This document shows, piece by piece, positions 1-64,000 of a stretch of DNA of 64,000 nucleotides. The notes below the pieces were generated by a model. The model saw nothing but the letters and a program-made list of their open reading frames with translations, was not told the DNA's origin and ran no database searches. The position numbers were made by a program, and so were the translations under genes. The number at the start of each line of letters is the position of its first letter. Position 1 is the first letter of the stretch. Where the stretch lies: positions 8,960,080-9,024,079 of the forward strand of contig NC_089319.1 of NCBI RefSeq assembly GCF_036669915.1. Reading direction: 5' to 3'. Source of the stretch: Pocillopora verrucosa. Its lineage: Eukaryota; Cnidaria; Anthozoa; Scleractinia; Pocilloporidae.

Positions 1-857
1 AGAGAATTACGAATGGGGGTTGAAAGGAAAAGTATGCCAAAAATACCATGCACGCAATTATTAAAAAAGTGTCATTAAGTGAACAAAAAACTCGCACGCT
101 GCTGTTTTTAAATCTTGCTTATTGGCCTGGTCGCTCATCTGTGACGTAAAAAAGTCTTGCGCCCCCCACCCCCCCCCCCTTTCACTTCTCCCCATTTTCT
201 TTCCTATTCTCCATGTAATATATCTCTAGAGTTTGGAGCTACAAAAGAGGCATTCTTGATACCAGTAAGAGCAAATGATGATTTCTTTTTGTGTGTAAAT
301 TGCGTATATAGCAGGCTGTAATCGTTAGTCTTATTAGCATTTTTAGCATTTTTTCGCCCCCAGAAAGTTTGTGGCCTTGAGCAAGAGGTCTGCTAAGGCT
401 CTAACGCCGATAATGAGGTGCCGAACCCTTTTCAGGACTCTCGCTGGCTGACTTTGATCAAGGCCTCAACCTCTCTGTCGCAATGCATTTAATGAGTGTC
501 TGCTTACACAATGCGAACTGCAACTGTGGTATTGCGTTCGCATCCAGGTTGTTCAATTATATTGAAATAAAGGCGTTCGCAGTCGATGTTCATCCCAATT
601 GAAGACAGTTTTCGAAAGATTACGTTACTCTTTGGTATCTCAAATTGCGGAGGGCGACTGATGTTTTATGTACAATAGTTAAATTGTGGATATAAATCTT
701 GAGGCTTCTCAAGCTGATAGTCTCCATTCAGTCTTTACTGGAATAGCCACGAAACGTATGAGGGTATACACTTATTTTACCTGTTTACACAATACCAGTC
801 GACCAGATCAATCAAATATCTTATGGATAGGGCTAGCAATGAGACCTCTCTTCTTAC

Positions 858-3800
858 CTTCGGCACCTTAGCACAAAGTATATCACTGTCAAACGAGTAG
901 CGAACAGAATAGCCTTTTAAAAAACCAGCGGTATCTATGAATTTATCAAAAATATTAGAGAGAATATAAGACTTTAGAACAAGTGCGGCAATTATTCCGA
1001 CAACGAATATTTTCATGAAGTTTAGAGCGGAATTGTGAGAAATATATCATTCAAAGGATATATCTGTTTCGGATTGAAAAGTCTCAGATATGAATAGGTC
1101 CCATGATATGAATAGGTTCAAGCGAACTTTTGTGCCTTGTAATAAATTGCAGACGTATAACTATAGATTTTCTCTATTGAAGTAAATCATACTCGTAGTT
1201 TTCAGATAATTTTCAATCGGTCTTCAAATACCACATTTTCCCTACGCTTTTGCGCACTATAATACGTTTAACTCCAAGAAATGAGAGAGCTTTAAGAAAC
1301 GCATCGTACTTACACCAGTCATCAAAACACTGTTCAGCCATTGCTATTCAGAAGCAGGTTCTAGTCCACCATTTTAATGAAACACTCAATTTTGTCAACA
1401 GCGTTGTGAGGTCTTATAGCTAACTCAGTGAAAATATTTATCTTCTGGCGAAAACTTCACTTTTTGCCAGCGATCTCCTGGTTCAATGACTGTTTTAAAA
1501 AAGCCACTAACAAAGTTACACTGCTTCGCTTGTGGAATAAGTGGATCTCTGTGTTCAGGGGCAAAGGCTAATAACGCCTTTTCTTTCTTTTTTCCTCTTT
1601 TTTTGCTTTTTTGTTTATTTGCTTTTGCTAGTTTTTTTTTCTACTCCTTTATTACTGCTGTTTGCGTTGTTTGGAATAATAAAGGACAGGCAATAAGCCA
1701 GTAACGCACCATTGATTGGACTCCAAGATACGTAGGCATACCAGTCGTCTGTGTTATCATACTGTCCGAATTTTACGGAGACATTGGATGCAAGCTGTAT
1801 TTCAGGTACGGGTGAATTGTCATCAGCCCTGCTCGCACAGTCTAAAATAAAGGATAACCTTAAGCTACAAAAAAACAACTGTCTTAGTGGTGTATATTGA
1901 GGATCATGATACATTAAAGAGCGATGCGGATAGGAAAAATTTTTGTTCACCATTTAAGGCAAACGGCCGGGCTCCTGTGAGGGCGATGAAATGCCTGCCG
2001 AACAATCTTGTTCGAAAGTATTAAAATAAATCACCAACTCTAGCCAATCAGAGTTGACAAAAGAATCGGCAAAAAGGGTTAGCCAATAAAAAGTCAGTGG
2101 ACATTTTCTTACAAAAGAGTGACGTCACGGAATACGATTAGTGTCAGGTTTGCGTAAACGTTCCCTCGCCTCCGTTTTACCCTGGGGGAGGGGGGGGGTA
2201 CGGTTACACGTAAGCTACTCGTGGCCTGCTGGGAGCCTCCTGGCAACCTCTGGATTTTACCCGGTTTAAATAGCCTGCGACTAAGAAAAAACTCTTTCAT
2301 CCTGAGCCAAGTTAATCGAAATAAGACTTGCGCTGGATTTAATTCTCTAAAAGGCTCTTTCCAGAGATCTTTTTCGCCAAACAGAAAACAGTTTATTCTT
2401 GGGCTAAGGTTGAAGAAAACCAAGTGATACTTTTCCTGCCTTAGCGGAATTTTAAAATTTGGCATGGTGATATTTTCCAGAATTTTTATGACAAACTGTT
2501 CAAGTTTCCCGCTCCAAAACGATGCCCATGTTACAGCCGAAAACTTGTTAAACAAAATCAGATATACTTACCATAACTAAGAGATTGCCTCCGACGTCTT
2601 ACAAAGGCAGTGATAGCATGTCGATAGAGGTCTGAAAAGAGAGAAGAAACGGATTTTAATCCAAAAATTACATTTCCTTTGAATATACGTAAAACTTTTG
2701 CTTCTTTCACTGGAAAATTTAGACTGACTTTTTTAATGGCTCAGGAATAACAGTGAGTTATAACTGATTTCCAAAGACAGCAGATTTAACTGAATGCATA
2801 GTTTTCTTATCTGTTTCAATCCAGTCTCGAATACTTTCAATTTTAATCATCCACGTCAATTTGGTATATTATTCTCTTCATTACTCTTCGCTCTCTTCAG
2901 TGATAATCATCGTTCCCTTGTTGGCTTAGAACCAAAGATAGCTCAAAGATAGTTTTATTTCCGAGCGCTAAAAATAGTCCCATGTGAGAGGCAAAAACAT
3001 TGTCTTATTGTGATCTCTATTCAACTTTATAAGTATTATTTACCTCTCCTCCTTCTTAAACACTGATCGCAGGAGAGAGATGAGCTGGCCTGAAAAAATG
3101 CAAAACATAAAGGTAAAAACATGATCTCTGTTTAAAGGACTGTGCGTAGGTCAAAGCTTTAAAATTGTAATCAAGATGTTTGTGGCTCTCGACTTCAAAT
3201 TGGCAGACCAACAGTATTCTTCTGCCTCAACATCGAAAGCGCTTTGAGTACTTGGAGGAAGACGCTAATGAATTTGAAATATCGCATTCAATTTTTCTAT
3301 TTGCATTCACATCAATAAATTAGATCTTCATCCCCTGCATTTCATGGATTTACTCTAAAGTGTGTTTGTTTAGCTCCATCCTGATGGATGGAGAAAGCTT
3401 TAATACATTCAGAATTGATCGAAACTGAAAAATGAGACGATCTTGGAGTTTTGACGCAGGCTAATGTTATCATTTCGATAAAAAAAAAAGGAAAGCACTG
3501 ATCAGGGCTTTCAATTCAACAGTTGCAAATTAAGCAGAAAACGCAAAAATAGCCGTTGCAAATTGGCACAAATAAAAGCCTAGTATAGGGCCTGGGCCTC
3601 AAATTGCTTTCATTCCTTTCATGATCTTCAATGTTCCTCTAGTTTATGCTCATTTCGTTTCAAAAGGTGTGGTTCCATTCAAATAACAGCATTAAACATG
3701 ACTCTATACATATCTATTCTTATTGGGTGGATAATCTGTCGGTATCTTAGGTAACGAAAGGTTAGATCTCAACCACTTATTGAAGTGATAGGGTTAACCA

Positions 3801-6159
3801 CTACTTAGGGAGAGTGGAAAACATGTTTTGCTGGTGTGAATGGGGCCTAAATTTATTTCAGATCTATGACCTGTTGGAGCACTAATCTTTGTGGTTCGTT
3901 CATTCTATCGAAGAAGCAATTCCCATAACTTGTGGATAAACGAAAACAAGTTATACTTTTGTAATCAAAATTTACGAAGTAGACCTCATACTCATGGTTT
4001 TAACGCATATTAAAGAAATGACTGCTTTTGAATATGTTAACTTTTAATTGTATATAAAAGAATCGACTGATAAAGAAAATTATTGGATGTTGTCGACCAC
4101 AATTATTTACCTGTCACGTTCCACACGTTGTTAAAATTCTCTCTTCTTTGTTCTTAACGAGTGGTTATCATTATCATTCGTACTCGAGGCAGCCCGAGGT
4201 GAAAAAAAAATGTATTTTAATGAATAGTAGACAAAAGACTGAAAACACAATTCATTAACACGCAAAAGTAAATACAGATAGCAAGATAACAAACTCTTGT
4301 TGGCTCAACACATTTGTTTTCGAACCCCAGAGCGCGTGACCTTCACGAAGAATACACATGATCGAAACTTGTCTGTCCTGATCTACGACAAATTTTCCTT
4401 TGTGTGTGCCATGCCAGAACCTGCGAAAATTGGCTTGAACCGGAATCGTTTAAGTCTCTGCTCCAAACCTAATGTATTGTTGATAATTGCAATATATTGA
4501 TTTCGGTAGACTTTCTCGGTGTTTATCGCCTGGTAATGTTTTTATTTATGATATCGTAATTATTTTCTTTTTCTTTAAATTTCAACGTGAATTCTAATAA
4601 TAATCAAGAAAAGTGAAGTAAAGAAAGTTTTATAACACACTTCATAAATTCAGCCATTCCCAGCAATTTTCACAGGTGTAGGATGTTTTCCAAGCTAATG
4701 GCATGGAGGGAACAAAACAATGCCATGTAGGAGGAAATTTTATGTTCAAACGTTAATTTATTCTCTTTCGTTTTCTGTCTTTCCCGTGCAAACAAACAGT
4801 AAGATCTTAAAAATTCCGGTTTGCTTCCTTTAATGTAAATGATCACTAATTCTGGAAATCCTGTCCTGATTGTAAACAATCTACCCTAAGACCCCGACAC
4901 TGAACGCTATTTCAGTATTGCTAACTTCATGAAAATGGATTACGCGGCAAACTTCGTTTCGCAATTCCTTAGCCTTGCTGTATTTTCAAGTTTAGTAAAA
5001 TTTAACAATAGGCTCATAATTGTCTCGAGGGCAAACTAGAAACTAAACCTTCTATGATAAACATACTCTGCGGTAAACAAAAGTCGATGACAACTATAAA
5101 TGCACGAAAGAACACGAATAAAACATTGTCGCTAATTTGCAAACATTGTTGATGCAACAATTTCTGAGGTACTGAAGTTTTTGGGCCAACTCAAAAGAAA
5201 ACTCGAAGGAGCGGGAGACAGGATAAATTCATGTTCACATCTTGATTTCACGTCCAACAGGGTTAAGTTTGTTCGACTGCTAATTGAATATACCTCAGTG
5301 CTTCGCAAATCAGTATGACTTGAGCAAATTATATTCCCTGTTTGAGATAATATATTTTTTAAATTGAAGCAATCACTCAACGAAAATAGTGCTCCATGTG
5401 ACAAAGCGAAAAGAGAGGTATTTCAGAGTAAAATCATCTGGCCAAAGCACAAAAAGGGATTGAAAAACTCAATACGACGTGATCGTGCATTAAAGCATCA
5501 ATCATTTGATGCTACATTAACTTCATTGACCTATAATATGTATGATCAAGCAAACCATGTTAAATCTTTATTAACGAATTTGCATGGAAGATTATTAGCT
5601 CCATTTCTGTTTGCACTATCATATCTGGCAAACTAATTCAGAAATTGGTGAAATTGATGACATTTCTTTTTAACCGCACTTTGAGCTGAATAAAGCAAAG
5701 GCCTTCGGTACGAAATTTTCTTCGGTTGATCTCTGCAGTCGAATTCTTCGAGGCAATACTCCTGGATGTTTTGGTATCATTAACGGTAATTGTCGTCAAA
5801 TATCACATGCACAGAATTTACTTTGTTAATTTTTTTGTTTGTATACAAATATCAGAAATTCGCGGCAGCCACAACTCTGCCTTGAACGCTTCAAGTGAAT
5901 TTTGCGATTAAAACCTCTATACTTTCAAAACGCTACGTTCTCAGCCAACGGCCGATTTCACCATAACATGGAAATTTCGATGTAAATGGAAGAGAAAGAG
6001 ACAACTTACCCGAGCTCTCTTGGTCAAAGATTTCCGCTCGTCCCAGCCGCAGGCTCGTAGGCACCCTGCTATGTTGTGTTCATCTTGTTCTAAACATTCT
6101 GTCAACGTTCCAGTGATAATAAGTGCCCCTACTGCAGCTATGATGATTCTCGCATTCAT
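858..6159 (-). CDS. Receptor F: 5' part of FNIII-like receptor of the cluster (3' exons beyond left edge)
   Basis: Five exons can be read on the minus strand: 6159-6010 (ATG, signal peptide, 50 codons), 3089-3044, 2631-2572, 1841-1710 and 934-858. All have AG/GT borders and keep the phases seen in the other units. Exon 1 has a hydrophobic leader and then CLRAC (C33, C37). Exon 2 supplies CDQC and a run of arginines (C57, C60). Exon 3 holds a furin-like RRRR followed by QS (residues 77-80). Exon 4 has the FGQYDNTDDWYAYVSW core and exon 5 an LKGYSV...LC..VPK strand pair, both typical of the ectodomain. Exon 6 and everything after it (stalk, membrane helix, cytoplasmic end) should lie left of base 1, so I cannot say whether this member carries TIR or the acidic tail. 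No stop or broken junction was seen, so it may be functional. The molecular role (immune-type receptor) is inferred from the TIR-bearing relatives in the same array. Confidence 0.75.
5725..5965. repeat. Intron-1 block shared by F, H and G
   Basis: About 240 bp starting at TCGAATTCTTCGAGGCAATAC, just downstream of exon 1 of F. It is clearly alignable with 14130-14370 (H) and 21165-21400 (G). Shared words include GGTAATTGTCG, CAGAATTTACTTT and CACAACTCTGC. Whether it does anything beyond recording paralogy is unknown. Confidence 0.6.
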
Positions 6160-6942
6160 GGGGTCTATTGTTACTCTCAAATCAATTGCCACAGCTAAAA
6201 GGCACGTTCATCAAGAATCGGCGCTCGTTGTCTTGGGTAGAGAACTCTAAATAGCACCATAACCAAGGTCGACTGGAATCGACTGACTATCATTGTTTTG
6301 TGATGCAGATTTAACTGCACTAAGACATGCTATCTAAGTTAGTATAATTTCACACCTGGATAATTAATTAAGATGTCACATTTCATTCCCAAGATCGATG
6401 AATAAATTATCCTTGTCAATATTTCAAAGAAAATTTCTTTTTTTTGAAATTTCAGGAAAATTTCTCAGAGGTCGTTATCGGTTATTGAAATCGTTTCCTG
6501 GATGTTTTGGTATCATGTTTTGGAAGAGTGCCTAATAAGGAGAATGTTGCCAAAATTTATAACCGTAAAAAACCCACAGCAGATTAAAAGCTCAGGCAAC
6601 TACAACACAACCCACAGCAATGAACTATACTTGCAATTAATCCTTAATTCATCACTTGCTTGTGAGACGAGGCAAACTCTCGCTTTTTTTAACTGGATCT
6701 GTGCTGTTCTCTTCTGCTTCCGAATGAACTTCTTCGTTTTTCAAGTAAATACTCCTACTAAACCTTAATGATTCCATACGAAACGTTTTTATTTATTTAC
6801 CTCTATAGTTATCTATTAATTAATTCTATCATCTAATCGTCAGATGCTCATTAGGTTTCAAATCTGAAGAACTATAATTTGCTCCATCGACCGGACTTTG
6901 TATATCTGCTAAGCTTACTAATTTTAGCGCATATATTGAACC
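6160..6942. other. Upstream region of receptor F
   Basis: No coding signal. It holds the conserved element at 6348-6362 and sequence alignable with the upstream regions of H and G (for example GCACGTTCATCAAG at 6201). Probably F's promoter region, then the 3' flank of relic H. Confidence 0.5.
6348..6362 (-). promoter_or_regulatory. Conserved upstream element with T-box half-site, receptor F
   Basis: TTTCACACCTGGATAA on the plus strand, about 190 bp upstream of F's ATG. It contains a perfect T-box half-site (TCACACCT). The same block lies at nearly the same distance upstream of G, A and B. The regulatory role is inferred from position and conservation. Confidence 0.35.
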
Positions 6943-7099
6943 AGCTTCAAAGTCTTGGTAACGGATGCGATACCAATTAAACGAAATCGAGCTTCAAGCA
7001 TCCAGTTTTCATCAGATTGCGTTTGGAGTCTCGTCTCCAAATTTTGAGAACAATGAAAGATAAAAATTACATTATCACTGTATTTTTTTTTTCCTTTAA

Positions 7100-8940
7100 C
7101 GGAGTAATGAGGGCGGATTAGATCCACGGAAAGCCATATGCACTCAAAAATTAATTCATATTCCCGAGCGATCAAGTAACACCTTAAGCTAAAATTATGC
7201 ATGTTAAGAAAACAGTGAAGCCAAGCATTCAGAGTAGGCGGTGTGCGCAGTCCGATTACGTTGCATTGTGGTAGCTTCATTTTCAATATGGCGGTCAAAG
7301 CTGCAGAATTCGGCAGATTTTGACGGAACATTCCGTAAAAGTTAGGCCGCTCCTTTTCCCTTTCACCATAGATAAATGTAATTTGATTTATTCTCAATTT
7401 GTAAAAGTATTTTTCGTACGTATTTGTCGCGTATTCTATGGTTCTGAAGGACAAACGCAATCACTGTTTTTTTTGGTATGTAATTTGAGACCATATTTCG
7501 AGAAGGTCAAATTTGATGTACGTCGCAGTTTGGAGCCTTTCAAAGATTTGGGTGGCCGCTTTGATCCTTCTTTAACAGCTCTGACCAAACGCTCTCAAAC
7601 GCTCTCCGACGGTATATGTGTTTCTCGAATTTTAAGTGCTGGTGTTTGAGACCGATTATGGCCGAGAAAAGGCCTATTGTTGTGTTACACAGCGCTACTA
7701 TTGTATACTCAATTGAGTTGTAAATTTACTTTCCTAAGAAAAAGCAAATTAACTTATCGCGAGTGTTGTATGGTAAATAAACTATCTTGATCATTGAAAG
7801 AAGAACAGTTGAATTAGAGCAATGAAAGGAGTCACTAGACCAATTAATAGCTCTACAATGCGCATGGCGACACGCCGGGTAAGCCGGAAAGCAAAAGGGA
7901 GTCGATCGTTAAAAGGTGTTGATAGGCCTATGCGACTCCCGCCATTCGCTTGCGCTTTTAAATCTTCTAACCTGAAAGCTTAGATGTTATTTGGATATTC
8001 ATCAGTGACTTTCGTTAGCGATACGATAGTAAGGGTTAGTTTAAGGTGTCATTTCCCCGTCTGTATGTTCTTAAGGTTTGGCAAAGCCGGATGGGATTGT
8101 GTTACAAAAGGTAATATTTTCATATGTACGCACTATTTTTTTTTGTTTTTAAGTATCAGTCTCTCCCGCAGAGAACAACTCCAGAGATACGTTTCTCAAA
8201 ACCTTATTCTAGGTATTCTCTATTCTTTAAGCATATTTGAAACTCTGTACGTTTTTTATTAAACGTTGAGTGTGACGAATTTGGTCTTAGGAAGCGTAAG
8301 GCTTCTCCTCTCACGAATCCCGTATTTACGCCTTTAAGTGTATGACATAAAAATAGTTCGTGTATTAGAGGGTCGCTGCCTCTTTGGAATGCATTTGCAT
8401 GTCAAGGGTCGATTCCCAGTTAAATAACTCGCGAATTTGATATTATCCACATAGCCATCGGCTGTGACTGTAACTGCCGCCAAATGAATAGATAAACAAG
8501 AAAGGCTGCAGTTTCGATTCTTTTTTAATCTCTTCAGTTTTCTTTTACGACGACGAAATTTGTGACGAAGGAATAATAGGAGTCGCACACGCTCGCAAAC
8601 ACTTTTTAACTTTCGAAGGAACGGCAACAGCCAGTGAATTCTATTACATTCCACGTTTACTCACACTGTCTTGCTGCCACCAGAAATGTTCACTCGACCG
8701 CGAAAGGACGCAAATGATTCACTTTTCGCTTTACGACCATGATGTAACGTAATCAGAATGCGCACACCGCCTGTATTCAGAGTAGGGATTAAAAGACCAT
8801 ATCCCGGCAGTGAAAACTCGACAAGGCCCAACGAACGAAGAGAAGGCCAAAATCGAACCAGGCTCAAAGAAGGAGAACCTACAACAGAACTGATTTGTTT
8901 ACGTCTGGTCTATGACTTATAGCAAGCTAATAAGATAAAT
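7100..8940. other. Non-coding stretch inside relic H
   Basis: Open frames here (for example 8654-8334, rich in Arg/Lys) show no domain, splice pattern or homologue in the sister units. A short inverted repeat, GGGAGTCG...CGACTCCC, lies near 7899-7940. I see nothing else. Confidence 0.4.
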
Positions 8941-9109
8941 ACCTTGACATCTAGGGCTCTCCCCGTGTGGAACAGAGAACTTTCTACATAAGACAGCAGC
9001 TACTATAATCATGCACACGACACCTGCCGTCGACCAACGGAAATAAGCACATACCTCATGGTTTTGTTATAACCTGGATAAATACGAATTATGTATAGAT
9101 AGATGTCAA

Positions 9110-9245
9110 TAATTTTGTCATGAGTAGGAAACAAAGTAAAAAATCTGAGTCCCTAGAAAAGAAGCGGGTCCTAGACCGGAATCCGCTCTCCGATGCTCCA
9201 CCACTGAGCCTAAGAGAAACTCTGTTGTGAGTTAGGCCATCACGG
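9110..9245 (-). mobile_element. tRNA-derived SINE relic upstream of the H membrane exon
   Basis: On the minus strand: GGCTCAGTGGTGGAGCATCGG (A-box), a B-box-like CGGTCTAGGACC, and then GGGACTCAGATTTTTTACTTTG. The family matches the relics in E and G, and it sits in the same intron (just 5' of the TM exon). Confidence 0.5.
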
Positions 9246-11901
9246 GGTACATACCTGAGTTGTGACCAGCATCCTGATGGGATCGGCGTTAGCTTTGTTC
9301 TCAATATCCAGAATATTTACTTTCCAACATGTATTTATAAACATTGCAAGGGAAACTTCATTGGACACATTGGAGGGCTGGAAATAAATTTTTGGAGAAG
9401 CTATCAGTTAAGGTAAAGAACACACTCAATCGTATCTGTCAAACAGTGTGCACAGAACACATTCCAAAACTGTCAAGATTTGAACAAATCTTCGTAGCTT
9501 CTCTGCATTTTAATTCAAAGTTGTGTAGTGTACGACTCCTAAATTTGCTTAATCTAGAGTTAATCCAGTTTCAGAGCTTTATTCTTTCTTTACAGATAGA
9601 CAAACTGCATTATGTTTTCATGATATAGGTAACTGCTATCACGGTCAGTTAGCTATTAGAGGACTTAAGACCCTAACTAAAAGATCTAGTAATCAGTTGG
9701 AGATTCATGTTGAATTTGTTTTGAAGAATTTTAAGACTTTACCGATAAGGGAAGATAACCAAAACCCTTGCTAAACCGTCATGGTTTAGATTCAGATCAA
9801 GAAGACCAACGGATATAAAGTCGATTTTGCTATACCACTCTGAGTGGCGCAGGGCGACGAGAAGGACACGAGATATCTAGTCGCCCTCTCATTAGGTCTT
9901 TCTACAGGGGTATCATTCACAACACCCTTAGCCTTGAACTATTTAAAGTAGAAGTGTCTGTTTGAAAAAGTAACTCTTGCTGTGAATGAGATCAAAATTC
10001 TAAATCAGAAATGAATTCCACATCTCTGGGATTTACCATAGTCCAAAAGGGGTAGCCAAATTATAGAGCTTAATTTTTGTACGCTGCTTGTTATGAATAT
10101 TTCATAATATAATGATATTGTTGCTAACAATCGATGTAAAGGAATACGATAAAAATGATGAAAAAAATACTACCGCGACTTAAGAATAAGCTCCTCTATT
10201 GTTTTGCTCTCATGCAAACTAAATGACTCAAAAAAATTTCGAAACACCTCTGAATATTTATTTGATGGCAACCATTTTAAAGAGATCCTTCACAGTAGAT
10301 GTCGATGCAACTTTGTTCCATCCAAATTCCCCAAAGGGAAACTCACGATTAGATACGTACAAGAAGGTAAGGAGATTCACCAGCTCTTCCAAGATTTATA
10401 CAAGGTAACTCAATAGACTATCAATATTTGAATTGCACTTATTCAAAGCGTCGAGGCTAGTTTTTTTTTTCCTCAATTGCCCAATTTATTTTAACATGTT
10501 AATGATTAAGCTCAACACATTTAATATTTAATGTAGATGGCAGTTTCATCCTTTCGACAATACAACTATAGGTTATGGAAGTTATGTCTCTGCGATAGGT
10601 AACCTAAAATGGAAACTACTGAGCTCTAAAATTTTCAGCATAATCAGAAATTTTAACCAAGAATTCCAAGTTGGCTAGACAGTGTTTTCCTTAACTGATG
10701 GTATTAGTCTGGAAAGATCGCGTTGAAAGACTGATTGTATTGCAAGAAATTGGATCACTTTTGGCTAGGATACATGATACCTTAGTCAATGAATGAGTAG
10801 TTAGCTATCGCTGAAGGGAAATATCTTTTGTCCACTACTGGTTAAAAAACCTGGTCAACATTGCAAAATTGCCTTCTGCGAAATAAACTATCTCTGTGTT
10901 TTATACGTGTTTTGAACAATAAACACTGACAACGGCAATAATTAAGAAAGCTAGTAGGCGTACGCCATTGAGAAAACAGAGAAAAGAAATGTAACAGGTT
11001 TATGGCAAATCAGTTGAGTTGAAGAAAATTACAAGAATGTTGAAAAACTTTGTAAAACTACGCGCTAATATGCCTAATAATGGGTGATCAAAGTCAAATA
11101 ACCATGCCACTCTCAGCGATGCAATGTCACCCACACACTGCAAGCCGCCACTACATTGATTTCAAAGTCGAAATCTTCAATCTGTCGCAATAGAAATGTA
11201 GAGGTTGCTTCTGCTAACAGAAAAAAAATACGAATTAAATTTTTCAATTAATTTGATTACTTATATGTACAAAGGATTGTTTTATGATGTCATGAGGCCA
11301 CGACAAGTTCAAATATTTAAGCTACACCTTGCAATGAAATTTTAAAAAAACATTCTTTGAAAATTTTGTGCTGCACGATTTGTGTGTAATTTCACAGTCA
11401 CTTGAACAACTACATTTAAATTTACAACTGTAATAACATTAATTCTCCATCTTATAAAAGTCTATTTCACAACTTCAACCGATGGGTCGCTCCTTCTAGT
11501 ACTCCTGAACGAAGCCTGTCGACAACTTCTTCAAAGAAGAAACATGGATGAATGTTATAAGTGGATGTAGGTCTGTCTTGCACACATTCAGAAGAGTAAT
11601 GCCTTTGAATAACGTGCATCTTTCTTTCAGAAGAAATAGAAACTCGTTGAAGAATGTCTTCACAATTCGGGCACGGTGGATTCATAATTTCAAGTTCTTC
11701 CTAGATCTCGATTTGTCGATGCCATGAAAAAAACAACGAAGACCGTAGTTTCGTGCGGCTAAAACGCAGTTTCTTTGTTTGAAAGTGCGGCCACAGCCTC
11801 GTTCGGATATAACGCACTGTCATTGGTTGAAAAAAGCGGCCGCGTGCTTTGTTGGAGTTAGAGCACAGGACTTAGCTAAAGCTGTCACGCCATCTGCCAA
11901 A

Positions 11902-12543
11902 TTGAAGGGCTAACGCTCGAAACGTCAGCCTTTTTAACTCTTTACGGTGGCCAATTTACGTCATTAAGTCAGTTGATAACACTAAATTACCCTGTTATAT
12001 TCTCCCACCGAAGCTATCGGATGAACTAATAAGCGCAGAGAACGAGTGATTTTTTTGGTGCATCGCGAGGAGTAATTAGCAAGGAGCACTTTCCATGGTA
12101 TGATGTTTTTATTTCATACATATTGAGATTTTTTCTCTTTGACCGACACATTTAAAGGTTGGAAGCTATTTTTTGCCTCCACCTTATAGTACCATCGTTC
12201 ATGTCTCTGATTGGTCGAACGTTGTATTTTTACAGCCCGACTTCGTTCGGTATGAACGAAATAAAACTATTCTCTTCGTAGCATAGAGTTACAACGTGAA
12301 ATCTTGATCCTTTCAAAGCTAGAGGGTTGTTGTGTACATTCTCTTTTTATAAGAATGTCTTATTTTAGGGGCTGAGGCTAAACGTTCTCATCTTACTTTA
12401 TGCGATTTGAGCCTAAAAACGTTCTTAAACTTGTGTGGTATAGTATTTCAAGAGGTAATTTAGTGTCAACAACTGAGTCGAAAACGTAAATTAACCACCG
12501 TAAAGAGTTTAAAGGCTGCCTTTTTTAGCGTTAGCCCTTCGTC
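11902..12543. mobile_element. Foldback-type element with ~60-bp inverted arms
   Basis: The left arm (11902-11963), starting GAAGGGCTAACGCTCGAAAC, and the right arm (12483-12543) are inverted copies, both including CTCTTTACGGTGG. The ~520-bp interior has no open frame of note. The arm motif GGGCTAACGCTCGAAACGTC recalls the hammerhead-like repeat carried by some Penelope-like elements, but the core is incomplete here. Confidence 0.6.
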
Positions 12544-13251
12544 AGAGCGATTGTAGTATTTCAATAAATCGATCAAGTTCGACTGCAAACTCAGTTGATC
12601 TTCAGTGTATCGCGTAATAAGAATACAACATTCATTTGTTAATATAAAAAAACTCCCAAAGTATTTGGGTTCATTGTTCTGTTAGACCACATTTATTTAT
12701 ACTTGTCACAAAAATGTGACTTTCAGCCTTGGTATGTTCCGGCTTAGTATGTTCGCAAAATTTTGGTTAATCTCAGCCTGAACGTTCTTATGAAAAAGGT
12801 TCTTGTATTAAAAAAGAAGGAGTGAAAAGCCATAATTGAGAGCATGTAGATTCCAGTGGCACATTTTGCAATATTTGAACAACTTGACTCAACATATTAC
12901 AGCGCCTCGAATATGTATGCCCAATAATTAATTTATAATTATAAATTTGCTGTGTTTGGGAACTGACAGCAGGCTGAGGACCAAAGCGAGCCCTCATTGG
13001 AATGCTCATTTCCACTGAGTTATGAAGATTATTTAGGGAATTATGCTATATGCTTTTTGGCAACCTAAGATCCCCAGACATATACCAACTTAAAATCCAA
13101 CTCTACGACCTTTTTGGAATTTTCTGAAATACTTAAACAGAACTAAACAGCTTTTAAACCAGTTAAAGATATAGATAAAAGTTTCATGAAATTTCCATGG
13201 AGCGCTTTAAACTGGTTTAGAAATACCTCTTACTATAGCTTAATCCGAGAG

Positions 13252-13300
13252 CCGCACTGTAAGTTACGGACCGAGTTTTTTTCCGTAATTTACAACGCGG
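13252..13300. repeat. Short imperfect hairpin
   Basis: CCGCACTGTAAGTTACGGA pairs with TCCGTAATTTACAACGCGG (15 of 19 positions) around a CCGAGTTTTTT loop. It is possibly the end of a small repeat. There is no gene nearby. Confidence 0.5.
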
Positions 13301-14469
13301 CCCGAGAAAAACGAGGCTAGGATAGTTAGGATAGAAAATAGTTATTATATTTCAATTCAAATAGAAGGGAAAAATATTTCAATTCAAGCGGAACGGCCGT
13401 GATGATTTACGCCCGTCAAATCTTAAGAACGAGAGCATTTTATCGGCTTCATCATAAATAATCATAAAGCTTTCCCGTAAAGCTATTTGCAAACATTTGT
13501 ATTCTCATCAGCTTCAAGCTGGATAGTTTATTGATATTTTAGGAAGTTAAAACGCAGAATTAATTCTTGGACTGAAAGGGTTAACCACAAGTGAACCAGA
13601 GCGAGGTCTTGTCTTAATCTCCAGTAGCTCGTGTTAACTTAGCCATCAAAAGCCCTTTTTGGTAGGTTGAGGAAATAACCTCGACGACTCAAATAACGAA
13701 AGCACGTTCGCTACGGTTTCAAATTAGTGGCAAAAACATCGTCTTGCTACAAAAAAGTATTTGTTACTGACTTTCTCAGGTATAGATCTAGAATGACGTA
13801 ATCAGTAAAAGCATATCATGCGTGAGAGACGTGTTACAACTTGCCTCGCTGTATATTTGACAAAGATTCAAAGTTTAGTTCTGATTAATGACTCATTGGA
13901 AAGTAATCATTGTTCCTTCGTTTGTTGTGCTTTGTCTAGATGATCTAATTCTGAAAAACCTCAACTTGTTGTGTTTTTGTTTGTTTTTCTCTTTGTCACT
14001 TGTTCTGCAATTTTTTTTGTGATTACTTTGTCAGAAAAACAAATTTCCAGACATAAATCAAAATTGAATCTATCCATATAAACGTATGAAATAAGATGTA
14101 TTCAAATGACAATCAAAGTACGCGATAAAATACGGTCGACTTCCGCAATTGAATATTTCATAGCGAAAATTTTGGGTATTTTGGTATAAGCAATGGTAAT
14201 GGGCCCAGAATTTACTTTATTAAATTCCTATTTAAACTCGTTGTTTATGTTCAAATATAAGAAATTTGAGGCGACTACAACTCTGCCTCGAACACTTGGA
14301 TTTTCGCGATCAAACTTAGTTACTTTCAAAATGCAATGTTCTCAGCGAATGGCTGAGATGCATCCACAACATAAAAAGTTCGATGTAAAAATAACAAAAA
14401 GTGATAACCAACCTAACCTGCCTGGTTTTTTGTTCGTCCAAGCCACAAGCTCAAAGGAACCCTACTGCC

Positions 14470-16340
14470 TTGTAAAGTAATGGGTTCGTGCGAAGATTTT
14501 AGTCACTGTCAAAACACTCGTTACAATATCAGGGTACGTTCATCAAGCACGTCTTGAATAGTAAAGTTGTTGTTAAGTTTGGCAGAAGTCTAATTTTATA
14601 CCTTGATGCAAATTTTACCGCCCCAAGCGATTCTTTTAGTCTCAATTCCCTAACCCCTTAATTCTTTTAATTCTTGCATCTTGTTTCACACCCGACTTTT
14701 TTTTTCACTCCACCCTCAACAACTATCGTCCCACGGGATACTGGTGAGAGGAATGTTTTTCTAAGGAAACTTCAAGACAGGGTGAAAATTCAATAAAACG
14801 TGAACATCTCTCTGTTGTTTGCCAGGGAGACGAAACCCATTCTCAACTTATTCTGGACGATACCAAACTCAGCTGACTTTCAGGGCAGAGAGCACAGTGT
14901 GGAGAATGTTGCCAGAATTCGTGACAATAACAATCCCGGAGAGATTAATAAGATAACAGATGCAAATGCAACACAACTAGCAATAAACTACTCGTAAATC
15001 ATTCTTATTTTATCGCTTGCTTTTGAGAACGAGACAAACTCGTCGCTTTTTGTTACTGGTATTTCTGCCGATATGTCCTGATGCCAACAAAATTGAAAAA
15101 AATAGTAATTCAACGACTACTCTTCTAAAGCAAAAACTTCAACCCAGCCTTACTGTTTTAATGAGGAATAACTGTCTTGTATCCTTTCACTTCTTTATTT
15201 ACGCAATTAATTAAATCATTAATCAATTCATTCCTTCAATCATTTATTAATCAAATGCTCTTTTCGTTCCAAGTTTGAGATCCCTATGTTGGAATAACTA
15301 CGTGCACCCTTAAAGACACAAATGGTGAAGGTTTTCTCGACCCCGCAAACAAAGGTTGTCCAATGTTCAGGTGACGGGCATCGATTGGATGCTTGATTAA
15401 ATGCACAGATAATGTTAACAAAAGCTTATCTGTTAGTAGTTGAAAGCCGAAGCTTACATATAGGTTTCTTTTACCGAAATAATGAGGGTAACATATACAT
15501 TTCCAGCTGTTGTTGTTTATGCTGCAAACTTTTTAAACTTTTATTTATGAAACGACACTTCACTCTCCATACCCATACTTCGTTACCACTGCTCTTTGAG
15601 ATTTTCAGGAAACCAAGATGTTTCGGCTTTTCCAGAAAGGTGACTTTGCCAAGACAAGGTACAGTCGATAAAATTTCGCATCTCATACCTTGGGAGTGCT
15701 ACATTAAAAGCTTTTATAATCTCATCGCTTTATCATGGCAATACTTAGTCCTATTCAGATAATGGCTGCAGATATATAATTGTAATTGCTTTATGAACAC
15801 TACAACGACTTTCCCTATTAAATTCGACGAAAAAACATGGAATAATCAGGCAGATTTTCAGTAAATCTTCGAAAGAGACCGAATGCAATAACAGCGTTAA
15901 AACGCAATATCCTCTTGCCCTCGTCCTCAAAAGGAAAATAGTCTGCAGATGTCCTTACAGACTTGTTCTTATCGTTAATTAAAGGATGAAAAGAATATCA
16001 TGTCCTTCCGATTGCTATAGAGGCCTGTTGAACCGAGTTATTTCCCTGGAGTCTATCTAATTGAGAAACATCAAGATTTCTCTTTCCTTATGCAGTCTTT
16101 CAAGTCCACTTTTAAAGTTGATGACATTTGTCTCTAAAAACCCTTGACTGACATTCCGGTAAAAGAGCTAAATTACAGAACACATGTAATATCCGCATTT
16201 GCATTTTTTCTCAGCTTGATTAAGCACATACTGGCAATCGTGAATTACGATAATTCTGTCGCTGGTAATTAAAAAGAAAACCTTTCCCAGCCTTAAAGTC
16301 TCTGAAACGAATGCGAATCTTTACACAAATAATGAGCTCC
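14470..16340. other. Intergenic region between H relic and G
   Basis: Alignable with 21.65-23.50 kb (between G and E), including GAACGAGACAAACTCGTCGC (15027) and the CCTTTCCCAGCCT(T/C)AAAGTCTCT block next to the tail exon. No coding evidence; open frames are chance. Confidence 0.5.
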
Positions 16341-16353
16341 AAGCAGCCTGAAC

Positions 16354-19300
16354 TCAATCCGAGCCTATGTTTTCAGTTAACATATTCTCGTCATCTCCAG
16401 ATCCTGAGAATGATAAAAGATAAAAATAATAATATCAGTGCCTTTCTCATAAATATTTTCGTAGTGGTCACAACCTCTTTTTTTTTCTCCCTTTCTCGCC
16501 AAATGAAGAGCGCAATAGATCTGCAGGTTAAGCTAAAATTTTCAATGGTAAAATTCTCCTGTACCCAGCGACATCCACTTGATCACTTTCCTGGATAGAA
16601 ATACGAAAAGAAAATTGGATACAAACCTTGATCTTTTGCCCCGCTGCGCCACAAAAGGAACTTTCTAAGTAAGACATAAGACATCATTGCCAACCGGATA
16701 ACAGTAGCCGCTAAGCCAACGGAAATGAACACATACTGGATGGTTTTGGTCGCACCTGAATAAATATATCTTATTAGATGTTTTGATGTATAGTATCGCC
16801 GAGTATTTCTGCGAGTTGTACTGTACGAACAAAAAACTTGTAAATACAAAAAACTTGTAAATACAAACTACGTAAATAAACTTGTAAATACAAACTACGA
16901 GCACAGATACTCAGTGATATTAAACGATCATGTAAAGACAAAATTTTTTTTTTTTGGTTTCATCTCGAGCGTGGGATAACAAACTTAGTATTTGCCTAGC
17001 TTAGCAAAGGCTCTCCGCGCCTCAGTAGCAAGCATGAGACCGTGGAATCTAAAGATCAGTTGTGCTATTCCACATTGAGTTAAATGCAAATTCAAATGCA
17101 TTTATAGAGTGTCATACTCCAATAATTTTCCAGGGCAATTAATTGTTTAACTCTCGATTAAACAACATTATTCCATACTGTTCAGGCTAATTAAAATAAA
17201 ATTAAAAATATATAGGTCTTATAAGGTCTCAGATTTTCTCCTTCGTACCATACTCGTGGAGAAACGACAAAACATATTTCGTCAGTGCCATTTCTCTATT
17301 TATTCAAAGATAATTGTTTTAAAAGGATCTTGACTACTATGTAATTCGTCTCACCTTTCGATGTTGTCTCCCTTGTTGGTGCTTTAGCGGCTGTTGATGT
17401 TTCTACCGTCGTTTTTGCAGTTGTTTCTGCCATTGTTGTTCGTGGTGTTGATGGCGATGTTGACGTTGGTACTGCAATGAAAAATCAAGATGCAGATATT
17501 AGATCAACACTGTAATAAAGATCACTGCGATAAAGTAAGAACTGTCCATGTATTAATGCCAGTAAACTATACCTACTTCTTACGTCGTTAACAAAGCTTT
17601 CCATCTCATGATCACTCACATTGGAGGGTATGCTTTGAATCTTCAATGAGAAAGAAAATAAATGAATAAATAAGTGAATAATGGAAATATTTTTTCTACA
17701 TGTTGGCACAATTTCTCTTCCAAGGGACGCCAAAAGTCGACTTCGGAAGGACCCCGGTTATAAAAAACATCAAATTATTAAACTTTTTTAACTCACCAAT
17801 AGATAAATATTTTCCGGGTAAGTATAGCCATAATGAGAGATATTAATGCTGAGATACGTTTGGTTCTACAAAGAAAATAATAGCAGGAGATAGTTAGGCC
17901 AAAGTCAGTAACATTAGCCCCTTTTAACTCTTTGAACCCTAAGAGTGACCAGCAAAAAAAAATAATAAAAAAAAGATAATAATTAAAAAATAATAATAAT
18001 AGCAGGAGATAGTTAGGCCAAAGTCAGTAACATTAGCCTCTTTTAACTCTTTGAACCCTAAGAGTGACCAGCAAAAAAATAATAATAATAATAAAAAATA
18101 ATAATAATAGCAGCAGATAGTTAGACCAAAGTCAGTAACATTAGCCCCTTTTAACTCTTTGAACCCTAAGAGTGATCAGCAACTAACTTCTCCTTACAAT
18201 GTCATTCCTGAATCAACCATAAAGATCAGGAGAATGAATGAAATGATCACCAACTACAGCTCTTGATTGTAAACCAAATTATCCTAGTCAGTACATTAAA
18301 AAATGTGTAGAGAACAGTATGGAGAATATGCAAGTTGATGTTAGGGTATAAAGGATTAAAAGCCTTCATCTTGATATCTATCTTTTGAGTGATACGTGTG
18401 CTACTTTAAATGGTGCAAAACCAAAATACAAGGAAACCAGTATCTTAGACATTTTGGGAGGTTTTAACAGTAATAGCAGTTCACACTACATTTTACTCTC
18501 CCAATGATAATTTTTGAGAAAGACCGGTACAGTGAGGGTATTCCTGCGAATATAATATACTAGCATATTTTGTGCTCAGTATTTAAAGATTACCTCAACC
18601 CTGGACCAGCCATGGGGAAGAAGCCCAAGGCAGCTGAATGAGAGGACCACGATTCGTGAGGTATGGCCCCAGTAACCAATCAATCAAACCACTACTGCGA
18701 GTAGCTGTAAAAGAGATCGAAGGAATCACTCGTTCTCTTACCTTGGGCAACACAGAGCAAAGTATACCTAGCCGGGAACCGAACCCTAAATTAACCAGGT
18801 AGCCTTTTAAGACGCCATCGGGATCTATCAATGCAACGCAAAATAGATCGGAGACTGTTAGATTCTAGAACGATTAGATTAAGGTCAAGAACCTTTTTTT
18901 TCACAGTGAGTACGTACATATTATAGTAAATTACTAGAAAAAGAACATCAAACGGGTGGATTGGTTTTGTACCACTTCGCGTCTGCTAATTCCAGGCCGA
19001 ATTGGAATATGGCGTGTAGACGGCGAACAAGAGAAATAAATTTCTCTAGACTAAATCTTCTGAGCAAGGAAAAACACCGGCTGAAACCTAAACAATGGGT
19101 GACCCAAGGTTCAAGAAACCAATTTCGGCCATAACTTTTCGTGGGGAAAGCTGAGAAAATGCCAATACTCAAACACATACATTTTTTGGTATCTAGAGGA
19201 AGTGAGTCATGTTTATGTTCACTATCGTAAATGTAGTGAAAGACAAAGAAATTGAGCTGGGTACGCACCTTTTACTGGATTCCAAGACACATTTGCATAC

Positions 19301-21598
19301 CAGTTAACTGTTTTTTCGTATTGTCCAAAGGTTACATTTGGCCTGCTGGATGTTAACTGTTGTTCCGGTAAAAGTGTTCCGTTACTGGCCGTGTCCCCAC
19401 AATCTTGAACGAATATAAAACCAATCATTTACTACCAAAATCCACAGCAAATCAGTTGAATAGAAACTGAATAAATTCCCATTATTTCTTTATCATTGAT
19501 GCAGAATTTATTCCTCTTTAATTTGTTAATAAAAAAGAGAAAGCTTTATCTGTATGAAGCTGTATAAAGTTTTTTACCTTCCTATACTGTTGCAGGAAGA
19601 TAACATAATAACATGAATTAATTATCAGCTACAATTATAGCTAGAACACAGAGTGACTAATTTATATCCGAAGAGCTTATTATTACCACGGGCAAAAATA
19701 GATCTTTTATGGCGCTCTACTGTAGAGACAAGTCCACCGACATCTGTGGAGCAAAATGAAATTCTACTTTTAAAATATATGAAATGATTATAAAATTTAA
19801 CTATAGACCAAAGTTTTAATCTTACATCTGAAAAAAATGTATCAACAGTACTTAATTTTTTGGTTCCTAAAAACTATCAGATATTATATTTTTAAACTAG
19901 TTCCTTTTCTTTTAGCTCCTACAGCACAACCTAACAGTCTTCTGGAAGACTTACATTGTTAGTGTAAACAGCAGATAGAATCGGAGTTCAACAACCGATG
20001 AATAAAAATGAACTGTGTTGATAATCAGAGAAAGAGGACAGTTTCTAAGCTGTTCCTCCTTCACTGGCTTCCAACCAATCCCGGATTACATTGAATATGA
20101 TTGTATTAAATGACAAACAACTCCTCCTGACTGGTTTAGAACCATAAATGCAAAAAAAATGTTTTTGCTGTGATGTCAATTTAGCTATTACTCGTGTCAC
20201 TAATGTTTACTCTCTTGGTAAATCATCTTTTCCCTGTTGGTTTAGAACTGAAGATATGAGAGTAACTGTCTTCCATAATTTTCTAGAATAAAAAAATCGA
20301 ATTTTTTTTTCAAATCTTTCAAAGATTTCCAGGTAATAAAAACATATTTACATGAGACAGAAACATATTGTTCCGTTGCACTTCTTATTCAGCTTTATAA
20401 GTACTGGTTACCTCTCCTCCTCCTTAGACAGTGGTAGCAGGAAAGAGATTGAAATGCCTAAAAAATGCAAAACATAAGGATGAATGTATCTCAGTTAAGT
20501 TTAAAGAATTGCACATAGGCCAGGACCCTTTAGGTTGTAATCTTGAACATTGGGGCGCCTCATTTCAAATTGGTAATGTTTTCCCTAAAGATACCGTCCA
20601 GGTTACAAATTTAGCTTAGGGTCCTTTCATAGTCTCCAGTCGCATATATAAATGTAACAATCAAAAAACCTTTCTAGATCCAAATTTGGTGCCTGTCACA
20701 TTGTCTGACAAAAATGGCATATGTTTCTCACTGAATTTCTTAGAAATAGCATAACGTGGTCAGTGCCTGATTCAAAGAAAGCATATCATGCGTGAAAGAG
20801 ACGTTTTAAAGTATTCTTGTTTGTTTTGCGCTGACAAAGGATTGAAAGTAGAGTGCAAAATTGTTAAGTTTTTAAGATAAGTTCCGATTGATGACTCGTT
20901 AGAATGTAATCCACGTGGTTCTGACACCCTATGGAATCAATACCCATAACTAGTGATATATTGAAATTAGTCTGATATGAAGATAAGAACGTGAACTTAT
21001 TCATTTCTCTCTCTTTCGAAGTTTCCTTGGATTTCTGTACGGAAACCCTGCCGAAATCATTTTCATTTCTATTTGCAGCATTAAGTCCGGCTAAATCTTG
21101 AATTGGTGAAAATGATAAAATATTTAATTACCGCAAACTGTGCTGAAGTCAATCGAATTCTATTACTGTCGACTTCCGCAATCGAATTTTTTAAGGGAAT
21201 ACTCCTAGGTATTTTGATACAATCAACGGTAATTATCGCCTCCTAATTGGTCCAGAATTTACTTTGATAATTTTGTTGTTTGTGTACAAAGATTAGAGAT
21301 TTATGGCGGCCACAACTCTGCATCGGCTTCGTTTTCCTCAGCTCAAATTTAATTACTTTCAAAATTCAACATTCTCAGCCAAAGGCTGATCGCCTTGCAT
21401 CACAATGTACACATTTTTATTTCAATATAACAGAAAGCGATAACTAACCTGGGCTGACTTTGTCAAAGTTTTCCGTTCGTTCAAGCCGCAAACTCGAAGG
21501 CACCGTGTTGTATGGTATTTATCTTGGCTTAAACAATTGATCAATGATCCTGCCATAATAAGTGCTCCTATAGCAACTATAGGGATTCTCGCAGTCAT
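16354..21598 (-). CDS. Receptor G: complete 299-aa FNIII-like receptor with short acidic tail, no TIR
   Basis: Ten exons on the minus strand: 21598-21449, 20457-20412, 19743-19687, 19403-19269, 18824-18742, 17865-17797, 17640-17577, 17471-17355, 16755-16627 and 16403-16354. Together they give 900 nt, 299 residues plus stop, in one open frame. Layout: leader 1-~22; CLRVC (C33, C37) and CYHC (C57, C60); furin-like RHKR (76-79) before S; FNIII-like ectodomain ~85-201 with NVSW, LKGYLV, LCSVLPK and the NQT/NIS sequons; Thr-rich stalk 202-240; membrane helix ~245-268; tail with SGDDE. The membrane segment contains an arginine (TVIRLAMM) where gene E has leucine. The last exon is spliced in phase 1, exactly as TIR exons are elsewhere, but codes only ~15 acidic residues. 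A decoy or co-receptor role is an inference; the exon structure itself is well supported. Confidence 0.8.
16835..16902. repeat. Minisatellite of ACTTGTAAATACAAA units
   Basis: Three imperfect repeats of roughly 15-25 bp in the intron upstream of G's membrane exon. This creates long open frames on the minus strand that are not genes. Confidence 0.7.
16960..17290 (+). mobile_element. Disrupted SINE relic in the stalk/TM intron of G
   Basis: The counterpart of the element in E: CGCGCCTCAGTAGCAAGCATG, then ~120 bp of unrelated A/T-rich sequence, then TCTCAGATTTTCTCCTTCG. The A-box is damaged. Confidence 0.4.
17877..18183. repeat. Three tandem copies of a ~108-119-bp unit in intron 5 of G
   Basis: TAGCAGGAGATAGTTAGGCC starts copies at 17881 and 18000, and a variant starts a third at 18108. 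Each continues through a CCTTTTAACTCTTTGAACCC block and an A/T-rich (AAT)n spacer. The unit is the end of the MITE that follows, so local expansion happened at a transposon end. Confidence 0.85.
18105..18360. mobile_element. MITE-like element in intron 5 of G
   Basis: It runs from TTTTAACTCTTTGAACCCTAAGAG to GGGTATAAAGGATTAAAAG, with imperfect inverted ends. The body has AATGATCACCAACTACA and TATGGAGAATATG. It resembles short TTAA-end elements common in coral DNA. A sister copy lies in E. Confidence 0.55.
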
Positions 21599-21599
21599 G

Positions 21600-23500
21600 G
21601 GATCCTGGAAAGATCTTTGTTATTCCAAAAGACTTGTTATAATTTCAGGGCACGTTCATCAAGCACTTCTTGAGTAGAAAAGTTGAAAAAGCATCATAAA
21701 TCAAGGTCGATTGGAGACTAATTTTCACTCCCATGTGATGCAAATTTTAACCGCACCAAGACATTATTCTCTTGCATCTCGTTTCACACCTGGATAAATC
21801 TGTCATTTTCCATCCCCGAATCGAGCAAAAAATCACACTTCTCAAGCTTATTCAAGTAATAATTTCTTGTCATCGAGAAAATTTGTCAGAGCTGTTGTTA
21901 TAAGTAATTCGAATTTTCCACCTTCAGCATCCATCGTCCTACCGGTGAGAGGAATATTCAATTGTTTAGCAAAAATGGCAAATTTCTTTTTTCAAGAAAC
22001 TTCAAGAAAGGGTGAGAAGTCAACAAAACATGACCATATCTTTGTTGTCCGCCAGGGAAACGGCACCCATCCTCAACTAATTTAGGAAGTTACGAAAGTC
22101 AGCTGACATTTAAGGTAGAGTGCATAGTGAGGAGAACGTTGCCAGGATTCGTGACAATAAATAAAACGCAATAATTAAAACTATTACACAAGCAAACAAA
22201 ACCTGCCACCAACAAAAAACTACTCTTAACTCATTCTTACTTTATCGCTTGCCTTTAAGGACGAGACAAAATCGTTGCTTTTTGTTACTGGTATATCTAT
22301 CGATAGGCACTGGTGCCAAAACAGTAAAAAAATTCAATTCTGCTACGCTTCTAAAGAAAAACGTGAACTGTGAAATAATGACTTTATATGGGGTAACTGT
22401 CCTTTCACTTTTCATTTATTCATTCATTCATTTAATCATCTGATGCTTTTCAAGTTTGACATCCCTTGGTTGAGAAATTCTGCCTGCACCCCTAAAGAAA
22501 CAAATGGTGAAGGTTTTCTCAACCTTCGTTAGCAAACTTTGTCCAACTTTCAGGTGACAGGGATCCATTGGATGCTTGATGAAATGCCCAATTGGTTCGA
22601 CAAATGCCGTCCACATGTTGAATAAATGCGCACATGAAGCATATCTATTTGTAGTTGAAAGCATAAGCTTAAATATAGGTTTCTTCAACCGAAATAATAA
22701 AGATTACATACACATTTCCAGGTGTTGTCGTTGTTTGGGCTGTAAAACCTTTTTAAAAACCTTTGTTCTCGTATATTTCCGAAATGACAATCCCATAGTG
22801 TACTGTTGCAAGTGTCGAGATACAATTCCATCCCCATACTTCGTTACCACTCTCCTTGGGAATAACCAGCAAGATGGTTCGGCTTTTACAGAAAGGTCAG
22901 TTTGCCAAAACAAAGACAAAGTCGACAAAATCCCGCATCCCATTATCCCATTCCTAATCATGGCGACACTTTGTCCTATTCAGATCATGGCTGCAGATAT
23001 AAATTTGCAATTGCTCTGTGATCACTGCAACGACCTTTCCTATTAAATGCTGCGAAAAACATGAATGTAATGTAGATTTTTCTGTAAATGTACCGACAAG
23101 GCCAAATGCAGTAGCAGTAATAAATTCTATGTCTTTGCAGACTTGTTTATATCGTTTAACAAAAGATACAAAGAGTATTATGCCCCTCCGATTGCAATAG
23201 AGGCCATTTGAATTTAAAGCGAGTTCTTTCCCTGAAATCTATCTTATGGACAAAGGATTTTTCTTTCCTTATGTAGTCTTTGAAGTCCTTTTTTTAAAGT
23301 TGATAACACTTCTCCCCCACAAGCCTTCACTGACATTCTGGTGTGCGAGCTCCACCTTTAATATCTGCACTTGATTTTGCACATACCGGCAAATGTGAAG
23401 CAAGATAAGTTTGTCGCTATTAATTTAAAAAACCTTCCCAGCCTCAAAGTCTCTTTAACGAATGCGAATATACAAATGACGAGCTCCTGCCAGCCTACAC
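21600..23500. other. Intergenic region between G and E
   Basis: The copy of the preceding interval. It holds G's upstream element (21781-21797). The several 60-156-codon open frames have no splice support and are not kept in the sister copy. No TIR remnant is visible, which supports E and G truly lacking TIR. Confidence 0.5.
21781..21797 (-). promoter_or_regulatory. Conserved upstream element with T-box half-site, receptor G
   Basis: GTTTCACACCTGGATAAA on the plus strand, about 185-200 bp upstream of G's ATG and preceded by GCATCTC as in A and B. The half-site is perfect. Confidence 0.35.
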
Positions 23501-26500
23501 TCAATCCAAACCTTCGTCATCAGATATAATTTTTGTCACATCTTCATCAGATTCTGAGAATAAAAGATTAAAAAGGTCATTATCGTTTTCTTTCTCACAA
23601 CTTTTTTTCGTAACGGTCACAACATATTTTTCCCCTTTCTCGCCAAAAGACGCATAAGAGCGCAATAGACTTACAGGTTGAGTCAAAGCGTTCAATCACA
23701 GAATCCCCCTGCACCCAGTGATCACCCTTTTTTCTTTTCCTTTCTCGCCAAAAGACGCATAAGAGCGCAATAGACCTGCAGTTTGAGTCAAAGCGTTCAA
23801 TTATAGAATCCCCCTGGACCCAGTGATCACCCACGTGATCGCTTTATTGAGTACAAGTATGAAAGGAAAATTGAATACAAACCCGGTCTCATCTTGCGCC
23901 ACAAAAAGATCTTTCTAAGTACGACAACAGCAACTATTACCAAAAGGATACCAACCGCCAAACCAACGAAAATGGACACATACTGGATGGTTTTGTTAGT
24001 ACCTGAATAAAGATAAAATAAGAAGGATAGCTAATTTTGAGGTTAGTAATGAGAAAAGGAAAAATGTTTTTTTCTTGTCTCATATCGAGCGTGAGACAAA
24101 GAACCTAGTATTGGCCCACCTTGGAAGAGAGTTCTCTGTGCCTCAGTGGTCGAGCAATAAAGCGCGGATTTCAAAGGTCTGTAGTTCTATTCCTTCTAAA
24201 GTCTCAGATTTTCTACTTCGAGCCATGCTCGAGGCAAGATGAAAAAACATTTTTTCTAATCTAATTAGTCTATTTACTCAAAGATAAACTGTTTTACAGG
24301 GATTCTGACTAAAATATAAGCCGTCTCGCCTTTCTTTGTCGTCTCTCTTGTTGGTTCTTTAGAAGCTGTTGTTTTTGCTATTGTTGTTTGTGTTGATGTT
24401 GCTACTGTAATGGAACATCAAGATTCAGATATTAGATCAACAATGAGAAGAAGCAAAACAACATATTCAGTCAACTTCACTGCGATAAAGTTATCATCCG
24501 ATAAGCTTCCTCGATGTTTAGCCCCATCTTTCGACGGTCAAAAAATTCTATCTTGGACAAGACAGAGACAGAAGGCTTCAGAATTAATGTTTTTCTCATG
24601 ATTATATGAAAAAAAACAATTACGATGACTGATTTATGTTCGCTGCTCGTGCGGCATCACTAATGAGTACAAGCTCGCAGGCAAGGAGGAACTTTAGTGA
24701 TTGCAATTAACTATACCTACTTCTTACGTCGTAACTTTCCATCTCAGAAGCGGTTACTTTGGAGGGTATGCTAAGAATCTTCATAAAGAAAGAAAATGAA
24801 TTAATAAATAAATAAGTGAATCATGGCTTCTTATTTTCCACTATTAGGCACTAGTTTTCTTGCAAGGGGCGTCAAAGGTAGACATCGGAAGGACGATGGA
24901 AATAAAAACATCAAATTGTCAAAATCTTTTCACTCACCAAGAGATAAATTAGGTCCGGGTAAGTATAGCCATAGTGAGAGATATTAATGCTGAGAGACGT
25001 TTGATTCTACAGGAAAGAAAGTAATGGCAGGAATAGCATCTTACTTCTCCTTACAATATCATCCCTGAATCAAACATTAAGATCAAAGGAATAAACGAAA
25101 TGATCACCAAATACAACTCTTGATTGTAAACCAAATTCTCCGAGTCAGAACATTAAGAAATGTATAAAGAACAGTGTGGAGAATATTCATACTGATGTTA
25201 GGGTATAAAGGGTTAAAAGCCCTCATCTTGATATGTATCTTTTGAGTGATACATCTATTACTTTAAATGGTGCAAAACCGAAACACAAGGAAACCAGTAT
25301 CTTAGACATTTTGGGAAGTTTTAACAGCAATAGCAGTTCACACTGCTCGTTATTCTCGCAATGATAATTTTGAGGAAGACGAGTACAGTGAGGGTATTCC
25401 TGCGATTTTACTAGCTTATCATGTGATCAACATTTGGAGATTATCTTAACTCTAAACCAGCCAGGGAAGAATCAAAATATTTTTAACTAAAATGATTTCA
25501 ATTGGCGAAGTAAGGCCCCTCGAATCTGTTTACCGAACCCAAAGGATCAAAGTCTACCGGAAGCAGCTGAACAGGATGTAAGAGAAGTCCCCCGTTTTCT
25601 TACCTTTGGCAGCACAGAGCAAAGTATACTTGGATCAGAACCGAGCTCTAACTCAACCTTGTAACCTTTCAAAACGCCATCAGGATCTAACAATGCAAGG
25701 TAAAAAAGATCGGACACTGTCAGATTCTAGAATCGATTACGATCAAGAAATTATTTTCGCTACAAGTATTTCATGAGTAAAATGCTAAAAATCATTTTAT
25801 TTGAGGAAAAAAAGGTCCCTATTTACCACTACCAGTGTTTCTTGTTGTAAAAAATGACAAACAAGCAAATCATTGTTTATTTTATGAGTTCCAGCAAGAT
25901 ATCGTGTTGTTCATGATTGCTTCCAAAGTAGTTCTATACCTTAATTAAATAAATTAAATCAGTTACTGGTGGACTTGCCGAATTGGAACGTGGCGTGTAG
26001 ACTACAGAGCTAAATCTCCAGCTGAACTAAACCAAAGAACTCTAGAGAACCGGCAAAAACCCTCGAAGCAAGAACGAAAACTAACTAAAACCCTAGCAAC
26101 ATGTGACCTAAGGTTAATGAATCCAATCCGGGAATAACGTTAGTTGGCCCAAATTGGATATTCCCTTCCCCCTTATAGAAAGCATTTGATTCTGAACATT
26201 CGAGGAAGCTGAGAAAATGCCAATTACTACTCAAAGACAATAATTACCAGAGTTAAGGAGGAGTGTCTTATGATTCTGTTCACTAACATAGTTATAATGA
26301 AATTGTCACAAATTGAGTTCGGTACACACCTTTAACTGGATCCCAAGAGACATTTGCATACCAGTTAGCTGTTTTTTCGTATTGTCCAAAGGTTACCTTT
26401 GGCCTGGATGTAAACTGTTGTTTCGGGAAAAGTGTTCCGTTACTGGCCGTGTGTCCACAATCTAGAACAAATATAAAACCAATCATTTACAACCAAAATC

Positions 26501-28978
26501 CACAATAAATCAGTTAAATAGAAACTAAAAAAATTCTCATTATTTCTTTTGTATTGATGCAGAATTTATATTACTTTAATTTGTAATTAAAAAGAGAAAG
26601 CTATATCTGTATGAAGCTGTGTAAAGTTATTTTATCTACCGAGTTTGCACAATCTAAACAAATTTAAAATCGCCAAAATTTGCAGCAAATTAAGCTGGAT
26701 AGAAATTGCATGATTTCCTTTATTTCATTTGGATCATTTCCAAAAGACAAAGTTTTTACCAAACAAAGCTTTTTCCGGTCACACACTGATGTAGTGTTAA
26801 ACTGCCAGCAATTTATTACCAGCTATAATTATAGTAAATACACACGTTGACTAATTTATGGATAAAACAGTACCATCTATAGAAAAAGATCTTTTTCGGC
26901 GCTTTGCGCTGGTCTTCGCAGTAAGGACACCGATATCTGTCAAGAAAAATCAAAAACCTTTTTGAAATAAGTGAGAAATGAGTATGAATTATGGCAAGAC
27001 CATATTTTCAATTTCACAAAACATACCAATAGCATTCCTATTTTTATGAAAACCATGAAAAATGATTTATTTAGACTCCTCCATTTCCTTTTAGCACGTG
27101 TAGAAAGCAATCTGTTTCTCTTCAGGAAGACTTAAATTGTTTTCGTAAACAGTCGATTAAATTCGACCTAAGCAATCGATGAATAAAAATTAATTGCTGT
27201 TGATTTTCAGAGAAAGAAGATAGCTTCTGAACTGCACTTCGTTTACTAGTTAAAAACGAATCCTGGACTATTCCGGTTGTAAATAATTAATATGATTTTA
27301 TTAGTTAACAAACGACACTTTCTGGTTGGTTCAGAACCATATATGTAAAAGTGCATTTTTCTATAATGCAATAAGAATTTCGTATATTTTAGAGAAACAG
27401 AAATGTCGTGATTTATCAAATTTGTGGTTCAGCATTAAGTTTTGTGTACCTCTCCTGCTCCTTTTACGACACCGGTAACAAGAGAAAGATTTCAGGACCT
27501 GCATAGAGAAAAAAGACAAAAGCACCGCTGTTGTAAGGGGCTTAGGGTTAGGGTTAGCAAGCAGTAGCTAACACAAACTGGAATAACGCACCTTTAAACC
27601 CTACAAAAAATTTCCTATAGGTCAAACCAATGAAAGAGACTAACAGATTTGTCTCGGTTGCTTTGTTGTTCAGCGATACAACATACTCTTGTAAATCCCG
27701 CAATATCACGTCATTCTGGGGTGTCATGCTCCAATAATCAAATGAATGAGTATTCAAACGCCACATGGCGTGACTTTTTCAAACTCATTGGATATCGATA
27801 TCGATCCGACCGGTTTATCCTGTTGCACAGCAGTCTTTTTTGTTTGTACGAGTTATGTTCAAGCTTGTAACAGAGGTTGAACCGGAGGCCAACACATTTA
27901 AATGAATGCAATGTACTGATACGGTACTTTATTTTCTTTCTTGTCGCGGAGACATATTTGCTTTCTATTTCGATTACCAACGAGGTCACGATAAGTAAAT
28001 TTATTCCATGGACCAATGATTCCTTGAGTAGCACACACGTCGGGAAACTTCGAGTCTGTATCTTTGAGGTTTCAAAGTCACTCAACAGCTCGAAAGTGAA
28101 AGCGCCACTTTTAATAGCCTAAGCATGCTTCTAACCAATTCTGACTAGGAAAGTTTCTTCTAATTTTAAACAGCTGAGAGTTAATTCATAACGGCAAACC
28201 CCGTGCTGTTTTGTAGTACATTTTGCCCTTTCTACCTTTATTTCATTCGACTTGTGTTTTTTAACTCATGTCAATGCAAAATCTAGAGCTTACACTACTG
28301 ACCTAGCCGTTTGTATTCAAACATGTCACGTTTTGCCGAAGCTGCTCTTTCCCTAATGGCAATTCAAATCAATTCAATTTCAAATTAACATTAAACCTAG
28401 ATAACGTCTTCTGCTTCCGAACAACTTGGTTTACACCACAATGTAAAAGGAAATTTAATGTGTGTATAAAGAAACGGATACGTTACCTGAACTCTCTCGG
28501 ATAAAGTTTTATCTTTTTCCAACCCACAAGCGCGAAGGCACCATACAGACTTGTTTATGTTTGCGCGTAATACCTCAAGCGAAGATCCCGCGATGTTTTT
28601 TAACTCATGTCAATGCAAAATCTAGAGCTTACACTACTGACCTAGCCGTTTGTATTCAAACATGTCACGTTTTGCCGAAGCTGCTCTTTCCCTAATGGCA
28701 ATTCAAATCAATTCAATTTCAAATTAACATTAAACCTAGATAACGTCTTCTGCTTCCGAACAACTTGGTTTACACCACAATGTAAAAGGAAATTTAATGT
28801 GTGTATAAAGAAACGGATACGTTACCTGAACTCTCTCGGATAAAGTTTTATCTTTTTCCAACCCACAAGCGCGAAGGCACCATACAGACTTGTTTATGTT
28901 TGCGCGTAATACCTCAAGCGAAGATCCCGCGATGAAAGCAAAGGCAGTTATCGTTATGACAATGATTCGTGCAGGCAT
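23501..28978 (-). CDS. Receptor E: complete 284-aa FNIII-like receptor with short acidic tail, no TIR
   Basis: Ten exons on the minus strand: 28978-28826, 27498-27450, 26936-26874, 26461-26330, 25686-25604, 25006-24938, 24778-24721, 24404-24330, 24002-23883 and 23553-23501. They sum to 855 nt (284 residues plus stop) in one frame. Leader 1-~24; CLRAC (C34, C38) and CYRC (C58, C61); furin-like RRKR (80-83) followed by S; FNIII-like ectodomain ~89-202 with FGQYEKTANWYANVSW, LKGYKV and NQTSL; short Thr-rich stalk 203-227; membrane helix ~231-256 followed by RKIFLWRK; acidic tail with SDEDV and SDDEG ending in LD. One weak point is that the stalk exon's donor reads GC instead of GT (24329-24328); gene G has GT there. 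It is the closest relative of G, one ~7.1-kb repeat unit away. No TIR exon lies between it and the next gene. Confidence 0.78.
23596..23835. repeat. Direct duplication of ~105 bp downstream of E's membrane exon
   Basis: CGCCAAAAGACGCATAAGAGCG occurs at about 23641 and 23746, each followed by a matching segment ending in CAGTGATCACCC. The G copy (16496-16580) has it once. It lies in the last intron of E and creates a repeated but meaningless open frame. Confidence 0.8.
24085..24265 (+). mobile_element. tRNA-derived SINE relic in the stalk/TM intron of E
   Basis: An A-box-like CCTCAGTGGTCGAGCA (24132-24147) is followed ~35 bases later by a degenerate B-box (GTAGTTCTATTCC) and then by TCTCAGATTTTCTACTT. 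This is the usual head and body of anthozoan tRNA-type SINEs. It is not a functional tRNA gene. Confidence 0.5.
25030..25222. mobile_element. MITE-like element in intron 5 of E
   Basis: This is the sister of the element at 18105-18360, in the same intron of the duplicated unit. It starts at about TTACTTCTCCTTACAATATC and ends in GGGTATAAAGGGTTAAAAG. It lacks the tandem expansion at its start. Its presence in both copies dates the insertion before the G/E duplication. Confidence 0.5.
28258..28934. repeat. 339-bp direct tandem duplication over exon 1 of receptor E
   Basis: 28258-28596 and 28597-28934 are essentially identical, offset 339 bp. The unit covers the 3' two thirds of exon 1, its splice donor and the start of intron 1. 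Only the distal copy keeps the ATG. The proximal copy (exon part 28595-28487) has a stop directly upstream, so it cannot start a protein. Its donor is intact but it has no acceptor. Confidence 0.9.
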
Positions 28979-28979
28979 G

Positions 28980-30400
28980 GTTCTTGTGAAACGCTCTCCC
29001 TCCGTGTATTGACTTGTAAACAGGTTCAATGAAAGTTTCACCGGAAAAGAAGCTTTTCCCCTCGAGTAGAAAAGCTAAATTAGTACAATAAATCACGGGC
29101 AACTGCAGTCTGCCGGCAGTTTGTTTTCCTCTAAATATAGAACGAGTGCTGCAGGGGGAGTAGAGATTGGGACGAGATGGCGTCACGATTTCGCCCCAGC
29201 CTCTCTCATTTCGAGTCAACGTCCACTGTCAGGCTCGTAGAGGCGAACAAAGAAATATGAGTAACAAAAGATAATATGCTTTCCACTTGACCCATCTTAA
29301 AAACTCTAATTGCACAACCGTGGAGGATATTGAACTCAACTGGCGGTAAGGGCGGAAAGCATGATCAGGAGAAGGTTAACGAGATTTAATGACAACAGAG
29401 GCCACGAAGAAGAGTTTCTTAAATCCCCTTATTCATTAGTTTATTAAAGTAATATCAAAAGAAAAATTACAGTTTCATCCATTTTTACAATTCATTTATG
29501 TATTGTTTGTTTAGTTATTCATCTTTTATTCATTTATTTGTATATACATGTATGTATCTTTTCAAGTGTGTTTGCGACTGCGGCTCCCCACTGTTATAAA
29601 TAATCACCCAATGAAGATTATACAACCTGCTGACATTCTAGGAATATGTTTGTCTGGGAATCCTTAAGTCAGAGAGTTTAGCCTAAATCCCTAAAACATA
29701 ATCATAACTACTACAACACGCAGCTTAATGATATTGCGTTTGATAATTGGTTGAATGTCCATGCACGTGTTTATACATATGTACCTGTCATGGTTGACAT
29801 GAGAAGAAATGTTTAAAACGGTTTTCTCTAAAATGAAAAAATCCAATCTATAATTAGAGTAAAGTGTTAGGCGCTTCAAAATTACTCCTTTGTGGTTTTG
29901 TTGTTAATCTCGTCGATATATATACATTTTTTTCAAATTTTCCCATGTAGAATCGCCGTCCTTTCCTTTTTTAAAGCAATCGTTTTATTCCATGCGCATA
30001 CGTCGTTATTATTGTCCTTGAGGAAATCCAAGAGCACAAGATTGAGCTATAAGTTTTCTTTACTACAAATAAAAAAAGAAATCTCTAGCCTCAGTACCAG
30101 AATTTCAAGATCCATCTCGTCTGTCACATAGCGATTTATCTGGCTTAAAAAAAACTACTTCGGTGTAATCACTATCAGTGCTGTTAGTCAGAGTTCCTGC
30201 ACTGCCAATTTTTACAGTTGATACTTTTACTGTACTCTCAATATTGCTGTTGTTATTGCTTAGGTTCACCCTTTTCCTTCGCAATATTCCTCTCAGTCCT
30301 TCGTTTTCTGGAATCAACCCGTCGTTACTTGAGCAACAAGCCATCGGTAATTGTGAGAAAACGCGCGCAAATTCTTTATATGCCAATCTTCACTTATAAT
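28980..30400. other. Intergenic region between E and A
   Basis: E's promoter side and A's 3' side. No conserved T-box-type element was found ~190 bp upstream of E, unlike F, G, A and B. An AATAAA on the minus strand near 29979, 430 bp after A's stop, could end A's transcript. No gene seen. Confidence 0.4.
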
Positions 30401-30406
30401 AGACTG

Positions 30407-31026
30407 TTACACAGAGGATATTACGGTGTCATCGCTTTTTGTACTGTCAAGCCTGTTGTACCGAGTTATTGCTAGGGCATTTTTCGCCTCAGATGCGGCT
30501 GGTCTGCCTGTCATTACTGTTGCTATTTTTCTCTCTGATCTAACCGCAACGGGCACCTTTAGAAACTGAAGGAGCTTTTTTTCCCAATAAGGTTTTTCAT
30601 GATTACTGTCATAGTCGATCACGCTTCTATTCTGCAACGTTCTAGGAAGCTCTTGTAAATCTGCGTCATCAATTCTTATGATGACCAGACTGTTGTCATT
30701 TTCGCTTAAAAGTCGTTGCTCCGCTTGTTCCAGCTCATAACAACAGTTAGTACTTTTTAAAAAGTTCTTTGAATAAACAACTATGTTTTTGTAGCTTGCG
30801 TATACACTCTCTGACATAGTCTCATAAAAAACTCTCCCAGGGTAAAAGTCTCTGTAGTGAACTCGGCATTTTAGTTTATGTTGTTTTTCAAGAAGGTGTA
30901 GAATTTTGTTTTTCATCCATTTACAGTCTCTTTCGTTAAACATAATGAATACGTAGCTCTCCGCTCCTGGACTATCCAACTCTTTCTCCTCAGATCCCGA
31001 ACTGCTGGACAATGTTATTCTAGACC
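30407..31026 (-). other. TIR-coding last exon of receptor A
   Basis: Single exon, entered in phase 1, 206 codons with stop. TIR motifs in order: YVFIMFNERD (box 1), VHYRDFYPGRVF (box 2 with BB-loop proline), CCYELEQAEQ (alpha-C region), and YW in box 3. After the domain comes a basic then Ser/Thr-rich extension with RYNRLDS and a C-terminal SSV. Box 1 has Phe-Asn where most TLR TIRs have Tyr-Ser. The start is a splice acceptor, not an ATG. Confidence 0.88.
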
Positions 31027-34000
31027 CTAAAAATATGAGAAAATACGTAAAACCTGTTATGTGCTATTTCTGCTTTCAAGCACTGCCTGTTTAGGGGAGG
31101 GCTGGCTCAGAACCTGTGTTTCTTCCTTCCCTTAGAATAATTCTAAGGTAACCGAACAGCCCAAGAGAAACACATCAAACAAGAATCAGAAATTTAACGA
31201 AAACGTTCACTTGGCATGAGTCATGCCAAAGAGTTTGCTGAATGAATCTTTGGCTTTAAACGTTCTGTGAATAAGTCGCTATATATTGGTAGCTGGCGAA
31301 TAGCTTTCCGACATACTTTGATAAAAAATAGAAACGAAAAAAAACCACACACTCCCAGGTTCAGAATCTCTTTAGTTAATTTTGAATTTCAATAAATTCT
31401 GCCCTTTAATAAGATATACAAGTTCGTTTTCCATTCAATGGCACTCTGTACGGTTTAGTATTATGAGCTCCTGATTTAAAAATCTTTTAAAGAGGTCTTA
31501 AAAGCGATTGAATATTTTAAGTCTTTACTATTGAGATTTTCAGAATTGTCAGACTTCTTCTTTTCTATCACCAACGAGAGGATAATATTTGCCTATTTAC
31601 TGAGGGAGTGCCAGACGGGAAGGCATTTGGCTTTAGTTAGTGACGTACAGACCTCGAGCCAAATATTTTCTACGCTAGATGTGCAAGGTTCGAGTGTCAT
31701 CTCCACTGCCCAAAACATCGAATAAACGCTCGATGTTTATGTGACCGTCATGTCCTGCTAAATGTACGGCACCACAGAAAATACGAGTGAAAATGAACAC
31801 TTTATCTGAGAAATTTTAAAGGTTAATAGAAGGAAAACAACAGCAAAATTGGGAATGAAGCCTTGCCAGCCACAAAAAAAAAAGACCAGGGAGAGCCCGA
31901 GTTAAAAATGGGAGCATTTCAAACTAAAGTAACATCAGACGTGTCTAGATGTTTAGAGGACAAAGACAAACCTGCTGAGACAGAAGTGTGTTCCATGGGC
32001 CGCGACACGAACTTTCTGCGAAAAATAATAACCAGTATTCCTACCAGTAGACCAACAAGGATACCAGCAGATATGAAAACATATCTGATAGCTTTGTTGT
32101 TATCTGGACGAACAGAATGAAATCAAATTAACTGTAAGTACAAAGTTTTGTTTTAAAGAAGATTCAAATCTATGTCAGCGCTAATCCTCTTTTGATGTCA
32201 GAATCTGACCAAATGCGCACCTACCCCAGCCCCAACCTAACACTTCACCTAACTTGTTATCAGTTGACTCCTTGAAATAATGCTAGATGCAACTCGCGTA
32301 TTGCTCCGATGTTTTGATGGAGAACGTAGGGATGCTGCATTCAATGCAGGACACATTCAAGTGAGCAAAATTCACGGCACTGGATTTGTTTTTCCTAAAT
32401 AGTTCTGGGATTCTCGAAAACGGTGATCATTTAGAAATGACCGATGAGAATTTCATTGGCTAAGTCTTTCCCGCATTTGCGCTCAACATAGCACGCTATT
32501 GATAGTGATATAAGAAGACTTATTCTTCTCTCTCTTTTAAGCTGATTTTAGGCAAATTATAGAAACCACGAATGTCGTTCTATCCTATATTCATTTGACT
32601 CTATTGCTCAATCATTTATTTGGATTTCGCAGTTCATAGTAACTTGAAATATGTTGCATTAAAAAAAGAAATGATAGAGCAGAAATTCTACTCGATTTGT
32701 ACAATGAAAGCAATACTTAACGCGCTCTAATTGAAGGCACAGGAGAAACTGGAGTTATTGTATTTGAACTTACCTTTGTTAGAGAGGGTTCCCTGCGCAG
32801 TTGATGCTGAAGAAGACTTAAACAAAGTATAAACTGTAAATGAAAGAAGGCTGCATGTGAATAAACGTTGAAGTGTTATTTTCGTATGTACTGGTATGTC
32901 AGTGATAAGTGAATCACTACAGGTTCATTCATGACGTTTAATTTAATCATTTAAACATAAAAATACAAGGATTTCTCTACGGAAAATTATAAAATTCGTT
33001 CCAGGAAATAGAGGATCACATTTTTCTCTTACCATCACAAAGCTTACCTCTCGTTGTTTTATCACTTGTAGTGGAAGCTCTTGTCGTTGTTGCCGTTGTT
33101 GTTGTTGTTGTTGTTGCCGTTGTCGTTGTCGTTGTCGTTGTTGCCGTTGTTGTTGTTGTTGACGTCGTTGCCGTTGTTGCCTTTGTCGCCGTTTCTCTCT
33201 TTGTAGATGTGGTTGGTGATAATTCTGATGATGGTACTGTTGAAGAAGATAATAAATAACAGACAATAAATAACACAAAACAGAAATACTGGACACGAGA
33301 AAAATTCATCCACCCTTGATATAAATTGTTAGTATAGACAGAGTTGATAATATAAATCAGCCACCAAAGAGAATTTTTAAACAGGTGTTTCGAGCAAAGT
33401 ATTTTGTAATACCCGACACAACAACACAATTTCTTTAGAAACTTCCTCCTTCACCCAACCATAAGTTTCTTTTCGTAAAAAAAACATTGTTTGATTATTA
33501 TAACCCAAATATTACTACAAGTTTCTCAAACCATGATGGACAGTAAGGGAATTTATGATGCCCAGTGACACAAAGCATCAAAATGAGGATGGGAAATAAA
33601 AATTTTCCAAACACCATACGAAAGAAGTAACTAGATATACGAGTAAGTCATTTTCTTTAACATAAATCCAATTTTTTTCGAACCATTCTGCTGCATGTCT
33701 TTACTTTTACTGCCAAACGAAACAGTAGAACTTCAATAATTTCAATACTTTCGCACATCTGTTGTGTTTGACATATCCCCTACCTTGATTATTATTGATT
33801 TCACCACAAGCCTCGACAATAACTATTACATTTAGTATATAACATACAAGTAAATAGTCCTTTTCTCGCACGCTGATTGGCTAGCTAGTACTCTTCTAGT
33901 GAATAATGGTTAACCAATTAAATCGTTCTCTTGACTAATTAAAACTCACATGGACTATCATAACTTTTCAATGCGAAGCCTCCTGTATTATGAGGGATGC

Positions 34001-37000
34001 TGAGGATCTTTAAAAAAGAGAAAATGAAATCAGTGATTGCAGAAATAAAAAAGGCCAATCAACATTCTGTGATCGGCGACTCCATACAAAAATGAAGCGA
34101 AATGAAGAGCTAAAAAGAATAAATCCTCGCTGACCGTTTTTCGAGTGTCCCATCCACAAAACAAGACTAAATCACTTGAATCAGAAGGACAGAAAAACTC
34201 ACCCCAAGTTCTATATAATCTGGGTATTGATAACCATACTGCGAGATGTTTATTCTGAGGGAAGTTTGATTCTGAAAAAAAAATGGCGGAAAACTGATCA
34301 TTTCATAGGTTAGGTTCGCGTCGATTGCAGGAATGCAACGTTTTTCACTCTGCTGCACATATTAAGTGAAAAATGTATTGTTTGCAAATGTTATTACAAT
34401 TTCGTCAACTTTTGGATTGTAAAAGACATATGACTGATTGCCCATCATTAATATTACCTAAACTACTTGACGTTGCTTTGATCACCATCACTTTACGTAT
34501 ACCTAAACCGGCTGTTTATAGATTATAGAAGTCTGACAGCTTTTCGTGTCAGCCGGTCGTCGGAGAACTCAAAGGTATCCGTGATCTCACCTTTGGAAGT
34601 ACAGTGCAAAATATGTCTGGCCCAGGACCAACTGATAACTTAATTAGATGTCCTTTCAAGTATTTATTAGTATCTAGGACAAAGAAAGGCAAACAAGTAT
34701 TGTAGATCAGTAGAGTGAGGGATAAGCGCAAAATGGCGGAAATGCAATGCATACAGAGCTTCATCAGTTCACCTCCACATAAACTTCACCTCCCCATACT
34801 TTTGAAACATTTTCTGTTCAAAGAAAGTTTTTCAAAGCTGCAAACGTTTCGATAGCCTATTTCCGTCGCTGCTCAGACGGAAAAGATCCTTAAAGAATTT
34901 TGGATCCACATTTTGATACTAATATTTATCCTGGTTGAAAATCATTACTCAGTGGCTTGCGCTGAAGAGATCGGCATGAAACACGAGGATTAATGGATTT
35001 TACTGAAACTACGATTCTGGTTGTATTAAATGCCGAGCATAGAAGAATTTGAGTACCATTAAGTGGATCCCATGAAACGTCTGCGAACCAGTTGTCCGTA
35101 TCTTTGTATCGTCGAATAGCTACAAAAGGTCGTGAAGAAAACTGTTCTTCAGGCACTGGTGTTGATTCATTCACTTTGCCCGGGCAATCTAAAATAAAAG
35201 GGATTCCAACGTGTTACTGCTCCATCAGATATGATCAACTCGAATATGAAGAGTCAAAATTATCCAAAACTTACTATCCGAAAAGGTTGATCTTTTTCGG
35301 CGCTGAAAGATTGTCTTTTCCACAAAGGTGTGCTTCGCTGTAAATGATAATATCAATGTTTTTAACTTTTGTTGCATGAAAATTTTCAAAAGAATATAAC
35401 TTTTTATCCGTTCAAACATCACGAGCCAGTAAAACGTTTGGGTTTATGTATATTTAAAGGCGAAACATTTATATCGCCCCAAGGAAAGATAAGAGTGAAA
35501 AAAAAAACCCTGGTTTTAACAAACAGTATCATCTATAACTATTGATTATTTGGAATACATTCGCTGAAATTTTTGATGCAAATGTTTGAAAAAAAAATTC
35601 TTTAAAAATTCTTCATTCTCTTAACTAATAAGTGCATATGGTTTGAATACTGTCCGGCCTAATTTTCCGATCGACTAAAGTTAACGTAAAGACGTCACTC
35701 TGGTAACCAGCCTGCCATCACAACCGTATATTCATTTTATGATTTTGTACATTTCATTGAATGATCGATAACTTATTACAAGAACCGACAGCGCTTCTAA
35801 ATCATTACTTTTGCACACTTCTAAACCCCTGGACGCGAAAGTAACTATTTTTGTAAACAGAAATCAATTCCTTTCTTTTAATTCTCATTCCCTTGCGTTA
35901 TTTTTTGTATGGTGGCTACAGATTATGAACACGCAAGAATAAAAACGTCTTTAGTTTAGTGGCTTATTCACTCTTGGGCCGTTTTCACGCATTACCTGAT
36001 CTCCTTCTGAGACACCGGTTGCAGAGGACTGAATTTAGTACCTGTGTATGAACAAGAGAGACAATTGGAAAAAAATTGATTCAAGATATAAATAATTAGG
36101 TAAGTCATGGTATTAAGTGATTTTATTTATTCTCTTTCCAATTCAGGTTGTTTCAGGAGAATTAATATTACAGACGTATATATAGGTTTTGTTCCGGGTC
36201 TAAATATTTCGTTCATTGCCAAAAGCGTACTCCTGTATCATGTTTCCCTATTTTCCCGGAAACTTATACTTCCGTCAAAATAGAAAAATAATTTTAGTGT
36301 GTGAATAAATTTGCAGGTACTTAGTTTTTGTACAGCTTATGTGAACCTTCCCTTTATAACCTACATCCATAGAAATATTTACAATGTTTTTATGACACTC
36401 TACCTACTACAAATCTTAAATCGAACTCTTTACTAATCAACACTGGTGAAATAACTTGGTTCCTCACAGTTCTTTTGAAGGACGTCATTTAACTCAAGTG
36501 GTCTTCTTCATATTTATGCATCGATGTTAAGTCCTTGCGTGGAATCAATAATGGATACAAAACTTCAATAGTTAATCACCCAGGTTGATTGATGAAACAA
36601 TTGAAATGCTTGAAAGAGAAGATGCAGTCGTCAATTGATTATCAATTGTTTTTTAACTGATTTCGCCAATTGCATTGTATAGTCATCTCTGTAGTGATTT
36701 ACGTCCAAAGTGCACTAGAAAAAAAAGATTTCCACTTCAACGTGGGTAAAAAAAATTTTCAATGGTTCTTCTAGATCTTTCGCTAATCACAGAAACACCG
36801 CTGATAATCAAACATGTGCTTTTTCAAAGAATCTAAACGTCATATCATATCTTTTTGTGATGATTAATAATCATTCATTCTTTTGACAAAATAAGTGCTT
36901 TTCACTTATAAGTCGCATGATTGGCGATGGAGGCTGCATTTTCAATATTTTCGTGATGCTGATTCACGCCCTTTTATCGTGTCACACAGCTTTCTCGGTT

Positions 37001-39001
37001 TGCATTCGTCGTCCATTGTCGATACTGGCTACAATAGTGAATGACAATCTCAGAATCGCCCTGAGGCAAAAATCATTCTTTTCAAGAGACAATGAAACAA
37101 CATCGCATAAGTTGATTCAAATGCTGCTGAAAACACCAACAGTAGTATCGATACCTAGCAGTCTGGCAAAACAACGTAAAGTCCTCATTCAAGTGCTCTC
37201 CTATGACCATTGGTTTTGCACCGGAAGCTTTTCGTCTCCGGTTCAAACCTGATGTCACGATGAATGCAAGGTCTTGATGAATGTTTTGATTGCCCTACGT
37301 CGTTCAAACCTGTTTTTGTTTTGTTTCGAACGCTAATAATTCGGCAGCGAATTAAAAAGGTCCACAGATCCCTAACAAATATCCAGTCTCAGCAGTTTAC
37401 ATAGATTGGGAGTTTTCCAAGTTGATAGCTGAGAACTGATCAATGAGTTTTAAGAAAATATTTCTCAGACTAAAGCTTTCTATGACTAACAGCTTTCTAA
37501 GACTAGCAGCTTTCCAAGTGCTACATTTGCTGATTCGACTTTTGATTCAAAACTCGTGCCAATGCATAAAAACAGAATTGAACCGTTTTATGACATCAAG
37601 AAATTCTTACAATAAAAATAAACTGGAGAGAGAAGAAAAATAGAATTCATTCCGGTTTGCATCCTCTAATACTACCCAATATCAATTTGGCAACTCTTAA
37701 TTAATTCGTAAGAAGCTTTTTAATCAAAATTCAAACAAAAGAGGAAAAACGTGTTTGACATTTTTAATCTTAATTCTGTTTTCCCTTGCAACTTACACCA
37801 GCGTGCCTAATATTTTTTCGCCAAAGTTCAAGCTTAGCAAGCTTTGAAAAATGTGCACCTCGTCTAAAAGAATGAAAAATCACACACCCTGCTCCCAGCA
37901 GGTTTTTGATCAAAACAAAGGCTACGAAGAGCATGAAGGAACGCGAATTAGCTTTGAAATGAAAATTTATCAGACGCAAATGAGTGAAATTGTAAATCAG
38001 AGCGAGAGGCTGTATAGAAAACAAATGTGTATCTTGATGCCTTGTCTCTGAATATAATTTTTTTCACCATTACTTGATTTTTTTACCTCGCCAGATCATT
38101 AAGAATGTTTTCGTGATATTCTTTCCAAGAAAAAGTACGCTCTCTGCATATGTGAAGCAGACAAAACTCAAGTAAATATAGAATAAAGAAAAAAAGAACA
38201 GAGATTTGAACAAAAATAGCAACAGCACAGTGCTCCGTGGGTATCTAAGCACCAAATGGCAAAAAGAGAAATTCCGCAAATTCTCGAAATAAATCGTGAC
38301 TTCATGGTTGACCTATTTGATAATGATTTGATGCACACAAGTGATCTCGATCTGATTTAATTGCATGATAGTTCTATCATTCTACATTTGATAAACCTTC
38401 CATGATACCTAAATTATTATTACCTAAATGGATATACGAGGTAGTTCTTTTTCTTATTAAAGAACGTCTAACTAATTTAATTGAAATAAAACGGTGCAAA
38501 ATCTTTTAGGGTTTGTTTACCACATACTGAGCTGATGCGAACGAAAAGCTCACCAATTACGGCTCACTCGAAGGCCCTATTCCTGTGTTTGATTATTTTT
38601 ATCTTCATAGGCGCATTACCCAATTACTGAACATATTCCTTTCTCTGTAAATTTGCATGACGTTTGCCACAACCTCTTGCCCAGTCACCTTCCAGTGTAA
38701 TTTTTATTTGCCAATTAAATGGATAATTACAGAGCTGTTGTCAGCTGGGGCTGAATGTTTCATTCTCCGCTTACAGTTGAGTTGGCCATCATAATTAAGA
38801 CCTTAACTTCGGCTGTAAATCTCAAGACACCGATAATATTCATACCTGAGGTGGCTTTGTGAGAGACATCTTTTTGTCCAGACCGCAAGCGCGAAAACAT
38901 CTTGTTTTCTCGGCCACCTTTGCTCCTAACGTGTTTATCAATGCTCCTGTGAGAACCAAGAGAACGGCTGCTAAAACCCGCAAAGGAATTGTTGCAGGCA
39001 T
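30407..39001 (-). CDS. Receptor A: complete 526-aa FNIII-like / mucin stalk / TM / TIR receptor
   Basis: Eleven exons on the minus strand: 39001-38846, 36041-35996, 35337-35275, 35188-35057, 34673-34591, 34271-34203, 34007-33950, 33236-33048, 32806-32774, 32103-31972 and 31026-30407. The total is 1,581 nt with no internal stop. Signal peptide 1-~27; CFRAC (C35, C39) and CNRC (C59, C62); furin-like RRKR (80-83) then S; FNIII-like ectodomain ~89-202 (ADVSW, LKGHLI, FCTVLPK, NQTSL); Thr-rich stalk 203-265 coded partly by a GTT/ACA microsatellite; a small 11-residue exon (ASTAQGTLSNK) found intact only here; membrane helix ~284-305; TIR ~344-478; Ser/Thr-rich end. The TIR has box 1 (YVFIMF), BB loop (YRDFYPG) and box 3 (YW). 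It probably signals through TIR contacts as TLR/IL-1R proteins do. Ligand and pathway cannot be told from sequence. Confidence 0.85.
33075..33190. repeat. GTT/GCCGTT microsatellite inside the stalk exon of A
   Basis: A trinucleotide tract that on the minus strand codes Thr with some Ala (ACA/ACG/GCA). The matching exon of B lacks most of it (108 nt versus 189 nt). Length change is in threes, so the frame is kept. Confidence 0.9.
36917..37252 (+). CDS. Doubtful 111-aa open frame in intron 1 of A, antisense
   Basis: An ATG-started plus-strand frame, kept in full length in the duplicated copy (48186-47851 region, 111 codons) with about 13 residue changes and no indel. It has a hydrophobic start and FSSPVQT end. 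No domain is recognised. Most differences change an amino acid, which argues against purifying selection. Probably chance, kept because the duplication is recent. Confidence 0.12.
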   Translation: MIGDGGCIFNIFVMLIHALLSCHTAFSVCIRRPLSILATIVNDNLRIALRQKSFFSRDNETTSHKLIQMLLKTPTVVSIPSSLAKQRKVLIQVLSYDHWFCTGSFSSPVQT

Positions 39002-39009
39002 GGGTTCTT

Positions 39010-40840
39010 GCGATCCTTTGGCACCGTTTATTAACTTGCGACAGTTTCACGAAGGGTTGGTCACGAGACAAAGAATTCCATCATGAGCAGGAAAGCTGCC
39101 GAAACACCACATTTAAACAGGATTCAAATGCAAATTTCAAACAAGTCATAATGGCCCATTTTTGCTTTAGTTTTTATTTACATCTCGTTTCACACTCGGG
39201 TAATTCTGTCGCTTTCGATTATTAAGATTGATCTCCAAGATCTCTTTGTTAATGCGGATTAGTTTAAATATTGATGAAATAGGGAGAATTTTTTTGAGTC
39301 CACATCACTGATTATACCGCTTGTTCATTAATTCCGGCTGCTACGATAGGAGATTCAGAGTACATCATGCCTGTTTCTTACTTTGATTAACGCGATAAGA
39401 AATAAAAAACCAGCTTCAGGAAATGAAAGTCAACTACTTGGATGCAGTGAAGCTACATGTTAGTGCATGAAATATGATCCCTCTTAAAAAGAGCACGTTG
39501 TTTCCACCTACAAGTGAAAACTGGCAAACAAGGCAGGCTTGTCCCTGGTTTGAGGGTTTAAGTGTTAAAATAGGCTATTGGAACAATTTATAGCAATAGA
39601 TTTATAAATTTGATAATCAAAATGATAACAGAGATTCAAGCTGACGAAAATGGTGAGCCATGAGCTGAATATAATCGCGCGTGGCTTCGATTTTCGTGGG
39701 GTATGAACAATCAAGTCGCGAATCAATGCTGTTAACTAAAAGAGAACCCGCAGAATCATTATGAGCAAACTCAAGCTGGGAAAATGCAATAATTAGGCAA
39801 AAAGTTTCAAGTTTTCCTCTTTGGTATCGATCGCTAGTAAAAAGAGGCTTTCTTAACCGAAGTTCCCGGCCACACGGGGGTACAAGAAGCGCAAGGCACG
39901 ACGGTACCTCTTTCTGCCAACTCCATCCTCCTTACCCATCCATTTCCATGTAGCGTGCATCATGAAGACAACTTGGTACAAGTCAGGCTTCCCCTGATTT
40001 GTTTCGATTTGTCTCTCAGGTGACTGTTCCAACTACTTTTGGTTAAATCCAGACCAAGAGAAGTTTCTTTTCCTACGCTCATTTATCTACAAAACCACGA
40101 ACTACTGGAATTATTTTTTTTCAAAAACGGTCATCTCAGAAATTCGTTAAAGAAACAAGTTTCAAAAAAGTGCAAAAGCTATTTTTTCTGTTGTTGCTGT
40201 TTGTATTTTTAAATATAGGTATTAAGTTCAGCAAAGCTAGCGATAAGTACAACATACAAAAATATAGAACTCAACATATGAAAGACATCTTAATATGAAA
40301 CAAACTTGTTAAGGTTCCCGTTATATGTCAGTATAGTTCCCTTTGTGAAATAAATATCTCTGTGGTGGTGCTGCTTGTCAGTGTTTTCGAACCTTTGCAA
40401 AGCGCCTCCCTTTTAAAATCCTTCGGGCTCTCCAGGAGCGCGATAAGAAGTAAGGTGTTTTTCTCAGAAAATTTTTCCCATTAAAAAAAAAATTCCTCCC
40501 CCTCCCCATCCCTGTTAAAAAAGTATAAAGAAGTGCGAAACTTGACTAAACTTCAGAGGGAACATATCGACAGCGGCTGTACTTTAGAACGCCATAATAC
40601 TAGACGAGCTTATTAAGCCCTGAAGATCTCTTTGATCGCTGGTAACATGAAACCTTTTTCCAGAACACAATAACTTGTATAGCTATTAACACGACTATAA
40701 ATCTAGATCACATTCTTAAACAGAGGTTCCCTCTGTCTCTGAAATAACAGATACTTCGGTAGCGGTACCGATTGTTCTTTCGTAAGCAATTCTTTTCTGA
40801 TGATTTTCTTCGATAAAATCGTTTGGAAACAGTTATCATT
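39010..40840. other. Intergenic region between A and B
   Basis: It carries A's upstream element (39188-39203). It is alignable with 49.8-51.05 kb except for ~480 bp near 39290-39770 present only here. No coding evidence. Confidence 0.5.
39188..39203 (-). promoter_or_regulatory. Conserved upstream element, receptor A
   Basis: CATCTCGTTTCACACTCGGGTAA around 39181-39203 is replaced here by its core only: GTTTCACACTCGGGTAA. It lies ~190 bp upstream of A's ATG. The T-box half-site is changed by one base (CACACTCG). The identical core in B (49982-49999) is explained by the recent duplication. Confidence 0.3.
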
Positions 40841-40849
40841 GTCTTTGTC

Positions 40850-41173
40850 TTATGTCATACATTCTTCATCAAGATCATTAGAGGTGTCCAGAAACTTAAC
40901 GTGTTTGCTTTTCCAGAAAGGTTTTTCCAAGGGATTGGCATAGTCTAGGAAACTTCGTTTCTTCAATCCCCGAGAGAGCATCTCACAATCCGTTTTATCA
41001 ATTCTCATCACGACCAGGCTGTCGTCTCTTTCTTTAAGAAGGTGATACTTAGCAAGGTCCAATTCATGGATGCAGTAATTACTGAGCATCAAGTTTTTGG
41101 AAAACACTGCAATTACTTTATAACTGTTGTAAACACTCTCCTCCATGTTAACTTCAAAAGGCTTCCCAGGCAT
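40850..41173 (-). pseudogene. Truncated TIR remnant of receptor B
   Basis: The frame opens at MPGKPF in the BB loop, so box 1 and the first helix are gone. The rest matches the TIR of C at most positions (FWKSK box 3 kept) and ends at a premature TAA where C continues for another ~45 residues. The open frame is not joined in phase to the transmembrane piece upstream. Confidence 0.85.
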
Positions 41174-44100
41174 TCCCTCCGAGTACCCCGAGAGACACTG
41201 CTAAAGTAGTAATCAGAGTGGTGGTGTAATCTGGGAAACAAAAAAATACGTACAGTTTACACCAGTCGCAAGGAAGTTATACAAGAGTCAATCATGCTAT
41301 GACCTAACGTGATCATTAGCAATCTATGTTGCAGTCTCAGTTCACATTTCATGTAAGAACAAACAGGTACAAGATACCTGTGGGTATAATAAGGTATAAC
41401 CTCCTCTGACAAAGGAACACGAGCGCATGCTATTACCAAGAGATCAAAGATGAGTGCGCTGGTTACCCTTTGGCTAAAAGGTTTTGGCTTTTCAGGCTAC
41501 TCTCATCATGCCTCACCCAACCTATCCACAATTGTTTAACCATTTAGGAGGTTATTTCATTCTATAAAGCGTTTTGCATTTGAGAATCGTAGGTCAAAAT
41601 AAAATAACGCAAAATACAGCCAATCAGATTAAAGATTGCCATCACGTAGAGCCAATGAGAAATCAAAGAGTTTACACGTTTAACTCCATAGCTCGTTTCA
41701 CTCATTTGACTCTATAGCTCAATCATTTATTTGGATTTCGTAATTCATAGTAACTTGAAATATGTTGAATAAAAAAAATTAAATGATAGAGTAGAAATTC
41801 TACTCGATTTGTACAAAGAAAGTAATACTCGGCGTGCTATAATTGAAGACAAAGGAGAGAAAAACGGTCATCGAAACTGGAGTTCTTCAATTTAAACTTG
41901 CATTTGTTAGAGAGGGTTCCCTGCGAAGTTGTTGCTGAGGAAGACTTGATAAAAGTACAAAACTGTAAATGAAAGAAGGCTGCATAATAGTAAACTGTGA
42001 AGTGTTGTTTTCGTAAGTACTCGAATGTCAGTGATAAGTGAACCACTACAGATTCAATCATGACGTTTAATTTGATCATATAGATATAGAGAGGATATAA
42101 AAACACTGGTGGGAAAATGGAAAATAATATTTTTCTGTAGAAAATTGTAAAATCCGTTCCAGGAAACAGAGGATCACATTTTTCTCTTGCCATTACAAAT
42201 CTTACCTTTCGTTATTTTATCACTTGTAATGGTAACTCTTGTCGTTGTTGCAGTTTTTGTCGTTGCTTTTTCTGTCTTTGCAGATATGGTTGGTGGTGAT
42301 TCTGATGATGGTACTGTTGAACAAGATAATAGATAACAGACACAAAACAAAAATACTGGACACGAGAAAAATTCATCCACCCTTGATATAAATTGTTAGT
42401 ATAGACAGATTTGATAATATAAATCAGCCACCGAAGAAAATTTTTAAACAGGTGTTTCGAGCAAAGTATCTTGTAATACCCGACTTAGCAACACAGTATC
42501 TTTAGAAACTTCCTCCTTCACCCAACCATAAGTTTCTTTTCGTAAAAAAAATTGTTTGACTATTATAACCTAAACATTACCACAAGTTTCTCAAACCATG
42601 ATGGCACAGTAAGGGACTTTATGATGCATAGTGACACAAAGCATCAAATTTTCCAAAAACCATACGAAAGAAGTTACTAGGTATACGAGTAAGTCGTTTT
42701 CTTCAACAGGACTCCAATTTTTTCTAACCATTCTGCTTTATGTCTTTACTTTTCCAGCCAGAATTTTAATGATTTCAACACTTTCACACATCTGTCGTGT
42801 TTGACAAATCCTCTATTAGTAGATACCACACAAGTGAATAGTGCTTTTCGCGCGCGTTGATTGGCTAGTTCGGAAGTGAATGGCAGGTACTATTCTAGTG
42901 AATAATTCTAAACTGATTAAATCATTCTTTTGACTAAATAAAACTCACATGGAATAACATCAAAAATATTCATTGCGATGTTTTTCTTATGAGGGATGCT
43001 GATGATCTTAAAAAGAGAAAATGAAATCAGTGATTGCAGAAATAAAAGAGGCCAATCAATGTTCTGTGATCGGCGACTCCATATAAGTATGAAGTGAAAT
43101 TAAGAGCTAAAAAAAGACATCCTAACTGACCATTTTTCGAGTGTCCTATCCACAAAATAGGACCAAATCACTTGAATCAGAAGTACAGAAAAGCTCACCC
43201 CAAGTTTTATATAATCCGGGTAATGATAACCATACTGTGAGATGTTTATTCTGAGGGAAGTTTGATTCTGAAAAAAAAAAACGGTGGAAAACTGATCATT
43301 TCATATGTTATGTTCGAGCCGATTGTGGGAATGCAACGTTTTTCATCCCGCACTAGTGCTGCACATAAAAAGTGAAAAAAGTATTGTTTGCAAATGTTAT
43401 TACAATTTCGTCAACTTTTGGATGGTAAAAGACACATGACTGATTGCCCATCACTGATTTTACCTAAACTACTTGACGTTGCTTTGATCACCATCATTTT
43501 ACGTATACCTAAACCGGCTGTTTATAGATTATAGACGTCTGACAGCTTTTCGTGTCAGCCGGTCGTCGGAGAACTCAAAGGTATCCCTGATCTCACCTTT
43601 GGAAGTACAGTGCAAAATATGTCTGGCCCAGGACCAACCAATAGGCGAATTAGGTGTCCTTTCAAGTATTTATAAGGATCTAGGACAAAGAAAGGCAAAA
43701 AAGTATAATGGACCATTAGAATGAAGTATAAGCACAAAATGGCGGAAATGCAATGCATGCTGAGTTTCATCAGTTCACCTCCACATAAACTTCACCTCCC
43801 CATACTTTTGAAACATTTTCTGTTCAAAGAAAGTTTTTCAAAGCTTCAAACGTTTCGATAGCCTACTTCCGTCGCTACTCAGACGGAAAAGAGGGAAAAC
43901 GTGTTAAATCCTTAAAGAATTTTGGATCCACATTTTGATACCAACAAGAGCTCGGCATAAAATACGAGGATAAATGGATTTTACTGAAACTACGATTCTG
44001 GTTGTATTAAATGTCGAACATAAAAGAATTTAAGTACCATTAAGTGGACCCCATGATACGTCTGCGAACCAGTTGTCCGTATCTTCATATTGCCGAATGG

Positions 44101-45233
44101 CTGCAAGAGGTCGGGAGGCATACTGCTCTTCAGGTACTGGTGTTGACTCATTGGCTCTGCCCGGGCAATCTAAAATAAAAAGGATTCGATCGTGTCACTG
44201 CTCAATCAGATATGTTCAACTCGAATATGAAGAGTTAAAATTATCCAAAACTTACTATTCGAAAAGGTTGATCTTTTTCGGCGCTGAAAGATTGTCTTTT
44301 CCACAATTTTCCATTAATTTTTGTTGCATGATCTAAAATCTACAAAAGAATATAACTTTTTTCCCGTTCAAATATTAAGAGCTAGTTAAAAGTTTGAGTT
44401 TAGATGCATTAGAGGTGAAACAAATATATCGCCCTGAAGATAGATGAGAGTAAAAAAAATCCTAGAATCATCAAACAGTATCATCTATAACTATTGATTA
44501 TTTTGAATACATTCGCTGCAATTTTCGATGCAAGTGTTTAAAAAAAAAGCTTTAAAATTTTTCATTCTCTTAATAAGTAATAAGTGCATATGGTCTTGCA
44601 TACTGTCCGGCCTAATTTTCCGATCGACTAAAGTTAACATAAAGACGTCACTCTAGTCACCAGCCTGCCATCAAAACCGTATATTAATTTTAGATGATTT
44701 TTGTACATTTCATTGAATGATTGATAACTTAGTACAAGAACCGACAGCGCTTCTGAATTATTACTTCTGCACACTTCTGAACCCCTGGACATGAAAGTAA
44801 CTATTTTTGTAAAAAAAAAATAATAATCACAGTTCCTTTCTTTTAATTCTTATTCCCTTGCGTTATTTTTTTAGTAGTGGCTGCAGATTATGAACACACA
44901 AGAATAAAAGCTTCTTTAGTTAAGTGGCTTATTCACTCTTGGGCCGTTTCCACACATTACCTGTGAGGCTATTGGAAAAGAATGGATTCAAGATATAAAT
45001 AATAAGATAAGTCATGTTATTAAGCGATTCTATTTATTCTCTTTCCAATTCAGGTTGTTTTAGAATCAATATTACAGACATAGATATAGGTTTTGGTCCG
45101 GGTCTAAATATTTTGTTATTTTCCAAAAGCGTACCCCCGTATCATTCTTCCTTATTTTCCCGAAAACTTATACTTCCGTCAAAATAGAAAAATAATTTTA
45201 TTATATAAATAAATTTGCAGGTACTTAGTTTAC

Positions 45234-47258
45234 CAGTTCGGGCCATAACCATTTCTGGATATCGGTTTCGAGCTTTGTGATTGGGTGAGATCAAAACCAA
45301 AACAAAGCAAATTTAGCCGAGAGGTGCTGGAAACAAGAAGAAGCTGATTTTTTTTTTTGTGGCGGCCATGTTGTAATGCGGTAGTAAGCTGAAAAAAATT
45401 CGCCAATAAGGACTGGACGTAAGATACCATTAAAAATATTCGTTTATTTCAAACATTCAACATGCATGTCCCCGACATTCTCGCATTCTGGAAGAGTAAA
45501 GGGATTCTTTCTAGCACAAATTCTTTGTAAGGCTGTGGTCCTTCCACCAAGAGCGTCACAGGAATAAAAGCTCCTCCGCCAGCCTGTTTGTATCTGGAGA
45601 ACTTCTGGGTAGAGCTTGGCCTCGATGTTACTGTCCGTTGATTTCCCTATTTTGGGTTACAAGAAAACCAATTAAATAAGGTTGAACCAAATAACGCGCA
45701 CTGATAACAATTGGGACGAGTGAGGTGAAAATCTGGACTTCTCGTAGAGCCTCTGGAATGCGTTCCATTTCTCGTGGAAGAAGACAAGCCAGTGCATGCG
45801 AGTCATACGTGTTGTCGTCTTCACTTTGAATAACAAGCGGTGTTCCACGTGGAGCTTTGATCTTGAAATTATGATACCTGGAAAATAAACGCCAATAAAT
45901 ACATGAGTGGGATAAAATAAAATCAAGTAGTCACAATCTATATTAAGACGAATACACATGATCGAATTCAATGCAAGAGAATCATACAAGGTATTTTGCG
46001 CGCTATTGATCGATTCGCGGGAGAATCTAGGTCTCAGAACACTACAAATTCGGTCCTACAGCTTTAAGTCAGCAATAATATGTCCTTTACAACTACCCTT
46101 TGATTTGAACACCCCGTATAGAAAGTTTGTTTAGGTAATCACTGCAAAATGTGAAAGCACGAGCGGTGTTTCTAAACGAGTTTCACAATTACAGACAAGT
46201 CCCTTGTGGTTTTAGACGAAAATTTCACTCTCATCAGTTCGTGTAGTTAAACTCCAACCTTTGTTTCCGGAATGCTGTAATAGAGACACTTCGGCAAGGC
46301 TTTCCACCAATGTGATTTCTTTATTTTCATCTTCATGCCCCTCGTATCGCACATTTCCCGGATACGATACCTGAAGATGTGAGAGCTCAGTGAACGAATA
46401 CCTCTTTGTTTTATGTTTGCCCGAAGGAGAACTTACTCGCTGGATAATCACATTTATGTGTTAGATCCGTGGTTTCCTGAAATTATTTTTTAGTGTGCAT
46501 TCGCCTTAGCTGAATGAATCTCTCTGATGTCAAGATCGACATTGATTCGAAATTTCATCCAGAGCTCCGATTGAAAAGATTCTTTGTTTGTAGCACTGAC
46601 CCAGGTCCGTGGCAGATTTGTGCCACAAAGACGACAAAGTGTCTCGAGATACTGAATGTGTTCATCCATGCTGTTGGCTTGATCTGAAATTCACAATGTA
46701 GGCTTATAAAGGTCCGATAAATAATTGTCCTTTTACTTTAAATTGGCCGGCCATAACGTATGGTTAAAATTTATGGTTTACACGATACTCCGATGGATCT
46801 GAACAAAGGAATCCGTCTGGTAGTTTGCACACTAACAGACTTTCAACATTTGTGCACTCGAGCAAAAACCTCGTGCACTCGATTGGAATTTTGACAAATT
46901 GGAAGCAAATTTATTCTAGTTTTTTAAAAGATATTTTTTAGGAATCAAAAAAAATGTTGCATACCTGAAAACCTCAACTAAATAGAGGTTATTCCTCGAT
47001 CGAGCCCTTCGCAACATGGACCTCCACCCGACTTTTCATCTGAATTTTTCCTTCACGTCATCGCGATCACCATCAGTTCTTTGCTTGTTGTGTGTAATTG
47101 CTTGTCTTCTGTAATTTGGCAAGGTTTCATGGGATATGGGTAGGGAACCAAGTCACTAGGGCTCGAATAAAGTAATGAGTGAGTTTCCTCGATGTCCCAC
47201 TACGACATCCATGTTGGTGACGTCATCAAGTATCCAGAAATGGTTATGGCCCGGACTG
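45234..47258. mobile_element. 2,025-bp DNA transposon inserted in intron 1 of pseudogene B
   Basis: Receptor A's intron 1 runs straight through this point (36313-36335), while B has 2 kb of extra sequence. Both ends carry a 28-bp inverted repeat starting CAGT[T/C]CGGGCCATAACC, with one mismatch. The flanking TTTAC is present on both sides (45229-45233 and 47259-47263), a 5-bp target duplication. The inside codes on the minus strand for fragments of a protein (see the next entry). The 5-bp duplication and CAGT ends do not let me name the superfamily. The insertion is younger than the A/B duplication. Confidence 0.85.
45449..46669 (-). pseudogene. Transposon-borne gene remnant with CxxC zinc-type motif
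   Basis: Three coding-like stretches lie on the minus strand inside the transposon. 46669-46490 starts with ATG, has LCRLCG and a DIREIH motif, and ends at TAA after 59 codons. About 45880-45670 (after a TTTTCCAG acceptor) contains NTYDSHALACLLP. About 45650-45449 contains GGGAFIPVTLLVEG and SGTCMLNV, then a stop with AATAAA two bases later. The first stretch recalls the N-terminal zinc-binding region of RAG1-like/N-RAG-TP proteins, but only from short motifs. I do not recognise the rest. Joins between pieces are not secure and a stop interrupts the first one. Confidence 0.4.
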
Positions 47259-47850
47259 TTTACATACAGCTTATGTGAACCTTCCCTTTATAACCTACAT
47301 CCAGAGAAATATTTATATTGTGCTTATGACACTCTACCTACTACAAATCTAAAATCGAACTCTCTACTAATCAACACTGGTAAAATAATTTGGTTCCTCA
47401 CAGTTCTTTTGAAGGACGTCGCTTAACTCAAGTGGTCTTCCTCATATTTATGCATCGCTGTAAAATCCTTGCGTGAAGTCAATAATGGATACAACACTTT
47501 AATAGTTAATCACCCAGGCTGATTGATGAAACAATTGAAATGTTTGAAAGAGAAGATGCAGTCGTCAATTGATTTTCAATTGTTTTTTAACTGTTTTCGC
47601 CATGGAATTTTTAAGTCATCTCTGTAGTGATTTACGTCCAAACTGCACTGGAAAAAAAAGATTTTCACTTCAACGTGGGTAAACAAAAATTTTATATGGT
47701 TCTTCTAGATCCTTCGCTAATCACAGAAACACCGCTGATAATCAAACATGTGCTTTTTCAAAGGATCTAAACGTCATATCATATCTTTTTGTAAAGATTA
47801 ATCATTATTCATTATTTTGACAAAATAACTGCTTTTTACTTAAAAGTCGC

Positions 47851-48186
47851 ATGATTGACGATAGAGGCAGCATTTGCAATATTTACATGATGCTGATTCG
47901 CGCCCGTTTATCGTGTCACACAGCCCTCTCTGTTTGCATTCGTCGTCCATTGTCGATACTGGCTACAGTAGTGAATGACAATCTCAGAATCGCCCTGAGG
48001 CAAAAATCATTCTTTTCAAGAGACAATGAAACAACATCGCATAAGTTGATTCAAATGCTGCTGAAAACACCAACAATAGTATCGATACCTAACAGTCTGG
48101 CAAAACAACGTAAAGTCCTCATTCAAGTGCTCTCCTATGACCATTGGTTTTGCACCGAAAGCTTTTCGTCTCCGGTCCAAACCTGA
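47851..48186 (+). CDS. Doubtful 111-aa open frame in intron 1 of B, antisense
   Basis: The partner of the frame at 36917-37252. Same length and same stop position, with changes such as Gly to Asp and Cys-Ile-Phe to Ser-Ile-Cys near the start. Same judgement. Confidence 0.1.
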   Translation: MIDDRGSICNIYMMLIRARLSCHTALSVCIRRPLSILATVVNDNLRIALRQKSFFSRDNETTSHKLIQMLLKTPTIVSIPNSLAKQRKVLIQVLSYDHWFCTESFSSPVQT

Positions 48187-49799
48187 TGTCACGAAGAATG
48201 CAAGGTCTTGATGAACTTTGATTGCCCTACGTCGTTCAAACCTTTCTTTGTTTTTGTTTCGAACACTAATAATTCGGCAGCGAATTAAAAAGGTCCATAG
48301 ATCCCTAACAAATATCCAGTCTCAGCAGTTTACATACATTGGAAGTCTTCCAAGTTGATAGCTGAGAACTGATGAAGAAAAGATTCGACTTTTGATTCAA
48401 AACTCGTGCCAATGCAATAAAACAGAATTGCACCGTTGTATGACATCAATAAATTCTTACAATAAAAATTAACTAGAGAGGGAAGAAAAATAGAATTCAT
48501 TCCAGTTTGCATCCTCTAATACTACCCAATATCAATTTGGCAACTCTTAATTAATTCGTAAGAAGCTTTTTAATCAAAATACAAACAAAAGAGGAAAAAC
48601 GTGTTTGACATTTATAATCTTAATTCTGCTTTCCTTTGTAACTTACACTAACCTGTCTAGTACTATTTCGCCAAAGTTCAACCTTAGCAAGTTTGAAAAA
48701 TGTGCTGCTTGTCTAAACGGAATAAAAAATCAAACACCTTGCTCCCAGCAGGTTTTTGGTCAAAACGAAAGCTTCAAAGAGCACGAAGGAACGCGAATTA
48801 ACTTTGAGGTGAAAATTTATCAGACGCAAATGAGTGAAATTGTAAATCAGAGCGAGAGGCTGTATAGAAAAAAAATGATTACTTGATTTTTTGACCTCGC
48901 CAGATCATTAAGAATGTTTTCATGATATTCTTTCCAAGAAAAAGTACGCTCTCTGCATATGTGAAGCAAAACAAAATTAAAGTAAATATAGAATTAAGAA
49001 AATAAGAACAGAGATTTAAACAAAAATAGCAACAGCACAGTGCTCCGTGGGTATCTAAGCACCAAATGGCAAAAGGAAAAATTCCGCAAATTCTCGAAAT
49101 AAATCGTGAATTCATGGTTGACCTATTTGATAATGATTTGATGCACACAAGTGATCTCGATCTGATTTAATTGCATGATAAATCCATCATTTCTACGTTT
49201 TATAAACCCCGAAGTTAACCACATGGATATACATGGTAGTTCTTTTTCTTATTAAAGAACTTCCAACTAATTTAATTGAAATAAAACAGTACAAAATCTT
49301 TTAGGGTTTGTTTACCACATACTGAGCTGATGCGAACGAAAAGCTCACCAATTACGGCTCACTCGAAGGCCCATTTCCTGTGTTTGATTATTTTTATCTT
49401 CATAGACGCATTATCCAGTTACTGAACATATTCCTTTCTCTGTAAATTTAAATAACGTTTGCCACAACCTCTTGCCCGGTCACCTTCCAATGCGATTTTT
49501 ATTTGACAATTAAATGGATAATTACAGAGCTGTTGTCAGCTGGGGCTGAATGTTTCATTCTCCGCTTACAGTTGAGTTGGCCATCATAATTAAGACCTTA
49601 ACTTCGGCTGTAAATCTCAAGACACCGATAATATTCATACCTGAGGTGGCTTTGTGAGAGACATCTTTTTGTCCAGACCGCGAGCGCGAGAACATCTTGT
49701 TTTCTCGGGCACCTTTGCTCCTAACATGTTTATCAATGCTCCTGTGATAACCAAGAGAACGGCTGCGAAAACCTGCAAAGGAATTGTTGCAGGCATGTG

Positions 49800-51050
49800 T
49801 TCTTGCGATCCTTTGGCACCGTTTATTAACTTGCGACAGTTTCACGAAGGGTTGGTCACGAGACAAAGAATTCCATCATGAGCAGGAAAGCTGCCGAAAC
49901 ACCACATTTAAACGGGGTTCAAATGCAAATTTCAAACAAGTCCTAATGGCCCATTTTTGCTTTAGTTTTTATTTGCATCTCGTTTCACACTCGGGTAATT
50001 CTGTCGCTTTCGATTATTAAGATTGATCTACAAGATCTCCAAGATCTCTTTGTTAATGATTAGGTTAAATAGTGATGAAATAGAGAGGATTTTTTAAAAA
50101 GAAAAAACGCACAATTATTATATGCAAACTCAGGCTAGAAAAATGTTATAAGTCGGCCGACAATTTCAAGTTTTTCCTCTTTTGTATCGATCGCTAGTGG
50201 AAAGAGGCTTCCTCAACCAAAGTTCACACGGGGGTACAAGAGGTGCAAGGCACGACGGTACCTCTTTCCGTCAACTCCATCTTCCTCACCCATTCATTTC
50301 CATGTAACGTGCATCATGAAGACAACCTGGTACAAGTCAGTTTTCCCCTTATTTGTTTCGACTTGTCTCTCAGGTGATTGTTCCGACTACTTTTGGTTGA
50401 AACCTGACCAAGAGAAGTTTCTTTTTCTACGCTTATGCATCTACAAAACCACCAACTACTGGAATTATTTTTCAAAAAAGGTCATCTCAGTAATTCATTA
50501 AATAAACAAATTTCAAAAAGTTCAAAAGCTATTTTTTCTGTTGTTGCTGTTTGTATTTTCAAATATATATACTAATTTCAGCAAAGCTAGCGATAAGTAT
50601 AACATACAAAAATATATAACTCAAAATATGAAAGACATCTTAATATGAAACAAACTTGTTAAGGTTCCCGTTCTATGTCAGTAAAGGTCCCTTTGTGAAA
50701 TAAATATCTCTGTGGCGGTGCTACTCGTGTTTTCGAACCTTTGCAAAGCGCCTCCCTTTTAAAATCCTTCGGGCTCTCCAGGAGCGCGATAAGTAGTAAG
50801 GTATATTTCTCAGAAAAGGTTTTCCATAAAAAAGAAATCCCCCCCTCTTCCCATTCCCATCCAAGAAGTATAAAGAAATGCGAAACTTGATTAACTTTTG
50901 AGGGAACATATCGACAACGGCTAATAGAAACGTCGTGAATACTAGACGAGCTTATCGTGCCTTGAAGGTCTCTTTGATCGCTGGTATCAGGAAACCTTTT
51001 TCCAGAACACAATAACCTGTATAACTATTAACACGACTATAAATCTAGAT
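49800..51050. other. Intergenic region between B and C
   Basis: The copy of the preceding interval, with the element at 49982-49999. A 61-codon plus-strand frame at 50316 has a leader-like start, but the left copy has a stop in it, so it is not kept. Confidence 0.45.
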
Positions 51051-51057
51051 CGCATTC

Positions 51058-51638
51058 TTAAACAGAGGTTCCCTCTGTCTCTGAAATAACAGATACTTCG
51101 GTAGCGGTACTGATTGTTCTTTCGTAAGTAGTTCTTTTCTGCTGATTTTCTTCGATAAAATCGTTTGGAAAACAGTTATTATTGTCTTTGTCTTCGTTCC
51201 TGCTTTCTTCAACAAGATCCTTAGAGGTGTCCAGGAATTTAATGAGTTTACTTTTCCAAAAAGGTTTTTCCAAGGGATTGGCATAGTCTATGAAACTTCG
51301 TTTCTTCAATCCCCGAGGGAGCATCTCACAATCCGTTTTATCAATTCTCATCACGACCAGGCTGTCGTCTCTTTCTTTAAGAAGGCGATGCTTGGCAAGG
51401 TCTAATTCGTGGATGCAGTAATTACTGCCAACCAAGTTTTCGGAAAACACTGCAATTACTTTGTAACTGTTGTAAACACTCTCCGCCATGTTAACTTCAA
51501 AAGGTTTCCCAGGCATAAAGTCTCTGTAATGAACACAACATTTCAAATGACTTTCTTCTTCCAAGAATGGAAGTAATTCTCCAGTCACCCAGCTCTTATC
51601 TTCGCTGCTGTAAATGATAAACGCGTGGTATTTGAATT
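51058..51638 (-). other. TIR-coding last exon of receptor C
   Basis: Single exon, entered in phase 1 after AG at 51640-51639, 193 codons with stop. It shows box 1 YHAFIIYSSED, box 2 VHYRDFMPGKPF, the IHELDLA helix and box 3 FWKSK. The tail has RTISTATEVSVISE and ends in TSV. It reads as a complete TLR/IL-1R-class TIR. Confidence 0.9.
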
Positions 51639-54600
51639 CTGTAAGAGATAAAAATTTAAACGTTGTTAATCTTCCTAAATTTCCTTGCAAATTAGTTATG
51701 AGAACTTGTGTTATATTACGACAATACCCTTTGTCTGATACGTACAAAGGTGCGAGGAGTAGTCACAATCAAAACAATTTCTACCCACCCCTGATGTGGA
51801 CGTCCAACTTCACATCTCCCTTATCTTGTGATGCAAAACTCAACAAACTATTGTTATTCAAAACCTACCTGGCGGCAGTTTACTGCTCTTCGGCCTGCGG
51901 CTTAAAATATTCTTTAAAAGGCAGGCAGCGAACGTTAATCCTCCGAGGACACCGAGAGACACTGCTACAGTGGTAATAAGAGTGGTGGTGTTATCTAGGA
52001 AACAAAAAATTACGTACAGTTTACACCAATCACAAAGAAGTTACACAAGGGTCAATCATGGTAAGACCTAAATATAAACTTGATCATTAGAAATCTATGT
52101 TGCAGTCTCAGTTCACAATTCATGTAAGGAGAACAAGGTATAAGATACCTGTGGATATAATAAGGTATGATCTCCTCTGGCAAAGGAACACGAGCGCATG
52201 CCATTATCAAGAGATCAAAGATGGGTGCGCTGGTTACCCTTTGGCTAAAAGGTTTTGGCTTTTCAGGCTACTCTCATCGTGCCTCACCCGACCTAGCCAC
52301 AATTGTTGAACCATATAAGATATTATTTCATTCTATAAAGCGTTTTGCATTTGAGGATCGTAGGCCAAAATAAAATAACGCAACAGCCAATCATAACAAA
52401 GATTGCCATCACGTAGATCCAATGAGAAATCAAAGAGTTTACACGTAAGCGGCCTCAAGGGCCAGAAAAACCTTGAGATGAGGTTGAAAAGGGTTTTAGA
52501 TATGCATCTGATTGGTGAAAAGGGAACCGTGAGTTCGGCATACAAATCACAGAAGTTAGTATAAATTTAGATCCCTTGACTCTCAATTGAAATTTCTCGT
52601 TATAAGATTTAGGACGGCACTAGTTAATCATCCAGTGCAGACAGTGATGGAAACCATTAGCAATTTGTTGAATGTCACTGCACTGAACTTACCTGATTTT
52701 CCCTTGTCAGTAATAGGAGGAGTCTGTGTGTTGGTAGCAGGAGAAGTCTCTGTCTCGGTAGCAGGAGTGGTCTGTGCTGTAGGAGTAGTCTGTGCCACAG
52801 AAGTAACTGTTGAAGACACTACAAGAAAAGAATAAAAAACGGATGAGAAGGTCGAGCGAAATGGTATATTACCAGTCTTAAACTTTATTATGGCCAGAAG
52901 TTCAACTTAAAAAGATAAAAATGAATTTTTCTATTTGCCATTGGTGTATATAATAATAATATAATAATAATAATAAAACTTTATTTAAGTGTCAGTGTAT
53001 TTTAGCACTGCTGTGCTAATTGGGGACACTGTAAATAAGGAAACAAATATCGTAAATGAACAGAAACTCGTTAAAAAAAAAACCTAATGTACCCTAATGT
53101 GATGGTTAAGTTCTTAAATTCTCCACTCTTGCTCTCAAACAAAGAGATGAAAACTTATCCTTTAACTAAAACATTGTGCTTCTGTATCTGCTCTTAGCAT
53201 AACCTCAGTTTCATACACCATCTCATAGAGCGCTTTGCATTCAAGGATCGTAAACCGAAAAAAAAATGCTTAAACACAAGGGACAGGATAAATGCAAATT
53301 TTTTTATTTGGCATCTGATTGGAAAGGGGAAGGCATTCAATCGAAAATCTCTCTTTTTAAAATAAATAGCTGAGTCATTTAGTCGCCAGTTGAAAAACAA
53401 TTCAAACATCGACCATCTGTGATTACCACTCACCTACAACGGGTCCATACGGGTCTAAAGTTACGGTATCATCTGAAGAGAAAGGTTGGCCAATAACCTA
53501 AATAGCGAGGAAATCAAACATACGGAATGCCGCAGTTAGCAAATGCCTCTTAAGACTTCCTCTCTTCTATTTAGGTTGCATTCGTCTTTTTTTTTTTTTT
53601 TTTTTTTACGGGGGAAATTTGAGACAGATCACTGTAATGAGATTTTACTGAGCCCGGTTGCTTATGGTTTGGGGAAATTTCCAGGCCTAATGCCGAAATG
53701 CAGATTTAGAATGCTGAAAAGTGATATCTTAGTAACTGGGCTCACTACCCACCATCTCAAAAAAAAAAAAACAGAGGGTAAGGAGAGATCTCAGAAACCA
53801 AGGCGGCCAGATTAACTGAGATTAAGTGATTGAAATACTCATACGGGGAAATTTTCTAGACCTTCGATGGGCAATGAAGCGTGATCGCAAAAACTGCTCT
53901 ATCCCGATTCCAATGTCGCAACGAAGGCAAACTTTGAAATCAAAATACCACTTGCTTAAGTTAATTGATTCCTGTGCCAAAGTTGAGTTATTACTAACAT
54001 TATCATGAAAACTGACTTATAATTAGTTTTCTGTGAGGTAAACGGTAAAATAGAGCGCCAGTAGTGTCTTTTATTTCATACTATGTCTTACAATTATCGA
54101 CAAACAATATAAAATTATTAATTTTGAAACTTATTTGAATTAAAAAGTAACTTAAGTTACGAAATCTCTGAATTACATCACAACAATGAGGAGCCTAATT
54201 TGTGGCGCTCTCACTTAAAATTCCAGTGTCATTATCTATAGGGTACTCACATCTAAGTAAATTTTGTTTGGATATTGATAGCCATACGAAGTAATGTTAA
54301 CTGTCGCGACGCTTTGATTCTAGAGAAAAATTAACAGAGGATACATGTGTTATTTAACTAACAAATAAATTTACAAGTAAATAAATAAATAATGTTGGGA
54401 AACGTTCCAAAATTCTGAGGCCTACATTTTTGTTTCACAAGTTATATTTATTTGCTAATTTCATTTTCTCCAAAACCAATTTGGAGCTGATATATTTTGA
54501 TATACTTTTGCGAACCAAAAATTGGAAATAGAGACTAAACAGGCTTTTTTAAAAAATTAACGAAAGCTATGCCTTTTAAATCCTTACTTTTGGATACTTT

Positions 54601-57600
54601 AAACAATCCACGTCTCCAGTAGAGGTGTCTATTGCGAAAAAGCGGATGAGTATCGAAGTCCAGCTTTCATTTGCATCTTGATGTGAATAGAAAAACTTAT
54701 GTTAAAACAAACAGATTTGAGCTCAAACGTAAAAACTTCACGGGCAAAAAGTTCAATGATTAACCCTCTGATAAAGGAACCCCTAACAAACAACTTCAAA
54801 GTAATAATTGAAAGTTACATAATGCAACATCATACTGACAAAATGGCTGATATAACACTGGGTAAGTTTGTACAGTGAAATGTGAAAACATGAAATCATT
54901 TCACCGAAAGTATAAAATATCAGCAGACTTTCATTTATGCTGATCAAGTAATATCCATAAAATTCTCAAAAATAAAAACCCATAGAATCTAATGTTGTAC
55001 AAAAATCTCTGTTTTGTAACTCTATGGATGGCGACCAGGGATAGTGAGAAAACATTAGAGTTGTTTAACTGAGCACTTACCATTCATAGGAGTCCAAGAT
55101 AAATTTGCATACCAATTAGTGGTGTTTTCATATTGACCAAAGGTCACATTAATGTTACTTGGTTTCCAGTCCTGGGTCTGGTTTGGTGAAGAACCTGGAC
55201 AATCTAAAATACATTTATTAAGTAATGGAAATTAATAACAATTTGATTAATAATTTACTGATGACTACTAATGTTTCTAGCCCCTGATATCTTGATTTCT
55301 GGTCTTGAAACCTCAATGCCCATGAGATGATTACATATTAAACAAGTTTTGCAAGTTTAAATCGTCACATTGCTGTGGCCTCAGTCAGATCCAGAAGAAG
55401 GATCTGGGAAATTTTGACTCCCAGCTTCCCCCACCCCACCCCCTAATCAGACCTGTACATTTTTTTTTCTTCTCATCTGACACCAAAATACTTGCAGCTA
55501 TGTTAGTCAATATGAAATGTTTTTCAACTTGCTAAGGCAATAGCCCACAAAAAAAAAATATTAGTGTTTTCCGAATCATATTTTGGAGCCTCCCCCTCCT
55601 CCCTTCATCAAATATTTTCTGGATCTTCCCCTTGCACCTTCAGGAGCATGCAGCAAAAGAAATCCAGGTCAGAATTTGGCTCTCTGTACACACTTCCAAC
55701 AAGTCCACTGGCATGGCATTATGTCAAATCATCTTCTTGTAACACATATTTATTGTGTTTCCATCCATTGGTGTTTTAACCCTTAGGTAAGCTATTCCTT
55801 AAGAAAAAAACTTGAAAGTACACATTTGATATTACTATAATGCTTACTAGGATTAGGTGGGAGAGCTTTTCTGAAGCGTTTTTGAAAGATCCCTGGCCTG
55901 ACTGGGGCTTGTCCATGTGCAGCTGTTAAAGAGCAGGACAAAAAACAAAGAGAATGAATTACAATAATCAACAGTTTAGTGAGCAATGATGACTACTTCT
56001 TTGTCATTGAGTGATATGATAGATGAGATCAAATGAAGCTAAAAACAAATTTTTAAGTTTTTACATTGATTACATTTCTTTCAACTTTAATTAAGGAGCA
56101 TAAACACACTTAGATGCAACAATAAACAAAGAAGGAACAGGAATGATTGAGGACTGGAATTATGTAAATAGATTACAAGTGAAAAATTTGAAAAAAATTA
56201 ACAACACACGTAACATGTGACAAGCTTGTTTGAGTAAGTCTTTGCATAACACTTTTGTCTCCAGTCCTCCTCCCACTTACTTCTCAGACTTCTAATTCCC
56301 TTAGGAACCCCCAACCCTTCCTCCAGAAAACCCCGTAAGGCAATAAAATGTACTCCAATGCTTGAACAGTACAATTCAAACCTTAATTTTGATAAACAAA
56401 TGATCAGTCAGTCACATTATCAGAGCACTGAATTACCTCTCCTCACTCCCAGACACTGGTGATAGCAGCTTGAGAAAAGTTTTGAGACCTAGCAATCGGA
56501 AACAAAAGAGCACTTGGTAACTTTCCATAAAATAAACAATGTCCAATCCATACACACTACCTTAGCTTTGTTGCCTTGTTTTCGAAATAATTCAGAAAGG
56601 ACATTGTTTACTAACACAGAGTCCATAGCTGGCGAAGGAAGTGGCGGATAATACTGTACTTCGAAAATGAAGATAATAATAAATCAATTACAGCACTTCC
56701 GTAGTGACAGCCGTTAGTGTAAGTGCTATTACATCGTAATAAGTGAAAGAAAGTGGTAAGAAAAGCGGGAAAAATCAAAGATAAAAACAACGGCGCTGCA
56801 GTTTATTTTTGGAACTCCCTGACCAGGCACAATCTTTTGTTTGTAAGCGTTTAAACATCGCGAATGAACAAATTAATGGGCAGTTTCGGATGGTTAGTTG
56901 AGTCAGGATGATCCAAACACGTATTGAACCTTGTGCACGATAGAGTCCAAAAGAAAAATTCAAATGACACAACAAAGAAATCAAATAATCAGGTTCACTA
57001 ACTACATGAATCGCTTTTGGTTCGAGTAATGCAAATTTAGTTGCTTGCGTGATATTCCACGAATGAAGTAAACCGTGACTGTGTCACGATATGCAGTACA
57101 TGCCGTACGATCACGTACGCTCATTTTCGATGCAAAAATTGTGATTTAGAGCAAATGTAACGTCCAAAACATTTTCTGGCGATAATAATTTCTCTAATTA
57201 TCAGTAAATTTTTAATTAAACAGAACTGACATAAATGTCGTGAAATGCAAACACATTCAATTTTGCTCCTGATCCTCCATGAAAGGACACAACAGCCTTT
57301 CATTTAGCACTTTTCAGGATTTCATACTCTACAGACGAGTTTTCTTAGACTTGTTGCAGATTCACCTCATTTTACTAAATTGTTTCACGAACTAAAGGTC
57401 GAAAATTATTTTTAAAGGTGCATTGTTTTAACATGTCAAAAATGTACTTCCTGTCTTCCTGTCTTTGCCGAAAAAAAAAAGTTAAGCTTGACTTAATCCC
57501 ATCAGATCACGTCCAAGACACAAACGGTTAGAAGTGATAAGAATACACAACGATTTCGCGCAGTTTATTCTAATTTATTTGATTAAGGTTGACATCTGGA

Positions 57601-58784
57601 ATTAAGGTTCTCGAATGTATACAACCTCTTTTGTCTTCGTTGCACTCTATTTGTAATAACTAGAGTCGAGATCACGAGAATGCATTTTTTTCATGCTTTC
57701 ACGCCTCCTAGATACAAAAATGTTTTAAAAATAACAACAGAGCGATTTCATCAATGGATACTTGTTTCTGGATTTTTTTTGATTAGTATTTGTCAATCTC
57801 CCTTTCAAAAAAAGTTTTTTTGCTAGGCTTCCGATGCAAATCCACTGAAAGCACTGCTGTCAGATCCGTTCTACAAATCAAGGCTTTACAAATTGTTTAA
57901 ACATTGAGCTGTGCACGTGTTTGCAGTAAAGGATAAAAACCTGAACGAATGATCGAAGAACAAACACGTTTTCAGTTTCTAAAGACCGTTTTCATTCTTA
58001 TCGCCATCCAGCTCTCCTTCAGACCTGTCCAGTTTTCGTGCTAACCGGTACCTTCCATATGCAAATTTATATCGTTAATATAGTAGCCATCACGTACATG
58101 AATCGATTAAAACTGTATGACTTAAAATATTTCTTTCGTCGATGCTCTTTCCGACACCATTTTTGTTCGATATAATGGAAAATTGAGGTTTTAGTTTGGA
58201 TGTGAAAACTTTGAAGTCAAACATAAAGCTAAGTGAAATTGATGTGGTCGTGCGTCTTCCATCCCTGTTTGATAAGCGTTATTGATTGTCGACCTAAACA
58301 GCAAGCGCGCAAAATAAAGTGATAACATTTTTTTGCAATTGTAGACAGTTTTGTTGTTGGTCTGTACTATGCGTCGAGGTAGAAGTGAAAAGCACACTCA
58401 TAGGACCGCTTCCGCAATTTTTGCTATCAGGAAGACAATTTGATTCACATCTGAAGAGGAATCCCAGAGTCATACTTCGAAACAATTTAACATCCACATT
58501 TGCTCCTGGTTTAAACTAAAAGCAGTTCAACCTATAAAATGAGCGCTTCAAATGAGCGCCTTAAATTTAAGATTCTTTTAGACGCATGGTATAGTTTAGG
58601 TTTATTGATCACAGCGAAAGTGACATACCTTTCTTGTCAAGCGTTTCAGTTGTTGAGGATTACATTTTCTCACGCACTCGGTTGAAACACTTTGTTGCGA
58701 TCTCTCGACGGAAACAGCGATAATAAGTGTGAAAGTCCAAAAAGCAATCATTTTGCTTAGTTTTCTGGAGTTCCTTGCAGCCAT
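51058..58784 (-). CDS. Receptor C: complete 486-aa FNIII-like / stalk / TM / TIR receptor
   Basis: Ten exons on the minus strand: 58784-58629, 56488-56437, 55922-55848, 55203-55081, 54676-54588, 54319-54251, 53497-53434, 52818-52693, 51994-51869 and 51638-51058. The total is 1,461 nt, open throughout. Signal peptide 1-~30; CVRKC (C37, C41) and CYHQC (C60, C64); a basic stretch KRFRK at 84-88, a weaker cleavage site than in the other units; FNIII-like ectodomain ~95-209 (FGQYENTTNWYANLSW, NQS, YGYQYP); Thr/Pro-rich stalk 210-251 with repeated TTPA-like units; membrane helix ~255-275; TIR ~297-425 with YHAFIIYSSED (box 1), HYRDFMPG (BB loop) and FWKSK (box 3). It is more diverged from A, E, G and F than they are from each other. 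Its TIR exon and 3' flank are duplicated in B. Confidence 0.85.
52950..53060 (-). mobile_element. 3' end of a retroelement with (ATT)n tail, intron 7 of C
   Basis: Read on the minus strand, a body with CCCCAATTAGCAC and CACTTAAATAAAG runs into a (TTAT)/(ATT)n tail. This is a polyadenylation-like signal plus a simple tail, as left by non-LTR elements. No coding part is left. Confidence 0.4.
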
Positions 58785-58789
58785 TAATC

Positions 58790-60700
58790 TCAATACAATA
58801 CTTCTATGCTCCCAAAAGTCTGTACGTGATACCACTAACCGTTGTTTATCTACAGGAACCACTGTAAACAGTGACCAAAATATGAACTACGTATTGCTGA
58901 CAATGCAGACTACACGACTCGGTGGGGGGAGGAGAGGAAATATATCACGCGACGCCGCCGGCGAAGGAAGTAGTATGCTATATCACATACTTTCTCATAG
59001 ATATTTGGGTACTATGTTACAATAACTTAACGATATTGTCACGTGGTGTTTTAGCTCTCGTTTCTCTGTCTGTCACAGTTTCAGTGCTTTAAGCACTTGG
59101 ACGATTTTAACACAACTTCCCCCCACCCCCCCAGCCCCAACCAAGTAATCACAATGAAAAGTTTAGATAAGTACGTCATGTAAAGAACTCCTTGCGTCCC
59201 ACAAGAATCGGTGCCCCTTTTCCTGTATTCATCGGTCATTTATCGTCACTTGCCATCCATTATTGTCGTAGAAGCTTTATTATGTTTCAAGTTTTGCTTG
59301 GTTTTTACTAAATATACTTTTAAACGACAAATATCCCTTGAGGAGTAAATATGTGCAAATATACAATTACTTGTACCAATGCACAAGTAGTGACAGCTCC
59401 TAAGCAAGCAGCCTAAATGACCGTTAAGATTGAATGAGAGAGGGGGAAGCTGAACTGAAATTCAGAGGTCTTGAGCGTTACTTATCACATAGGAGAAAAA
59501 AGAAAAAGAAAACGAAATAATACAAATCCCCGTTCTCCTACAGTGAGTCTGGATCGACAGAACTGATAGTTTGTTTACTCGGATAAAATATCCGATTAAT
59601 GTCAGTCAGTCTTCATGCACACCTCTACAAAAACATATTTTCGCTCACGAGACTGTCTAAACGTAACTTTCGTGAAAACAACAAATCAGGACCCTACCTC
59701 CCTCTCTCTAACACATCTTATTTTCTCTGAGCAACATATAGTCAAGCCTTCATTTGAAAACGAGACTAAAGCTGACCTTTTCACATCGCCAAGAGCAGCT
59801 ACTCTAACTTCGTTTCTTATTTAAGACTTCACGCAATAATACAAATACGAATGAGTCCAAAGGCTTCACGAAAAACCACCAAGAAAAGCCATCAGTTTCT
59901 CAGTTTGTTTTCTTTCATTTTATCCTCCTTCAACTGTTTCGAGACAAAACTTGGTTAAGTCCCGTAGGCCTTGGACTCATGTGTGTGATGATAATTACAA
60001 TTCAAACTGACTTTTACTCTGCCACAAGGAGGTTTCCTTAAGTATGTTTCTAGAGATGGTAAAGTTGCTTAATCTTTTAGTGAATAAGCACAGGTGGACT
60101 AAAGGAGGGGGGGTTAAGGTGGAATATATTTTCGCACGGGGATGCTAACTCTAATGTCATAAATTGCACACTAACTATAACAGACGTCACTTTTCGCCAA
60201 AAGGGTAATCCTCCCAAATATTTACAATAAGATCACAGCATCATTTGGATACGCTTATAGATGCTGTAATGCTAAGATAGAAGTCAAAAGCTCTCCGCTT
60301 TGAAAAAAATTGCTCTTTAGTAACATAAAATGGCTGAATAATATTTTTTCTTGTCCTATATAAATCAACAGCCTACAGGCTGCGGGGCAAGGAGTGACGT
60401 CCCCGTAACAGTAAAGTACTTTAATTTACAGGATCTGATTCGTTATTCTCCGCTCTAGTTACTGTCAAGAGATGATAAAGTTATGCTTCATCTTCTGTTG
60501 TTGCAATACATTTCTACGACATTTATTGACAGATGTTGTTGCATTATGATACCAGCCTCCAGCCGATACACTTGTTTATCCTCTTTGACTGTTTGCTGAG
60601 AAATATTCTGAATAGTGGAGAGAAGTTTCATGTTGATCATTCCTGGAAGTTACAGTATTAGGTAAACGATCACTGCTTAGCATATTCAAGAACCCATGTC
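58790..60700. other. Intergenic region between C and D
   Basis: C's promoter side (a TATATTT word lies ~155 bp upstream of the ATG on the minus strand) and D's 3' flank. No conserved element and no coding signal. C's upstream region is unlike those of the other units. Confidence 0.4.
60522..60527 (-). terminator. Candidate polyadenylation signal of receptor D
   Basis: AATAAA on the minus strand, 205 bases after D's stop codon. This is a normal spacing for a short 3' UTR, but the hexamer is common in AT-rich DNA. Confidence 0.3.
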
Positions 60701-60732
60701 ACATACTAAATACGATGAAATGTAAATAAAAG

Positions 60733-61330
60733 TTAGACCGGATTATCCTCGTTTAGAGTAACAATGGATAACTCTGTGGTAGTACTTATCGAACTGTCCA
60801 ATCTGGAATACCTACTCCTCATCTGTCCATCACTTCCCTCTGAGGTAACTTCGGGAGCAAAGACATTACTATTAGGGTCCGACTCCACTTCTACCTCTGC
60901 GTGACTTGGCTCCTTAGGGACATCCAAAAACTTGAGCAGTTTCCTTTTCCAAAACTGTCTCTCCGTTAGATCAGCATAGTCGATACAGCTTCTTCCGCGA
61001 AGCTCTCGAGGGAGGTCGTCGAACTTTGATTTGTCGATCCTTATGACAATCAGGCAGTTGTCCCGCTTGTCTAAGAGGCGATACCTGGCAAGTTCAAGCT
61101 CGTAATTACAATATTTACTCTGCAAAAAGTTGCTCGAATAAACAGCAATGATCTTGTGGCTGCAGGAAACGCTTTCTGCCATACTCTCTGTAAAAGGAAT
61201 TCCAGGAGTAAAGTCTTTGTAGTGGATGCATACTCTCAAACCGTGCTCTTCTTCCAAGAATTTTAGAAGTTTCTTTTCACCCAGCCTTCATCTTCTTTGT
61301 TGTAAATTATGAAAACGTGGTATTTGAAAT
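60733..61330 (-). other. TIR-coding last exon of receptor D (frameshifted)
   Basis: The acceptor and first codons give DFKYHVFIIYNKED, then the frame is lost near 61275 by one missing base and resumes as EEEHGLR. The second frame is open to the stop and carries IHYKDFTPG, YELELA and FWKRK. The C-terminal SRYSRLDSSIS resembles the tail of A. Confidence 0.85.
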
Positions 61331-63642
61331 CTGAAGCCAAATATAAATATGAAAGGTCGTCATTTATAGAGTTGTAAATATCATACACACACTTTGCAGG
61401 CTATGCAGTATATCTTCAGCGAACGAATACAAGCTAATGGCGACGACGAAACAGGTGAGCTAACTTGTTTTGATATCACTTTTTTTTTATCATTCCGCCC
61501 CATAAAAGCAAAAAATTACCAAACTTGAACCTCGTTTTCAAGCTCTCGCAAATTACACTTGAAATTTAAGAGTCACTAAACTTTTAAGTACATTTCTTAG
61601 AAAATAGTTCGCTCTAAGTTTACTGCCGACAAAATCAGGTATATAGTTTTAGAATTTAGAATACATAATTTTCTATTTTGGGGGAGGGGGGGGGGGGTGT
61701 GGGGCAGAAGAAAAATGAAAGTAAAATATGAACTATTCGTGTTTCAAGAAAAAGTAGTGCCCTCAATGCGTGCAGAGAAGCGCTGGGAGTTGTCATTTTG
61801 AGAATCACGTGAGCTGCTCCCGTATCAAAAGTTTCTTTATGATCTATCGTAATATGTTCCAAAATGCTTTCTGCAAGTGCATAAAACACTTCTGAGAACT
61901 TTTGTCATTAGTGGAAAAAAGTACCTAAAGATGACAATATAACTTAACATAAACAAAGGAATCATTATAAAAACAAAATAATCAATGGAAAATTTTCTTC
62001 TCCAAGTTCAAACCTGATGGTAAAGTGATACTTGGTTTACGACGATGAAAATACATCAGCAAGCAAGCACCAAAAACTATTCCAACAAGGCTTCCAACGG
62101 CGATTGATCCATAAAGTAAGGCCGTATTCTTACCTGGAATTAGAAAGGAATATCTCTTACCTATTTTTCCCATTTCATGAAATTGTTATTTCAAGCAAGC
62201 AACAGGCGAGGAAAAGAATATAAAGAGAGCTCAAACAATATGGGTATTGCCTGTTAAGGTCACTAAACAACAAATGTTTAGGAGTAACCAAAAAACGCTC
62301 TAGGCTGGGAAAGGATGGAAATGATTATCATAATCGACGATTGCCATCATCAAATTATAACGTTTAACCCTTTAACTCCCAAGATCTCATTAGCACTTCT
62401 CCTTACTGTCTGCCATATAGTTCTTGTGATGTTGGTTTGGAGAATTTGGTATTGGATCGACTAATAATCCCTTAATTAAAATTTGTCTTTATTCCCATTA
62501 CTCGTCTGCTTGATATTGTATTGATATTGTAAGGAGAAATTCTGTCTTGGTCACTCATAAGAGTTTAAGGGTTAAAGAGTTAACATGACTGAGCAATATT
62601 TAGAAGATCGATGCACAACTGTCGTGACGTATATATTTGGAAACGACCAACTACTTACGCTCTGATGTTGGTTTTGATGTTATGAGGACGGCACCAGGAG
62701 TGTACACGGCTGAAAAAGAGAAAATGCACCTCAATATCATACGGGTTTAATACATGCATTCTCAAATAAAAAATTATGTAATTTATTCGCATAGAAAAGG
62801 TGTTTGAAAGTGCTCCTTCGAAGTAACAAGATACCGTGGCAACCAGAGGTTTTATCACAATTTTTAACATATCGCATCCTTTTCAAATTGCTCCAACGAT
62901 TTTGTCAGTAACTGACAAATAATGGACAAGACACCGCTATAGAGCACTTAACCTAGATGCTTAGCGCGTCAGAAAAAAAGGAAACTCGTTGCTTTTCTCT
63001 TGTCGCTAACTGTCATGATAAAGATGGAATATACCAGGAACTCTATGTAACGGGAAACAAAGTCATTCTTTAATGGATTAAATCTAAGCCAGCTACATCG
63101 TCAAGCTTATGCAGTATATAATGTTGAGGTGCAGTAGTTATTTATTTATGAATCAGTTATTAAATTGGGCAGCTCTAGGAAGATTCACAACATGCCAACA
63201 TTTTTCAGTGATTTTATTGCACAAGAGTCTCTTAAGTGTACTTGTTTTATGCTCTTCATAGAGTACTTACGAGGTCCATATTGTTTAGTCGGCGTAAAAA
63301 GCTCTAAAACCAGATATGGCTCTGTCCCACTCCGTATGTTTGGAAGAGCAATCACCTGCAAGAATAAAGTCATTATATTCATCTGAAATGAGACATTACT
63401 TCGTGCGAATCTGAAATGAACTTTGTCAAATTGTTTATACAAAGAATCTGGATGGAATGAAATAAAATAGTAAAATCTTTCCCAAAAAATTAAGTTGGTT
63501 TATGGGATTTTACAGTTAAAACCCCCGAATCTAGGGAGAAAATTTAATTATCATCAGCTAAAAAATATCTTTCCGTTTATCTTACAATTAGATTGATTTT
63601 CCTTTCCTTGTGTGAGGACGTGATGTTCACACTTGTTCGGTT
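60733..63642 (-). CDS. Receptor D: 3' part of TIR receptor, with 1-nt frameshift in the TIR exon
   Basis: Five exons are visible on the minus strand: 63642-63586 (exon 6 type, NRTSVNITS), 63355-63271 (exon 7 type), 62709-62659 (short stalk, Thr/Pro), 62133-62014 (membrane helix, then HRRK) and 61330-60733 (TIR plus tail). The signal peptide and front of the ectodomain lie beyond base 64000. The TIR reads YHVFIIYNKED in box 1, but one base is missing near 61274-61279, so the literal frame stops at once; the downstream frame then carries HYKDFTPG and FWKRK and the conserved Ser-rich end. The exon is 598 nt where the phase pattern needs 599. Either the locus is a recently broken gene or this A-rich run was mis-assembled. 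A polyadenylation signal candidate follows at 60527-60522. Confidence 0.7.
62365..62584. mobile_element. MITE-like element in receptor D
   Basis: Starts TTTAACCCTTTAACTCCCAAGA and ends AGTTTAAGGGTTAAAGAGTTAA, so the ends are inverted copies of each other. It is ~220 bp with no coding content and lies in the intron between the stalk and membrane exons of D. It is of the TTAACCCTTTAA type often seen in coral introns. Confidence 0.65.
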
Positions 63643-64000
63643 CTAAAACGAAACAAGAAAAAAAACTCAAGTACTCACCAACAATCAAACAGATAGCGAT
63701 CAATCATTGCTTATCACCTAGGGGGAGTGGTAGAGGTTTTATTGGGGGAGGGGGGGGAAACAGTCGTCACAAGCAGAGTTTAGAGGGAGGACTGTAGAAA
63801 ATTGACCGCGAGTTAACTGCAAATAATGGGGGATCCGGTAAAATTTATTGTGACACAACCAAAACCCTCTGAACCCCATCCCCTCCCCCGTAAGCGATGT
63901 ATTGTGACCTGTCCCTCAACAAACAGGAAATGAAAACTATCCATGAGAAGAAGAGGTGCAAAACTACTTGGACGATTTTAGAATAAATAAGATTGGGTCT

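Follow-up and report, generated by a model that had tools for sequence, protein, structure and literature searches.

A tandem array that looks like a family of cell-surface immune-type receptor genes, with TIR-bearing and TIR-less copies, in Pocillopora verrucosa

A stretch of 64,000 nt from Pocillopora verrucosa (GCF_036669915.1, NC_089319.1, positions 8,960,080–9,024,079 of the forward strand), called the window below, contains tandemly arranged genes that look from their sequence like a family of immune-type receptors of the cell surface, apparently a fast-changing recognition locus on a known plan. The predicted order of domains in the full copies is a signal peptide, a four-Cys segment, a weakly FNIII-like domain, a Thr/Ser/Pro-rich stalk, a transmembrane (TM) segment and a TIR domain. 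Our preferred reading, to which we assign a probability of roughly 0.6, is that the array combines signalling single-pass receptors with decoy-like copies that lack the TIR domain, and that the ectodomain was grafted onto a TM–TIR exon pair.

A preliminary description of this DNA reported eight units on the minus strand from 858 to 63642, and all eight can be located in the window. Position 858 lies in exon 5 of U8 and position 63642 is the start of the first U1 exon placed inside the window; the array itself runs on beyond the window to about 12 units, several of them incomplete. The units are related by long duplicated blocks of ~80–93% identity, above chance. Two of the eight (U2 and U4) are complete and TIR-bearing inside the window, or three if U8 is counted. 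U5 and U6 give complete readings without a TIR domain, U1 and U3 are broken and U7 is a relic. The full-length units are laid out as follows.

51058..58784, minus strand: U2, complete gene of 10 exons and 486 aa, with FNIII-like ectodomain, stalk, TM segment and TIR domain
58629..58784, minus strand: U2 exon 1, encoding the signal peptide and the first of the two Cys pairs (CX3C)
55848..56488, minus strand: U2 exons 2–3, encoding the second Cys pair and a basic segment in which the R-X-K/R-R motif is absent
53434..55203, minus strand: U2 exons 4–7, FNIII-like domain
51869..52818, minus strand: U2 exons 8–9, stalk rich in Thr/Ser/Pro, and TM segment
51058..51638, minus strand: U2 TIR exon, BB loop RDFMPG, box 3 FW
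30407..39001, minus strand: U4, complete gene, TIR exon 31026–30407
35275..35337, minus strand: U4 exon 3, furin-type motif RRKR-S
33048..33236, minus strand: U4 Thr-rich stalk exon
858..6159, minus strand: U8 exons 1–5 (6159–6010, 3089–3044, 2631–2572, 1841–1710, 934–858)

Exons 6–10 of U8 fall immediately left of the window; read across the edge, the gene closes in frame at 457 or 458 aa and includes a TIR domain. The single exon plan with constant intron phases that had been ascribed to all units holds in those that can be closed (U2, U4, U5, U6 and U8) but only piecewise in U1 and U3, and U7 is too decayed to tell. The phase series 0-0-1-1-1-0-0-1-1-1 is complete in U2, U5, U6 and U8, and in U4 with one additional phase-1 exon. 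Introns of U2, U4, U5 and U6 are GT–AG, the sole exception being a GC donor in U5 intron 8; the exon 7 donors of U5 and U6 were re-chosen so that the frame closes. Three of the four complete models proposed earlier (284, 299 and 486 aa) are matched exactly. The fourth, U4, comes to 535 aa if the 60-nt exon 32833–32774 is included and to 515 aa if it is left out, and neither exon choice tried yields the 526 aa given before. The gene models likewise support a single TM segment, a stalk rich in Thr, Ser and Pro and a tandem family. Half of the complete models, however, are not TIR receptors as had been supposed, since the 284-aa U5 and the 299-aa U6 have no TIR domain. Eight other open frames, the U3 insertion among them, give no informative Pfam match.

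The broken units record how the array has been rearranged.

60733..63642, minus strand: U1, 3′ part (exon 6 63642–63586, exon 7 63355–63271, stalk 62709–62659, TM 62133–62014, TIR exon 61330–60733)
40719..49796, minus strand: U3, broken hybrid
45232..47264, strand nominally minus: insertion inside U3, ~2 kb, DNA-transposon-like, with 28-bp inverted ends (27/28 identical)
8980..14495, minus strand: U7, degraded, with an exon 1 relic near 14495–14403 and a TM exon relic at 9074–8980 (weak matches)

U3 is a hybrid gene born of unequal crossing-over: its 5′ part resembles U4 and its 3′ part, from ~41679, resembles U2. Most of its exon 2 is gone and its TM exon is fused into the TIR exon. In the TIR exon of U1 the frame is broken near 61280; exons 4 and 5 of this unit are beyond the window, and exon 4 shows an apparent frame break, provided that it uses the acceptor homologous to those of the other units.

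As first proposed, the cytoplasmic domain is a true TIR domain of the TLR/IL-1R class and not a SEFIR domain: Pfam and PDB searches return TIR and no SEFIR. The U2 domain matches Pfam TIR_2 at 1.1e-15 and, in the PDB, TLR6 best (1.2e-21), and the best PDB match of the U4 domain is TLR2 (8.6e-17); for both, MyD88 is weaker than the TLRs. The PDB entry Toll-receptor-related 2, presumably from Hydra, matches the U2 domain at 4.2e-8, more weakly than TLR1/2/6. The RDFxPG BB loop and FW box 3 said to mark TIR domains of this class are present in part, with RDFMPG in U2, RDFYPG in U4 and FW in U1, U2 and U3, but U1 has KDFTPG and U4 has YW. In U9, U10 and the U5/U6 relics, the BB-loop Pro is replaced by Ala.

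Among the other TIR domains of this genome, the closest to the array are those of two clusters, C1 and C4, with which U2 shares up to 0.60 identity, against at most 0.37 with TLRs. In a phylogeny, which had been suggested as a check, the array and C1/C4 split together from TLRs and other TIRs (UFBoot 73, FastTree 0.88), but the array TIRs as one clade are not firm (UFBoot 44 with U12 and 62 without; FastTree 0.38 and 0.74). Pfam Ig domains (1e-9 to 1e-13) occur in three open frames at two C1 loci, upstream of the TIR exons and read separately from them; no Ig motif was seen at the C4 loci. A comparison of acceptors at one C1 locus (L017) shows the one ahead of the TIR exon to be in the same phase as in U2 and displaced by two residues. 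A TLR of this genome shows LRRs together with its TIR domain.

Two questions arise about the outer domain: (i) what fold does it have and (ii) does it tie the array to a known receptor class. At the sequence level it is weakly FNIII-like. No fn3 match exceeds the Pfam cut-off in the outer domains of the eight units scanned, and Fn3_Dep-1_3rd matches the U1 piece at E 0.045. Three PDB profile searches gave 13, 12 and 5 matches, in which neogenin and contactin-type chains, which we take to be FN3 proteins, appear with unrelated enzymes; esterases and cellulose synthase are found among the 13 and 12, and four of the five are FN3-type chains, the fifth being PNGase F. The best E-values (0.0036 to 0.0056; neogenin 0.0054) belong to an entire chain containing two FN3 copies, the per-domain values being 6.7 and worse. 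Queried with U5 exon 4, the genome returns eight matches, all in the array, with U1 and U12 missed, so distant copies could escape. A nine-unit ectodomain profile finds two weak matches (E 0.66 and 1.1) in 16 ten-kb loci beside other TIR exons, a span that may fall short of some ectodomains.

The preliminary description had seen here an IL-17R-like FNIII fold, and the corresponding reading is that a D1-type IL-17 receptor ectodomain is fused to TIR, making the locus a cytokine receptor of the IL-17 type whose tail has been exchanged. A Trp-to-Cys spacing of 27–29 in five of ten units (U2, U3, U4, U5 and U6) does resemble the 28 of IL-17RA and 29 of IL-17RB D1, but the remaining five have 25, 30, 31, 34 and 34, a range of 25–34 over the ten, and U1 is without the junction residue. 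A Cys ahead of the domain and, at its end, a Y...I/L-P motif, both judged by eye, also fit, and IL-17 ligands are reported in cnidarians in the part of PMC8353272 drawn on here. The profile evidence goes the other way. Neither IL17R_fnIII_D1 (PF16556) nor fn3, the profiles proposed as a check, is among the Pfam results for the outer domains of eight units, and IL-17 receptors are absent from all 13, 12 and 5 PDB profile matches. An initial hhalign signal, equalled by 3 of 200 shuffles, faded once units were added: for nine units against verified IL-17RA/RB D1, column shuffles did as well in 21 of 300 cases. In hmmsearch, shuffles were as good in 275/2000 cases for RA and 74/2000 for RB (earlier, 224/1000 and 51/1000), and in none of the six units aligned by Smith–Waterman did the IL-17R domains outscore a generic FN3 control. 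PF16556 has no match in the genome itself, where the control was also without any match. IL-17 receptors carry two FNIII domains (D1 and D2), but each closed model has one domain's worth of exons (4–7), and its cytoplasmic domain is TIR rather than SEFIR. After these searches we reject this kinship as unsupported and quite improbable. It is somewhat less unlikely, though still doubtful, that a decayed or divergent Ig domain forms the ectodomain and that the units are simply IL-1R-like receptors like C1. The closest TIRs of the genome and the nearly identical pre-TIR intron at one C1 locus speak for this, as does Hydra HyTRR, later argued to be Ig-like according to a work cited in PMC6321704, seen in part. 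The array ectodomains tested (U2, U4, U5, U6, U8, U9, U12 and the U1 piece), however, have no Ig Pfam match at E up to 10, a range in which the HMMER filters lose most weak matches, whereas the C1 open frames match Ig strongly, and no Ig chain is prominent in the PDB profile searches. The Cys–Trp spacing of Ig domains differs from that seen in the array.

The TIR-less units are U5 and U6.

23501..28978, minus strand: U5, complete 284-aa reading in 10 exons with a short tail and no TIR; GC donor at intron 8
22840..23478, minus strand: TIR relic motifs past the U5 stop (RDFEAGK 23478–23419, KVVAV from 23037), stops present; weak matches, E 0.02 to 0.14
16354..21598, minus strand: U6, complete reading of 299 aa that lacks TIR and shares the stop position of U5
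15617..16324, minus strand: TIR relic motifs past the U6 stop (RDFKAGK, KVVVVF, PFWKS), TIR order kept; weak matches, E 0.02 to 1.3

The relics behind both units are collinear with TIR, and the shared stop position suggests that the TIR domain was lost before U5 and U6 separated. The ectodomain and TM segment of the two units are intact and under coding constraint. Exon indels between them are multiples of three in nine of nine cases, against 8 of 46 in noncoding DNA over four alignments (P 1.5e-7), and dN/dS is 0.43 in the FN region (Fisher P 0.009) and 1.37 in the TM segment and tail. By plain identity the exons (0.75) are not better conserved than noncoding stretches (0.67–0.81). We consider it unlikely that U5 and U6 are dying pseudogenes rather than decoys, in a locus that is mostly debris surrounding two or three functional genes. 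The broken state of U1, U3 and U7, the TIR relics, the GC donor and partly duplicated first exon of U5 and the fast nucleotide divergence all speak for such decay, but 284 and 299 codons remain open, the exon indels keep the frame and the ectodomain dN/dS is below 1.

On the preferred reading of receptors plus decoy-like copies, a new ectodomain was probably placed on a TM–TIR exon pair related to the Ig–TIR (IL-1R-like) receptors of this genome, and the family would later have grown by tandem duplication and unequal crossing-over. U2, U4 and U8 most likely bind an outside ligand and pair, whereupon their TIR domains would recruit MyD88-type adaptors for signalling; U5 and U6 would most likely be decoys or dampening partners. 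The four-Cys N-terminal segment of the array units mostly carries a furin-type site, where cleavage is predicted, and U2 lacks the motif. That one gene of a fast-changing recognition locus yields a receptor and also, by furin release from its N-terminus, a four-Cys peptide, while unequal crossing-over keeps making signalling copies (BB-loop Pro), copies with altered signalling (BB-loop Ala) and TIR-less decoys that share the outer domain, strikes us as very unlikely.

The claim that the combination is undescribed does not hold throughout: the ectodomain is unfamiliar, but the general plan is known. Cnidarian 'TLR-like' proteins have TIR and TM without LRRs (Emery et al. 2021, PMC8260672), a definition that U2 and U4 fit and that U5 and U6, without TIR, do not; the ectodomain is unspecified in the portion of that paper used here, and the array adds an FNIII-like domain, a Cys/furin-type N-terminus and a stalk. 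With Toll-like receptors the array shares its TIR class, but LRRs are absent from the U2 protein and the outer domains tested. Cnidarian IL-1R-like (Ig–TIR) receptors, as presented in parts of PMC1896004, PMC5094078 and PMC10236652, have also expanded in tandem and provide the nearest TIRs within this genome and the one C1 pre-TIR intron of the same phase at nearly the same position, but the array ectodomains tested have no detectable Ig. For the coral TIR clusters of OG0000106, tandem duplication is a main source of copies, as in the array, but an array-type ectodomain and TIR-less paralogues are not described in the sections of PMC10236652 at hand. IL-17 receptors share the single TM and, in some units, echoes of spacing; the array lacks D1 profile support, has one FNIII-like domain and has TIR in place of SEFIR, a related domain according to the excerpt of PMC6321704. 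The ctenophore FN3-TIR2 gene reported in PMC11797021 resembles the array, by domain description, in joining FN3 to a TIR-type domain, but from the text seen it has Pfam-detected FN3 repeats and TIR2 only, in what we judge to be another phylum.

New here are the four-Cys segment, the constraint on the TIR-less copies and the U3 hybrid gene, and an attractive link to IL-17 receptors is corrected as unsupported. U5 and U6 are natural decoy candidates whose constraint is open to direct testing. Cnidarians rely on innate receptors, and the literature, as far as sampled, lists many TIR–TM genes without a defined outside part. For one such group the array supplies a defined ectodomain, and it suggests how an ectodomain could be grafted onto an Ig–TIR chassis.

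The tandem receptor family is real and well structured, with eight units (U1–U8, from right to left) on the minus strand of the window (C8:8960080–9024079). The 486-aa model of the preliminary description was reproduced exactly as U2, with ten exons, a frame that closes, GT-AG introns throughout and phases 0-0-1-1-1-0-0-1-1-1. The 284- and 299-aa models likewise stand as U5 and U6, whose frames close with an exon 7 donor that we set to fit the phase, but the 526 aa claimed for U4 was not obtained; this unit comes to 535 aa when a 60-nt exon is added and to 515 aa otherwise. U2 and U4 are both TIR-bearing and complete inside the window. U8 is truncated by the window edge, and with adjoining sequence added the same plan closes at 457 or 458 aa, TIR included; 34 pairings of a stalk exon with a TM end hold frame, of which the model takes that with the best splice sites. 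U3 lacks most of exon 2 and has its TM exon merged with the TIR exon, U1 has a frame break within the TIR exon and, provided that the exon 4 acceptor is the homologous one, an apparent second break in that exon, and U7 is a relic unit with weak matches. Intron 5 of U6 contains a tandem repeat of ~119 bp (17876–18182).

To the left of the window, four further TIR exons lie on the same strand. Units U9–U12 were outlined there from four fetched loci (L009–L012); a search for a TIR in U11 found none, and one ectodomain fragment was found for U10. Together with the eight window units, these therefore make an array of about twelve units across roughly 100 kb. The genome search for TIR exons (353 Mb, 52 contigs) gave at least 50 matches, at least 7 of them on C8. 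Other clusters lie on contigs C1 (14.29–14.90 Mb), C4 (10.92–11.18 Mb) and C13 (4.57–4.74 Mb), the last with five matches of identical score and E-value about 23–34 kb apart.

Across nine units the ectodomain (exons 4–7, about 110 residues) keeps W, S, W, P, C, PKN, I and a late P unchanged. A Pfam scan of eight units (U2, U4, U5, U6, U8, U9, U12 and a piece of U1) gave no match above the cut-off, the nearest being Fn3_Dep-1_3rd (E 0.045) in the U1 piece. Neogenin headed all three PDB profile searches (whole-chain E 0.0036, 0.0056 and 0.0054; per domain 6.7 or worse). FN3-type chains account for 4/5 matches in the last search, and the first two also return esterase chains (8 and 7, respectively) together with PNGase F and cellulose synthase. 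The ectodomain had been proposed to be of IL-17R type, and an earlier, smaller hhalign comparison with IL-17R D1 was mildly positive (3/200 shuffles as good). Nevertheless, this link fails: the Pfam scan lends it nothing, IL-17R is absent from the matches of all three PDB searches, direct comparison of the nine-unit set with verified IL-17RA/RB D1 sequences gave no support, and the Trp–Cys spacing is 25–34 across ten units versus 28 and 29 in IL-17RA/RB D1. Queried against the genome, U5 exon 4 gave eight matches, every one within the array, and missed U1 and U12.

At the N-terminus, ahead of this domain, two Cys pairs recur in U2, U4, U5, U6 and U8: a CX3C and, 18 or 19 residues away, a CX2C or CX3C, divided between exons 1 and 2. 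An R-X-K/R-R motif in exon 3 is present in U4, U5, U6 and U8 and absent from U2. The segment is a putative furin-cut pro-segment.

The best PDB matches of the TIR are TLR6 for U2 (1.2e-21) and TLR2 for U4 (8.6e-17), with MyD88 lower in the list. Within the genome, in a sample of 24 fetched loci out of at least 50 matches, the mean identity of array TIRs is 0.40–0.52 to C1/C4 TIRs versus 0.28–0.31 to TLRs; the maxima of the remaining class, 'other', are inflated by one C1 row (L030). Support for separating array plus C1/C4 from all others is 73 (UFBoot) and 0.88 (FastTree), and that for the array as a single clade is 44 and 0.38 with U12, or 62 and 0.74 without it. On these supports and identities, we term the C1/C4 TIRs the nearest neighbours of the array, not proven sisters. 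Four single-exon TIR genes, in one of which (L001) LRRs were shown, cluster with human TLR1/6 (UFBoot 85, FastTree 0.22). Ig domains (1e-9 to 1e-13) are encoded by three open frames at two C1 loci (L025, L031); the frames share the strand of the TIR and precede it, and their putative link to it is positional. At a further C1 locus (L017) the pre-TIR acceptor agrees in phase with that of U2 and differs from it in position by two residues at most.

The BB-loop Pro, which is important for MyD88-type signalling, is retained in U1, U2, U4, U8 and U12 and replaced by Ala in U9, U10 and the U5/U6 relics. Because TLR3 naturally carries Ala here, the two sets of copies may differ in their adaptors. The C-termini of U1 (60733 onwards), U2 (51058 onwards) and U4 (30407 onwards) are alike, with Y-x-R, an S/T-rich stretch and a last residue V, possibly an adaptor or PDZ-type motif; that of U8 is unlike them.

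U5 and U6 have a short tail and then a stop, at an identical position, ahead of the TIR. The sequence 3′ of both stops contains RDFxAGK and then KVVxV, with PFWKS in U6 as well. These motifs are individually weak (E 0.02 to 1.3), and we regard them as TIR relics because they follow TIR order and occur in both units. As the stop is common to both, U5 and U6 probably diverged after TIR loss. Exon indels between them are multiples of three in 9/9 cases, versus 8/46 in four noncoding alignments of our choosing (P 1.5e-7); end-near gaps were dropped on the noncoding side alone, and in both units we placed the donor of exon 7 at the same motif. The dN/dS ratio is 0.43 for the FN exons (Fisher P 0.009, counts rounded), 0.47 for the whole ectodomain and 1.37 for TM plus tail. 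Against constraint stands the plain identity of the exons (0.75), which is not above that of noncoding sequence (0.67–0.81). Judged from sequence, U5 and U6 are TIR-less receptors that evolve fast and under constraint, and are likely decoys. U5 also contains a 341-bp tandem duplication (28255–28595 and 28594–28934, 100% identity) repeating part of exon 1, either a very recent event or an assembly artefact.

U3 matches U4 from the 5′ flank through 41702 (80–93% identity), excepting one insertion:

45232–47264, 2-kb U3 insertion ending in 28-bp inverted terminal repeats (27/28 identical)

Pfam searches of three open frames of this insertion gave nothing informative. From 41679 on, U3 matches U2 (89%). 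The order U2, hybrid (5′ U4, 3′ U2), U4 is that expected if U2 and U4 had undergone unequal crossing-over.

A cnidarian class with TIR and TM and without LRR is already accepted (PMC8260672), corals are known to have TIR clusters in tandem (PMC10236652) and a ctenophore FN3-TIR2 gene is on record (PMC11797021). The pairing of this ectodomain with a TIR was not found for cnidarians in the open-access passages searched. The more interesting facts of the locus are the constrained TIR-less copies, the closeness of the array TIRs to Ig-TIR gene TIRs, and the formation of hybrids, U3 illustrating the reshuffling of ectodomain and tail within the array.
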